NCBI RefSeq assembly: GCF_001730525.1
Contig: NZ_MDFN01000035.1
Location: forward strand, 1-51,683
Length of the DNA: 51,683 nt
Source of the DNA: Arcticibacter eurypsychrophilus
GTDB lineage: Bacteria > Bacteroidota > Bacteroidia > Sphingobacteriales > Sphingobacteriaceae
Direction: 5' to 3'
The notes beneath the pieces are model-generated. The model was not told the DNA's origin. It saw nothing but the letters and a program-made list of their open reading frames with translations, and made no database searches. The translations under genes were made by a program, and so were the position numbers. This document shows positions 1 to 51,683 of the stretch, in pieces; the stretch's first letter is position 1, and every line of letters starts with the position of its first letter.

Positions 1-32
1 GGACAGTATCTGATGAAATTGATTTAGAATCA

Positions 33-82
33 TTTAAATGTAACACTACCACACTTTAAGATAAGGTAGTGTTACATTTAAA
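33..82 (-). terminator. Long hairpin at the 3' end of the Wzi-like gene
   Basis: Perfect 18-bp inverted repeat (33-50 with 65-82) around a 14-base loop. The right arm includes the stop codon of the minus-strand Wzi-like gene. There is no clear T-run after it on either strand, so it may be a transcript-end stabilising hairpin rather than a classical intrinsic terminator. Confidence 0.6.
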
Positions 83-1640
83 AAGATTTTGAAACTTTTA
101 AAACTAATCCCCCGGAATTATAAAGTAGATTTCCTTGATCAATAGCTGCTGCTAATCCAATACTTACGCCATTTGAAAGAGAGCGATGTGTTTCTAAGTA
201 TGCCGAAAATTGATTTACTGTTTTAAATAAATTGGTGGTATTAGGACTTCTAATGATACCTGTAGAGTGTCCTTCAGGACTAGTCCCAAATGTCCCATAG
301 TTTTTAGAAAAGGAGAGTTTACTAATAATTTCAAATTTCTTAATTGATCCTTCAATGCCTGCATGAAATGCAACTACTCGATTGTTGATAAAATAATCAC
401 TTCCAATTGATGCCTGACCTGGTTTTGCAGCGCTTTTGGTAGTAATAAAAGGTGTCCCCAGTCCTAAACTATTGTAAGACCAGCCATTAGTATAATAGTA
501 ATTATTATAATAATCTTCATCCCCTGATTTGGTCATCTTAGACCAGGATTCTCCTGCTTGGTTTTTAGTATACAAAAACTCCAATAATAGCGTTTTCCAT
601 TGAACACCATTAGAAAGGACATGGTATGATTTATTTTTTAGGCTGATCCCATTTAATCCATCACTAATATTAGCAAGTTTAGATAATGCGCCTACATCAT
701 AGAGATTCTGTCGGTATATCAACATTGTTATATTTTTGAAATCATACTCGATTCCGACATCAATAGAACCTAATTGATTACCTATTTTAGAACTTGGAAT
801 AGTTTTTTCTACATAAGCTTTACCAGTTGCGACATAAAAAAAGGTTTCTAATGTGGATAGTTCAAAATTCTCACCCATTGATTGCCTTTCATTCCCCCAA
901 AAAACTTGATGATTGAAACCCCCATAAAGCTTTAAATTCCAATCCGGTTTTCCTAGGCGACCATAAAAGGATTTTTGATGATAAAAAGTATTGGGAAATC
1001 TGTCGGGAACACCGTATTTATAAGGATTAGGAGGTATTGCTCGAATAGTATCTAGTATTTTTGTTTTTCCAAGCCAGCCATGAGAAAAGCTTCCCTTAAA
1101 GGATATTAATCCATCCCAAATTGGTATACTATAATAATTGGGTATTGATATTTCAACTTTAGGAATCCCTAGTGCGTTTCCAGATACCGAGAAATTACCA
1201 GATGTTAGAGAGCTATCACCATTTAAACCCATAACATCCTTTGTTCGACCGGCTTTAATCTGAAAGATACCTGCTTTTACTTTGGCATAACCTTCTATGA
1301 GAAGCAGTTTGGAGTTTTTACCGCCATTGACACGTCCTTCTAATCCAGCTCCCCAATCAAATGATCTTACTTTTGTACTATCATATTCTTTTCGTGCTCG
1401 ACCGATAAAGCTGCCTGATACACCATCAGATGGAATGCTTCCATATTGATTTGATCTCAGCCAAAAAGGAACAACATTATTGGTTGTTCCGATTGCTTGT
1501 GCTTCTATTTCAAATTTGACTATAGGTTTTTCCTGTGCCTGTAAGGCTGATATAGTAAAGCTGAGAAGAAGTATTAATATCTTGGTAAGATAGGCACCGT
1601 CCTGGCCTGCGATACCTTTAGCTAGAACCTTCTTTTTCAT
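78..1640 (-). CDS. Capsule assembly Wzi family outer membrane protein with an unusual N-terminal extension
   Basis: A 520-aa protein resembling the Wzi-type capsule assembly proteins of Bacteroidota: an outer membrane beta-barrel thought to hold capsule or exopolysaccharide at the cell surface. After residue 36 it has the alternating aromatic/polar strands of a barrel and ends in VSKSF, with a terminal aromatic residue as usual for such barrels. The hydrophobic signal segment is at residues 21-35 with cleavage likely after LQA. In front of it sits a stretch of about 20 residues with GIAGQDGAYL, which resembles the N-terminal Rossmann motif (GxxGxxG) of GDP-mannose 4,6-dehydratase (Gmd) rather than any part of a signal peptide. 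The annotated ATG is the first in frame. The next gene upstream on the same strand (1757-2584) may share its transcript. Family call is good; exact ligand unknown. Confidence 0.8.
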   Translation of the reverse strand: MKKKVLAKGIAGQDGAYLTKILILLLSFTISALQAQEKPIVKFEIEAQAIGTTNNVVPFWLRSNQYGSIPSDGVSGSFIGRARKEYDSTKVRSFDWGAGLEGRVNGGKNSKLLLIEGYAKVKAGIFQIKAGRTKDVMGLNGDSSLTSGNFSVSGNALGIPKVEISIPNYYSIPIWDGLISFKGSFSHGWLGKTKILDTIRAIPPNPYKYGVPDRFPNTFYHQKSFYGRLGKPDWNLKLYGGFNHQVFWGNERQSMGENFELSTLETFFYVATGKAYVEKTIPSSKIGNQLGSIDVGIEYDFKNITMLIYRQNLYDVGALSKLANISDGLNGISLKNKSYHVLSNGVQWKTLLLEFLYTKNQAGESWSKMTKSGDEDYYNNYYYTNGWSYNSLGLGTPFITTKSAAKPGQASIGSDYFINNRVVAFHAGIEGSIKKFEIISKLSFSKNYGTFGTSPEGHSTGIIRSPNTTNLFKTVNQFSAYLETHRSLSNGVSIGLAAAIDQGNLLYNSGGLVLKVSKSF

Positions 1641-1756
1641 TTGTGATAAAATTTAATTATCTAGTCTTGCTATTATTAGAAATTCAATAGATGTGTAGAA
1701 ATGTATACTTTTAATATTATAACGTAAATATATATGAAATTTTACGAATAATCCAT

Positions 1757-2584
1757 TTAGAAAAAGCTAATGCAATAATCGCTCTTAGCGCAGGGTGGAC
1801 CTGGAGCAACATCATAATAGGAGGCTTGATCATCGCCGATCCGTATTTCATCATAAAAGATAGTTTTTTGGGAAGTTATATTTAATGACCAAAAATCTTT
1901 CCATAATCCCAATTTCATATAGGATCCTTTTTTGTCATTAGTGCAGTTAGGCCCTTTATAGGTAGCAACCAACACTTTATTTTTCCAAACTTCTATTAAA
2001 CCATCCTCTTCCCAGGTTGATTTGATGTGAAACACTAAATCATTCCAAGAATTAGGAGTATACGCTCCTAAGTCAATTTCTTTTTTTCCATCTGATTTGA
2101 TGTTAACTAGGCCTTTTGCCCATTGTACAATAAGGTATAAGTTTCCATTTCGAGATTGGCAAGATATTGTTGCAGCCCTGAAATTTTCACCTAAATCAAA
2201 ATCTGGAGATCCAACCCATTGTAAAATACTTTCACCTTGATTATCAGGAATATAATGTTTTGAAAAAAAGACGCTTAATCCGTACCACCTTTCATTTTTT
2301 GCTTGTAATTCGGGTTTTAATGTTAATTCAGCACGTTGATAACAGGTTACAGTCGGGGCTGTTTTATTTAGTTCCATGCGAACAGAAAATTTTCCAGTTT
2401 TTGTTATGGAGTCACTTTTTAATATGGAATATTTGAAAGCTTTTTCTTGGTTATTCCACATGGTTAAGCAATCTAATTCTTCAAAATCGCAATCAAATAG
2501 GATATGTGACCTTTTGTATGGCTCTTCAGTTTTGGATAAAGCAGGTGCAATAAAAGTAAGAAGTAAGCAAAAAAAGTAAGGCAT
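1757..2584 (-). CDS. Secreted polysaccharide-lyase-like (heparin lyase I type jelly-roll) protein
   Basis: A 275-aa protein with a signal peptide at about residues 1-18. The body resembles the bacterial polysaccharide lyase-like jelly-roll family (Pfam PF14099 type): WYGLSVFFSKHYIPD in the first half, an ILQW segment, and a C-terminal part with YMKLGLWKDFW followed by IFYDEIRIGDD, the usual end of this fold. The gene lies beside capsule genes, so a lyase or hydrolase that trims or releases the cell's own polysaccharide is plausible, but the substrate cannot be read from sequence. The start is the ATG at 2584; a TTG codon just upstream could be read as an alternative start but is less likely. 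Four cysteines near the ends may form disulfides. Confidence 0.7.
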   Translation of the reverse strand: MPYFFCLLLTFIAPALSKTEEPYKRSHILFDCDFEELDCLTMWNNQEKAFKYSILKSDSITKTGKFSVRMELNKTAPTVTCYQRAELTLKPELQAKNERWYGLSVFFSKHYIPDNQGESILQWVGSPDFDLGENFRAATISCQSRNGNLYLIVQWAKGLVNIKSDGKKEIDLGAYTPNSWNDLVFHIKSTWEEDGLIEVWKNKVLVATYKGPNCTNDKKGSYMKLGLWKDFWSLNITSQKTIFYDEIRIGDDQASYYDVAPGPPCAKSDYCISFF

Positions 2585-2816
2585 CAAATTTTTTTCAAAC
2601 TTAAGTCTTAAATATCTTTTAGTAAAGGGCTTGGGATTCCAGTTTTAAGTGATATATATTACATTGTGCAATTTAAATGTAAGGTTCCTGTTTTATTCTC
2701 AGTCTTATACATAAATATTTACAATCTATATACGTAATTGATTTTTCCATAATTATCTGAGCAACAGCACTTATGTTTGTTATTAATTAATTGTGAACAA
2801 CTAAATTATAAGCAAC

Positions 2817-3083
2817 ATGAGATCTTTATTTCAAAACACTGTTTTTTTAATTTCGGCCATTGCTGTAACGGTTACTACATCTTGTCTTGTTGCTCTTATA
2901 TTATATCCCTTAACAAGTCTTGTGGTATTTATAGTTGCTGCGATATTCTTCAAGTTTTTCATTAATTCAAGTCATCTTACCTTTTTTGAAGAGGAATACT
3001 CCCCCGATATTTCAGCGAAGGAATTTCAAAATGAGAAACAAACTGTTGATTTTAAAGTGCCTGAAAGGACTCATCCAATTTAG
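2817..3083 (+). CDS. Small two-helix membrane protein, hypothetical
   Basis: An 88-aa ORF from ATG with two hydrophobic helices (about residues 7-30 and 31-49) and a hydrophilic acidic C-terminus. I do not recognise a family. It precedes the acetyltransferase by about 120 bases on the same strand and opens the plus-strand part of the polysaccharide cluster. Two other short frames overlap it (around 2777-2965 and 2935-3120), so the frame choice rests mainly on the sensible membrane topology here. It may be a real small protein or the remnant of a larger one. Confidence 0.45.
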   Translation: MRSLFQNTVFLISAIAVTVTTSCLVALILYPLTSLVVFIVAAIFFKFFINSSHLTFFEEEYSPDISAKEFQNEKQTVDFKVPERTHPI

Positions 3084-3202
3084 AAACAAGCTAGCTAGGC
3101 CTTTTGCGAAATGTATATGACATACTGTATAGTTCTGTATCTAAACGATCCATTTTACAGACTTATTGTTTAAGAAGTGCTAAGTTAATTAACTTGGTTC
3201 AC

Positions 3203-3769
3203 ATGGAATATACATCTAAAGTAAGATTGGCGCAGTTTGACCCTTCCGAAAATCTGGATCGAGGAGCTTCCAGGGTTAAAGAAATAACCTGGTACTTGAT
3301 TAAGGTCTGCTTTTTCCTTTCTGCTTTACCTTATCCTAATCGCTTTAAAACAATTATTCTTAGAAAGTTTGGTGCGAAGATTGGGATTGGTCTCGTAATT
3401 AAGCCAAGGGTAAATATTCATTTTCCATGGAAACTGGAGATTGGCGATCATGTATGGATTGGCGAAGAAGTTTCGCTCTTAAATTTCGAAAAGCTTTCTA
3501 TTGGAAACAATGTATGTATTTCCCAGCGTGTCCTTCTATGTGGTGGTAATCATGATTACCGCAGTATTTCTATGCCTTATCGTAATGGCCCGATCGTTTT
3601 GAAAGATGGTTGCTGGATTGGTGCTTGTTGTTTTGTTGCAGCAGGCGTGACGGTAGGGGTGGATACCGTTGTGACTGCCGGATCTATTGTGACTGTTAAC
3701 CTGAAAGACAATGGAATTTATAAAGGTAACCCCTTAAATTTGGTGAAAGACAGATGGATTGATGTTTAA
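3203..3769 (+). CDS. WcaF-like putative colanic acid/EPS acetyltransferase (left-handed beta-helix)
   Basis: A 188-aa hexapeptide-repeat acyltransferase related to WcaF, which acetylates sugars of exopolysaccharide repeat units in the cytoplasm using acetyl-CoA. Seen: N-terminal helix with the family pattern ending in LPYPNRFK, then FGAKIG, IGDHVWIGE, LSIGNNVCISQ, the catalytic loop GGNHDYRS, and WIGACCFVAAGVTVG near the end. The frame is open back to a TTG at 3104, but WcaF homologues begin close to the MEYTSKVRL segment, so the ATG at 3203 is preferred. Its 3' end overlaps the end of the minus-strand zinc-ribbon gene by 36 bases. Confidence 0.85.
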   Translation: MEYTSKVRLAQFDPSENLDRGASRVKEITWYLIKVCFFLSALPYPNRFKTIILRKFGAKIGIGLVIKPRVNIHFPWKLEIGDHVWIGEEVSLLNFEKLSIGNNVCISQRVLLCGGNHDYRSISMPYRNGPIVLKDGCWIGACCFVAAGVTVGVDTVVTAGSIVTVNLKDNGIYKGNPLNLVKDRWIDV

Positions 3770-3979
3770 TTCGCTTACTAAATTAACCTCATACTTTTTG
3801 AAAGTATAATACTTATTTCTACAATTGGGGCACCAAAATCGCTTTACTTTAAACCAAAGTGAAAAGGGCTTCATGTATTCTTGTCTATGGATTCGGTAGT
3901 CGGATACAGATTTGCATTTTGGACATTTGCACGTTGACGGACTTTGGCGCAATTTTGGTGTGAAGGAATATATCATCAT
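3734..3979 (-). CDS. Zinc-ribbon miniprotein 1 (CPxC-x27-CxxC)
   Basis: An 81-aa protein from ATG at 3979 (a GTG at 3997 extends the frame; another ATG follows directly). Its core is CPKC, exactly 27 residues, then CPNC, followed by RNKYYTF. The two Cys pairs are a classic zinc-ribbon arrangement. The C-terminal half (KVKRFWCPNCRNK) is nearly identical to miniprotein 4 at 5795-5947, and the overall pattern is shared with the three plus-strand members. The tail after YYTF is longer than in its relatives and overlaps the acetyltransferase gene. Function unknown: nucleic-acid or protein binding is a guess from the fold only. Confidence 0.7.
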   Translation of the reverse strand: MMIYSFTPKLRQSPSTCKCPKCKSVSDYRIHRQEYMKPFSLWFKVKRFWCPNCRNKYYTFKKYEVNLVSELNINPSVFHQI

Positions 3980-3991
3980 AGTGTGTAAAAA

Positions 3992-4050
3992 TACCACAAT
4001 TATTGCACACTATTTGCACAATGTGTGTAATAATTCTACATATTGTGGTA
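3992..4050. repeat. Imperfect inverted repeat between divergent zinc-ribbon and DUF6266 genes
   Basis: TACCACAAT (3992-4000) is repeated inverted at 4042-4050, and nested inside, ATTATTGCACAC (3999-4010) pairs with 4023-4034 at 11 of 12 positions. It lies upstream of both the minus-strand zinc-ribbon gene (start 3979) and the plus-strand DUF6266 gene (start 4284), so it may be an operator or a foldable leader. Confidence 0.5.
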
Positions 4051-4186
4051 AATTAAGGACAGCCCTTCAATTTTATGTCATGGCTGTGTTCATTTTATTG
4101 ACGTTGAAGGTAGATAATTCAAGAAAGCGGACATTTAGCATTATCGGTACGTATTTGAGAAGAGTTAAGAAGATTTGCCTCCACAA

Positions 4187-4217
4187 TCGTTCAAGTTATG
4201 CCTTGTGTGTACGTTTG
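4187..4217 (+). promoter_or_regulatory. Probable promoter of the DUF6266 gene
   Basis: TACGTTTG at 4210-4217 matches the Bacteroidota -7 consensus TAnnTTTG fully. TCG at 4187-4189, 20 bases upstream, is a 2-of-3 match to the -33 TTG. It would give a leader of about 60 bases. Confidence 0.5.
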
Positions 4218-4283
4218 TTTCATCAGGAGGACGCAGCAGTATTGCTGGTCACTGATGTTAACAATTTAATACATATATACATA

Positions 4284-4919
4284 ATGGCACAATTTAATCA
4301 AGGCGTACTGGGCGCATTCTCAGGAAAAGTAGGTAGCGTAGTCGGTAGTAACTGGCGCGACATCGATTACATGCGGGGACTTCCTAAACAGTCTTCTAAA
4401 CCGGCTACGGCTAAACAGCTGTTAATTCGTGAAAAGTTCAGGTTGCTCATCCAGTTTTTAACATTGGTTAAGAGCGTGATCAACCAGGGATTCAAGAATG
4501 AGGATACTCGTCGGGCGACTGCTTTTAACCTGGCATTTACCGCAAACAAGGATGCCTTTGCCGGTACCGATACAGAACCTGTATTGGATTTTAGCAAAAT
4601 GATTTTCAGCAAGGGTTCTGGCGTCAGCAAAGCAACCGGCTGTAAGATTGTTGCTGATGGTGATGGTGTTTTGACTGTTACCTGGGATGCGATTAGTGGT
4701 AATGCGCAAGCGCTGACTGATGAGGCAACTGTCGTGTTATACTGTGAAGAGGATAAGGAAGTGGTTGTGCATGAGGGTGTACTTCGTAGTTTGAATACTG
4801 CTCAGGTGGAAATTCCATCAAACTGGAGTAGCTGTACCATTCACGGGTATGTGTACATGACCTCAAAGGAGGATAAAAACTCCTTGACTTCGTATGCCGG
4901 GGCACTGTCTATTATGTAG
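4284..4919 (+). CDS. DUF6266 family protein
   Basis: A 211-aa protein starting MAQFNQGVLGAFSGKVG, followed by GSVVGSNWRDIDYMRGLP and a helix-rich stretch; this N-terminal pattern is characteristic of DUF6266 proteins, which are common in Sphingobacteriaceae and of unknown function. The C-terminal half (from about residue 95) looks like a beta-sandwich domain with alternating strands and a TVTWD segment. There is no signal peptide. The frame is open further upstream, but the ATG at 4284 is where the family begins. It is flanked by zinc-ribbon miniproteins on both sides and followed by an intrinsic terminator. A distant relative sits at 49119-50102. Confidence 0.8.
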   Translation: MAQFNQGVLGAFSGKVGSVVGSNWRDIDYMRGLPKQSSKPATAKQLLIREKFRLLIQFLTLVKSVINQGFKNEDTRRATAFNLAFTANKDAFAGTDTEPVLDFSKMIFSKGSGVSKATGCKIVADGDGVLTVTWDAISGNAQALTDEATVVLYCEEDKEVVVHEGVLRSLNTAQVEIPSNWSSCTIHGYVYMTSKEDKNSLTSYAGALSIM

Positions 4920-4952
4920 GGATAGCGTTTTGCTTATGTTTTTGTTAAAGAG

Positions 4953-4979
4953 CTCGTCCTGGAAAGGGCGGGTTTTTTT
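4953..4979 (+). terminator. Intrinsic terminator after the DUF6266 gene
   Basis: Eight-bp stem (4953-4960 with 4965-4972, two G-U pairs), GGAA loop, then seven Ts, located 33 bases after the stop codon. Confidence 0.85.
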
Positions 4980-5174
4980 GTTATTGTTCAAGAATTGGTA
5001 TTATTCCCGAATTTTCATACTATGCTGGGAAATTTAAGCTTCGGTTGCCATGATATAGTGGTATCTTCGTCTATTAAATAGATCGAATGGAAATACCTTT
5101 TCTTATCATAAATTCCTCACTGAAACAATCCTCTCCTAAATGGATTATATCTCATATTTTAATAAATCAGCACT

Positions 5175-5390
5175 ATGAGAAAGGATAGGGTTCTTGAATT
5201 TACGTCAAAAAGAAGAAATAGGGAAGAAGCTCCTGATAATCCTCAGCATGTATGTCCTAAATGTCATTTATACACGGGGTACAGGATTTCTAATCCTAAA
5301 TTAATTGATCAGTATTTCTTTTGGCTGTCCTTGCATCGTTTTAAATGCACGCATTGTAACAACAAGTTTTTCATCATTATTCGCAATTAA
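5175..5390 (+). CDS. Zinc-ribbon miniprotein 2 (CPxC-x27-CxxC)
   Basis: A 71-aa protein from ATG. Core: CPKC, 27 residues containing YTGYRISNPK and FFWLSLHRFK, then CTHC and NNKFF. It belongs to the same subfamily as miniproteins 3 and 5 on this strand (shared YTG-x-x-I-x-NPK and W-x-SL-x-RF). The basic N-terminus (RKDRVLEFTSKRRNR) is its own. No signal peptide or membrane helix. About 200 bases separate it from the DUF6266 terminator, so it is probably transcribed separately. Function unknown. Confidence 0.7.
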   Translation: MRKDRVLEFTSKRRNREEAPDNPQHVCPKCHLYTGYRISNPKLIDQYFFWLSLHRFKCTHCNNKFFIIIRN

Positions 5391-5447
5391 AGTTTAATTC
5401 ATACTTCAGGATGCCGCTGCTTGTTTTTTTTTTAGTATTTTAGCTAT

Positions 5448-5651
5448 GTGCATGTCATTGACGCTTCCGGTAGATTAATTAAAAAAGCGGACACGGATGA
5501 GAGTCCGTTGTTTTTGTGCCCCCGATGTGGTGGATACACGGGTTGTACAATTCCTAATCCTAAGTTTATTGATACCTTTTTTTACTGGTTCTCTTTAAGA
5601 AGATTTAAATGTAATTTTTGCGGTAAAAAATTTTATATCAGTATCAAGTAG
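5448..5651 (+). CDS. Zinc-ribbon miniprotein 3 (CPxC-x27-CxxC), GTG start or 5'-truncated
   Basis: A 67-aa ORF with CPRC, 27 residues, CNFC and GKKFY. Its N-terminus (HVIDASGRLIKKADTD) is clearly homologous to HIIDAKGRLVKEADTD of miniprotein 5, which has about 20 more residues in front. Here the frame upstream closes at a TAG at 5433, and the only start is the GTG at 5448; the ATG at 5446 is in another frame. A run of ten or more Ts lies just upstream, so the gene could have lost its original start by slippage or deletion. It may be translated from GTG or be partly decayed. Confidence 0.6.
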   Translation: MHVIDASGRLIKKADTDESPLFLCPRCGGYTGCTIPNPKFIDTFFYWFSLRRFKCNFCGKKFYISIK

Positions 5652-5794
5652 CTCTTGACTCCCTGAGTGCATTCGGCATTCTATGTAATTCAGTTCTGAG
5701 ATTTTTTATAAGACGGTTATTTCGGATTGTGCCGGTTTGCTGGTAAGAGATTTTGCTGGTTAAGGTTTAATTTAATTTTAAGCTATGGATGGTC

Positions 5795-5947
5795 TTATCT
5801 GCTGTAGGTGTAAAATTTATTGCGGCAATTGGGACACCAGAATCTTTTAACTTTTAACGAGGATAAAAGTAATTTGATAAAAGATGATCGAGCTATTCTG
5901 TAATCGGTGACTGACTTACATTTTGGGCAAGTAACGTGTGAGGTCAT
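5795..5947 (-). CDS. Zinc-ribbon miniprotein 4, 50 aa
   Basis: A 50-aa protein from ATG (5947) to TAA (5795): a six-residue start, then CPKC, exactly 27 residues, CPNC, and RNKFYTYSR. It reduces the family to its core. KSVTDYRI and KVKRFWCPNCRNK are shared almost residue for residue with miniprotein 1 (3734-3979), also on the minus strand, which supports it as a real gene or recent duplicate. Its central segment (SSFIKLLLSS) is less aromatic than in the others. Confidence 0.65.
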   Translation of the reverse strand: MTSHVTCPKCKSVTDYRIARSSFIKLLLSSLKVKRFWCPNCRNKFYTYSR

Positions 5948-6428
5948 AATGTTTTTTATGCTTGTTGATGTTTCGTAATATGTTTAAATATACTCAATGT
6001 TGCTCATGATTGCACGGTTTTTTGTCCGTTTTTTATACAGAATGTGGTGTTTTTTATCACAATTGTGAATTTGTTGTTTCGACACCTGAATTCATATATA
6101 ATTTTATGAAATTCACAATAAAAGGTTGTGTCTGGTGATGCAAAATCTATAATTATTGTCAAAATTATGAATGAGTAAACTTTATATACGGTGTCTGAAT
6201 TCCGGTTTGTGGATAGGTTTAACGCATAACTATTGAAACACTCCTATTTCTGTGCTCATTTCAACAAGATATATTACCTGATTCTGAAAAATTATGTGAA
6301 GAATGATGAAGGAACCGGACAGTGTAATACAGTATATTACAAATTATCACGATACGTGTTCAATCTGTGCCTTCGCATGAAATAGCAAATGCTTGTGTTT
6401 AGTTTTGTTCTGTCTTAATTTACTCATT
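5948..6428. other. AT-rich gene-free stretch with a 12-bp palindrome
   Basis: No convincing coding frame was found between the divergent zinc-ribbon genes. It holds the perfect 12-bp palindrome TCACAATTGTGA at 6057-6068, a candidate protein-binding site, and several CACAAT/ATTGTG half-sites like those at 3992-4050. Nothing else was recognised. Confidence 0.4.
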
Positions 6429-6689
6429 ATGATAGAACGCCTACATGAAGGAACACCTTCTAAAACTGATCAGGATAAAATTGGTGTGCATATTATTGAC
6501 GCGAAGGGACGATTGGTGAAAGAAGCGGATACGGATTTGAGCCCTTTGTTTATGTGTCCTAAATGCCAGTGTTACACAGGCTGCAATATTCCTAATCCCA
6601 AATATGTAGACACTTTTTTCTTCTGGTTTTCTTTAAAAAGATTCGAATGCCACTTCTGTGGGCATAAATTCTATGAGAGTATTAAATAG
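6429..6689 (+). CDS. Zinc-ribbon miniprotein 5 (CPxC-x27-CxxC), longest N-terminus
   Basis: An 86-aa protein from ATG at 6429 (a TTG further upstream only adds an unrelated hydrophobic stretch). N-terminal region of about 42 residues with HIIDAKGRLVKEADTD shared with miniprotein 3, then CPKC, 27 residues with YTGCNIPNPK and FFWFSLKRFE, then CHFC and GHKFY. A third cysteine pair inside the linker (QCYTGC) is unique to this copy. It is the most complete member of the plus-strand subfamily and probably shows its ancestral layout. Function unknown. Confidence 0.7.
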   Translation: MIERLHEGTPSKTDQDKIGVHIIDAKGRLVKEADTDLSPLFMCPKCQCYTGCNIPNPKYVDTFFFWFSLKRFECHFCGHKFYESIK

Positions 6690-6776
6690 TTTGATTATGT
6701 TCCCAAAGTGTGCATTTAAAGCCTGTAATGACCATTTTTGTGTTTAAATTGTGCATGCCGTGCAATTTAGAACGGC

Positions 6777-6784
6777 TATATTTG
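6777..6784 (+). promoter_or_regulatory. Possible -7 element upstream of the pyruvyl transferase operon
   Basis: TATATTTG matches TAnnTTTG, about 100 bases before the start at 6884. No good TTG lies 19-21 bases upstream; instead an AATTG...CAATT inverted repeat occupies that place. Confidence 0.35.
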
Positions 6785-6883
6785 TCTTGGTACCTGATCT
6801 GTTTGAAATCCGTTTCGACTTCAATCAAACAATTTAAATGATGTTGCTTGTAGTAAACGGAAAACGATGTTAAAATGAGATAA

Positions 6884-8011
6884 ATGAAAATTGGAATCAT
6901 GACTTTCTGGGAAAGCCAGAACAATTACGGACAACTATTACAGGCATTTGCACTAAAAACTTATCTCAGACAAAAAGGACATGACGTCTTTTTTATTCGC
7001 TTTTATCGTATTCCTTCTGCTAAGAAAAAATCTGCTTTAAGTCGTTTGAAGTTTAAAGTAATCTTATACTTAAATGACCATTTTGACTTGAACTTAGAAG
7101 TTACTAAGGCTGGAAGTCCTGAGCCAGATCGTGGCTTTACCCCCTTCAAGAAACAATATTTGAAATTTAGTCCGCGTTCATATACTTCTTTGGCCGAATT
7201 GAAAGATAATCCTCCCCAGGCGGATGCCTACATCTGCGGTAGCGACCAGGTGTGGAATAATACCTTTAAAGTACCTGCAGAGCCCTTTTTTCTGCCCTTT
7301 GGGAAATCATCCATCAAAAGAATTGCTTATGCGGCGAGTATTGGGCAAAGGGAACTTTCTCCGGAAACGGCTCAATTGTTTGAGCGCCAACTGAGTCACT
7401 TTAATGCGGTGAGTGTCAGGGAAAAAAGTAGCCTCTCTATTTGTACAGATGCGGGCTATAAAAATCCGGTATGGGTGCCCGACCCGACGCTGTTATTTGC
7501 CAAACAGGATTGGTTGAATTTACTTCCTGTGCCCAGGGGTAATTTTAGACCGGAAAGTAAAAAAGTATTTATTTACACGCTGGGAAATAGTGCCATCAAG
7601 GATAAGGAGGCTTATCTTTCGTATATCCGGGACATGCCGGGTGTCGAGGTGCAGCATGCTAGTGCAAATGGGGATACTTCTGGTAATCGTTTCCCCTCTA
7701 TTCCGGAATGGCTGGGTTTGATTGCCGAATCGGATTTCATTATGACCAACTCCTTTCATGGTATGGTGTTTTGCATTATTTTTAATAAGAAATTTATTAT
7801 TCTTCCTAATACTGGTGCCAAGGAAGGCATGAATGAACGGATTACCAGTCTGATTACTAAATTTAACCTGGAGCAGCACATGATGTTCGGGTTTGATCGA
7901 ACAAAAATGGACGATCTGATGAAGCTGGATACGGATTGGGATTATGTAAATAATCAGATTGCGGATTGGAGACATGTGGCACATGAATTTTTAGATGGCG
8001 CATTAAAATAA
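6884..8011 (+). CDS. Polysaccharide pyruvyl transferase family protein
   Basis: A 375-aa cytoplasmic enzyme of the polysaccharide pyruvyl transferase family (PF04230, CsaB-like), which typically puts pyruvate ketals on sugars of surface polysaccharides using phosphoenolpyruvate. Seen: MKIGIMTFWESQNNYGQLLQ at the start with the family's N-Y-G loop (residues 14-16), CGSDQVWN (118-125), AYAASIG (149-154), a DPTLLF segment (200-205) and NSFHGM (289-294), the conserved C-terminal motif. Length is normal. The glycosyltransferase follows after 7 bases, so the two form an operon, probably for a modified exopolysaccharide repeat unit. Confidence 0.9.
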   Translation: MKIGIMTFWESQNNYGQLLQAFALKTYLRQKGHDVFFIRFYRIPSAKKKSALSRLKFKVILYLNDHFDLNLEVTKAGSPEPDRGFTPFKKQYLKFSPRSYTSLAELKDNPPQADAYICGSDQVWNNTFKVPAEPFFLPFGKSSIKRIAYAASIGQRELSPETAQLFERQLSHFNAVSVREKSSLSICTDAGYKNPVWVPDPTLLFAKQDWLNLLPVPRGNFRPESKKVFIYTLGNSAIKDKEAYLSYIRDMPGVEVQHASANGDTSGNRFPSIPEWLGLIAESDFIMTNSFHGMVFCIIFNKKFIILPNTGAKEGMNERITSLITKFNLEQHMMFGFDRTKMDDLMKLDTDWDYVNNQIADWRHVAHEFLDGALK

Positions 8012-8018
8012 CTATTGA

Positions 8019-9074
8019 ATGAAAATTTCATTTTATCCTGAAAGCACACGACAAAATAAATATTCCGAAATCATCACCTCGCTTCTCAAAGCTAAAGGGG
8101 TAAAGATCTATTCCCTAAGCCATGTTTTTTCCGGATTTACAGCTTTTAAAAAGGTTAAGGTTGTTCATTTGAATTGGTTTGAGAATTTGAATGAGCCTAC
8201 GCGCTTTGCTATGTTTTCGGTATTTTTCAAGCGGATGATGAAGTTGATTACCCTCCGGGTGTTTGGGAAAAAGGTGATCTGGACCATGCACAATAAAATG
8301 CCGCATGATAAATCCATGATGTTTTATAAAAAGACGCTGATCTATACGCTGGTTAAATTGTCTAATACGATTATTATCCATAGCCGGGTATCGGAAGTGA
8401 TTTTGCAAAATATCAGTAAGCGTGCGGTTGCTAAGATCAGGTATATTCCTCATCCGGATTATATTGGCGTGTACGGGGCCATTGATCTTTCCTGCGATCA
8501 TTCAACAGAGAGCAAGGTGCTGAAATTGCTCTTTCTGGGGGCGGTTAAACCGTACAAAAACATCGAATTGTTGATTGATGTGATCAGCCAGTTTGACCAT
8601 GATGTTTATCTGACCATTGCGGGGCAGCCTCAAAATGTTGATTATCAGCTTTTGCTGGTTAATTATGCGAAGAATAATGTCAATGTTCATCTTGATTTGA
8701 ATTTTATTCCGGATGAAATGCTCCCTTGTTATATTGCGCAATGTGATCTGCTGGTGATGCCTTATGATATGCGCAGCAGTTTAAACTCCGGCTCGGTAAT
8801 CCTGGCTTTTTCCTATAAGAAAACAGTGATTTGTCCGCGGATAGGTACGATTCTGGATATGCAGAACCAGGAAAATATTTTGTCGTATACCTATACTTCT
8901 GATCTGGAACATTTTGATGCGCTGACGGAAGTGATCGGCGGGGCAATACAAATGAAGAAAACGGCGAATGATATCTTTGAAGAATATGGAGAGCGAATTT
9001 ATGAAGATGTGATGGTGCAGAATAATAAAGACAAAGTGATTCACTTGTTGATGGCGGAGTATGCTAAATTTTAA
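8019..9074 (+). CDS. Glycosyltransferase, GT4-like (GT-B fold)
   Basis: A 351-aa GT-B glycosyltransferase that should transfer a sugar from a nucleotide donor to a lipid-linked exopolysaccharide intermediate on the inner face of the cytoplasmic membrane. The N-terminal half has VVHLNWFENLNEP and IWTMHNKMPHDK, typical acceptor-domain segments of this group; the C-terminal half has LLFLGAVKPYKNIELLI (the donor-domain entry with the GxxxPYKN motif), IPDEMLPCYIAQCDLLVMPY and a SGSVILAFSYKKTVIC segment. The usual E-x7-E is weakly kept. No signal peptide. It is the second gene of the operon with the pyruvyl transferase. Its 3' end overlaps the end of the minus-strand gene 9064-9318 by 11 bases. Confidence 0.85.
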   Translation: MKISFYPESTRQNKYSEIITSLLKAKGVKIYSLSHVFSGFTAFKKVKVVHLNWFENLNEPTRFAMFSVFFKRMMKLITLRVFGKKVIWTMHNKMPHDKSMMFYKKTLIYTLVKLSNTIIIHSRVSEVILQNISKRAVAKIRYIPHPDYIGVYGAIDLSCDHSTESKVLKLLFLGAVKPYKNIELLIDVISQFDHDVYLTIAGQPQNVDYQLLLVNYAKNNVNVHLDLNFIPDEMLPCYIAQCDLLVMPYDMRSSLNSGSVILAFSYKKTVICPRIGTILDMQNQENILSYTYTSDLEHFDALTEVIGGAIQMKKTANDIFEEYGERIYEDVMVQNNKDKVIHLLMAEYAKF

Positions 9075-9318
9075 ATAGATTTCGATATTTATTGAGTCGC
9101 GGGCTGTTAGTTTGAATAGGTACTTGATTACCCGGTTTAACTTTAATAGCAGCTATCCGGCTTAGGTATTTGGATACGTAATAGCCTACGGTTATAAAAA
9201 TGATTACGGAGGCAGCAAGGGTATGGAGTTCATAGTCGCTGTTTGCGGGAACCTGACCTAATGCACAAATAAAAACGATTATGGAGGAGCTCAGGAATAA
9301 AATACTGAATATTTTCAT
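9064..9318 (-). CDS. Small membrane protein with two helices, hypothetical
   Basis: An 84-aa protein from ATG. Two hydrophobic helices (about residues 3-21 and 32-51) and a basic C-terminal tail. I do not recognise the family. It is transcribed toward the polysaccharide operon, with an 11-base tail-to-tail overlap with the glycosyltransferase. The clean ATG, coherent two-helix topology and lack of competing frames support a real gene. Confidence 0.55.
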   Translation of the reverse strand: MKIFSILFLSSSIIVFICALGQVPANSDYELHTLAASVIIFITVGYYVSKYLSRIAAIKVKPGNQVPIQTNSPRLNKYRNLFKI

Positions 9319-9489
9319 CCGGCAAACCTAATGGAATAGGATAGATTAGTATAGATGTTGAAACATACATCTGTTCGGAATAAGGTATTTGGTACAAGAA
9401 AGAGGGGTAGTGGGCAGGTTTATTGCCGGATTCGGTGTTAATTCTGTATCTTTTTATATTTAACCAAGACGCAAGCAATTTAATTAGGC

Positions 9490-9520
9490 TTGTGCGGTGG
9501 ATGCAGTAGCCGGATGTTTG
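9490..9520 (+). promoter_or_regulatory. Probable promoter of the AraC-type regulator gene
   Basis: TTG at 9490-9492, 20 bases, then GATGTTTG at 9513-9520 (one mismatch to TAnnTTTG). The start codon is 65 bases downstream. Confidence 0.5.
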
Positions 9521-9585
9521 CGGAGATTATAATTAATGTTGGTAAAAGCGCGCTCAAATGAGTACTTTTAACCACAACGAAAATT

Positions 9586-10752
9586 ATGATTTATTTGAAT
9601 GGATGGGTTCTTCCCGGAGCCCTTTTTTCATTTGTGCTGGTTGCCCTGATCTTTATTGTCAAAAAAAGTAATAATTACTTGTCCCGGACGTTTCTTGGCA
9701 TTGCTTTCTTGATTTTGAGCTGGTATGCCATTGTCTATATCGTAGTGGTGTCAAAAAACCTGATCCACTTTCCTTTTATGTTTCGCATTGGAAGTCCGTT
9801 CTATTACCTGGTGCCGCCCTTAATCTATCTCTATATCCGTTGCTCGTTTTATAAGCAGCAGAAACGCAATCGTTGGGATTATCTCCACCTGATTCCTTTC
9901 CTGCTGACTATTATAGATATCAGCAAGTATGTATTCGGGATGAGTGCTGCGGATAAAATGGCCGAAATAGAGCTTATTCAAATCAAACAGGTTCGTGCGT
10001 TGGATTTGGGTTCGGGTTTTGTTCCGGCGATCACGCATCAGTATCTGCGGGTGATTCAAAGTCTCGTGTATTTGTTTTTTCAGTGGCGTATGGTCGTCTA
10101 TTTTGTGCTGGCTTCTAAATTGAAATTCAGCAGGCAATGGATCGTGGTGCTGTCTATGGCCGAAACGCTCATTTATGCAGGTAACCTGGCAATTACTATT
10201 GCGTTCTTTTTTGAGTGGCAGGCCACGCGCTTGCCCTGGCTGCTTGTTGTGGCTCAACTGATGGGTGTTTTGCTGGTGCTTGGCTTTTCGATGGTGAGCT
10301 ACTACCTCAATTTTAAACCGGAGTTTTTGTATGGCCGGACCTTGGGGGGGCATCACGTATTAGTGGAAGTTAAAAAGGAGCTTTATGTTCCTCAGGTGGA
10401 TCATTGCGAGCGTTTGGAGGCCCACCTGGATTCGGATCTGCCTTATCTCATCAAAAGACTGACGCTGAATGATATTGCCCTGGCAGTGAAAATTCCTGTG
10501 CAAGCGCTTTCGGTACTTCTGAACAATCATTATAAGCAAAACTTCAACGACTTTATTAATAATTACCGCGTGATGCATGTCATGGAAAGGATGAAGAATG
10601 ATCCGACATGGATTCAGCTCACCATGGAAGGACTGGCTGGCGAATCGGGCTTTTCATCGCGCACCGCTTTTTATGCGGCGTTTAAGAAAAAAACAGGACT
10701 TAGTCCGGGTGCCTATGCAGCAACACTGGCCGAAGTAAAGGATGATGTATAA
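9586..10752 (+). CDS. Membrane-bound AraC family transcriptional regulator
   Basis: A 388-aa protein with an N-terminal membrane part of about seven helices (residues 7-245) and a C-terminal AraC-type DNA-binding domain (about residues 285-382). In the latter, LTLNDIALAVKIPVQALSVLL is the first helix-turn-helix and the second contains FSSRTAFYAAFKKKTGLSPGAY, the usual end of the AraC domain. This 7TM-HTH architecture is widespread in Bacteroidota and is thought to sense a signal at the inner membrane. It stands alone with its own promoter. It is the only DNA-binding regulator in the window, lying about 4.5 kb before the PUL; whether it controls the PUL is open. Confidence 0.85.
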   Translation: MIYLNGWVLPGALFSFVLVALIFIVKKSNNYLSRTFLGIAFLILSWYAIVYIVVVSKNLIHFPFMFRIGSPFYYLVPPLIYLYIRCSFYKQQKRNRWDYLHLIPFLLTIIDISKYVFGMSAADKMAEIELIQIKQVRALDLGSGFVPAITHQYLRVIQSLVYLFFQWRMVVYFVLASKLKFSRQWIVVLSMAETLIYAGNLAITIAFFFEWQATRLPWLLVVAQLMGVLLVLGFSMVSYYLNFKPEFLYGRTLGGHHVLVEVKKELYVPQVDHCERLEAHLDSDLPYLIKRLTLNDIALAVKIPVQALSVLLNNHYKQNFNDFINNYRVMHVMERMKNDPTWIQLTMEGLAGESGFSSRTAFYAAFKKKTGLSPGAYAATLAEVKDDV

Positions 10753-10839
10753 CTAAACATTGACGTTGAATTTTAAAAGATACCAGTCTGATGCGTGTTC
10801 GGCTAGATTTTACATTCTCGCGCGTTAGAATCTGGAATG

Positions 10840-10865
10840 AAAAAGGGCCGGATTGCTCCAGCCCT
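10840..10865 (-). terminator. Intrinsic terminator of the esterase gene
   Basis: GC-rich stem (10844-10852 with 10857-10865, one mismatch) around a TTGC loop, followed on the minus strand by a run of five Ts (10840-10844). It lies about 35 bases after the esterase stop codon. Confidence 0.85.
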
Positions 10866-10898
10866 GTACAGCGCATTGAACTATTTTATTGTTTATAT

Positions 10899-12029
10899 CT
10901 AGAGACCGAACGCTTTTTTAAGCTGATCTACTGCGTACATCTCGGCGTCCATAGCTTCGGGTACTACAGCACCCATTCCGAAGAACTCATGGGTTACTCC
11001 ATCGTAATTTTTGCTGTCTACTTTTACGCCTGCGGCTTTCAGTTTATCGGCTAAATTCATGCCATCACTTTGCAGGGGATCTATTTCTGCTGTGATGATG
11101 GTTGTAGGAGGCAAACCTTTCAAATTAGCGGCTACCAGGTTAATTCGGGTATCTTTTCCTTCGCCCATATTGTTCAGGTAATTCTTCACAAACCACATCA
11201 TCATTGGTTTATCCAATGGTTTTGCAGCGGCATTTTTAATATAGGATGGGGTGTTCATATCAGATCCGGCGATTGGATAGACGGCCAGGACATGAATGGG
11301 TACGCTGATCTTTTTATCGCGTGCTGCTATGCTGGTGGCTACAGCAAGATTTCCTCCTGCACTCTCGCCTGCTATGGCAATGCGTTTCGGGTCGCCCTGG
11401 ATGGATGCGGTGTTGTCGACTACCCATTTATATGCGGCATACGCATCGTTATGGGCGGTAGGAAACTTGAATTCGGGTCCCAGACGGTAGGCTACGGATA
11501 CCACTACGGCACCAATTTTATCAGCCAGGACTTTTGCTGAGGCATCATATACATCCAGATCAGCGATCACAAATCCGCCTCCATGGTAGTATACCACCAC
11601 TGGAAATGGCCCTTTAGTCTTTGGGGTATAGATCCGTAAGTGGATTTTACCGCCTGCTACATCGATATCTTTACCCATGGTATCGATATTTGCGGGTGGC
11701 ACAGTGATTTTGTATTCTGTAATCAGATCCTTAACGGCATCGGTTGGCGTATGATTTTTTCGTGCCTGTAATGCTGTAAGTTCAGGAATAGGTTTGTCGC
11801 CATAACTAACCAGCTTTTCAATAACGGCTTGCATTTGCGGTTTGATAGTAGGTGCCCAGGCTGGAACGTTTTCTTTTGGTTTGATGTCGTTGATTGATCC
11901 TGTGGCATTTGCAGAGGTGTCGGCAGCGACGTCTGTACTGTCTGCATTGCTGCCCTTGCCTTTTGAATTACAAGCTGCTAGTGTAACCATTCCGGCCATT
12001 ACTGCATAAATTAATTGTTTTGTTTTCAT
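10899..12029 (-). CDS. Lipoprotein alpha/beta hydrolase (hormone-sensitive-lipase family esterase)
   Basis: A 376-aa esterase of the HSL (family IV) alpha/beta hydrolases. It begins with a lipoprotein signal ending LAAC (Cys20), so it is anchored to a membrane, followed by a low-complexity linker (residues 22-55). Catalytic parts seen: oxyanion motif HGGG (149-152), nucleophile Ser223 in GESAGG, Asp317 in AEIDPL and His347 in THEF. All are intact and in the usual order. The family hydrolyses short acyl esters; the natural substrate is unknown. It has its own terminator, and a strong hairpin lies in the intergenic region upstream. Confidence 0.9.
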   Translation of the reverse strand: MKTKQLIYAVMAGMVTLAACNSKGKGSNADSTDVAADTSANATGSINDIKPKENVPAWAPTIKPQMQAVIEKLVSYGDKPIPELTALQARKNHTPTDAVKDLITEYKITVPPANIDTMGKDIDVAGGKIHLRIYTPKTKGPFPVVVYYHGGGFVIADLDVYDASAKVLADKIGAVVVSVAYRLGPEFKFPTAHNDAYAAYKWVVDNTASIQGDPKRIAIAGESAGGNLAVATSIAARDKKISVPIHVLAVYPIAGSDMNTPSYIKNAAAKPLDKPMMMWFVKNYLNNMGEGKDTRINLVAANLKGLPPTTIITAEIDPLQSDGMNLADKLKAAGVKVDSKNYDGVTHEFFGMGAVVPEAMDAEMYAVDQLKKAFGL

Positions 12030-12124
12030 TTGGTAAATGATTTTTTGAAGATATATAGAAACTTTTTTTTATTATTTGTGGTTACTTAAACGGGTTCATG
12101 AGTGTTAACAGATGAATTCATATT

Positions 12125-12175
12125 GATCAATAAAAAACACCCTGCTATTTTATACAGGGTGTTTTTTTATTGATC
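12125..12175. terminator. Strong bidirectional terminator-like hairpin between divergent genes
   Basis: Twenty-bp arms (12125-12144 with 12155-12175, one extra T) and a 10-base loop; the A/T ends of the stem give a T-run on either strand. It lies upstream of both flanking genes (start codons at 12029 minus and 12400 plus), where no annotated transcript should end. The rest of the 370-base gap holds the promoter at 12354 and nothing else recognised. Confidence 0.75.
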
Positions 12176-12353
12176 TTTTTTGGACATCGTAATTGCTTTC
12201 TTTTTTTGGGTAAATGTTAGTATTACAACTATTAACGGGCGCCGTTGTTTTTAATTAATAGGGGACTTTATCAGGTTGTGTACTGTTGGTCTTATACAAT
12301 CCTTAAGTTAACCCGAAGATTTGTATTACATAAGAAAAGTATCATTTGCCATG

Positions 12354-12382
12354 TTGCTTTCTCGTCTGTTTGTTTATATTTA
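12354..12382 (+). promoter_or_regulatory. Possible promoter of the beta-barrel / IPT gene pair
   Basis: TTG at 12354-12356, 18 bases, then TATATTTA at 12375-12382 (one mismatch to TAnnTTTG). The leader before the ATG at 12400 would be short. Confidence 0.45.
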
Positions 12383-12399
12383 CGGCGAGTTAAATAATT

Positions 12400-13152
12400 A
12401 TGAAAAAACCTATCCTTATCCTGGCAGTTGTGCTGTTTTATATGGCCTCTTATGCCCAATCTTCAAAATCTGATTCAATTATTTTTTTTAAACCGCAAGC
12501 TGGGAACCTGACTACCGAGCTGAATATTAATCCCTTTAATGGGGCGGTGAATCTGAATAATTCGCTGAACCAGATTAAGTTCCGCTATTTTATTTCTGCA
12601 GGTGTTGCGCTTCGCCTTGGCTTTAATATCAGTAAAGAGGATTCTATTTATAACATCAGTCAGCCCTACGGTACGACAAGTTATTTTTATAAAAACAACA
12701 AGAAAAGTACAACGATGGGTATTAATCTCGGCTTGGAAAAACATTTTGCAGGTACCAGGAGATTGTCGCCTTACGTGGGTGCGGAAGTATCGCTTACAAA
12801 TGGTTCTGCCAGTCAGGAGATCAATGATAACGGATCGACAACTGACGTAAAGAATGGCTGGTATGAAATGTATTATACGGGAACGAGTACAAATTATGTG
12901 GCACAGATTCAGCCTAAAGCGTATGTCCGTTATGGGGTCAACCTAATTACTGGATTCGATTATTATATAGCGCGTCATTTTTTCTTTGGTTATGAGTTTG
13001 GCTTCGGCATGGAGAAAACCAACTGGAAGGATGTAGAAGTGAATATTTCAGGAACTACATCGGGTGCGGTGGTGAATACGACTTCTGATAATAGCCACCT
13101 TGACTTTGGTCCCAGTTTGATGAATGGCATCAGGTTAGGGTATACATTTTAA
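12400..13152 (+). CDS. Outer membrane beta-barrel protein
   Basis: A 250-aa protein with a signal peptide (residues 1-19, cleavage after SYA) and then alternating strands typical of a small outer membrane barrel of 8-10 strands: for example RYFISAGVALRLGFNIS, GINLGLEKHF, RYGVNLITGFDYYIARHFFFGYEFGFGMEK and a C-terminal strand GIRLGYTF ending in Phe. No catalytic motif. It is followed after 14 bases by the IPT lipoprotein, so the two probably act together at the cell surface. Function unknown. Confidence 0.75.
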   Translation: MKKPILILAVVLFYMASYAQSSKSDSIIFFKPQAGNLTTELNINPFNGAVNLNNSLNQIKFRYFISAGVALRLGFNISKEDSIYNISQPYGTTSYFYKNNKKSTTMGINLGLEKHFAGTRRLSPYVGAEVSLTNGSASQEINDNGSTTDVKNGWYEMYYTGTSTNYVAQIQPKAYVRYGVNLITGFDYYIARHFFFGYEFGFGMEKTNWKDVEVNISGTTSGAVVNTTSDNSHLDFGPSLMNGIRLGYTF

Positions 13153-13166
13153 ACGCATCTGATCAC

Positions 13167-14849
13167 ATGAAAAAAATATTTAACATAACCTGCCGGGTAC
13201 TGATTCTAATCCTGTTTATTCAGTTACAAAGTTGTAAAAAGGAGGGTTCCGTCAATCCCGAGATTCAAACCCTATCAGTTACTGCGCTATCGCCGGTGCT
13301 TATCACACTAAAAGGGAATATTGTTGCTTCTGGAGATCTTGCGGTATTGGATTACGGATTCGTATATAGCTTTAATGGCAATATCACCGAAACGGAGGGT
13401 ACCAAAGTCTCTTTGGGTAAAGATGCGCCGGAAGGTGAATTTACAAAGGAGCTGACTAGCCTGGTAAATGCGAATCCGTATTATTCGAATAACTTGTATG
13501 TTCGGGCTTATCTTACTAATGCAAAAGGAACAGCTTTTGGAAAGCTTCTTTCTGTTGTGCTGCCTCAAATTACGACCACTAGTGTTAGTCCGGCAATGGG
13601 TAAGTCGGGTGATCTTGTAATTCTGACCGGCAAATTTTATACTACCTCTGCTGACCAGGCTGAAGTGCTGTTTAGTGGCATTAAAGGAAAGGTTACGGAG
13701 GCTTCTGATACTAAAATTGTGGTGGAAGTTCCTTCTGGAATTGCAGGTGCACATGGAACACAGATTCCGCTCCAGTTGAATATTAATGGACAGCGGTCAT
13801 CGTTCGGAAATGGCTTTATCATCCAGGCGAATATTAAAGATTTTGCGCCTAAAACAGGCCCTATAGGGACGTTGGTCGGTTTTACGGGGGATAATCTTCC
13901 GGGGAATTATTATTATAATTCAGACATCAGGATGTTCTTTGGTTCAACAGAAGGCTCTATAAATTATAACTCATCTCCATTTAGAGCTATTATTCCGGCA
14001 ACGGTTACGACTGTGAATTCAAAAGTGTCGTATGTGATGAATGGGAAAACAGTGATTTTACCGGGTGAGTTTGTGCTTACTCCTCCGGTAATCAGCTCAC
14101 TTTCGGTGACTTCTGGTTTATCAGGTACTTACTTTGAGGTTAATGGGAGCGATTTTCCCTGGAATTATGGTTATAATTCGTCAAATCCATCTGTCAGTCT
14201 GGGGACCACGGTTTTGTATCCATCCGGTTCATCCTCTACAAAGCTTACTTTCAATGTTCCGGTGATGCCGGCAGGCGATTATAGTTTTACTATGAAATCG
14301 GGTCCGCATACGGTAACCGCTCCTCAGAAATTTACGGTTATTGCTCCTTCTATCAGCACTTTTGCTCCTCTATCAGGCGTTGCAGGAACTGAGGTAAACA
14401 TTAAGGGTACTTTTCAAACTGGGGGGTATTATAATGTCTGGTTTGGTTCCATGTCTACCAGTGCGAACGCAACTTCTTCTACCAATTTGAAAGTTTTTGT
14501 TCCCGGTGGTGTTCCCAGTGGTAAAGTGAAGATCTATGTGCAAATCAGTGATCAGAAACTGGAGAGTGCGAATGAATTCACCATGATTGGTCCGGAAATT
14601 ACATCTTTCTTTCCCAAGTCCGGGGTTGCTGGTACGGTCGTAACTATCACCGGGCGGGGATTTGATCAGTATACATATAATAATGCTGTTAAATTTGGGA
14701 CAGTAGCAGGTAATTTACTTAGCAGTACCTCAACGGAGATTAAGGTTGCTGCGCCTTCGAATATGATTCCGGGGGCGATGAAAATTAGTGTGGTTGCAAA
14801 TGGAGTGACGATTGTGACTGATGATAATTTTACAATAACTTCAAATTGA
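13167..14849 (+). CDS. Surface lipoprotein with tandem IPT/TIG domains
   Basis: A 560-aa lipoprotein: the signal peptide ends LQSC (Cys23). An N-terminal domain of about 110 residues, possibly fibronectin-like, is followed by five IPT/TIG immunoglobulin-like repeats starting near residues 133, 222, 305, 395 and 474. Each opens with the family pattern, as in ITSFFPKSGVAGTVVTITG and ISTFAPLSGVAGTEVNIKG. Such proteins bind glycans or act as spacers on the surface of Bacteroidota. It shares a transcript with the preceding barrel protein and is closed by a strong terminator; it is not part of the SusC/SusD pair downstream. Partner unknown. Confidence 0.85.
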   Translation: MKKIFNITCRVLILILFIQLQSCKKEGSVNPEIQTLSVTALSPVLITLKGNIVASGDLAVLDYGFVYSFNGNITETEGTKVSLGKDAPEGEFTKELTSLVNANPYYSNNLYVRAYLTNAKGTAFGKLLSVVLPQITTTSVSPAMGKSGDLVILTGKFYTTSADQAEVLFSGIKGKVTEASDTKIVVEVPSGIAGAHGTQIPLQLNINGQRSSFGNGFIIQANIKDFAPKTGPIGTLVGFTGDNLPGNYYYNSDIRMFFGSTEGSINYNSSPFRAIIPATVTTVNSKVSYVMNGKTVILPGEFVLTPPVISSLSVTSGLSGTYFEVNGSDFPWNYGYNSSNPSVSLGTTVLYPSGSSSTKLTFNVPVMPAGDYSFTMKSGPHTVTAPQKFTVIAPSISTFAPLSGVAGTEVNIKGTFQTGGYYNVWFGSMSTSANATSSTNLKVFVPGGVPSGKVKIYVQISDQKLESANEFTMIGPEITSFFPKSGVAGTVVTITGRGFDQYTYNNAVKFGTVAGNLLSSTSTEIKVAAPSNMIPGAMKISVVANGVTIVTDDNFTITSN

Positions 14850-14913
14850 GGTAACACTGAATAAGATGTTCTTGTGATCATATCCATATTTAGGATATCA
14901 GGTACTATATCAG

Positions 14914-14948
14914 ACGCCAGCATTTATTAAATGCTGGCGTTTTTTTTT
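14914..14948 (+). terminator. Intrinsic terminator after the IPT lipoprotein gene
   Basis: Perfect 12-bp stem (14914-14925 with 14929-14940) followed by a run of eight Ts. It separates the IPT unit from the PUL. Confidence 0.95.
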
Positions 14949-15133
14949 GTCTTTTTTCCCTTCATTAGTATGTCGACCTGATTTTGACCCGATTTATTAA
15001 GTAACATTAGTCATACTTAGTGTAATATAATTGTTAATCTTCTATTTTATTGGGCTACTAGCTAAAGAAATGAAATAATTTAGCTGACTCTGTTAAAGAA
15101 ATGATTTCTCGTTGGGCGTGCTGGTCGGACATG

Positions 15134-15178
15134 CAGGATGGTACAGGTTGCCTCTGCATAGGTTTCCGGCTACGTTTG
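15134..15178 (+). promoter_or_regulatory. PUL promoter 1 (SusC/SusD) with CAGG-N6-CAGG activator site
   Basis: CAGG (15134-15137) and CAGG (15144-15147) form a 10-bp-spaced direct repeat; TTG (15148-15150) follows at once, then 20 bases, then TACGTTTG (15171-15178), a full match to the Bacteroidota -7 consensus. Transcription should begin near 15184, giving a leader of about 50 bases. The same layout occurs at 20374 and 37610. Confidence 0.75.
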
Positions 15179-15199
15179 CATTGGGTTAATTGTTTGTTT

Positions 15200-15219
15200 G
15201 GCTTCTCCCAAGCCTTTTT
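15200..15219 (+). terminator. Attenuator-like hairpin in the SusC leader
   Basis: GGCTT (15200-15204) pairs with AAGCC (15210-15214) around CTCCC, followed by five Ts. It ends 13 bases before the SusC start codon, inside the leader predicted from the promoter at 15134-15178. The stem is short, so the effect may be partial. Confidence 0.45.
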
Positions 15220-15232
15220 AATACCTAATTAT

Positions 15233-18200
15233 ATGAATATAGTAAAGAATTCTTTACAATTTTTATGGAAGAGCAAAAGTCTTTCTCTTCTTCTGTTAAT
15301 TACATTGTTCAATGTAAACGTCTTCTCACAAGACCGGAATATTACCGGACAGGTAAGTGATTCGCAAGGAGCTTTACCAGGTGTATCCGTAATGGTTAAG
15401 GGCACCAAAGTAGGTGTTTCAACTGGTGTTGATGGTAAATACGTAATCAAAGCAGCAACAGGTGCTGTGTTGGTTTTTACTTCTATCGGATATGATACAA
15501 AGCAGATTCCTAGTACCGATCAAACTGTAATTAATGTGGTCATGGGATCTAGCAACAAGCAACTAGACGAAGTGGTAGTGATTGGTTATGGTACACAAAA
15601 AAGAAGTAACGTAACTGGCTCCATATCAAAGATAACTGCTGAGTCAATAGCAGAACGGCCGATTACACGTGTAGAGCAGGCGTTACAGGGACAAGTTGCT
15701 GGTGTAAGTGTTCGTAGTACTTCAGGTGCTCCGGGAAGTGACATCACTGTCAATGTGCGTGGTGCTGCTTCTATTAATGGCTCGACTGCTCCTTTATATG
15801 TAGTTGATGGGGTGACTTTAGATAATTTATCAGGTATTAATCCTTCTGATATTCAATCTATTGATGTTTTAAAAGATGCTGCATCTGCCGCAATATACGG
15901 ATCCAGAGGATCAAACGGTGTTGTTTTGGTTACTACAAAACGTGGCAAAACTGGTAAACCGGTTTTCTCTGTTTCTGCTTACACTGCTTTAGCTCAGGCT
16001 GAACGTAAAGTGAATGTAATGAGTTCGGATGAATGGATTGCCTTTGGCAAAAAATGGCTAGATCATCAATGGGTTGCTACTACAGGCTTAAGTGCATCGG
16101 CTACTCAGGATGAAAGATTGGATTATGCACGAAAAGCATCTATCACCAATCCGAAAAATCCATATCTGACAAGAGCTAATATATTAGATGGCCGTACTAC
16201 GTATGGCTTATATGATCCGTACTGGGGAACTGATGCTATTGAGCCGATAGATTGGCAAGATGAGCTTTTTCGCACAGCTCCTGTAACTGATATTCAGTTA
16301 AGCGCATCAGGTGCTACTGAAACGATCAACTATTCGTTATCAGGAGGTGCATTTAGTCAGGAGGGCCTTGTTGAAGGTTCGTCATTTGATCGGTATTCAT
16401 TCCGTTCTAATATTGAAGCTCAGATGAGCAAAAGGATTAAAATTGGTCTTACACTTGCTCCTTCAGTAGGCATAACAAAAGGTGCCAATGTAGACGGTAA
16501 GGATAACTCGGTATCACGTGCCTTGTCTTATCCTGGATGGGTATTAGCAGGTTCAGGAAGAATGGCAGGAGCCGATCCTTATAAGTTTTATGATGGATGG
16601 GGACCTGGAGCGAATAATGTAAGTCCTTATGTTCAGGCTGTTTACAATGATCGTTTAATTAGGGATACCCGATTGAATACGTCCTTTACTACTACGATAA
16701 ACATTCTGGATGGATTGAATCTGAATGGTTTGGTGGGATGGAACTACCGTGGAAATACGAACAGGATATATAACCCAACATGGATTCAGGGGACTTGGAA
16801 TACAGCGACACCAGGGTCTCTATCTTCTTCAAGAAAGACTACATTATCAAACAATAATTTACTAGCTCAGGGTACTTTAAGTTATGTAAAGACCTTTGGA
16901 GATCATTCACTTGATTTTTTAGCGGGTTTATCTGAAGAGAAATTTACTGAAGAAACAACTGATCAGGGCCAGACAGGTTTTGCAAATGACAAAAGTTGGG
17001 TGTTCAATTTAGGAAGTGGAAAGGTTACCAACTACAATACGATAACAGGATCAAGCAATGCATTGATTTCTTATTTCGGAAGGTTTCAATACAACTATAA
17101 ATCGAAATATTTATTCGCCGCTTCATTGAGACGTGACGGTTCATCAAAATTCAGTCCTGATAATCGTTGGGGATGGTTTCCTGCTATTTCTACTGCATGG
17201 AATGCCAACGAAGAATCATTCATAAAAGATATCAACTGGATCAGTACAGCTAAAGTGAGGTTAAGTTGGGGACAGGCAGGAAATGACCGTATTGGAAACT
17301 CTGAATTTCTTTCTTTACTTGGTGCGCTTAATTATCCTTTAGGAGATGCACAGAGTACTGGCTATGGTTATGTGATCGGTTCTATTGCCAATTCAAAATT
17401 GCGTTGGGAAAAATCGGATAGTTATAACTTAGGTTTTGATTTAGGGATATTACGAGATCGTATTTCGATGTCGGCTGATGTATATTATAAAAAGACAACT
17501 GACTTGTTGCTTAAGGCGCCCGTTTCATTAGTGACCGGTTTTTCGACCATGTATAGCAACATAGGAAGTGTAGATAATAAGGGATTTGAAATCCAACTGA
17601 ATTCGGCTAATTTAATTGGTCAATTTAAATGGAATACATCTGCAAATGTGTCTATAAACCGCAATAAGATTACAGCACTTACCGGTGATAATGCTGACAT
17701 TAAATTTGGTCAGGGAAATACGGTTATTCAACGGGTAGGTTCACCGATCAATTCCTATTATTTACTTGAAGCTACAGGTGTTCTGCGGGATGCTGATTTT
17801 GATATTTCTGCAGACAGAAAGACGTTCACTGCAAAAATTCCGATTTACCAGGGACAAAAACCTGGGGACACTAAGTATAAAGATGCCAATAGAGATGGTA
17901 AAATCGATGCTAACGATTATGGAGTGGCTGGTAATTATCAGGCTAAATTTGAGTTTGGCTTAACGAATACTTTTGCCTACAAGAAATGGGATTTGACTGT
18001 TCTTGTACAGGGTCGTGTAGGCGGTGACTTATTGTCTATTGGTTCAAGGGGATGGAACAGGGCAACCAATGATCCAAGGTATAATTACATGGATAGTTGG
18101 TTGAACAAAGCATATTGGTCTGAAGAAGAGCCCGGAGATGGGAAAGTTCCTGCATTTTTCTCCGCTGTAACCAGTCAGTATGATACGAACTGGTTATATG

Positions 18201-18421
18201 ACGCCAGCTATATCCGCCTTAAAAATATCGCTATCGGATATAATGTACCGGTTAAAAAGATCATCAAAAGTCTTCGGTTATATGCTTCTTGCGATAATGT
18301 TTACATGTGGGATAGCTATTACCCAGGATACTCTCCGGAAGCAGCAACTCAGGATAACTCAGATTGGGGATCATATCCTCAAGCCAGAACAATTTCATTC
18401 GGTTTAAACGCAACTTTCTAA
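15233..18421 (+). CDS. SusC-like TonB-dependent outer membrane transporter
   Basis: A 1062-aa SusC/RagA family transporter that imports oligosaccharides across the outer membrane with energy from TonB. Order of parts: signal peptide (about residues 1-32), a CarboxypepD-reg-like domain starting ITGQVSDSQGALPGV, the TonB-box region LDEVVVIGYGTQKRSNVTGS, the plug domain with VNVRGAASINGSTAPLYVVDGV and IYGSRGSNGVVLVTTKRG, and a C-terminal beta-barrel ending in ATF. The open frame starts at 15101, but the ATG at 15233 gives the proper signal peptide, and the promoter at 15134-15178 excludes the longer form. Paired with the SusD-like gene 22 bases downstream; ligand probably rhamnogalacturonan-derived. 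Confidence 0.97.
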   Translation: MNIVKNSLQFLWKSKSLSLLLLITLFNVNVFSQDRNITGQVSDSQGALPGVSVMVKGTKVGVSTGVDGKYVIKAATGAVLVFTSIGYDTKQIPSTDQTVINVVMGSSNKQLDEVVVIGYGTQKRSNVTGSISKITAESIAERPITRVEQALQGQVAGVSVRSTSGAPGSDITVNVRGAASINGSTAPLYVVDGVTLDNLSGINPSDIQSIDVLKDAASAAIYGSRGSNGVVLVTTKRGKTGKPVFSVSAYTALAQAERKVNVMSSDEWIAFGKKWLDHQWVATTGLSASATQDERLDYARKASITNPKNPYLTRANILDGRTTYGLYDPYWGTDAIEPIDWQDELFRTAPVTDIQLSASGATETINYSLSGGAFSQEGLVEGSSFDRYSFRSNIEAQMSKRIKIGLTLAPSVGITKGANVDGKDNSVSRALSYPGWVLAGSGRMAGADPYKFYDGWGPGANNVSPYVQAVYNDRLIRDTRLNTSFTTTINILDGLNLNGLVGWNYRGNTNRIYNPTWIQGTWNTATPGSLSSSRKTTLSNNNLLAQGTLSYVKTFGDHSLDFLAGLSEEKFTEETTDQGQTGFANDKSWVFNLGSGKVTNYNTITGSSNALISYFGRFQYNYKSKYLFAASLRRDGSSKFSPDNRWGWFPAISTAWNANEESFIKDINWISTAKVRLSWGQAGNDRIGNSEFLSLLGALNYPLGDAQSTGYGYVIGSIANSKLRWEKSDSYNLGFDLGILRDRISMSADVYYKKTTDLLLKAPVSLVTGFSTMYSNIGSVDNKGFEIQLNSANLIGQFKWNTSANVSINRNKITALTGDNADIKFGQGNTVIQRVGSPINSYYLLEATGVLRDADFDISADRKTFTAKIPIYQGQKPGDTKYKDANRDGKIDANDYGVAGNYQAKFEFGLTNTFAYKKWDLTVLVQGRVGGDLLSIGSRGWNRATNDPRYNYMDSWLNKAYWSEEEPGDGKVPAFFSAVTSQYDTNWLYDASYIRLKNIAIGYNVPVKKIIKSLRLYASCDNVYMWDSYYPGYSPEAATQDNSDWGSYPQARTISFGLNATF

Positions 18422-18443
18422 ATTATATATAGAACAAGAAAAT

Positions 18444-19973
18444 ATGAAAGTTTTATCAAAATGTACATTTCTAATCCTTACGGTAGCAATTACTTTGCAG
18501 TCTTGCGTAAAAGATTTGGATATTGCACCCATAGCTAATAATAGTGCTAGTGCTTTTTACTCAAGTGAAATAGAGGTTAATCAAGCTGCGATTGGGATAT
18601 ATGCCCGACTGGGGCGTAATGGTACGAATACTGATTTTCCAACAGAGTACTTTTATCTGGCATCTGAAAACCGTGCCGATATTCTCTATATTGCCGGTGA
18701 AACTTCTGCTCAAAATGATCAGCTTGATTTACGAAAATACTTAATAACACCGAATTCGGGTACGGTAAATTCGATCTTTTTAAGGATGTATCAAATTATT
18801 AAAGAAGCGAATAACCTATTGTATTTTACCAAAGAGGGTGAATATATGCGTTATCGTGCAGAGGCAAGCTTTTTACGAGCTTATGCTTACTCAGAATTGG
18901 TTCGATCATTTGGTCCTGTGGCATTAACAACCGCTCCGATAGAAAGTGCCGATGCAATAGCTTTGCCCAGGGCATCTATCGCTGAAATTTATACCCAGAT
19001 TATATCAGATTTAGAATATGCTTCTGCTAACCTGGCTGATGTGTATACTCTTGCCCAATCTGGAAGGGTAGGTAGTTTAGCTGCAAAGGCTTTATTGGGA
19101 CAAGTATATATGACGATGGCTGGATATCCAAGTAATGATGCAACAGCAAATGCGAAAGCAGAGGCTATATATGCCAGTATAATTACAGGGGTTGAAGCAC
19201 GTTTTAGTCCTACTTACGCAGGTCTGTTTACGTTAGCAAACGAGAATAAATATGATCTTTTTTCTGTTCAATTTGCTTCAAATGCAGCGGGACTGGGATC
19301 AAGTTTACCGGGTTATATAACCAGCTCTTCTTCTTCGGGTACTCCATTCCCTGACTGGGCTTTTAGTACTTACAGTCAGCAGGGGCAGGATTTACGAGTT
19401 GACAGTGTGCTGGTTAAAGAAATGCGTGCAAATAAGGATCTTCGTTTGGCAGGCAGCATTGATACGGCCTATAATACGTATGCAAAAACTGCAAAGGGAG
19501 CTGATACCACTATTGTTGTAAAGAAAAGCATCATCACTAAATTTTTGGAAAAGGATAAAACAAATTCAAAAATTTTGTTTTGGAACGATTATCCACGTAA
19601 TTTCCCTATCATCCGTGATGCTGATGTAATTTTACTGTATGCTGAAGCCTTAATTAAAGATAGTAAGGCATCTCAGGCAAAACAATATGTAGACAAGATC
19701 AGGGTTCGTGCCGGACTTCCAGCCTTAACGGCAAATCCTACTATGGATGATATCAAGCGCGAACGTAAGTTGGAATTTATAGGAGAGGGCAGAAGGTATT
19801 TTGATTTGGTAAGATGGGGTGAAGCTGAAGCAGTTGGCACCTTAAAAGCCTTTACTGTTAGGTATCATTCGAAGTTGAATGGACTAGCTCCAGCAGTTAA
19901 GGATTTATTATTGCCTATTCCTCAGGCTGAGATGAACAATAGAAGCAACTGGGACCAAAACTTAGGCTATTAA
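18444..19973 (+). CDS. SusD/RagB family surface glycan-binding lipoprotein
   Basis: A 509-aa lipoprotein whose signal peptide ends LQSC (Cys21). It forms the lid over the SusC transporter and binds the glycan on the cell surface. Seen: N-terminal SusD segment with FYSSEIEVNQAAIGIYARLG, the TPR-like part with RYRAEASFLRAYAYSELVRSFG, and the C-terminal RagB part with RDADVILLYAEALIK and RERKLEFIGEGRRYFDLVRW, ending with LLPIPQAEMNNRSNWDQNLGY. Length is normal. It shares the promoter before SusC and is closed by a terminator, so the SusC/SusD pair is its own transcription unit. Confidence 0.97.
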   Translation: MKVLSKCTFLILTVAITLQSCVKDLDIAPIANNSASAFYSSEIEVNQAAIGIYARLGRNGTNTDFPTEYFYLASENRADILYIAGETSAQNDQLDLRKYLITPNSGTVNSIFLRMYQIIKEANNLLYFTKEGEYMRYRAEASFLRAYAYSELVRSFGPVALTTAPIESADAIALPRASIAEIYTQIISDLEYASANLADVYTLAQSGRVGSLAAKALLGQVYMTMAGYPSNDATANAKAEAIYASIITGVEARFSPTYAGLFTLANENKYDLFSVQFASNAAGLGSSLPGYITSSSSSGTPFPDWAFSTYSQQGQDLRVDSVLVKEMRANKDLRLAGSIDTAYNTYAKTAKGADTTIVVKKSIITKFLEKDKTNSKILFWNDYPRNFPIIRDADVILLYAEALIKDSKASQAKQYVDKIRVRAGLPALTANPTMDDIKRERKLEFIGEGRRYFDLVRWGEAEAVGTLKAFTVRYHSKLNGLAPAVKDLLLPIPQAEMNNRSNWDQNLGY

Positions 19974-20011
19974 TATAAATTTCACTTCTTTCCTGATGGC
20001 AGGAAGCAATA

Positions 20012-20053
20012 AGAGAACGACCCTTTTCATTCAAGGGGTCGTTCTCTCTTTTT
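20012..20053 (+). terminator. Intrinsic terminator after SusD
   Basis: Stem of 14 bp (20012-20025 with 20033-20047, one bulged G) followed by a T-run (20049-20053). Confidence 0.9.
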
Positions 20054-20132
20054 GGGATAGTCAGGTTTAAAGAAGTTTTTTTTTGCAAAATGTTACCTGG
20101 ATGAGAAGAGTTTGGAAATTTCGGCTTTACAA

Positions 20133-20163
20133 TTGTGCTTCAACAAGGCCTTTATTATATTTG
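20133..20163 (+). promoter_or_regulatory. Consensus promoter before a 43-aa ORF
   Basis: TTG (20133-20135), 20 bases, then TATATTTG (20156-20163), a full match to the Bacteroidota consensus. It lacks the CAGG repeat of the PUL promoters and lies 26 bases before the small ORF. Confidence 0.6.
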
Positions 20164-20189
20164 ATCAGCAAAAAGGTAAAGCTTAAATT

Positions 20190-20321
20190 ATGGAAAATTA
20201 CAAACGGTACACAACATTAGATAAGAGGAATTATCCTTTTTGGTTAAGGGAGCTTATTGCGCTATTATTAGGGAAAAGGTATTGGATAGTGATACCCGAA
20301 TTAACAGTATTAACGATCTGA
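20190..20321 (+). CDS. Possible 43-aa small protein
   Basis: ATG to TGA frame coding for a basic peptide with a hydrophobic centre (WLRELIALLLGKRYW). It sits directly after a consensus promoter in the gap between SusD and the first GH105 gene. I do not recognise it. It could be a true small protein, the 5' part of a lost gene, or a marker of a small RNA. Confidence 0.4.
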   Translation: MENYKRYTTLDKRNYPFWLRELIALLLGKRYWIVIPELTVLTI

Positions 20322-20373
20322 GATGTAACATATCTGTATCTTTAGTCGCTAACGGCCTGTTCAGTGCATCAAG

Positions 20374-20418
20374 CAGGATGCTGCAGGACACATATCAAGT
20401 TAAATCTAGTTAGATTAG
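20374..20418 (+). promoter_or_regulatory. PUL promoter 2 (GH105 unit) with CAGG-N6-CAGG activator site
   Basis: CAGG (20374-20377) and CAGG (20384-20387) as a 10-bp direct repeat. The -33 place holds ACA instead of TTG, and TAGATTAG (20411-20418) is a near-consensus -7 that starts 37 bases after the repeat start, as in promoter 1. The degenerate -33 fits dependence on an activator. The start codon at 20450 is close behind. Confidence 0.65.
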
Positions 20419-20449
20419 GCCTTCCTAAAACTATTAACCAACCCTAAAA

Positions 20450-21796
20450 ATGAAAGCTTTTATTATCAGTTGTATTTTTTTATTAACCAGTGTCATGTCT
20501 ATGGCACAGCCAAAGAAGCCTGCGAACGATGTAACGAGTCCGCTTCATCTGTTAAAGCCGAATTATCCGGTTCTTTATGGAGAGACGAAACCTCAGGACA
20601 TTAAAGTGGTGCTGGATAGGATGTATGCTTACCTGGATCAGGCTACACCATTTCAACTGGTTAATAAGTCTACAGGTGTCCCGGTTGCTAATTTTAAAAA
20701 TGCAGGTGCCAATGATCAATTCAAACAGGGAGATTTTAGGCTGATCAGCTATGAATGGGGAATTACTTACACCGGAATGCTGTTAGCTGCTGAGGTGACA
20801 GGGGATAAAAAATTTCTTGATTACTCGGTGAACCGGATTAGTTTCTTAGCTGATGTGACTTCAAATTACCTTCCACTGTATAAAAAGGATCCTAAGGCGG
20901 CATCACCAGTGCGGTCTGTTCTGGAGCCTCATGCTTTAGATGATGCAGGTTCGATGAGTGCTGCACTGATTAAAACGTATGCTACAGGGAAGCTTAAGGC
21001 TAATATACGTCCCCTGATCGACAACTATCTCAACTACATCATGACTAAAGAATTCCGTCTGACTGATGGTACTTTAGCACGGAATCGTCCACAACCCAAT
21101 ACGTTGTGGCTGGATGATTTATATATGAGTCTTCCTGCATTAGTGCAAATGGGCAAACTGACAGGAGATGAAAAATACTATGAAGAAGCGGTAAAACAGT
21201 TCCAGCTTTATTCAAAACGGATGTTCAACAAGAGCAATGGATTATATATGCATGGCTGGGTTCAGGACATGGAGCCTCACCCTCAGTTTCATTGGGCTAG
21301 GGCTAATGGCTGGGCTTTATTGACTAAAATAGAGATTCTGGATGTGCTTCCTGAAAATTATCCGGGTAGAAAAGAGATCATGGATGAGCTGATTGCGCAT
21401 ATTAAAGGTCTGACTGCACTGCAACATGGAACGGGTTTCTGGCATCAGCTTTTAAATAAAAATGATAGTTATCTGGAAACATCAGCTACTGCGATTTATA
21501 GTTATTGCATAGCCCGTGCGATTAATAAAGGTTGGATTGATGCGAAAGCATATGGCCCTGTGGCACTGCTGGCCTGGAATGCAGTAAGCTCGAAAGTGAA
21601 CGATAAGGGTCAGGTGGAAGGGACTTGTGTAGGAACGGGGATGGGTTTTGATCCTGCTTTTTATTATTACAGACCAGTAAACAATTTTGCTGCCCATGGA
21701 TATGGTCCTGCATTGATGGCTGGCGCAGAGATGTTCCGCTTGCTTCAGGATCATCCTTATGTGATTAACGATAGTGCAGTTCAATTTCTTAAATAA
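20450..21796 (+). CDS. GH105-like family protein (unsaturated uronyl hydrolase type), periplasmic
   Basis: A 448-aa protein with a signal peptide (residues 1-19) and an (alpha/alpha)6-barrel of the GH88/GH105 type. These enzymes remove the 4,5-unsaturated galacturonate left on oligosaccharides by pectin lyases such as PL11. Seen: YEWGITYTGMLLAAE (101-115), LDDAGSMSAALIK (163-175), TLWLDDLYMSLPAL (218-231) with the conserved Asp pair, HWARANGWALLTK (281-293), and GTGFWHQLL. It is the first gene of the unit driven by PUL promoter 2 and is followed after 9 bases by GH95. A second, more typical GH105 lies at 37716. Confidence 0.85.
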   Translation: MKAFIISCIFLLTSVMSMAQPKKPANDVTSPLHLLKPNYPVLYGETKPQDIKVVLDRMYAYLDQATPFQLVNKSTGVPVANFKNAGANDQFKQGDFRLISYEWGITYTGMLLAAEVTGDKKFLDYSVNRISFLADVTSNYLPLYKKDPKAASPVRSVLEPHALDDAGSMSAALIKTYATGKLKANIRPLIDNYLNYIMTKEFRLTDGTLARNRPQPNTLWLDDLYMSLPALVQMGKLTGDEKYYEEAVKQFQLYSKRMFNKSNGLYMHGWVQDMEPHPQFHWARANGWALLTKIEILDVLPENYPGRKEIMDELIAHIKGLTALQHGTGFWHQLLNKNDSYLETSATAIYSYCIARAINKGWIDAKAYGPVALLAWNAVSSKVNDKGQVEGTCVGTGMGFDPAFYYYRPVNNFAAHGYGPALMAGAEMFRLLQDHPYVINDSAVQFLK

Positions 21797-21805
21797 GACA
21801 GACGC

Positions 21806-24223
21806 ATGAAACATATACGGTTTTTGATTTTCCTGTTATTTTTCGCGCAGGTGACATTTGCACAGCAGAAGAATCTGGTGCTTTGGTATAACCAGCCAGC
21901 TAAAGACTGGAATGAAGCGCTACCAATTGGTAATGGTCGTTTGGGTGCGATGATATTTGGCAGACCCGGGGAAGAACTGATCCAGCTGAATGAAGAGACT
22001 TTGTGGACCGGCGGACCGGTGGATCTAAACCCTAATCCGGATGCGCCTAAATATCTGCAGCCTGTGCGGGATGCCTTATTTAAGGACAGTATTGGGCAAG
22101 CTGTTAAATTATTGAAGAAAATACAAGGTCCGAATACGGAGATGTATCAGCCATTGGGTGATATCATCATTAAACAATTGTTTAAGGGTACGCCTACCAA
22201 ATATTACCGTGATCTTAATATTTCGAATGCAACATCGACTACTCGTTTTACGGCTGATGGTGTTGAATATACGAGAGAATTATTTTCATCGGCACCTGAC
22301 CAGGTGATTATCATCCATTTGAAAGCGAGTAAAGCTAAAACATTAAATTTTTCTGTGGGGGTGAATCATGCGTTGGAATATAAGAAAATGGTAACGGCCA
22401 ATAAAGAGCTGGTATTAACGGGTAAAGCGAGAACAGGGAGTGATGAGCGAAGAAATCCTAAACCGGTAGTTTATTCGGACAGCCTTCATCAGGATGGAAT
22501 GCGGTTTCAATTCAGAGTAAAAGCACTTTCTCCTGATGGAATAATTAGTAACACGGATAGTTTATTAGTGATTTCCAGCGCAACGGAAGCGACGCTTTAT
22601 GTTTCTGCGGCAACAAGTTATAATGGCTTTGATCGTTACCCGGATAAGGATGGGAAGGATGAACAAAAGAACGCGGTACGTGATTTACATGCGGCGCTAA
22701 ATAAGAATTATACGACGCTTTTGGCGGCACATATTAAAGATTACCAACACTATTTTAACCGGTTAAATCTTTCATTGACTAATCTCCCTGCCCTCAATTT
22801 ACCGATAGACCAGCGTTTGCTGGAATATAAAGCGGGTAAGGATGACGTGGCACTGGAAGAATTGTATTTTCAGTTTGGACGGTATCTGTTGATCTCATGT
22901 TCGCGCCCGGGTGGTATTCCTGCCAATTTACAGGGAATTTGGAATAATCAGCTTAGCCCTCCCTGGAGAAGTAATTTTACAACCAACATTAATTTGCAGA
23001 TGAATTACTGGCCGGCAGAAATGACTAATCTTTCGGAGCTGACTGAGCCTTTGATTACGCATATTAAACATCTGGCGGTAAATGGTACAGCTACAGCGAA
23101 GAATTATTATAATATGAAGGGCTGGGTTGTGCATCATAATTCGGATATCTGGGCTCAGACTAATCCTGTTGGTGAAGGTTCGGGTGATCCTAAATGGGCA
23201 AACTGGTCGTTGGGAAGTCCCTGGTTGAGTCAGCATTTGTATGAGCATTATCGTTTTACAGGGGATAAAAAATATTTGAAAGAGACTGCTTATCCTTTAA
23301 TGAAAGGGGCTGCTGATTTTTGTCTGGATTGGCTGGTTGAAAAAGACGGTTACCTGGTAACGGCTCCATCAACTTCACCTGAAAATGTATATATCATGCC
23401 TGATGGTACGCAGGGGACGGTAACGATTGCTTCGGCAATGGATATGGAGATCATCTGGGATTTGTTTACCAATATTATTGAGGCGAGTAAAGTATTGGGT
23501 ATTGATCGTGATTATGCATCAATGCTGGAGCAAAAACGGAGTAAGTTGAGTCCTTTGAAAATTGGTAAAAAGGGAAATCTGGTAGAATGGAACGGCGATT
23601 GGGAAGATCAGGATCCGCAACATCGCCATGTTTCTCATTTATTTGGCTTGCATCCCGGACGTGAGATTTCGCCTTTAATTGATCCTAAGTTTGCGGATGC
23701 TAGTCGTAAGACCCTGGAGATTCGAGGGGATGAAGGTACAGGCTGGAGTAAGGCTTGGAAAATTAACTTCTGGGCTCGTTTGCTTGATGGTGATCATGCT
23801 TATAAGGTATATCAGGAGTTATTGAAAGGCTCTACGATGAATAACCTTTTTGACACACATCCTCCTTTTCAGATAGACGGGAACTTTGGTGCTACATCAG
23901 GAATTGCTGAAATGCTGTTGCAGAGTCACCTTTCGGAAATTCAGTTATTGCCTGCTTTGCCTTCTAAATGGGCGGAAGGACATGTGAAGGGATTGATTGC
24001 AAGGGGTGCTTTTGAAGTGGAGCTATTTTGGAAAAATGGAAAGCTGACGAAGGCTTTGATTACTTCAAAAATGGGTAATGTTTGCAAGTTAAGAACGAAT
24101 CAAAAGGTAGTGCTTAAGGATTTTAAAGCGGTAAGTTCAACTGCTAAATTATATAATGAGACGCAGTATCTTACTACGTTTAATACAAGTAAGGGTCAGA
24201 CTTACGAGTTGGTTGTAAATTAA
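21806..24223 (+). CDS. GH95 family glycosidase (alpha-L-fucosidase or alpha-L-galactosidase)
   Basis: An 805-aa secreted enzyme (signal peptide 1-19) of family GH95, acting by inversion on terminal alpha-L-fucose or alpha-L-galactose. The N-terminal beta-domain opens with [18 protein letters not shown] and the [11 protein letters not shown] motif. In the (alpha/alpha)6 barrel, Asn394 and Asn396 ([11 protein letters not shown]), Glu526 (TSPEN) and Asp691 (PFQIDGNFG) match the catalytic residues known for GH95. All key residues are present. In a pectin PUL it probably removes L-fucose or L-galactose from side chains; the choice cannot be made from sequence. Nine bases after GH105 and 18 before CE12, so in one operon. 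Confidence 0.92.
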
Positions 24224-24241
24224 ATTTGTATAAATAAAGAA

Positions 24242-25546
24242 ATGAAAAGTATTCAGGGCTTGGCTTTTTTAATCGCCTTTCTTACAGGAGTGAACGTGTA
24301 TGGTCAGGTAGTGCAGACGTCGTTTAAATTTGACTTTGGAACGGGTAAAGCCGCTAGTGGATACACCCGGGTTACTCCTGCGAACGTGTATTCTTCTGCT
24401 TCAGGGTATGGTTTTGATCTGGAATCGGTACCAGTGGCCATAGACAGAAAGGGCAAAGATTTGTTAAAGGGCGATTTTATTACTGCTGAGAAACCTTTTT
24501 ACTTTTCGGTAAAAGTTCCGGAAGGGAATTATAAAGTGACGATAACGCTAGGTGATTTAAAAGGGGGGAGTAGTACGACCATCAAAGCGGAGTCCCGTCG
24601 TTTGATGCTGGAAAATGTGCAAACCGCTCCAGGAAAATTTGTTACTAAAACTTTCATTGTCAATATTAAGGATCGTCAGATAAAAGGGAATGGAGTGGTT
24701 GGGTTAAAGCCAAGAGAGCTCACTAAGCTGGATTGGGATGATAAACTGACTTTGGAATTCGATCTTAAAACTGCGGTTGATGCGATAGAAATCAGTAAGG
24801 TTGAAGATCAGATTACTGTTTTTCTGGCAGGAAACTCTACGGTGGTGAATCAGGATGAAGAGCCCTGGGCTTCCTGGGGACAAATGATACCTCGTTTTTT
24901 TAAACCGGGTGTGGCTATTTCTAATCATGCTGAATCAGGGTTGTCTCTGGGTAGTTTCATTGGCAGTAAACGGTTGGAAAAGATTTTAAGCATTATGAAG
25001 CCTGGTGATTATGTTTTTGTGGAGTTTGGTCATAATGATGAAAAAGAAAAAGGCCTGAATGATGGTCCTTATAAATCATATTCTGAACGGTTGCATGTAT
25101 TTGCAAAAGAGGTAAAGGGTAAGGGTGGAACTTTAGTGATTGTTACGCCAACTGCAAGAAGGTCATTCAATGAAGCGGGTTTGATGATGAATTCTCATGG
25201 TGATTATCCTGATGCTGCGAAAAAGGTAGCACTGGATGAAAATGTTGCTTTGATTGATTTAACTTCTCTTTCTACTATAATGTATGAAACGCTGGGTGTA
25301 GAGGGTTCTAAAAAAGCTTTCGTGATTTACCCGGAACAGAATTTGAATGATAATACCCATTTCAATCCGTATGGCGCTTATGAGATCGCAAAGATTATTG
25401 TGCAGGGTATCAAGGATAATAAGCTTGGTTTAGCCAAATACCTGGTGGAGCTACCAGTATTTAATCCTGCTCAACCAGATGCATTTCAAACTTTTAGCTG
25501 GCCGGTTAGTCCTAAAGCTAGTTTGGTAAAACCTGATGGAAATTAA
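24242..25546 (+). CDS. Rhamnogalacturonan acetylesterase, CE12, with N-terminal beta-sandwich domain
   Basis: A 434-aa secreted SGNH hydrolase of family CE12, which removes acetyl groups from the galacturonate residues of rhamnogalacturonan. A signal peptide (1-21) is followed by a carbohydrate-binding-like beta-sandwich (about 25-185, starting FKFDFGTGKA), then the esterase: AGNSTV (196-201, Ser199 nucleophile), FGHND (262-266) and DNTHFNPYG (370-378; Asp370 and His373 of the triad). Block I is GNST instead of the usual GDST, which occurs in this two-domain type. It overlaps the alternative start of GH28 and is separated by 4 bases from the preferred one, so the two are translationally coupled. 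Confidence 0.9.
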   Translation: MKSIQGLAFLIAFLTGVNVYGQVVQTSFKFDFGTGKAASGYTRVTPANVYSSASGYGFDLESVPVAIDRKGKDLLKGDFITAEKPFYFSVKVPEGNYKVTITLGDLKGGSSTTIKAESRRLMLENVQTAPGKFVTKTFIVNIKDRQIKGNGVVGLKPRELTKLDWDDKLTLEFDLKTAVDAIEISKVEDQITVFLAGNSTVVNQDEEPWASWGQMIPRFFKPGVAISNHAESGLSLGSFIGSKRLEKILSIMKPGDYVFVEFGHNDEKEKGLNDGPYKSYSERLHVFAKEVKGKGGTLVIVTPTARRSFNEAGLMMNSHGDYPDAAKKVALDENVALIDLTSLSTIMYETLGVEGSKKAFVIYPEQNLNDNTHFNPYGAYEIAKIIVQGIKDNKLGLAKYLVELPVFNPAQPDAFQTFSWPVSPKASLVKPDGN

Positions 25547-25550
25547 CGGC

Positions 25551-27086
25551 ATGAAAGGATCATTTTGGAAAAGTCTCCCTGTATTCGCTGTACTGCTGTT
25601 CCTGCTACAAGGTTCGTTTGCTGCGACGCCTGTAACGTATAATGTAAAGGATTTTGGAGCAAAGGGGGACGGCATAAATCTGGATCATATTGCTATTAAT
25701 TCGGCAATTGACAAAGCAGCTTCGGCTGGTGGTGGTACGGTATATGTTCCAGCGGGTACCTACTTGAGTAATTCCATCCATCTTAAAAGTAATATTTCGT
25801 TGTATTTGGATCAAGGGGCTACACTCTTAGCGGCAGATGGAAAAGGTTATGATGTGGCTGAGCCGTCGGTTTCGGATAAGTTTCAGGATTTCGGACACAG
25901 TCATTGGCATAATAGCCTGATCTGGGGAGAGAATCTGGAAAATATTTCTATCCTCGGTCCTGGTACTATTTATGGAAAGGGTTTGACCAGAGGCAGTTTT
26001 CCTGAAAGTGGAATGGGCAATAAGGCGATTGCGCTGAAGTTATGCCGGAATGTGATTCTGAAAGATTTTACGCTTCTTTATGGAGGTCATTTTGGAATAT
26101 TAGCAACGGGAGTGGATAACATGACCATTGATAATTTAAAGATGGATACTAACCGGGATGGCATTGATGTGGATTGCTGTTTTAATGTTCGGATTTCAAA
26201 TTGTACTATAAATTCGCCATGGGATGATGGGATCTGTTTAAAAAGTTCGTATGCACTTGGTTATTCCAAGCCAACACAAAACGTAACAATTACCAATTGT
26301 CAGGTTAGCGGTTATGACCGGGGAACGTTCATCGATGGCACTTACCAAAGGAAAGAGGCTCATTTGGTTCCTGATCATGAAGGTCCTACTGGCCGGATAA
26401 AATTTGGAACAGAATCAAACGGAGGGTTTAAAAATATTACGATTTCTAATTGTGTTTTTGAATATTGTAGGGGATTGGCCTTGGAAACGGTTGACGGTGG
26501 TTTGCTGGAAGATGTGACCATCAGCAATATTACGATGCGTGATATTGTGAATTCTCCTCTGTTTCTTCGTTTGGGTTCGCGTATGCGTGGTCCGGAAGGG
26601 ACTCCTGTTGGTGAACTTCGTCGCATACTAATCAGTAATGTGACGGTTTATAATGCCGATTCACATTTTGCCTCTATTATTAGCGGCATTCCGGGGCATG
26701 ATATCGAAGATGTTAAATTAAGTAATATCAATATTTATTATCGACAGATTGATTCTGCTGAGTCAAAAATTCAGGTTAATGTACCTGAAATTGAAAAGAT
26801 GTATCCGGAGCCTGAAAAGTTTGGAGTGCTTCCTGCTTACGGATTTTTTATCCGCCATGTGAAGAATATCGAGATGAATGATATTCAAGTAAGTTTTCTT
26901 GGAAAGGAAACTCGCTCTGCCTTTGTTTTAGTGGACGTCAAAGGGATCGCAATTAATAATCTGAAAGCGGCTAAGGCTGGTCAGGCATCACTTTTTAATC
27001 TTCAGGATGTACAGGATTTTACACTTAGGAGTAGTAAAAATATAAAAGACAGGTCTTTAAAAGCGACAAAGTCTAAACGGTTTTAA
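25551..27086 (+). CDS. GH28 polygalacturonase-type glycosidase
   Basis: A 511-aa secreted right-handed beta-helix enzyme of GH28, which hydrolyses alpha-1,4-galacturonic acid links or related pectin bonds. Signal peptide about residues 1-24. Opening VKDFGAKGDGINLDHIAINSAID is typical. Catalytic region: TNRDGIDVDCC (Asp), SPWDDGICLKSS (two Asp), a YDRGTFIDG segment in place of the canonical G-H-G loop, and GRIKFGTES (substrate-binding RIK). The change at the His loop is seen in exo-acting and rhamnogalacturonan-specific branches, so endo-polygalacturonase activity should not be assumed. Start chosen at the ATG at 25551, which begins the signal peptide directly; the ATG at 25536 adds five residues and overlaps CE12. 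Confidence 0.9.
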   Translation: MKGSFWKSLPVFAVLLFLLQGSFAATPVTYNVKDFGAKGDGINLDHIAINSAIDKAASAGGGTVYVPAGTYLSNSIHLKSNISLYLDQGATLLAADGKGYDVAEPSVSDKFQDFGHSHWHNSLIWGENLENISILGPGTIYGKGLTRGSFPESGMGNKAIALKLCRNVILKDFTLLYGGHFGILATGVDNMTIDNLKMDTNRDGIDVDCCFNVRISNCTINSPWDDGICLKSSYALGYSKPTQNVTITNCQVSGYDRGTFIDGTYQRKEAHLVPDHEGPTGRIKFGTESNGGFKNITISNCVFEYCRGLALETVDGGLLEDVTISNITMRDIVNSPLFLRLGSRMRGPEGTPVGELRRILISNVTVYNADSHFASIISGIPGHDIEDVKLSNINIYYRQIDSAESKIQVNVPEIEKMYPEPEKFGVLPAYGFFIRHVKNIEMNDIQVSFLGKETRSAFVLVDVKGIAINNLKAAKAGQASLFNLQDVQDFTLRSSKNIKDRSLKATKSKRF

Positions 27087-27195
27087 GAATCAGCATGATG
27101 AGCAGCGTATTTAAAGGAAACAGAATGGTTGAAATAGTTGGTCCCGTATCATTGACTCCCTTAAAATATATTAAACCTTCTTTTACATCCAATAA

Positions 27196-28218
27196 ATGAA
27201 AAAGTTAATGAGTGTATTTGTTCTTGCCTTATTTGGATTGTTCGGTATGGAATCTCTTTCTGCTCAGCAGCATGTAGGAAAACTGGCAAACAAGCCCTTG
27301 TTCAGGGATCCTATTTATGATGGTGCTGCAGATCCTGTGGTGATTTGGAATAAAAAAGAAAAGAAATGGTTTCTGTTTTATACGAACAGAAGAGCCAGTG
27401 ATACTCTGGCAACAGGTGTAACCTGGGTACATGGAACACGAATAGGAATTGCTGAATCGAAAGACGGGGGTGCAACCTGGAAATACAGAGATACTGCAAA
27501 TATTAAATATCGTCCTACACCTGATTATACGCATTGGGCTCCTGAAGTAATTGAGCATGAAGGGACTTATCATATGTATTTAACCTATGTTCCTGGCGTA
27601 TTTAAGGACTGGGGACATCCCCGGGATATTATTCATCTGACGAGTAAGGACTTGTTGAATTGGGATTATGTCAGCACTTTAAAGTTAGCATCAGACAAGG
27701 TAATAGATGCCTGCGTAATTAAAAGGCCTGATGCTACCTGGAGAATGTGGTATAACAACGAAAGAGACAGTAAGTCAATTTATTATGCGGATAGCAAAGA
27801 CCTGAATAATTGGGAGACTAAAGGTAAAGCCGTATCCGACCGTGGAGGTGAGGGGCCAAAAGTCTTTTATTGGAAGGGTAAGTATTGGATGCTGGTAGAT
27901 AATTGGGCTGGAATGGGATTGTATTATTCGAATGACCTGTTGAAGTGGACTAAACAGCCGGAGCGTCTTCTTGAATTTCCTGGTAAAGGATTGGAAGATC
28001 AGGCAATCGGTGGACATGCAGATGTTGTGATTCAAGGGGACCGGGCGTTTGTCTATTATTTTACACACCCGGGCCGGTCGAAAGCAAAACCTGCACCTGA
28101 GAATTCTATTGATTCGCGTCGCAGTCTGATTTATGTTGCAGAACTGGAGTACAATAAGGACGGTTTTATCACGTGTGACCGGGATAAGCCTGTATATGTT
28201 AATTTAAAAAAGAAGTAA
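27196..28218 (+). CDS. GH43-like five-bladed beta-propeller glycosidase
   Basis: A 340-aa secreted protein (signal peptide 1-23) with the repeated blades of the GH43/GH32/GH117-like propeller fold: DGAADPVVIWNKKEKKWFLFYT near the start, HWAPEVIEHEGTYHMYLTYV, RRPDATWRMWYNNERD-like blade at the middle, EGPKVFYWKGKYWMLVDNW and GHADVVIQGDRAFVYYF. Asp and Glu residues at the expected blade starts fit a hydrolase. Members linked to pectin PULs act on arabinose or galactose side chains, but this branch is not one whose activity I can name. It follows GH28 after about 110 bases, with no terminator in between, and precedes GH2 by 18 bases. Confidence 0.75.
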   Translation: MKKLMSVFVLALFGLFGMESLSAQQHVGKLANKPLFRDPIYDGAADPVVIWNKKEKKWFLFYTNRRASDTLATGVTWVHGTRIGIAESKDGGATWKYRDTANIKYRPTPDYTHWAPEVIEHEGTYHMYLTYVPGVFKDWGHPRDIIHLTSKDLLNWDYVSTLKLASDKVIDACVIKRPDATWRMWYNNERDSKSIYYADSKDLNNWETKGKAVSDRGGEGPKVFYWKGKYWMLVDNWAGMGLYYSNDLLKWTKQPERLLEFPGKGLEDQAIGGHADVVIQGDRAFVYYFTHPGRSKAKPAPENSIDSRRSLIYVAELEYNKDGFITCDRDKPVYVNLKKK

Positions 28219-28236
28219 ACATCAATTGAATAAATA

Positions 28237-31116
28237 ATGAGTTTTAAAAAAGGACTATTCACAATCGTACTGATGACATTTTTTGTGTTTCAGGGCTGGG
28301 CACAATCCGCCATAAAAAAAGAAATACAATATCTTTCAGGAACAGATAATGAGCATACAGTAGCCTGGGATTTCTGGTGTACCGGTGGAAGAAATAGTGG
28401 CGTCTGGTCAAAGATACAGGTGCCTTCACAATGGGAGCAACAAGGTTTTGGAGCATATAATTACGGTCGTGATTATGTAACATATGGCAAGAACTTCCGT
28501 TTTGCTGATGAAAAAGGAATTTATAAACATGAGTTTACTATTCCTTCAAACTGGCGGGGGAAAGAGGTGTTTATCGTTTTTGAAGGATCAATGACGGATA
28601 CTGAAGTGAAGATAAATGGTCAGTCAGCCGGGGCGATTCATCAGGGGGCTTTTTATCGTTTTAAATATAACATAGGAGATAAACTTTTATATAATAAGCC
28701 CAATAAACTGGAGGTCACTGTAAGCAAAATGTCCGCTGATAACTCGGTCAATAATGCAGAACGATTAGCTGACTATTGGATCTTTGGAGGAATATTTCGT
28801 CCGGTGTATCTGGAAGTTTATCCTCAGGAACATATTGATTATACTGCAATAGATGCAAAGGCAGATGGTTCCTTTGCGATGAATGTTTTCCTTAAAAATA
28901 TACCATCCGGAAGAGAAATATTGGCGGAGATAGTTGATTCAAAAGGGAAAGTTGTAGGAACAGCTCAAGCAGCCACACAGGGGAATGACTCTGTAATTAA
29001 CCTGAAAACTAAAGTAAATAAGCCTTTAGCCTGGACTGCAGAAACTCCTAATCTGTACAAGGTGAATGTATCGGTACTAAATGCAGGAAAAACGGTATAC
29101 CAGACTACAAATAAATTTGGTTTCAGAACTATTGAAGTACGAAAGGGTGACGGGATTTATGTAAATGGAACAAAGATTAAAATGAAAGGGGTTAACCGCC
29201 ATGTATGGTGGCCCGAAACTGGTCGTTCTATTAATCCCAAGATAGATTTGGATGATGTGAAACTGATCAAGGAAATGAATATGAATGCGATTCGTTGTTC
29301 CCATTATCCTCCGGATCAAACCTTTCTTAATTATTGTGATTCATTGGGATTGTATGTCCTTGATGAGCTGGCAGGATGGCAAAAAGCATATAGTACTAAA
29401 GTGGGTATGCCTTTGGTTAAGGAAATGGTGATTCGGGATATGAATCATCCATCTATTATTTTTTGGAGTAACGGTAATGAAGGAGGTCATAATTTTGATC
29501 TGGATGACGACTATGGGAAATATGATCTTTCCAACCGGCCTGTGATTCATGCACATCACCGTCCGGGTAATGCATTTAATGGTATTGATTGTAATCATTA
29601 TGAGGATTATTATAGTACACGAAAAATACTGGCCGATACAAATATTTATATGACTACTGAATTTCTTCATGCTCAGGATGATGGGGGAGGAGCAGCGGCA
29701 TTATCAGATTTCTGGGATCTTCATTGGAATTCTAAAAAAGGTGCAGGTGGCTTTATCTGGGATTTGGTAGACGAAGGAATTGTGCGTACGGATCAAAATA
29801 ATATTATTGATGTAAATGGGGTCAATGCTCCGGATGGTCTTGTTGGTCCTCACCGGGAGAAGGAAGGAAGTTTTAATGCCATTCGCGAGATTTATTCCCC
29901 GGTAAAAATTACATTAAAAGAGCTGCCAGCAAATTTTAAAGGTGAAATACCAATTGAAAACCGGTATCATTTTACCAATGTAAATCAATGTACGTTTAGG
30001 TGGGAACTGGTTAATTTTAATAATCCGGGAGATAAGGTCAATGGATATACTACTGTGAAAAGTGGCGCTGCGGCTGCACCTTCGATTGCACCAGTAGCGA
30101 AGGGTAATTTAAAATTAAACTTGCCATCCGATTGGAAAAAGTATGACGCCCTTACCCTTTGCGCATATGATCCGTTCAAAAATGAACTGTATAAATGGGT
30201 TTGGAAAATAAAAACGAATACCCAACTGCTGGATAGTATTTTAATTACAGCAGGTAGTGACGCGGTAAATATGACCGAATCTGATAGTATCATCACGCTA
30301 AAAGCAAATGGTATTTCTGTTTTTTTTAATAAAAAGACTGGAAAACTGATGGATCTGGCTAATGACTTCAGTGCAAAATTATCTTTTGGTAACGGACCTA
30401 TTCTTGTTAGCGGAAACGCTGTTTTTGCGGGAATGAAACAGTATAAGGAGAATGACGGCTATGTCGTGGAAGCCTCATATACTGGTGATATGAAATATGT
30501 CAGATGGAAAATGTTCGGTAGCGGATGGCTGGAGATGACTTATGAGTATACGCTTAGTGGAACCTATCCCTTTGCCGGTGTAAGTTTTAGCTATCCTGAA
30601 AATTATGTTTTGGGGGCAAAATGGTTAGGTAAAGGACCTTATCGTGTGTGGAAAAATAGGCTTCAGGGCGTAACCTACGACGTCTGGGAAAATAGAAATA
30701 ACAATACACAAACGGGAAGTGCTCCATGGATCTATCCTGAATTTGAAGGTTATTACGCGGATATCGCATGGATGGAAATGAATACGGTGCAAGGTAAATT
30801 CACTATCGCCAGTAGGGATAATGACCTTTTCGTGCGGTTGTTTGCCTTTTATGCGCTATCGGGTCCAAGGCCAACTCCATCCCTTCCTTCAGGTGATATC
30901 TCCTTTCTTGATAAGATACCTCCGGTTGCAGGAAAACTTGCCTTAAATGTTAATTATAACACCGCTTCTTTAGGTCCGTTAAGCGAACCGAATAAGATCA
31001 ATGGTACAACGAAAAGGACACTTTACTTCTATTTTGGAATTCCAAAACCGGCTACGGACAATAATCAGTTCATTATGCCGAAGGAGAATATTTTGACTGA
31101 CGAAAAAATAAAGTAA
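28237..31116 (+). CDS. GH2 family beta-galactosidase-like enzyme
   Basis: A 959-aa secreted GH2 enzyme (signal peptide 1-22). Domains in order: N-terminal sugar-binding jelly roll (about 40-197), an immunoglobulin-like domain (about 200-298), the TIM barrel starting VRKGDGIYVNGTKIKMKGVNRH, and C-terminal beta-domains similar to those of large beta-galactosidases. Catalytic acid/base Glu415 in SNGNEGG and nucleophile Glu475 in MTTEFLHA are present. In this PUL it most likely removes beta-galactose from rhamnogalacturonan side chains, though beta-glucuronidase or other beta-linked activities are possible within GH2. Co-transcribed with the GH43-like gene. Confidence 0.9.
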   Translation: MSFKKGLFTIVLMTFFVFQGWAQSAIKKEIQYLSGTDNEHTVAWDFWCTGGRNSGVWSKIQVPSQWEQQGFGAYNYGRDYVTYGKNFRFADEKGIYKHEFTIPSNWRGKEVFIVFEGSMTDTEVKINGQSAGAIHQGAFYRFKYNIGDKLLYNKPNKLEVTVSKMSADNSVNNAERLADYWIFGGIFRPVYLEVYPQEHIDYTAIDAKADGSFAMNVFLKNIPSGREILAEIVDSKGKVVGTAQAATQGNDSVINLKTKVNKPLAWTAETPNLYKVNVSVLNAGKTVYQTTNKFGFRTIEVRKGDGIYVNGTKIKMKGVNRHVWWPETGRSINPKIDLDDVKLIKEMNMNAIRCSHYPPDQTFLNYCDSLGLYVLDELAGWQKAYSTKVGMPLVKEMVIRDMNHPSIIFWSNGNEGGHNFDLDDDYGKYDLSNRPVIHAHHRPGNAFNGIDCNHYEDYYSTRKILADTNIYMTTEFLHAQDDGGGAAALSDFWDLHWNSKKGAGGFIWDLVDEGIVRTDQNNIIDVNGVNAPDGLVGPHREKEGSFNAIREIYSPVKITLKELPANFKGEIPIENRYHFTNVNQCTFRWELVNFNNPGDKVNGYTTVKSGAAAAPSIAPVAKGNLKLNLPSDWKKYDALTLCAYDPFKNELYKWVWKIKTNTQLLDSILITAGSDAVNMTESDSIITLKANGISVFFNKKTGKLMDLANDFSAKLSFGNGPILVSGNAVFAGMKQYKENDGYVVEASYTGDMKYVRWKMFGSGWLEMTYEYTLSGTYPFAGVSFSYPENYVLGAKWLGKGPYRVWKNRLQGVTYDVWENRNNNTQTGSAPWIYPEFEGYYADIAWMEMNTVQGKFTIASRDNDLFVRLFAFYALSGPRPTPSLPSGDISFLDKIPPVAGKLALNVNYNTASLGPLSEPNKINGTTKRTLYFYFGIPKPATDNNQFIMPKENILTDEKIK

Positions 31117-31140
31117 TAGAAATAGTTACGATTCTATAAA

Positions 31141-31320
31141 ATGAAACATATTGAAAACTTTCATTTGGGAAATATGGAAATCATCGCAAATACCTCAGGA
31201 TCTCTTTCCTATGCAAATGGCTGGACCTTTGATCGGGTTAACTTCAAACCAACAGATCAGTCTGTTTTGGAGATAAAAAACTCGCAGAAAATGCAAGAAA
31301 TTAAATATTCAGGTAGCTAA
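31141..31320 (+). pseudogene. Remnant of a GH28 gene (C-terminal part only)
   Basis: A 59-codon frame beginning MKHIENFHLGNMEIIAN and containing SGSLSYANGWTFDRVNF, which resembles the last turn and tail of bacterial GH28 beta-helices, where a SYA-x-x-W segment precedes a short strand over the helix end. No catalytic region is present. It is most simply the 3' scar of a deleted GH28 gene between GH2 and the GH43-like gene. It still has ATG and stop, so it could also be translated as a small peptide. Confidence 0.55.
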
Positions 31321-31338
31321 TAAATAAACGTTAATCAG

Positions 31339-32409
31339 ATGGAACGTAGGAATTTTATTTCAAATCTGGCTTACATGACAGCACTAAGTCTCTTGCCTGG
31401 GTTAGCAAATGCTGGATTATTGGAAGAAGATCATGTGTCTGCATTCGCAAAGCGGCTGAAACCTATTGGACGGGCACTTGAAATGGAGGACTGGTTTGTT
31501 TGGTGTAACAGCCCGATAATGGGTGAAGATGGAAAGGTTCATGTGTTTTTTTCCCGTTGGCCTAAGTCAAAGGGAATGGGAGGTTGGATAAACAGCAGTG
31601 AAATAGCCCATGCTATAGCGGATCGGCCTGAAGGTCCATTCAATTATTTAGAAACCGTACTTAACCCACGGGGTGCAGGCTTTTGGGATGCAACGACTTG
31701 TCATAATCCCCATATTACTTATGTAGACGGGCTCTATTGCCTGTTCTTTATGGGAAATTCCAATGGTAAAACGAATACCAAACGAATTGGGTTAGCTACT
31801 GCTAAATCTGTAAACGGACCCTGGAAACGACCGGATCAGCCTTTACTTGAACCAGGGGCAGCGGGCGAATGGGATGACCATTGTACGACCAATCCTGCTT
31901 TTGTAAAACACCCTAATGGACAGTATTGGTTGTATTATAAATCGTGGAATACAGCCGATTATGTGAATTCGAAAGACCCTAAAATTAGAGGTAACCGCAA
32001 ATATGGTCTGGCCATTGCAGATAAACTGGAAGGTCCTTATTTAAAATACCACAATAACCCAGTTATTGATTTTTCAAAAAAAGGAAATAACAGGCAGTTT
32101 GAGGATGCATTTGTATGGCGGGAGAACGGCAAGTTTAATATGCTCGCCAGAGATATGGGCGTTTATAGTCAGGAAGTAGGTCTTTATTTGAAATCAGAAA
32201 ATGGAATTAAATGGGATGAGCCACTGATAGCCTATAAACCTCTTAAAGAATATATTCAGGAGGCTCCCGTTCCATCTAATTTAACCCGTTACGGGAGATT
32301 GGAAAGGCCCCAAATCCTGTTCATCGATAATAAACTAGCTTATCTGTTTACCGCTGCTCAAGGTGGCAAATATTCAACCGCATCGTCATTTATTTTTAAA
32401 ATAAATTAA
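31339..32409 (+). CDS. GH43/GH117-like beta-propeller glycosidase, Tat-like leader
   Basis: A 356-aa protein with blades of the five-bladed propeller fold: GEDGKVHVFFSRWP, THCHNPHITY-like entry at DATTCHNPHITYVDGLYCLFF, NPAFVKHPNGQYWLYYKSW, FEDAFVWRENGKFNMLARD and ERPQILFIDNKLAYLFTAAQ. Its N-terminus (MERRNFISNLAYMTALSLLP) has the twin Arg of a Tat leader, unlike its Sec-dependent neighbours. It differs from the propeller protein at 27196. Substrate unknown; an unusual exo-glycosidase acting on a rare pectin sugar is possible. It starts 18 bases after the GH28 remnant. Confidence 0.7.
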   Translation: MERRNFISNLAYMTALSLLPGLANAGLLEEDHVSAFAKRLKPIGRALEMEDWFVWCNSPIMGEDGKVHVFFSRWPKSKGMGGWINSSEIAHAIADRPEGPFNYLETVLNPRGAGFWDATTCHNPHITYVDGLYCLFFMGNSNGKTNTKRIGLATAKSVNGPWKRPDQPLLEPGAAGEWDDHCTTNPAFVKHPNGQYWLYYKSWNTADYVNSKDPKIRGNRKYGLAIADKLEGPYLKYHNNPVIDFSKKGNNRQFEDAFVWRENGKFNMLARDMGVYSQEVGLYLKSENGIKWDEPLIAYKPLKEYIQEAPVPSNLTRYGRLERPQILFIDNKLAYLFTAAQGGKYSTASSFIFKIN

Positions 32410-32505
32410 TGGAGAGGAAAGCCTTTAGCTCATGCTTTTAATTTTTTTTGTGAGAAATTGAACAAGAATTAAACACAGTACTTTGTATAATATAAATTAG
32501 TTGGA

Positions 32506-34662
32506 ATGAAAATACAGTTTAAGAAAATACCGGCATTAGTATCAACTTTTTTTGTCCTTATGTCAGGGTTTTCTGCCCATGCTCAACCCATAAACCGCCA
32601 GGCAGTAGTATCGCGCCATGATGTAATCAATACCAGTGTTGATTCCTTATCATCACTTTCCCTGGGAAACGGAAAATTTGCTTTTACGGCTGATGTAACC
32701 GGATTACAGACCTTTCCGGACTCGTATGAAAAAGGTGTATGTTTAGGTACCCAATCGGAATGGGGCTGGGATAGCTTTAAAGATACTATTGGTTATAAAT
32801 TTGAAGAAACGCTGAAAGAATATACGTTCAATGGACATAAGGCTACTTATGCTGTCCAATGGTCCGAACCCTTAAGAAACAGGAATGCCTCTAATTGGTT
32901 CAGACAAAACTCCCATCGTTTACAATTGGGGAACCTTGGATTCGATATATACAAGAAAGACGGATCTTTAATTAAGGTCACTGATGTCAAGGGCATAAAT
33001 CAGAAATTGAATTTATGGACAGGCGAATTGATCAGTCATTTTACTGTAGAGGGAATCCCGGTGGATGTTGTCACTGTTTCTCATCAGGAGCAGGATCTGG
33101 TTGCGGTACGGGTAACCTCGAAGCTGATCCAAATGGGGAGATTAAAAATAAGACTTCGCTTTCCTTATCCGACAGGTGAGTTTGCAGATGGGGGGAATAA
33201 CTGGAATAGTCCAGAGAGCCATTCCTCTACAATCCTGAACCAAAGCGGTGATGGAGCTTCCATCCAGCATCAATTGCAAGGGTCTAATTATTTTGTTTCT
33301 TTAAAATGGCTCAACAAGGCCTCTCTTATAAAAAACACTACTCCACATTATTTTACTGTTACACCTGATAAAAGTACTAGTGTATTTGAACTAAGTTGTC
33401 TTTTTACGCCCGAAGTGGTATCACCTTCCTCTTTGCCTGCTTTTGCTGCAACAAGAATTGAAAATCAGCAGCAATGGAAAGCTTTTTGGTCAAGAGGTGC
33501 AGCAATTGATTTTGCGGGAAGTACTGATCCAAGGGCAAAAGAACTGGAACGCCGTGTGGTGCTTTCTCAATACCTGACTAAAATGCAATGTGCCGGTAAT
33601 TATCCTCCACAGGAGACAGGCCTAACCTTTAACAGCTGGTTTGGAAAGCCACATCTGGAAATGCATTGGTGGCATGCAGTTCACTTTGCTTTATGGAACC
33701 GGGTTGATTTAATGGAAAAAAGCTTGGGCTATTACGCCAAAGTGGAAGATAAAGCAAAGTTACTTGCCGAGCGTCAGGGTTATAAGGGTGTACGTTGGCA
33801 AAAGATGACTGATAACGAAGGAAATGAAAGTCCTTCCTCTGTCGCAGCCTTCCTAATCTGGCAACAACCTCACTTTATCTATCTGGCTGAGTTGTGTTTC
33901 AGGGATAAAGAGGATACTGCAATCCTGAATAAATATAAAGATCTTGTTTTTGCAACAGCCGATTTTATGGCCTCTTTCCCAACCTATGACAAGGAAAATG
34001 ACCGCTATACATTGGGAAAAGGAGTTATTCCTGCACAGGAATGTTTTCCGGCAAAAGACACGTTCAACCCAACGTATGAGGTTGCTTATTGGGATTGGGC
34101 TTTAAAAACTGCACAGAAATGGCGTGAACGCTTAGGGATGCCCCGGAATACAGAATGGGATAAAATACTGGTTAAATTATCTCCCTTACCCACATTGAAT
34201 GGGGTTTATTTATCAACAGAAAGTGCAAAGGACAGTTATACGAACCCACGCTGGCGCATTGACCACCCTTCTGTTTTAGGTGCTCTGGGTATGGTACCCG
34301 CATCAGAAAAGCTAGATAAAGCAACTATGCAGCGTACATTTGATCTTGTGAATAAGGTATGGTCCTGGGATGATACCTGGGGATGGGATTTTCCGATGAC
34401 AGCTATGACTGCAGAACGTCTTGGACACCCCGATAAAGCGATCGATGCTTTGTTTATGAATGTCAAAACAAACACTTATCTGAAGAATGGACATAACTAT
34501 CAGGACGGACGATTACGTATTTACCTTCCCGGAAACGGTGGCGTGCTGGCTGCCGTAGCAATGATGGCCGGAGGTTGGGATGGAAGCACCCTTCAAGAAC
34601 AAGGCTTTCCTAAAAACGGGAAATGGAAAGTACGTGCTGAAGGATTCAAAAAAATGCCCTAA
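32506..34662 (+). CDS. Secreted (alpha/alpha)6-barrel glycosidase, GH65-like, specificity unknown
   Basis: A 718-aa protein with signal peptide (1-26). The N-terminal half is a beta-sandwich (from about residue 30 to 280) with LSLGNGKFAFTADVTGLQTFP, which recalls the N-terminal domain of GH65/GH95-type enzymes. The C-terminal half is an (alpha/alpha)6 barrel: EMHWWHAVHFALWNR, GYKGVRWQKMTDNEGNESPS (like the GY-x-G-x-x-(F/W) region of GH65), QQPHFIYLAELCFRDKED, and DDTWGWDFPMTAMTAERLG. I can place it in clan GH-L-like enzymes but not in a characterised family. It lies directly before PL11, so a role in rhamnogalacturonan side-chain removal is likely. Confidence 0.65.
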   Translation: MKIQFKKIPALVSTFFVLMSGFSAHAQPINRQAVVSRHDVINTSVDSLSSLSLGNGKFAFTADVTGLQTFPDSYEKGVCLGTQSEWGWDSFKDTIGYKFEETLKEYTFNGHKATYAVQWSEPLRNRNASNWFRQNSHRLQLGNLGFDIYKKDGSLIKVTDVKGINQKLNLWTGELISHFTVEGIPVDVVTVSHQEQDLVAVRVTSKLIQMGRLKIRLRFPYPTGEFADGGNNWNSPESHSSTILNQSGDGASIQHQLQGSNYFVSLKWLNKASLIKNTTPHYFTVTPDKSTSVFELSCLFTPEVVSPSSLPAFAATRIENQQQWKAFWSRGAAIDFAGSTDPRAKELERRVVLSQYLTKMQCAGNYPPQETGLTFNSWFGKPHLEMHWWHAVHFALWNRVDLMEKSLGYYAKVEDKAKLLAERQGYKGVRWQKMTDNEGNESPSSVAAFLIWQQPHFIYLAELCFRDKEDTAILNKYKDLVFATADFMASFPTYDKENDRYTLGKGVIPAQECFPAKDTFNPTYEVAYWDWALKTAQKWRERLGMPRNTEWDKILVKLSPLPTLNGVYLSTESAKDSYTNPRWRIDHPSVLGALGMVPASEKLDKATMQRTFDLVNKVWSWDDTWGWDFPMTAMTAERLGHPDKAIDALFMNVKTNTYLKNGHNYQDGRLRIYLPGNGGVLAAVAMMAGGWDGSTLQEQGFPKNGKWKVRAEGFKKMP

Positions 34663-34748
34663 AAAAGCTAGTCTAATACCTTTACACCCATAAAACAGAT
34701 CCTTTCAAGTGCCCATTAAAAAAAACTGAAATAAATCATCGAACGTAA

Positions 34749-36611
34749 ATGACACCAATACGAAATGTAAAGTATTTTTATCGCCTATCTCTAGCACTAG
34801 CCTTATTGCTCATCAGTACAGAGAGAATTTACTCCCAAAGAGTGATGGAAAATCTAAGCCGTGGGCTAATAGCTGTTAACCAGGGGGAAGGGAAAGTTTA
34901 TATCGGGTGGCGCTTGTTTGGCACCGATCAGGAGGATATATCCTTCAACTTATACCGTTCATCTGCGGCTAAGGCACCAATCAAGATTAATAAGGAGCCA
35001 ATTTTAGTAAGTACAAATTATGTAGATGAAACAGTTGATACCAAACAGCAAAACGACTATTTTATAAAGCCTGTGCTTAATGGGGCAGAGGGTGTAGCAA
35101 GTAAATCTTTTACTTTGCCTGCCAACTCAGCGGTTCAGCAGTATCTTTCTATCCCTCTACAAACCCCTCTTGGTTATAGCCCCAATGATGCCTCTACGGC
35201 TGACCTGGACGGTGATGGTGATTACGAAATTGTGCTGCATCAAACCGGAAAAGGAGCGGATAATAGTTTCAAAGGTTTTACAGATCCTCCGATTTTTCAG
35301 GCTTATAAGATGGATGGAACACTATTGTGGTCTATAAATCTGGGGAAGAATATCAGAGAAGGAGCTCATTATACCCAGTTTATGGTTTATGATCTGGACG
35401 GAGATGGAAAAGCGGAATTCGCATGTAAAACTGCCGATGGAACAGTTGATGCAAAGGGTAAAGTTATTGGCGATTCAACGAAAGATTACCGGAATAAAGA
35501 TGGCAAAATCTTGGATGGACCTGAATATTTTACCATTTTTAGCGGACAAACAGGTGAAATTCTTGCTACTACGGATTATATTCCGTCCCGATATCCAACA
35601 GCTGGTTGGGGAGGACATGGCGGAAACGGTGGAACAGACAATAACGGAAATCGTGTAGATCGTTTTACTGCTTGTATCGCTTATCTCGATGGCAAACTGC
35701 CTAGTGTGGTGATGTGTCGTGGCTATTATGGTCGTAGCGTATTAGCCGCATGGGATTGGAGAGATGGTAAACTCACATCACGCTGGGTGTTTGATTCCAA
35801 AAATGCAGATAATCCTTTCTCCGGACAAGGGTACCATACGGTAAGTGTCGCAGATGTAGATCAGGATGGTAAAGATGAGATCATATATGGATCTATGGTG
35901 GTTGACGATAATGGTAAAGGGCTGTTTTCGACCGGATTAAGGCATGGTGATGCCTTGCATGTTACCGATCTCGATCCCTCCAAGCCTGGACTTGAAGTCT
36001 TTGGTGTCCATGAAATAGAAGAACGTACCAAAGGAGCTGGTGTAGCATTATATAATGCTAAAACTGGGGAGATCTATTGGAAAGGTTCCATGGATCAGGA
36101 CGTAGGCAGAGGAGTTGCTGATGATATTGATCCTGAGAATCCTGGTGCAGAGATGTGGTGGTCCGGCTCAAACGGTTTATTCAATATGAAAGGAACGCGC
36201 ATAGGAGAAAATCCTTCCTCCACTAACTTCCTGATCTGGTGGGACGGTGACTTGTCCCGGGAGCTTCTGAATGGAAACTATATCGATAAGTATAAAAAGG
36301 GAAGAATCTTTACAGCTGAGGGGTGCGTTTCGAATAACGGGACAAAATCCAATCCCGTATTAAGTGCTGATCTTTTTGGTGACTGGAGAGAGGAAGTTAT
36401 ATTCCGTACCCAGGATAATAAGGAACTTCGAATTTTTACCACAACTATCCCTACTGAGCACCGGCTGTATACCCTGATGCATGATCCGCAATACCGTTTA
36501 AGTGTTGCCTGGCAGAATGTAGGGTATAATCAACCACCACATACCAGTTTTCTCCTTGGAACAGGCATGCAAAAAGCGCCAAAACCTAATATTATTCTGA
36601 CTCACAAATAG
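34749..36611 (+). CDS. PL11 rhamnogalacturonan lyase
   Basis: A 620-aa secreted lyase of family PL11, which cleaves the rhamnose-galacturonate backbone of rhamnogalacturonan I by beta-elimination and leaves unsaturated galacturonate ends. Signal peptide about residues 1-29. Order: N-terminal beta domain (RVMENLSRGLIAVNQG to VYIGWRLFG), then the eight-bladed propeller with calcium-binding loops such as DLDGDGDYEIVLHQTGKG and DLDGDGKAEFACKTADGT, GYYGRSVLAAWDW, GYHTVSVADVDQDGKDEIIYG, HGDALHVTDLDP, and the C-terminal LFGDWREEVIFR with MHDPQYRLSVAWQN. Length is normal. This gene best identifies the PUL's target. Confidence 0.97.
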   Translation: MTPIRNVKYFYRLSLALALLLISTERIYSQRVMENLSRGLIAVNQGEGKVYIGWRLFGTDQEDISFNLYRSSAAKAPIKINKEPILVSTNYVDETVDTKQQNDYFIKPVLNGAEGVASKSFTLPANSAVQQYLSIPLQTPLGYSPNDASTADLDGDGDYEIVLHQTGKGADNSFKGFTDPPIFQAYKMDGTLLWSINLGKNIREGAHYTQFMVYDLDGDGKAEFACKTADGTVDAKGKVIGDSTKDYRNKDGKILDGPEYFTIFSGQTGEILATTDYIPSRYPTAGWGGHGGNGGTDNNGNRVDRFTACIAYLDGKLPSVVMCRGYYGRSVLAAWDWRDGKLTSRWVFDSKNADNPFSGQGYHTVSVADVDQDGKDEIIYGSMVVDDNGKGLFSTGLRHGDALHVTDLDPSKPGLEVFGVHEIEERTKGAGVALYNAKTGEIYWKGSMDQDVGRGVADDIDPENPGAEMWWSGSNGLFNMKGTRIGENPSSTNFLIWWDGDLSRELLNGNYIDKYKKGRIFTAEGCVSNNGTKSNPVLSADLFGDWREEVIFRTQDNKELRIFTTTIPTEHRLYTLMHDPQYRLSVAWQNVGYNQPPHTSFLLGTGMQKAPKPNIILTHK

Positions 36612-36737
36612 CGACAATGAATTCAATAATAACTTCCTTGGTGTCCAACGAATGCGGAAAGTGTTACTGGTGGAAATGTAGATTTTAGTTAAGGTCCAGT
36701 TTGAATAAATAATAAATACTAGATAAAATATTAAAAA

Positions 36738-37505
36738 ATGTTCAATAAAAAGAGATCAATATTCCTGCTGATTGTTTTATTTGCAGTATCCCTTGCCTTT
36801 ATAAATAAAGAGAAACCAACGTTATTTATTATTGGAGACTCAACGGTAAGGAATACAAATCCATCTTATATGGGTTGGGGGACAGCAATCGCTGAGCTTT
36901 TCGATACAACAAAAATCAATGTCACCAATCATGCTATGGCAGGCAGAAGTACCCGAACATTCATAAAAGAGGGCCGTTGGGCAAAGGTAGATTCCATGCT
37001 TAAACCGGGAGATTATGTTATGATGCAATTCGGACATAATGAAGGAAGTACCCCTGATACCAACAAAGCCGGATACAGAGGGGTATTAAAAGGAACCGGA
37101 GAAGAAACAAAAGAACTCATCTGGCCTGATGGTAAGCCCGAAACCGTACATACCTACGGTTGGTACATCCGCCAATTTATTCATGATGCAAAAGCGAAAG
37201 GTGCCATTCCAATTGTGCTTTCTATGATCCCCAGAAATGAATGGAAAGATAATAAAGTCATTCGTGCCAACAACGATTACGGAAAATGGGCTAAAGAGGT
37301 AGCACAACAAGAAGGTGCCTGTTTTATTGACCTGAACGCAATAACTGCAGATAAATATGATAAAATGGGTCCGGTGAAAGTAAAAGCCTTGTTTCCATCT
37401 GATCATACACATACCGATTCCATAGGAGCAAAAATTAATGCTGAATCTGTTGTCAAAGGATTAAAAAAACAAAGAAAAATTTCATTAAACGCCTATCGTA
37501 AATAA
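36738..37505 (+). CDS. Rhamnogalacturonan acetylesterase, CE12 (single domain)
   Basis: A 255-aa SGNH esterase of CE12, short form without an accessory domain. Seen: IGDSTV (32-37, Ser35 nucleophile), GRSTRTF (69-75), FGHNE (98-102), and the Asp222/His225 pair in SDHTHTD. All catalytic residues are canonical, in contrast to the GNST variant of the first CE12 at 24242. The N-terminus has one hydrophobic helix (residues 8-22) acting as signal peptide or anchor. It probably deacetylates rhamnogalacturonan fragments in the periplasm, next to PL11, which lies 126 bases upstream with no terminator in between. Confidence 0.93.
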   Translation: MFNKKRSIFLLIVLFAVSLAFINKEKPTLFIIGDSTVRNTNPSYMGWGTAIAELFDTTKINVTNHAMAGRSTRTFIKEGRWAKVDSMLKPGDYVMMQFGHNEGSTPDTNKAGYRGVLKGTGEETKELIWPDGKPETVHTYGWYIRQFIHDAKAKGAIPIVLSMIPRNEWKDNKVIRANNDYGKWAKEVAQQEGACFIDLNAITADKYDKMGPVKVKALFPSDHTHTDSIGAKINAESVVKGLKKQRKISLNAYRK

Positions 37506-37609
37506 CGAAGGGAAGCAGTATCAATTCCCCACAGTAACCGTAATTTTACACCACCTGATTGAAATAAATATGCCATTGGAGACAATTGAGGCAATATGTT
37601 AAGTCAAAA

Positions 37610-37654
37610 CAGGATGCTACAGGTTGCAAATGGGGAAAAATAATAGTAAAATAG
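37610..37654 (+). promoter_or_regulatory. PUL promoter 3 (second GH105 unit) with CAGG-N6-CAGG activator site
   Basis: CAGG (37610-37613) and CAGG (37620-37623) as a 10-bp direct repeat, then TTG (37624-37626), 20 bases, and TAAAATAG (37647-37654). From CAGG through TTGC, 17 of 18 bases equal promoter 1. The -7 is weak (4 of 6 fixed positions) but sits at exactly the same distance. Confidence 0.65.
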
Positions 37655-37715
37655 TCCCAGAAACCTATTTATCCCAGATTAAACCCCTGTTATAAATGAA
37701 CCAATTCTTCATCAT

Positions 37716-38864
37716 ATGATTAAATACACGTCTGATTTTCTTACAAAATCAATCACCGCAATTCTGTTTTTGGGATTCTTATCCTTGAACTTATCTGCAC
37801 AGCAACTGCCTAAGAAAAAACAGGTGCTCAAAAAAATGCGTCTTGCCAATGAATACTTTATGAAAAAATGGCCTGATGCAGGGAAGGAAATTGTAACGAA
37901 CAAAACAAGACCCAGTAATATCTGGACCCGTGGCGTGTATTATGAAGGACTTATGGAACTTTACAGGGTTGACAAGCAAAAAAAATACTATGATTATGCA
38001 GTTCAATTTGGAGAAAAGCATAATTGGGGATTAAGAACCGGCGATACTACACATAACGCCGATGACCAGACTTGCGGACAGACCTATATTGATCTTTATA
38101 TGATCGACCCCAAACCTGAACGTATTGCCAAGATAAAATCATCTATAGATCACATGGTGAACAGTCCCAAAGTGGACGACTGGCACTGGATCGATGCCCT
38201 TCAGATGGCGATGCCGGTGTTTACCCGTTTAGGCGTGGTATACAAAGACACCAAGTACTTTGATAAGATGTATGAAATATACAGCTACTCCAAATACAAA
38301 CATGGTGGAAACGGGCTATACAACCAGGCAGACAAATTATGGTGGAGAGACAAGGACTTTGTGCCACCATATAAGGAACCCAATGGGGAAGATTGTTACT
38401 GGTCCAGAGGGAACGGATGGGTTGTAGCAGCACTGGTACGCACATTACAACAACTTCCTAAATCTGATCCTCACTATAATGAATATATGCAGGATTACAA
38501 AGACATGGTGAAGGCATTGCTTCCTATCCAGCGGTCAGACGGTTTCTGGAACGTAAGTCTACACGATTCAACCAATTTTGGTGGAAAAGAAACTTCAGGA
38601 ACAGCTTTATTTGCCTATGGTATGGCATGGGGCATCAATAATGGAATACTCAGCCGGGAAATATATCTTCCTGTTGTGATCCATGCATGGAATGCAATGG
38701 CAAAAGAAGCCATTCATTCCGATGGATTTATCGGGTATCTTCAGGGTACAGGAAAAGAACCTAAAGACGGTCAGCCTGTAAGTTATACCTCCAAACCCGA
38801 TTTCGAAGATTATGGTTTAGGATGCTTTCTTCTGGCCGGAAGCGAGGTTTACAAATTGAAATAA
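37716..38864 (+). CDS. GH105 unsaturated rhamnogalacturonyl hydrolase (YteR type)
   Basis: A 382-aa secreted enzyme (signal peptide 1-28) of GH105, which hydrates and removes the unsaturated galacturonate from rhamnogalacturonan oligosaccharides made by PL11. Seen: NIWTRGVYYEGLMELY (68-83), HNADDQTCGQTYIDLY (113-128) with the catalytic Asp region, DDWHWIDALQMAMPVF (154-169), CYWSRGNGWVVAALVR, and the late SGTALFAYGMAWGINNGIL. It is closer to the characterised YteR group than the enzyme at 20450. It has its own PUL-type promoter and is closed by a hairpin. Confidence 0.95.
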   Translation: MIKYTSDFLTKSITAILFLGFLSLNLSAQQLPKKKQVLKKMRLANEYFMKKWPDAGKEIVTNKTRPSNIWTRGVYYEGLMELYRVDKQKKYYDYAVQFGEKHNWGLRTGDTTHNADDQTCGQTYIDLYMIDPKPERIAKIKSSIDHMVNSPKVDDWHWIDALQMAMPVFTRLGVVYKDTKYFDKMYEIYSYSKYKHGGNGLYNQADKLWWRDKDFVPPYKEPNGEDCYWSRGNGWVVAALVRTLQQLPKSDPHYNEYMQDYKDMVKALLPIQRSDGFWNVSLHDSTNFGGKETSGTALFAYGMAWGINNGILSREIYLPVVIHAWNAMAKEAIHSDGFIGYLQGTGKEPKDGQPVSYTSKPDFEDYGLGCFLLAGSEVYKLK

Positions 38865-38868
38865 TATA

Positions 38869-38899
38869 AAAAGAAGGGTCTTCTAACGGCCCTTCTTTT
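38869..38899. terminator. Hairpin after the second GH105 gene
   Basis: Perfect 10-bp stem (38869-38878 with 38890-38899) with A-run and T-run at its ends. It ends only 15 bases before the GH31 start, so GH31 and the genes behind it may depend on read-through. Confidence 0.75.
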
Positions 38900-38914
38900 C
38901 TCCAGATAATAACC

Positions 38915-41380
38915 ATGTCTAAATTATTGAGTACAATATTTTTAGTAATTGCATTAATGGCGACTGCCTCGGCGCAGACCTCCATAGGAAACTATCGATC
39001 CGGTTTCAAAAAACAAGGGCAAACGGTATATTTCTCCAATCAAAATGCCGATATAAAACTGGAGTTTTGCACGCCCTCTATGTTTAGAGTACGAACCAGT
39101 TGGAGCAGAGTATTTGAGGAAAATGAACCCTGGATGGTTATCAAATATAACTGGGCCGCATTTCCTTTACAAACAGCCGAAAAAAGCGACCATTTCCTTA
39201 TTCAAACAGCCAGTTTAGATATAAAAGTTTACAAAACACCCTTTCGCATTGATGTACTGACTAAAGAAGGAAAGATGCTTTCTTCAGAGTCTGCCGTTAA
39301 CGGTGGAGCAACAACAGAGGCAAACGCAGTTATTTCTACCAAACAGATGTTGCCAGATGAACATTTCTTTGGCTTTGGCGAGCGGATGGATTTTACCGAT
39401 CAACGGAATAAAAAGATACGTCTTAATGTAGGCAGGGGCAAAGGGAGACCTCATGCCATCGGTGCATACAATATTCAGGAAGCAAATTATTCCCCTGTGC
39501 CCTTTTTTATGAGTACCAGAGGGTATGGTATTTTCCTGCATAACTCCTTTGCTACAGAATGGGACATGGGATTATCACAAAATGATAGGTACAGCTTTAA
39601 AGCCGTCGATGGCGAACTGGATTACTATTTCATGTATGGTCCAGATTTTCCTACTATTCTTGCTCAATATACCAGCCTAACCGGAAAACCTCCATTGCTT
39701 CCTCAATATGCCCTTGGCTTACATGTCGGTACGTATAGTGGGGGGACATGGGGACACGATAAACTAACTTCTCAAAACTATGTGGTCGCATTAGCGAAGA
39801 AGTTTAGAGAACTCGGAATTCCAGCTGATCTCTTATGGCTGGATTCTACCTGGCGGATCTTTGGAAAAGTTGGAGGCAACGGGGCTACCTCTTTTGAATG
39901 GAGAGATTCGTTCAAAGATCCCAAGAAAATGTTCGACAGTGTATATGCCATGAATTATAAGATGGTTGGTCTGCATTTACGTCCTCGTTTAGACAATGGA
40001 ATTAAACTTGACCTTCTGGATCAGGCGAGGAAGAAAGGTTTTGTATATCCCGAACCAAATAGCAAAGGTGAATTCGTTAACTTTTTTGATCAGAAGTCAG
40101 TAAACTGGTGGTGGAATAATGGGGTAATGAAAGTGGCTTCCCAGGGAGCTATGTTCCTCAAAACAGATGAAGGCAGCGCTTTTGGTGGCCTTGCTAATGA
40201 AAGTAATAAGACTGGTCCTACCGATAAGGTGGCTCAGAAACTTCATAATGTGTTTCCAATCGCCTACGCGAAAGCCCCTTATGAGAAGTTCCAAGAGTTT
40301 AATAAAGTACGTGGACTTAACCAAACGCGCGAAGGTTATGCCGGGATCCAACGATACCCTTATATTTTTGCTGGTGACTGGCCTAGCGAATGGCAATATT
40401 TCGCTCCTGTTATTAAAGCAGGATTAAATATTGGTTTATCCGGTGTAAGTTACTGGTCTCATTGCATGGGTGGATTTGAACGTGCAGCAGACCCCGAATT
40501 ATATATTCGTTGGGTACAGTTTGGCATGTTCAGCCCCGTAGCCATGGTATTCGGTATGGATCATCCCGGATATAAAGAACCTTGGAACTACGGTGAGCAA
40601 GCTCTTGCCAACTTTAAAAAGTACGATCTGCTCCGTTACCGTTTAATTCCTTACATCTACAGCAACTTTTATGTCAGCTATAAAACCGGTCTGCCTCTTA
40701 TGCGCGCGCTGGTATTGGAACATCAAAATGATGAAAATGTGTATGACATAGGCGATCAGTATATGTTTGGTACAGATATGATGGTATGTCCGGTCACAAC
40801 CAAAGGGGCCGTTACCCGAAGTGTATATCTCCCTGAAGGAACCTGGTTTGACTACTGGACCGGAAAAAAATACAATGGTAAAGAATACGTACATGTTGTA
40901 GCGCCTCTGGATACGATTCCTTTATTCGTTAAAGCGGGAGCCATTATTCCAATGCAACCCGAAATGAGTTATTTTGCTGAAAAAGCGGTGGATGTAATCA
41001 CGCTTGATATCTTCCCTTCCGCAAATTCAGAATTTAACTTTTATGAAGACGATGGTGTAAGTTTAAAGTATCAGCAGGATGTTCATGCACTGACTAAAAT
41101 AACGGCATCTTTGCTTCAGAGTTCCTTCAAACTAACTATTGATAAACCAGTTGGAAAATTTGCACCTTCAATGCATCAATACCTAGCCAAAATACATTGG
41201 GATAATGCAAAAGGCCCATCCTCGATCACTGAAAATGGACTAATATTGAAGGAAGCATCCAGTGCTGATGCCTTACAAAAGGCAGCTGGCTGGTATTACG
41301 ATGTTAAAGAAAACATCCTTTGGTTGAAAGCCAATACAACGAACAAAGAAAGTATATCCATAGCAGTAGGTGTTAAATAA
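38915..41380 (+). CDS. GH31 family alpha-glycosidase
   Basis: An 821-aa secreted GH31 enzyme (signal peptide 1-20). It has the N-terminal galactose-mutarotase-like domain with EHFFGFGERMDF, the catalytic barrel with LPQYALGLHVGTYSGG and ADLLWLDSTW, nucleophile Asp418 in FLKTDEGSAFG, acid/base Asp488 in FAGDWPSEWQ, SGVSYWSHCMGGF, and C-terminal beta domains. Family activities include alpha-glucosidase, alpha-xylosidase and alpha-galactosidase. GDWPSEW differs from the usual GDN-x-(S/A)-x-W only in the third position. The substrate in pectin is unclear. It is followed by GH2 after 6 bases. Confidence 0.93.
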   Translation: MSKLLSTIFLVIALMATASAQTSIGNYRSGFKKQGQTVYFSNQNADIKLEFCTPSMFRVRTSWSRVFEENEPWMVIKYNWAAFPLQTAEKSDHFLIQTASLDIKVYKTPFRIDVLTKEGKMLSSESAVNGGATTEANAVISTKQMLPDEHFFGFGERMDFTDQRNKKIRLNVGRGKGRPHAIGAYNIQEANYSPVPFFMSTRGYGIFLHNSFATEWDMGLSQNDRYSFKAVDGELDYYFMYGPDFPTILAQYTSLTGKPPLLPQYALGLHVGTYSGGTWGHDKLTSQNYVVALAKKFRELGIPADLLWLDSTWRIFGKVGGNGATSFEWRDSFKDPKKMFDSVYAMNYKMVGLHLRPRLDNGIKLDLLDQARKKGFVYPEPNSKGEFVNFFDQKSVNWWWNNGVMKVASQGAMFLKTDEGSAFGGLANESNKTGPTDKVAQKLHNVFPIAYAKAPYEKFQEFNKVRGLNQTREGYAGIQRYPYIFAGDWPSEWQYFAPVIKAGLNIGLSGVSYWSHCMGGFERAADPELYIRWVQFGMFSPVAMVFGMDHPGYKEPWNYGEQALANFKKYDLLRYRLIPYIYSNFYVSYKTGLPLMRALVLEHQNDENVYDIGDQYMFGTDMMVCPVTTKGAVTRSVYLPEGTWFDYWTGKKYNGKEYVHVVAPLDTIPLFVKAGAIIPMQPEMSYFAEKAVDVITLDIFPSANSEFNFYEDDGVSLKYQQDVHALTKITASLLQSSFKLTIDKPVGKFAPSMHQYLAKIHWDNAKGPSSITENGLILKEASSADALQKAAGWYYDVKENILWLKANTTNKESISIAVGVK

Positions 41381-41386
41381 CTTCTA

Positions 41387-44300
41387 ATGAACCGATTAAA
41401 AATTGTAACACTATTTATTCTGATTTCAGGCTTAGCCTCAGGATTTAACCAAGTTTTTGCCCAGCGCATGAAGTATAATTTTAATTCAGGATGGAAGCTC
41501 TTTGTAGGCGACCAGAAAGATGCGGGAAGCATTCAATTTGACGATTCACAATGGAAATCCATTTCTCTGCCTCATGCCTTCAATGAGGATGACGCCTTTA
41601 AAGTGGCTATTGACCTGCATACTACCGGCATCGTCTGGTATCGGAAACATTTTAAACTTCCCAAAGAATACACCGGACAAAAGGTTTTTCTTGAATTTGA
41701 AGGAATTAAACAGGCGGGCGATTTCTACCTCAATGGAAAGTTTATCGGAAAACATGAAAATGGTGTAATGGCCTTTGGCTTTGATATTACAGATCAAATG
41801 AAATATGGCTTTCAAGAGAATGTGCTCTCTGTCCGCATTGACAATTCATGGGATTATAGAGAGGTGGCAACAAATTCCACCTTTCAGTGGAGCAATAAAA
41901 ACTTCAATGCAAACTATGGTGGTATTCCCAAAAATGTATTCCTCCATACTGCCGGCAAGCTCTTTCAAACCCTCCCGTTGTACTCCATGTTAAAGACCAC
42001 AGGAACCTATATCTATGCTAAAGACTACAATATAACTGCTAAATCGGCCACTGTTACTGCTGAGTCAGAAGTTAAAAACGAATATACTACACCGAAGACC
42101 TTTACCTTTGAAGTGGCTGTTGTAGACATGCAAGGCAAAACTATTCAAGTATTTAATTCCGAAGCAACCACCCTTGCACCTCAGGAAACTAAGATCGTAA
42201 AAGCGAGCGCTAAGATAGACAATCTAAACTTCTGGAGTTGGGGATACGGCTATTTATACACCGTATCAACCACGTTAAAAGTGGATGGTAAACCGGTAGA
42301 TGTGGTACAAACCAAAACAGGCTTTCGCAAAACCGAATTCACCAAGGGAATGGTTACCTTAAACGACCGTGTACTTCAAATGAAAGGGTATGCACAACGT
42401 ACGAGCAATGAATGGCCAGCTGTCGGCATGTCTGTTCCCGCCTGGATGAGTGATTTCAGCAATCAGCTGATGCTCGAAAGTAATGCTAACCTGGTTCGCT
42501 GGATGCACATCACCCCTTGGAAGCAGGATGTCGAATCATGCGACCGTTTGGGTTTAATTCAATCTATGCAGGCAGGTGACGCTGAAAAAGATGTAGAAGG
42601 TGTACGATGGGATCAGCGTACAAGGTTGATGCGTGATGCCATAATTTATAACCGCAACAATCCAAGTATCCTATTTTATGAGTGTGGCAATGAGTCTATC
42701 TCCGAGCCACATATGCAAGCCATGAAAGATATCAGGGATCAATACGATCCCAATGGAGGAAGAGCCATAGGTTCAAGGGAAATGCTGAATAGCAAAGTAG
42801 CCGAATACGGTGGCGAAATGTTATACATCAATAAAAGTGCTCATATCCCTATGTGGGCAATGGAGTATTCCAGAGATGAAGGACTCCGTAAATATTGGGA
42901 TGAGTTTTCACCCCCTTTTCACAAAAATGGAGAGGGTCCTTTATACAAGGGAGCGGACGCAAGTATCTACAACCGCAACCAGGATACCCACGCTATGGAA
43001 AATGTGGCACGTTGGTATGACTATTGGAGAGAACGTCCCGGTACAGGTGAACGCTCTAGCGCAGGTGGCGTAAACATTATCTTTTCTGATTCCAACACCC
43101 ATTTCAGAGGGGCAGAAAATTACCGTAGGAGTGGCGAAGTAGATGCCATGCGCATCTTAAAAGATGGATACTATGCTCATCAAGTGATGTGGGATGGATG
43201 GGTCGATATTGAAAACCCCCGCATTCATATTATTGGTCATTGGAACTATCAGCCAGAAACAAAAAAAGATATTCATGTCATTTCAAGTGGCGAGAAAGTG
43301 GAGCTTTTTATAAATAACGAATCAAAGGGATTTGGCGAACAAAGTAGCCGCTTCCTATATACCTTTAAAAATATTCAATGGCAACCAGGTACGTTATCTG
43401 CTGTGGCTTATGACGCACAGGGTAAGAAATTGTGTGCAGAAGAAATCAAGACAGCAGGTAAACCAAACGGAATACGTTTAACACTGCATCAGAGCCCTAT
43501 TGGACTTCAAGCAGATGGTGCAGATATGGCCCTGGTTGATGTAGAGGTAGTTGATGCAAAAGGCAATCGTTGCCCAACCGCTTTAAACATGATTAACTTC
43601 AAATTAGAAGGTGCCGCAGAATGGCGTGGTGGAATTGCTCAAGGACCTGAGAACTATATTCTTGCCAAGAGTCTGCCGGTAGAAGGTGGCGTGAACCGTG
43701 TCATCATCCGTTCAAATACAAAAGCCGGAAAGATCGTTGTTAGTGCCAATGCCGAAGGCCTAAAGAGTGCAACCATCGCTTTCGCCTCTAAACCGGTGAA
43801 ACAGACGGACGGACTCTCACTTCAATTGCCCTCTTATGGCTTGTCATCCTACTTGAAAAGGGGACCTACTCCTTTATCTCCATCTTACAAGGTGTCCCGC
43901 GTTGCTGTAAAAATTACAAGCGCTGCTGCCGGTGCTAATAATGATCAGGCTGGTGCAAGTTATGATGATAATGAACTGTCTGACTGGGTAAATGATGGTC
44001 AGCTTTCTACCGCATGGGTCAATTATACGCTTGAACGATCAGCTCCAATATCTGAGGTGACTATGAAGGTGAATAACTTCCGTTCCCGCAGTTATCCTAT
44101 CCGGATTACGATTGATGGAAAAGAAGTGTTTAGGGATTCTACACAAAGAAGTCTGGGTTACTTCACAGCTAAATTTAAACCTCAAACGGGAAAAACTCTG
44201 AAGATTGAAATGTATAAGGCAACGACTGAAACTAACAATGCCGCTGTCGGAGTAGAGATCACAGGTAAAAAACTGGATGATGGTGTAAGCAGGGATGATA

Positions 44301-44398
44301 GTAAATCTAAAGGAACCTTCAGCATTGTCGAGTTGGAGATCTATGAACGTGTAGCTGAAAATTCGGGGTTACTGGTAAACGATATAAAACAAAAATAG
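41387..44398 (+). CDS. GH2 family enzyme with C-terminal carbohydrate-binding-like region
   Basis: A 1003-aa secreted GH2 protein (signal peptide 1-26). Domains: jelly roll (about 28-190), immunoglobulin-like domain (about 205-318), TIM barrel (about 320-600) with acid/base Glu436 in YECGNES and nucleophile Glu493 in WAMEYSRDE, two further beta domains (about 610-800, of the DUF4982 kind), and a C-terminal discoidin-like part (about 835-985). It differs from the GH2 at 28237 in architecture and probably in substrate; beta-galactosidase is the default guess for this PUL. Six bases after GH31 and 2 bases before rhaM, so clearly in one operon. Confidence 0.9.
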   Translation: MNRLKIVTLFILISGLASGFNQVFAQRMKYNFNSGWKLFVGDQKDAGSIQFDDSQWKSISLPHAFNEDDAFKVAIDLHTTGIVWYRKHFKLPKEYTGQKVFLEFEGIKQAGDFYLNGKFIGKHENGVMAFGFDITDQMKYGFQENVLSVRIDNSWDYREVATNSTFQWSNKNFNANYGGIPKNVFLHTAGKLFQTLPLYSMLKTTGTYIYAKDYNITAKSATVTAESEVKNEYTTPKTFTFEVAVVDMQGKTIQVFNSEATTLAPQETKIVKASAKIDNLNFWSWGYGYLYTVSTTLKVDGKPVDVVQTKTGFRKTEFTKGMVTLNDRVLQMKGYAQRTSNEWPAVGMSVPAWMSDFSNQLMLESNANLVRWMHITPWKQDVESCDRLGLIQSMQAGDAEKDVEGVRWDQRTRLMRDAIIYNRNNPSILFYECGNESISEPHMQAMKDIRDQYDPNGGRAIGSREMLNSKVAEYGGEMLYINKSAHIPMWAMEYSRDEGLRKYWDEFSPPFHKNGEGPLYKGADASIYNRNQDTHAMENVARWYDYWRERPGTGERSSAGGVNIIFSDSNTHFRGAENYRRSGEVDAMRILKDGYYAHQVMWDGWVDIENPRIHIIGHWNYQPETKKDIHVISSGEKVELFINNESKGFGEQSSRFLYTFKNIQWQPGTLSAVAYDAQGKKLCAEEIKTAGKPNGIRLTLHQSPIGLQADGADMALVDVEVVDAKGNRCPTALNMINFKLEGAAEWRGGIAQGPENYILAKSLPVEGGVNRVIIRSNTKAGKIVVSANAEGLKSATIAFASKPVKQTDGLSLQLPSYGLSSYLKRGPTPLSPSYKVSRVAVKITSAAAGANNDQAGASYDDNELSDWVNDGQLSTAWVNYTLERSAPISEVTMKVNNFRSRSYPIRITIDGKEVFRDSTQRSLGYFTAKFKPQTGKTLKIEMYKATTETNNAAVGVEITGKKLDDGVSRDDSKSKGTFSIVELEIYERVAENSGLLVNDIKQK

Positions 44399-44400
44399 TA

Positions 44401-44715
44401 ATGGATAAAGTTGCTTTTAAGATGAAACTGAAGCCTGGCTTCAAAGATGAATATAAAAAACGCCATGATGAAATATGGCCGGAACTCAAAAAATTGTTAA
44501 AGGAAAATGGTGTAAGCGATTATACCATTTTCCTGGACGAAGAAACAGATACCCTTTTTGCAGTACAACTCCAGCAGGAAGGCCAGTCCTCGCAGGATCT
44601 TGGTACCACAGCAATTGTACAAAAGTGGTGGACCTATATGGCCGATATCATGGATACCCATGCCGACCATTCACCGATAAGTATTCCACTTTTAAAAGTA
44701 TTTCATATGGATTAA
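44401..44715 (+). CDS. rhaM: L-rhamnose mutarotase
   Basis: A 104-aa cytoplasmic enzyme that interconverts the anomers of L-rhamnose so that the pathway isomerase can use them. Seen: KMKLKPGFKDEYKKRHDEIWPEL near the start, with Tyr18 and His22 at the places of the catalytic pair in the E. coli enzyme, and KWWTYMADIMDTH in the second half. Length is exactly that of the family. It lies 2 bases after the GH2 stop codon and 18 bases before GH42. Its presence shows that free L-rhamnose is an expected end product of this PUL. Confidence 0.95.
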   Translation: MDKVAFKMKLKPGFKDEYKKRHDEIWPELKKLLKENGVSDYTIFLDEETDTLFAVQLQQEGQSSQDLGTTAIVQKWWTYMADIMDTHADHSPISIPLLKVFHMD

Positions 44716-44733
44716 AATTCCTAATTTGTATCC

Positions 44734-46803
44734 ATGGATAGTTTGTTGACCGCTCCTGAAATCGGCGCAGAAATATTTATAGAACCCGGACAAACCGATC
44801 AGGAAATTGATACCTGGTTCAGGCAGATGAAAGATCTTGGACTGAGCATTACGCGTATCCGGATGTTTGAAAATTACATGCATCAACCGGATGGCAGTTG
44901 GGATTTTAGCCTGTTTGACAAAGCGTTCCTTGCCGGAGAAAAGTATGGAATTGCGATCTATGCTAACTTGTTTCCTGCCACAACCTTCGATGATGTAGGG
45001 GGATTTAAGTTTCCTAAAACCGAAGAAAACCTCCATCAGATAGCCGATTATATCAAACATCTGGTTACTCATTTCAGTGCCTTCCCTGCATTATACGGTT
45101 GGGTGCCGATTAATGAACCCGGATCAGGCGAACTGCCCGATGATACCTTTACTCAGGACCGGTTCGTTACTTGGAAAGCGCAACAAACTCCTGCTCAATA
45201 CAACAGCAAAGGATATACCCATTTTAACTTTGAAGAGCAGCGGTTCCTGCTCGAATACAATTCATGGTTTTTGAAATGGTTAATAGATGAAATCAGACGC
45301 TACGATTCCGAACGTCCCATCCATGTCAATAACCATGCGATCTTTAAAAATGCGGCCGAATATGACTTCCCGCAATGGCGTAACTTCTTAAGCAGTTTAG
45401 GAGGTTCCGCTCATGCCAGCTGGCATTACGGGTATTTTACAAGGCAGAAATACGCGCTGGCGATGTCCGCAAATAGTGAAATGTTACGCTCGGGTGCAGG
45501 TGGCGTCATCCCCTGGATGATGACGGAACTGCAGGGAGGAAATAATACGTATAGCGGCATTTCGCCCATGTGTCCTACTCGTTTCGAAACAGCCCAGTGG
45601 CTCTGGACCACCATCGGTTCAGGAAGTAAAGGCTCCATTTTCTGGTGCCTGAACCCCCGTTTATCCGGATTTGAAGCTGGTGAATGGGCCATGTTAGACT
45701 TTCAGGATCAGCCATCAGACCGCCTACTAGCCGCATCAGCAGTAGCAAATACCATAACAGCCAATCACACACTATTTGCCGGAGCCAATCCTATTGATTC
45801 TGGAATTCATGTCGTTTATACCCGCGAATCCATGTGGATCGAGCAGAAGCTCCAAATACCAGGAGACCTACATGAAGGCAGGTCAATAGGTGGCGTAATC
45901 AAATCGGCACTGAGCTATTTTGAAGCACTGAGCGATATGGGGATCCATGCCTCTTTTAAAGAAATGAGCGAGTTTGATTTCGACCAGGATGACTACTCCA
46001 AACAGGCCATTATTTTAGCACATCAAATCAGTGTCCCCTCCAGGTATTGGGAAAAGATCCACAGGTTTGTATCACAGGGTGGTAAACTCATTGTAGAAGG
46101 TCTGACTGGCTATTATGACGAAAATGCCTACTGCTTGTTGAGAGCAGGTTTTCCTTTCAAAGAATTGTTTGGCGGAGAAATAAAGGAATTTAAAGTAGTA
46201 GCACCTTTGTTTGATCTTCATCTGAGCAGTCCGGACCTAAAACTCAAGGCCCATCTTTGGCAGGGAACACTGAATTTAACGACTGCAAAAGTTATGGGAA
46301 CCTCTGTAAACGAAGCCGTAGCTTCCCAAAATACATACGAAAATGAAGTGATTGCTTCCCTGAAAGGGCATGAAAATGAAGTGATTGTTTCTTCAAACAG
46401 ATCCGGAAATCAAGTGATTGCTTCCTGGAATGCCTATGGCAAAGGAGAGGTATTATGGATTCCCAGTTTAATCGGGATGGGAGCAAGAATCACGAATGAT
46501 TATACAGCATTAACCGATCTGTTGTACCAGGAACTCGCTCCTTTATTAAAAAATCAGCCTGCATTATTTGATCATATCCAACAGGATGTAATCATGAAAA
46601 CCATGCGTTCCGGAAATTCTTACCTTTTTGTAATTATCAATAAATCGACAACTATCCGCTGGATCAAACTAAAAACCAATAATCTCTCAAAGGACCCACT
46701 TATCATTTATGCAGATCAAAACGGCCGGGTATCAGCCCAGAATGAAATAGAGATCCATTCGGAGGAAACAATGGTCTTGAAATGGGATTTAGATGTAAGC
46801 TGA
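44734..46803 (+). CDS. Cytoplasmic GH42-type beta-galactosidase with a tandem-repeat insert
   Basis: A 689-aa protein without a signal peptide, so cytoplasmic, unlike the other glycosidases here. N-terminal TIM barrel of GH42 type with acid/base Glu128 (PINEPGSGE) and nucleophile Glu265 (MTELQGGNNTYSG); middle domain (about 380-580) of the trimerisation, glutamine-amidotransferase-like kind with GGKLIVEGLTGYYDENA; short C-terminal beta domain. Residues 526-569 are four 11-residue repeats of the form N-x-V-I-A-S, which interrupt the middle domain just before YGKGEVLWIPSLIG. It should split beta-galactosides brought in after side-chain cleavage. It is the last gene of the operon and meets the phosphoesterase tail to tail, 2 bases apart. 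Confidence 0.85.
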   Translation: MDSLLTAPEIGAEIFIEPGQTDQEIDTWFRQMKDLGLSITRIRMFENYMHQPDGSWDFSLFDKAFLAGEKYGIAIYANLFPATTFDDVGGFKFPKTEENLHQIADYIKHLVTHFSAFPALYGWVPINEPGSGELPDDTFTQDRFVTWKAQQTPAQYNSKGYTHFNFEEQRFLLEYNSWFLKWLIDEIRRYDSERPIHVNNHAIFKNAAEYDFPQWRNFLSSLGGSAHASWHYGYFTRQKYALAMSANSEMLRSGAGGVIPWMMTELQGGNNTYSGISPMCPTRFETAQWLWTTIGSGSKGSIFWCLNPRLSGFEAGEWAMLDFQDQPSDRLLAASAVANTITANHTLFAGANPIDSGIHVVYTRESMWIEQKLQIPGDLHEGRSIGGVIKSALSYFEALSDMGIHASFKEMSEFDFDQDDYSKQAIILAHQISVPSRYWEKIHRFVSQGGKLIVEGLTGYYDENAYCLLRAGFPFKELFGGEIKEFKVVAPLFDLHLSSPDLKLKAHLWQGTLNLTTAKVMGTSVNEAVASQNTYENEVIASLKGHENEVIVSSNRSGNQVIASWNAYGKGEVLWIPSLIGMGARITNDYTALTDLLYQELAPLLKNQPALFDHIQQDVIMKTMRSGNSYLFVIINKSTTIRWIKLKTNNLSKDPLIIYADQNGRVSAQNEIEIHSEETMVLKWDLDVS
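46309..46440 (+). repeat. Four 33-bp in-frame tandem repeats inside GH42
   Basis: Units at 46309-46341, 46342-46374, 46375-46407 and 46408-46440. Units 2 and 3 share AATGAAGTGATTG; unit 4 has AATCAAGTGATTGCTTCC; unit 1 is the most diverged. Each codes for 11 residues of an N-(E/Q)-(V/A)-(I/V)-(A/V)-S pattern. Confidence 0.9.
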
Positions 46804-46805
46804 TC

Positions 46806-47936
46806 TTAGCGCGCGATTTTTACCTCAAAAGATTCAAAATGTGACATAGGCAAGCTTATATCATCAGGGTCCTCATGCGGAATACTATAATAATCTCCTT
46901 GCACAATGAGACCTGTGTTTTCTTTAACAATCGTTATTTTTAAAAATCCATGATGTGCAAAGCAATAATTCTGCAGCTCAATATTTTGAAATAGGGGACT
47001 CACATCTGAGTAAGCCATGTTATCAGGCTGTGCTATAGGATGTAATTCATCATACCCACCAGCCCCTGCAACCACGAATGTTAGCTCTTTTCCGTTCTCG
47101 TATTTTTTAATAAACCGCTGGTAATTATGTACATGGCCGCTGAAAACCAGGTCTGGCATCACATTAGCTTCCTGAAAAGCATTTTTAAGAAACTCAATCA
47201 TTGGCTGACTTGATCCATGATTGGTATCAGAAGAGTAGGGTGCATGGTGCAAACAAACCAACAAAGCTTTATCAGTAAACTGAGCTGCATGTTTCAATTC
47301 TTCAATAAACCATTCCTTTTGCGCTTCCGTAATAATCCCATATTTGGTCACATTGCTGTGTAATCCAATAATCGTAGCAAGAGGACTTTCCAACGTCCAG
47401 TAAATGTTGGGTTGCGTCATGCTTTTTCGTGGATCACCCCCTGAAAATGGAATTTGGTGTGGCTTGGTATCACAAAATACCTGTTTAAAAGGTTCCAGAC
47501 TGTTATAAGGATGAGGGTTTTCTACGTTTACATCACTATCATGATTTCCGGCAATAGCCACTATTGGAGCCGGATATTTCGAATAAGGCTCAAAAAATTG
47601 CTTTGCATATAAGTTCGACTCTCCAAAATTATACACAATATCGCCCAAATGATAGAGGAACTGAGGTTGATCGTTTTCATCCTTTAAATCCTCAAACTGA
47701 CTGATCATTTTATCAGCCACCACTTTTTGGAAATCATGACTGCGGATCGTACCCGTATCCCCAACCATGTGAAATACCATCTTCTGATTATTCGTTTCTT
47801 TTAGAATGGTATCCAGATTTAATCGGTATGGATATTTTCCAGAAGGTATAGGTAGTGGCTGGAATTTGTAGCTGTCGTCAGGTTGGTTTAATTTAAAAAT
47901 CGGTGTAGTCCGTATGAGTTGATCAGGATGGGGCAT
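46806..47936 (-). CDS. Calcineurin-like metallophosphoesterase
   Basis: A 376-aa metallophosphoesterase without signal peptide. Metal-binding motifs in order: VGDTG (58-62), HLGDIVYNFGE (96-106), GNHD (130-133), CLHHAPY near the middle, and SGHVHNYQRF. The first motif lacks the usual His (GD-x-H), as in purple-acid-phosphatase-like branches of the fold. The motifs show a two-metal phosphoesterase; the substrate (nucleotide, phosphomonoester or diester) is not determined. It is transcribed toward the PUL and is not linked with it by operon structure. Divergent from the protease gene. Confidence 0.9.
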   Translation of the reverse strand: MPHPDQLIRTTPIFKLNQPDDSYKFQPLPIPSGKYPYRLNLDTILKETNNQKMVFHMVGDTGTIRSHDFQKVVADKMISQFEDLKDENDQPQFLYHLGDIVYNFGESNLYAKQFFEPYSKYPAPIVAIAGNHDSDVNVENPHPYNSLEPFKQVFCDTKPHQIPFSGGDPRKSMTQPNIYWTLESPLATIIGLHSNVTKYGIITEAQKEWFIEELKHAAQFTDKALLVCLHHAPYSSDTNHGSSQPMIEFLKNAFQEANVMPDLVFSGHVHNYQRFIKKYENGKELTFVVAGAGGYDELHPIAQPDNMAYSDVSPLFQNIELQNYCFAHHGFLKITIVKENTGLIVQGDYYSIPHEDPDDISLPMSHFESFEVKIAR

Positions 47937-48076
47937 GATAACAAGTATTTGTCCGTTTAAATGTACTGCAAAATTAACCGAATTAGAAAGAATAGCTGTT
48001 TTTCCATGTTTAATTCGATTCGTTATAAACAGCGCAAGTAAAAATACGTTAAGTAAGGGTGGGGAAGAACTTATTC

Positions 48077-48850
48077 ATGAAGAACATTTACCTTATCGTT
48101 TGCTATATTCTATTTATTGCTTCCCCTGTAGGCGCTCAGGAATGTAATGAACAAGTGAGTAAAAATCGCAGAGTTCAAATCCAATCGGGACAATTAAATA
48201 AAGAACTGTTAAAGGTCGTTCAACTGGATATCCGTAGAAAAGCGTGGTTATGGAATGATCGGTACAATGCCACAGCCGCCTTTATTCACCCCAGGGTGCT
48301 CATTACGGCAGGTCATAACCTCACAAATCGGTTTGATCCAGTTGCAAAAATGACAGTTACAGTAGGGTATACTACTAATAACACCTATCGGGCTCAACAG
48401 CATTTCGCAACAGCGATGTATAAAAATATATATGTACTTCCATCTTACAATAGCGCACCGACTTTTGAGGATGATTATGGAATTATCATTCTTCCGGATG
48501 CTTCTTTATACCAGTATGCAGGTGGGTATTTCAAACTAACCAGTTATGCTGCGGCTAAACCAACGAGGGAAGTTTTTATGTCCGGTTATCCCGACCCGAT
48601 CACCGGGATGAAATTGTGGACTGACAAAACGAAGAACTATTACTTTTTAGATCGGCTTCTGCGGTATGATTTTTATACGCTGGATGGCTCAAGTGGATCG
48701 CCTATATATACCAATGCCAATCAGTTGATTGCTATACATACTGGTGGTTTTGATAAACCAAACGTTTGTAATATAGGAACGCCAATTACTCCTCAGATAA
48801 AAAAACAGATCAATGAATGGTGCAGGGCACATGGGATATATTTGAATTAA
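48077..48850 (+). CDS. Secreted trypsin-like serine protease (chymotrypsin fold)
   Basis: A 257-aa protein with signal peptide (1-20, cleavage at VGA-QE). Triad: His80 in TAGHNL, Asp133 in EDDYGIII, Ser208 in DGSSGSPI, all in the order of the V8/glutamyl endopeptidase branch. The frame is open to a GTG at 48059, but the ATG at 48077 gives the clean signal peptide. No extra domains. Specificity cannot be read with certainty. Alone with its own upstream region. Confidence 0.85.
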   Translation: MKNIYLIVCYILFIASPVGAQECNEQVSKNRRVQIQSGQLNKELLKVVQLDIRRKAWLWNDRYNATAAFIHPRVLITAGHNLTNRFDPVAKMTVTVGYTTNNTYRAQQHFATAMYKNIYVLPSYNSAPTFEDDYGIIILPDASLYQYAGGYFKLTSYAAAKPTREVFMSGYPDPITGMKLWTDKTKNYYFLDRLLRYDFYTLDGSSGSPIYTNANQLIAIHTGGFDKPNVCNIGTPITPQIKKQINEWCRAHGIYLN

Positions 48851-48906
48851 TAGGTATAGTTATGGCATTATTGTCATATCTCCTGATAAGAACCAGCGTT
48901 GGTGCC

Positions 48907-48948
48907 ATGATAAGTCCGACTTGCAAGTTGATTTATGGGACTTATCAT
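48907..48948. repeat. Eleven-bp inverted repeat after the protease gene
   Basis: ATGATAAGTCC (48907-48917) pairs perfectly with 48938-48948. The loop contains a second small palindrome (ACTTGCAAGT). No T-run follows, so it may be an operator of the next gene (start 49119) or a transcript-end hairpin. Confidence 0.5.
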
Positions 48949-49118
48949 AGGTTATAAACTGTTTGTTTATCGTTTGATTTTCAATGAGTATGCAGGATAT
49001 TTTGTAATCCCCCTCCAGATTGTTTAGAGCCGCTTTCTCTTTTTTACCCCAAAATATAAGAGAAATTTCGCTGCTAAGGTTCTTGAAATGATTACCTTAC
49101 CCGAATAACAAATATATT

Positions 49119-50102
49119 ATGGCCACAATTGACAATAAAGGAAGAGTACGGGGAACCGCAGGGTCGGTCGTCTACCGTACGTATCGGGATAAGAACATTA
49201 TTCAGGGAAAACCCGCGAAATTTAAACAGACCCAGGAAAGTATCAAAACCTCCACAGAATTCGGTTTATCGAGTTCTACGGCCGCGGTTATCCGTCAGGC
49301 ATTTGAGCCTGCTTATCTGCACCGGGATGGAACGGCTGTGAGCCGCAGTACCCAGTTGGTATACCGCAGCATCCGTAATAGTTTTAGTGGAAGTGTTGGG
49401 GAACGCGATCTGCATGATGCAGACCTGAGTCATTTAAACGGCATGGAGTTTAATGTGGACAGCAAGCTGTCGGAAGTGCTTCAGATGAGTCATCAGGTGG
49501 AGCAGGACCTGGATGGTCGTGTACGTGTTAAACTGGGGAGTTTAAATACCCAAAGCGGCATCAAAAGGCCTAAAGGGCTATCCGCAGGAAAGCTGAAATA
49601 CCGGGTTCGCCTGATGCTGGTGGCATTTAACTTCCGGGAAGAATATTACGAACACCTGGAAGTGAAGGATGTTGACTTTGGAAGTTATGAAACGCTGGAT
49701 GAGCAGGTTGTTAGTTTTGACAGCATTGCAAGTCCTTCGAGCATACTGATGTTGAGCATGTCCTTGCTGGTTTATAGCGCAATTGGACTGGATGAGGAAG
49801 CGATATTAATTAATTCTAAGGCTTTTAGTCCCTGCGCGCTTATCGGAGCATTTCAAAGTACGGCTGCCTCAGATCGTCCGAAAGTAGCTGTGAATCAATG
49901 TGCTGCAAGTTATCCGGTAGAGCAGGGGAACCTGCATCATATGGGATATGTTGGGAATGCATTGATGCTAAAACTTGGTGAGCGGATAAACCTGCATCTA
50001 AGTACGGCAAGTAAGATACCAAAAAAGGTCAATATAGAAACAAGGCTTAAGGAAACGAATTCGGGTATTACACTGGGCAAACGTACTTCATTCGCGAAAT
50101 AA
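49119..50102 (+). CDS. DUF6266-like protein, hypothetical
   Basis: A 327-aa protein with no signal peptide. Its N-terminus (GRVRGTAGSVVYRTYRDKNIIQGKPAK) has the same layout as the DUF6266 protein at 4284: a Gly-rich start, GSVV, an Arg/Asp turn, a GxP segment, then a helix (SSTAAVIRQAF) comparable to SVINQGF there. The rest is longer, with a beta-rich C-terminal half. Likely a distant member of the same group. It is a single gene followed directly by a hairpin. Function unknown. Confidence 0.6.
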   Translation: MATIDNKGRVRGTAGSVVYRTYRDKNIIQGKPAKFKQTQESIKTSTEFGLSSSTAAVIRQAFEPAYLHRDGTAVSRSTQLVYRSIRNSFSGSVGERDLHDADLSHLNGMEFNVDSKLSEVLQMSHQVEQDLDGRVRVKLGSLNTQSGIKRPKGLSAGKLKYRVRLMLVAFNFREEYYEHLEVKDVDFGSYETLDEQVVSFDSIASPSSILMLSMSLLVYSAIGLDEEAILINSKAFSPCALIGAFQSTAASDRPKVAVNQCAASYPVEQGNLHHMGYVGNALMLKLGERINLHLSTASKIPKKVNIETRLKETNSGITLGKRTSFAK

Positions 50103-50104
50103 TG

Positions 50105-50145
50105 ATTTATAACTTTGCGACTAGAATGCCTGGAAAGTTATAAAT
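50105..50145 (+). terminator. Hairpin directly after the DUF6266-like gene
   Basis: Perfect 12-bp stem (50105-50116 with 50134-50145), AT-rich, starting 3 bases after the stop codon. No long T-run; probable 3' end of this transcript. Confidence 0.6.
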
Positions 50146-50375
50146 TCTCATTTCTATTGAACTATAACGCTATTGAAGTATGCCCTTACTTTGCGTTCCC
50201 AACTACTCTTGCCCCCATTTTTTTTTCTTTCAATAATGTCAATAGAATGGTGAAATGATCGGGCTTTGATTTGGTGCTCTTCAAACTTTGATAATAGATT
50301 TGGATTATCTACTGCCGCCAAGAATGGCGTTTTTAGCGGAGGAGGTTGCTTCAGTTTGATTGACTACGGGATTTG

Positions 50376-50653
50376 TTCGTTAAACTAAACGTTGGGAGGG
50401 TAGCTATGGAAAGCACCAGCATCTATTTGATCTCCGTTTGGCGGGATTGGACCTTGATTTTAATGTTAAGTTGGTCTACCCATATTTTATTCGGCAGCTT
50501 CCTGACGGTAAGCGTGATGTAAAAGATGTACAGTGGATTGCTTTAGTCACGCAAAAAGAACTGAATAAAGGACAGTTTGTTCCCAGAACAGAAATAAAAC
50601 GGACGCATCAGTATAAAAATCGAATAACTGTACTTATTTTGCTTGCACAGTGA
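50376..50653 (+). pseudogene. IS110-family transposase remnant, frameshifted
   Basis: In one frame the DNA reads RVAMESTSIYLISVWR (from about 50397), and from about 50440 the match continues in another frame as LDLDFNVKLVYPYFIRQLP, then DVKDVQWIALV and KGQFVP. This is the well-known central block of IS110 transposases (VAMESTGxYW, then VNPYFIKxLPGRKTDVKDAQWIA). Both ends of the gene are missing. No inverted repeats are expected for this group, and none are seen. Confidence 0.8.
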
Positions 50654-50763
50654 ATTTTTTTCCTCGTTTTTTCATGGCATGGATGTTGCATGAATAGTTA
50701 TAATAAATATTACCCCTATTGAATGATCAACAGGGCTTTTGCAAACTTTTATTATTGGTCGAT

Positions 50764-50790
50764 ATATCAACCTGTATTACAGGTTGATAT
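50764..50790. promoter_or_regulatory. Perfect 11-bp dyad upstream of the HMA-domain gene
   Basis: ATATCAACCTG and its exact reverse complement around TATTA. It sits 51 bases before the ATG at 50842, as an operator would. No T-run follows, which argues against a terminator. Confidence 0.55.
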
Positions 50791-50841
50791 GATATTTTCT
50801 TGATAATAGAATAAAAATTGGTAAATATAAAAATAAGCAAG

Positions 50842-51174
50842 ATGAAAAAGTATTATGAAATAACTGGAATGAGTTGTGACGACTGTGTTGAAAATGTAAA
50901 GAAAGCATTGATGGAATTGCCGGATGTTGTAGAGGCAGAAGTTAAACTGAAGCCGCAAGGGGTTCTACTTACTTTGAACGAATCCATTGATACGAATGTA
51001 TTGCAAGCCCAGATTCATAAGGCCGGAAGCTATACCATTTTGAACTCGCATGGTGATGGAAATGGTGTTAACGAAGATACTCCCGACATACAGCGCACTC
51101 ATAGTTTTACCGACACTCATACCGAAAGGCATGAAAAGCCTTTTGGAATAGATCATGAACCTGGAGTAATTTAA
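50842..51174 (+). CDS. Heavy-metal-associated (HMA) domain protein
   Basis: A 110-aa protein with an N-terminal HMA fold (about residues 1-66): YYEITGMSCDDCVENVKKAL with the metal site Cys12/Cys15 in the loop GMSCDDC, then the strands VVEAEVKLKPQGVLLTL. The C-terminal 44 residues are hydrophilic and His-rich (six His), maybe an added metal-holding tail. Such proteins carry Cu(I) or other soft metals, often to a P-type ATPase, but no transporter is present here. The frame is open to a TTG at 50818; the ATG at 50842 matches family starts. Confidence 0.8.
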   Translation: MKKYYEITGMSCDDCVENVKKALMELPDVVEAEVKLKPQGVLLTLNESIDTNVLQAQIHKAGSYTILNSHGDGNGVNEDTPDIQRTHSFTDTHTERHEKPFGIDHEPGVI

Positions 51175-51229
51175 AGTTAAATGGTTACGGATTTGAATTA
51201 ATTTTCTGTTATGGGAGGTTGCATTCATC

Positions 51230-51683
51230 TTAAATTAAATTCCTCATAGCTTTATTGTCCCAATTGATGAAGGTGGTTAACGATGCACCATGTGCGCCAC
51301 CGTTATACATGTAACTATCAAATTGGAAAGTGCTTAGTAATGGTCCGTTAGTTAATACCTTGGTGGTACTTATAAATTCGTAGGTGCGACCACGGCATAA
51401 CGTTCTTTCTTGAATTTAAGGTAGTCATCCATAATGACTTTCGTTAATTCTTTTATAGAGGAGGGAGGATTTTTTAGTTAGGTGTACTTTCGTGATCCGA
51501 CTTTAAATGGAGTCGTTCAAGGCCGGCTGATTACCAAAATAGGGATAAGAAATAGCCATGAACGTATATTTATTTTTTGTCGTATCACAGTTTGGCTCTA
51601 TCTCTTTAATTACTCACTTTTGATCGGCGGTTATGTCTGAAGTGCGTTGTGCCGTATCCGCCCTACCAACCCATATTGCAGGA
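51230..51683 (-). pseudogene. Decayed DUF4163/DUF3298 (RsiV-like) gene, runs off the window
   Basis: Read on the minus strand, pieces of one protein appear in order but with stops and frameshifts: ADTAQRTSDITADQK then a stop; VIKEIEPNCDTTKNKYTF with MAISYPYFGNQPALNDSI then a stop; a shifted frame PPSSIKELTKVIMDDYLKF with KKERYAVVAPTN; then, shifted again, LSTFQFDSYMYNGGAHG with TTFINWDNKAMRNLI and a stop at 51230. SYPxF-x-PALND and Y-x-GGAHG are hallmarks of the DUF4163 and DUF3298 domains. Clearly inactive. Confidence 0.75.

Follow-up and report, generated by a model that had tools for sequence, protein, structure and literature searches.

A direct repeat at a fixed distance from the -7 element suggests a common regulon for RG-I breakdown and L-rhamnose catabolism in Sphingobacteriaceae

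Introduction

Most of what is known about PUL control comes from Bacteroides, in which hybrid two-component systems (HTCS) are the regulators assigned to RG-I PULs. The HTCS_Rgu regulons described for Bacteroides thetaiotaomicron (PMC3878776) comprise, like the locus analysed here, RG-I PULs with SusC/D, RG-I enzymes and sites organised as direct repeats. According to the same source, the HTCS sites of B. thetaiotaomicron average 21 bp apart, and HTCS_Rgu-2 presents a pair of 14-bp sites separated by a 6-bp spacer, unlike the 10-bp repeat reported here. A period of about 21 bp is likewise given for predicted HTCS and AraC-type rhamnose sites (PMC3878776, PMC3870299). The RhaS/RhaR, RhgR, RhiR and DeoR-type RhaR regulons (PMC3870299) also bring rhamnose catabolism and the utilisation of oligosaccharides containing rhamnose under a single regulator or under related ones, and the DeoR-type motifs, compared here by their description, share direct repeats of 10-11 bp with our box. 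As described there, those regulons concern the AraC, DeoR and LacI families and Bacteroidales, whereas the present one concerns Sphingobacteriaceae, a fixed +37 distance and a GntR hybrid as candidate. Among GntR proteins, direct-repeat sites as found here are known for NanR, NagQ, FarR and MocR (PMC4494728, PMC5320631), but none of the GntR motifs consulted in these two sources is a 10-bp (2 x 5-bp) repeat at a locked distance from the -7 element. A search by title and abstract returned no report of the box or of a GntR rhamnose/RG-I regulon in Sphingobacteriaceae.

Results

The window, that is, the whole 51,683-nucleotide stretch of Arcticibacter eurypsychrophilus DNA that was analysed, carries three boxes on the + strand. 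Box 1 (CAGGATGGTACAGGTTGC, 15134..15151) lies 5′ of SusC/SusD, box 2 (CAGGATGCTGCAGGACAC, 20374..20391), the weakest of the three, lies 5′ of the first GH105-type gene, GH95, a GDSL esterase and GH28, and box 3 (CAGGATGCTACAGGTTGC, 37610..37627) lies 5′ of the second GH105-type gene, GH31, GH2, RhaM and GH42. The first-pass annotation had described the pattern CAGG-N6-CAGG at these sites, and we read it as CAGGATGGTACAGG (15134), CAGGATGCTGCAGG (20374) and CAGGATGCTACAGG (37610). The likeness that it had claimed was borne out, with sites 1 and 3 agreeing in 17/18 bases through TTGC and sites 2 and 3 in 13/14, as were the letters directly 3′ of the repeat (TTG, ACA and TTG at sites 1, 2 and 3, respectively). 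The repeat unit was longer than first stated, sites 1 and 3 each carrying two copies of CAGGWTGC at a distance of 10 bp. The -7 octamers of box 1 (TACGTTTG, 15171..15178), box 2 (TAGATTAG, 20411..20418) and box 3 (TAAAATAG, 37647..37654), also on the + strand, start exactly 37 bases after each repeat start (+37), which agrees with the fixed spacing proposed, and the sites do stand before SusC and two GH105 genes (gene starts 15266, 20450 and 37716; both GH105 genes correspond to Pfam Glyco_hydro_88). The association of box and octamer was thus confirmed.

All the genes concerned are encoded on the + strand. A SusC-like TonB-dependent receptor (15266..18421; Pfam Plug and CarbopepD_reg_2), whose start is inferred because the open frame continuous with SusC extends upstream through box 1, is followed by a SusD-like lipoprotein (18444..19973; SusD_RagB) and a GH105/GH88-type hydrolase (20450..21796; Glyco_hydro_88). 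Pfam matches then define GH95, a GDSL esterase, GH28, GH43, GH2, a second GH43, a 718-aa protein and a PL11 rhamnogalacturonan lyase (21806..36611). The 718-aa protein, encoded between the second GH43 and the PL11 genes, was given no family. Next come a GDSL esterase (36738..37505; Lipase_GDSL_2), which we take to be CE12-like, and the group formed by the second GH105/GH88-type gene, GH31, GH2, the L-rhamnose mutarotase RhaM and a GH42-type gene (37716..46803). Upstream of them all lies an AraC-type regulator (9586..10752; HTH_18) with a hydrophobic N-terminal part.

When up to three mismatches were allowed, the window contained 18 matches, three of them exact, compared to a shuffle mean of 7.1, and none of 100 shuffles reached 18. 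With a weight matrix that scored box and octamer together, built mostly from relatives, the three sites were the only ones in the window above 6 bits (38.9, 38.8 and 24.2), and no fourth box was found across the whole window. In the own genome, allowing one mismatch, there were 18 matches versus 2 for the reversed pattern. Twelve of these 18 were located elsewhere inside open frames of more than 200 codons and one more in a 104-codon frame, while the promoter-like matches were the three of the window plus C1:94472 and C6:50926, both with an octamer at +37 (TAGAATCG and TATGTTCG). Besides the three boxes of the window, the own genome has three that played no part in building the motif; these precede RG-I-type operons and also have the octamer at +37. 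The genome scan suggested by the first-pass annotation yielded new promoter-like sites that keep the spacing.

Across the family, a 17-mer of the RG-I box gave 63 matches in 51 out of 399 genomes and its reversed control gave none. Flanks were unrelated (less than 70% alike) in 53 out of 57 sites, which were kept as non-redundant. Among these 53, the octamer (at least 4/6) was present at +37 in 45, compared to 0-7 at each of 41 other offsets examined, and at the stricter level of at least 5/6 it was present at +37 in 29. Random occurrence apart from promoters, the result that had been named as a refutation, is contradicted by the octamer appearing at one offset and by the empty reversed control. 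In a scan of named genomes, 12 out of 15 Sphingobacteriaceae matches had the octamer and 13 lay outside long frames; the figures for 31 matches outside Bacteroidota were 1 and 3, respectively. The boxed targets in relatives were homologues of PL11, GH105, GDSL esterases, GH106, GH95, GH28, GH2 and SusC/D, and one relative carried two perfect boxes 22 bp apart. The TAnnTTTG-type match of the boxed promoters, read from sequence and giving predicted start sites, follows the -7 consensus described for Bacteroidota primary-sigma promoters (PMC7366714). Regarding the -33 TTTG, the TTG at +14 formed part of the RG-I search pattern, and rhaT boxes carry ACA-type letters there.

The box-octamer architecture recurred, in closely similar letters (CATGACAGTNCATRACAGTT), at the rhamnose operon rhaT-rhaD-rhaI-rhaK, for which TIGR02632 served as marker, the classical RhaA isomerase being present in just 1 of 36 genomes. 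When boxes were picked at rhaT promoters without regard to the octamer, 19 out of 20 had it at +37, and at most 6 out of 20 at other offsets. Similarly, all 15 matches to CATGACAGTDCATRACAG in 150 genomes preceded rhaT with the octamer at +37, and the reversed control gave none. Several bases distinguish the rhaT boxes from those at RG-I genes, which leaves room for two related regulators; both kinds of box are 10-bp direct repeats, as in the DeoR-type RhaR motifs (10-11 bp).

We then considered a GntR/LacI-type hybrid protein. It was present in 33/33 RhaD-positive and 0/3 RhaD-negative genomes (36 examined), a co-occurrence that any rhamnose gene would show and that includes just three genomes without RhaD. 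In several genomes its gene belongs to an operon headed by a box or has boxes or rhaT as neighbours, and at least six genomes have two close copies. A GntR domain joined to a LacI-type domain is the build of the AraR subfamily. The own copy (G000:C9:2043-3074) exceeded the cut-offs of PF00392 (32.5 bits; cut-off 27) and of PF13377 (29.2; cut-off 26.5), the LacI-type Peripla_BP_3 domain, and 3 out of 4 orthologues scanned fell below the second of these. The neighbours of this own copy are a GH15 gene of trehalase-like type and an MFS gene; rhaD is 10 kb away, and the copy lies outside the PUL. The RG-I 17-mer had no match in seven genomes that carry both RhaD and the GntR protein, and no box was found 5′ of four GntR genes located next to rhaT. 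As a rule, GntR operators are palindromic (PMC4494728), whereas the box is a direct repeat at RG-I and rhaT genes alike.

GntR paralogues of the same build are accompanied by TGGTNTGGT arrays, with 22 overlapping matches in 5.9 kb of upstream sequence versus 16 in 242 kb elsewhere, and one of the paralogue genes is flanked by two 10-bp repeats at +37. Upstream of 21 paralogues, 10-bp repeats had one match at offset 37, and the remaining offsets had 0-6. In the whole-locus scan, period 10 accounted for 7 matches and seven other periods for 0-4, with 0-6 at offsets other than 37; therefore, there was no clear +37 excess apart from L245. By eye, most TGGTN arrays were not at +37.

Other regulators were also examined. 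In the 35 other genomes that were examined, matches to the AraC protein of the window reached only 24-32% along its length; one PUL-linked HTCS of relatives reached at least 57% in 7 out of 36 genomes, and neither was general. The HTH of this HTCS showed no more than 34% identity in the own genome. DeoRC proteins occurred in 22/22 genomes searched, including three without RhaD. A second box copy (at least 10/18 matches) was found at -21 in none of the 53 sites and at -22 in six, a weak excess; at -17, which overlaps the box, there were four.

Discussion

The family-wide data strongly support a common regulator that targets RG-I genes and acts from a constant distance to the -7 element. This part of the first-pass annotation, which had proposed a shared PUL activator, stands, and the AraC or HTCS kind that it assigned to the activator is not supported, the period being 10 bp here and about 21 bp in AraC/HTCS sites; this verdict covers the window AraC protein and one PUL-linked HTCS among such proteins of these genomes. 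Rhamnose catabolism and the RG-I PULs seem to form a single regulon. As judged from sequence comparison, the boxes are probably the operators of this regulon in Sphingobacteriaceae, and the GntR/LacI-type hybrid is the best candidate regulator, with binding, effector and sign as predicted features.

That an HTCS or AraC-type activator binds the box is quite unlikely. The -33 position of the box would suit such an activator, the RG-I PULs of B. thetaiotaomicron are assigned to HTCS in the regulons described (PMC3878776), HTCS genes occur in box-led or box-neighbouring loci of the own genome (C6) and of some relatives, and the two perfect boxes 22 bp apart in one relative also count in its favour. 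However, the periodicity and the counts at -21 and -22 speak against it, the HTCS examined is neither widespread nor close in its HTH to own-genome proteins, conservation of the window AraC protein does not follow that of the box, and the own-genome HTCS gene (C6) sits downstream of a box and may therefore be a target. Binding by a DeoR-family regulator, as predicted for the 10-11-bp direct repeats of RhaR in other phyla (PMC3870299), is very unlikely: DeoR-type proteins are present, but their occurrence regardless of RhaD is not specific, and we recognised none next to the rhamnose operons or PULs that were inspected, where most genes were compared with a small named set.

Since the search for regulators went candidate by candidate, there is room for another conserved factor binding both boxes, which we consider unlikely given that the GntR hybrid already matches in presence and neighbourhood. 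Most own-genome near-matches fall within reading frames, as expected if the repeat were chance or coding sequence; yet these readings, and that of a mobile repeat, have negligible probability in view of the reversed control, the unrelated flanks of 53/57 sites and the octamer at one offset only.

With the GntR hybrid as regulator, the following mechanism can be proposed. By comparison, the 10-bp direct repeat (CAGGAYRSTRCAGGTTGC at RG-I genes, its variant at rhaT), also readable as four 5-bp units, covers the -33 region because it starts 37 bases before the TAnnTTTG-type octamer. The winged-helix protein would bind it head-to-tail, sense L-rhamnose or a rhamnose derivative through its LacI-type sugar-binding domain and set transcription via contact with RNA polymerase at the -33 position. 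Activation is distinctly more likely than repression because the spacing is rigid; derepression by removal of the hybrid from -33 is possible. It is conceivable, if somewhat doubtful, that the hybrid is a rhamnose-sensing activator on four 5-bp units that replace the -33 element, that a cytoplasmic monosaccharide signal and not an HTCS rules scattered RG-I PULs family-wide, and that the TGGTN/CTGTN paralogues form a family of tandem-array readers.

Altogether, the target class that Bacteroides entrusts to HTCS seems here to be under the regulator of a monosaccharide pathway, the exact 17-mer by itself pointing to 51 out of 399 genomes. The promoter rule (box, 37 bases, TAnnTTTG) is sharp enough for predicting members, and the box provides promoters that can be tested directly, a candidate gene by name and a route to RG-I genes outside PULs.

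Results

The window carries three copies of CAGGATGSTRCAGG, a 10-bp direct repeat (the box), at 15134, 20374 and 37610, and octamers of the TAnnTTTG type (TACGTTTG, TAGATTAG and TAAAATAG) start exactly 37 bases from the box start (+37). This confirmed the fixed spacing to a -7 element described in the first-pass annotation, and the gene positions agreed with its view that SusC and the first and second GH105-type genes each have a box at their head. With a weight matrix trained on 58 sites, mostly from relatives and including the window's own, these three boxes alone exceeded 6 bits in the window. The cluster is a rhamnogalacturonan-type (RG-I) polysaccharide utilization locus (PUL) with SusC/SusD, two GH105/GH88-type enzymes, GH95, GH28, GH43, GH2, a PL11 lyase, GDSL esterases, GH31, RhaM and GH42. 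GH105 and CE12 are assumed labels, in part following the first-pass annotation; Pfam gives Glyco_hydro_88 and Lipase_GDSL_2. Upstream of SusC, 12400-14849 encodes two proteins, one of 250 aa that had no Pfam match and one with a TIG domain; their homologues (44% and 40%) adjoin rhaT, the head of the rhamnose operon, in locus L161 of genome G035. The 718-aa protein at 32506-34662 had no Pfam or NCBIfam match but was 57-75% identical to proteins in relatives' RG-I loci (L085, L043), and is possibly an unassigned RG-I enzyme.

The genome scan that the first-pass annotation had proposed, allowing at most one mismatch, returned 18 box matches in the window's own genome versus 2 for the reversed pattern. 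Twelve lay elsewhere within open frames longer than 200 codons and one in a 104-codon frame, while the two intergenic boxes beyond the window's three (C1:94472 and C6:50926) both carried the octamer at +37. The C1 box heads a GDSL esterase-GH106 rhamnosidase pair, from which a leader of about 380 bases separates it, and the C6 box heads a SusC-SusD-hybrid two-component system (HTCS) operon. The HTCS at L020:11915-16054, 3′ of a boxed SusC-SusD pair, is possibly a target of the box rather than its owner. A wider search with an 18-mer and up to three mismatches gave 28 matches (27 placed by script) versus 7 in the reversed control; two hits, scoring 25 and 22 bits, fell inside frames 368 and 473 codons long and were disregarded. 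It added a box at C93:31046, with octamer TACATTCG, upstream of a lipoprotein gene resembling, by eye, the box-led fasciclin-domain lipoproteins of relatives; Pfam showed the Fasciclin domain in one relative's box-led lipoprotein.

Among 150 genomes, CAGGATGSTRCAGGWTG matched three times in the own genome and nine times in eight relatives, with no match in the 59 other-family genomes and none for the reversed control. In 399 family genomes, CAGGATRSTRCAGGTTG gave 63 matches in 51 genomes, the own included (control 0). Fifty-seven distinct sites had full flanks in the fetched DNA, or 53 after removal of four near-duplicates. The octamer (at least 4/6 matches) stood at +37 in 45 of these 53, compared with 0-7 at the remaining offsets from 18 to 59. 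A C directly followed the searched pattern in 46 of the 53. Open frames longer than 150 codons held 6 of the 57 sites, including the window's first box, whose frame continues into SusC, and L090 and L091, both without octamer in a 558-codon frame.

The 18-mer CAGGATGSTRCAGGTTGC was also run against 84,980 genomes of named species, yielding 55 stretches whose taxon groups were assigned manually from record titles. Sphingobacteriaceae contributed 15 (the octamer present in 12, and 13 not lying in a frame of at least 150 codons), Chitinophagales 6 (2 and 4), Flavobacteria 2 (1 and 1) and unplaced Bacteroidetes 1 (0 and 0). The 31 stretches from all other groups, which served as chance control, comprised 1 with octamer and 3 outside such frames.

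To identify targets, we read as much as 20 kb of DNA surrounding relatives' sites; such a stretch contained up to four boxes when mismatches were allowed. Boxes preceded homologues of the window's PL11, GH105, GH95, GH2, GDSL esterases and GH28, as well as GH106 homologues and fasciclin-SusC-SusD operons. As exceptions, L073 and L090/L091 had no octamer at the site, and no RG-I homologue adjoined the L039 site. Near 13823 on the minus strand of L080, a full-strength box with octamer lies just behind an HTCS gene stop and faces into a convergent GH28-like gene, and no target was seen at that locus. In L046, two perfect RG-I boxes follow one another at a distance of 22 bp (G055:C1:504283 and 504305), and only the downstream box has the octamer at +37. 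Near 16433 in L157, a box-like CAGGACAGTACAGGTTGC with octamer TTATTTTT lies close to where an ECF-sigma-like frame begins; homologues of FecR and SusC come after this frame. In a number of leaders, AACCAATTA/ACCAAATA-like words were noticed by eye, uncounted, about 10-20 bases after the octamer.

A related box, CATGACAGTNCATRACAGTT, was found 5′ of rhaT, first in 14 loci and next in a set of 20 from partly overlapping genomes. When the boxes were picked by their own letters alone, the octamer stood at +37 in 19 of 20, the twentieth (TATTTAGC) scoring 3/6, and in at most 6 of 20 at any other offset. Since these letters had been set after viewing the same promoters, we searched 150 genomes with CATGACAGTDCATRACAG. 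All 15 matches, in 15 genomes, were upstream of rhaT with the octamer at +37 (control 0), and 12 of these genomes were outside the set earlier read for rhaT. The own-genome rhaT site, CATGACAGTGCATGACGGAT with octamer TAGTTTTA, does not match the exact CATGACAGTDCATRACAG. The first units of the rhaT and RG-I boxes, CATGAYRGT and CAGGAYRST, differ mainly at base 3. Both boxes can be read as 5-bp units; self-match of the rhaT box was best at period 10 (7.75 of 10) and second at 5 (4.7).

Discussion

The first-pass annotation had proposed an AraC-type or HTCS activator. The distributions of the window's AraC protein (9586-10752) and of one PUL-linked HTCS of relatives failed to track the box. In PMC3878776, B. 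thetaiotaomicron RG-I PULs are under HTCS whose sites are spaced 21 bp on average, and an AraC-type RhaR is given for rhamnose. PMC3870299, whose Bacteroidetes lineage is Bacteroidales, gives DeoR-type RhaR motifs 10-11-bp repeats and AraC-type motifs 21-bp repeats. Literature searches returned no paper whose title or abstract describes this box.

A GntR winged-helix protein with a LacI-type domain (GntR hybrid), first noticed adjoining the box in L077, is our candidate regulator, by guilt of association. Homologues of at least 47% occurred in 33 of 36 genomes: each of the 26 examined from among the 51 known box genomes, plus 7 of the remaining 10. The bifunctional rhamnose aldolase RhaD (TIGR02632) was above cut-off in 33 of the 36, and the hybrid was absent only from the three RhaD-negative genomes (G009, G021 and G025). 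By hand count, 21 of the 33 genomes have it no more than 25 kb away from RhaD or a box. Its positions include the final gene of a box-led run (L036), a place between GH106 and a box (L083), sites adjoining the PUL (L077 and L080) or rhaT (L159, L167, L170 and L171), and one some 16 kb away from a box (L049 of G055). The helix-turn-helix of the own copy (L234:2043-3074) is most like MocR/PdxR models, far under their cut-offs, and also resembles solved GntR domains, including AraR.

Direct repeats fit this protein class; some GntR proteins use them, according to PMC4494728 and PMC5320631. Paralogues of the same GntR/LacI-type build have TGGTN arrays upstream of their own genes, with 22 overlapping matches in 5.9 kb versus 16 in the other 242 kb; the 22 all came from 6 of 21 paralogue loci (L241, L247, L248, L249, L250 and L253, in tandem), and are probably the paralogues' own operators. 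The gene of the L245 paralogue is preceded by CTGTACTGTTCTGTTTTGTT and followed by CTGTACTGGTCTGTATTGTT, and both repeats have an octamer at +37. No excess at +37 emerged when the 21 loci were scanned in general.

According to PMC7366714, the TAnnTTTG octamer is this phylum's -7 consensus for the primary sigma factor. If the octamer is centred at -7, the box would cover the -33 region. A repressor merely covering the promoter would tolerate shifts, whereas contact with polymerase would require the constant spacing, which holds with and without TTG at the -33 place; we therefore consider an activator the more probable. Any argument from absent -33 letters is weakened by Flavobacterium johnsoniae, for which the same source could identify no -33 motif. 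In five box genomes (G056, G166, G180, G248 and G314), only one GntR hybrid was found at E 1e-30, so that a single protein would serve both the RG-I and the rhaT boxes there.
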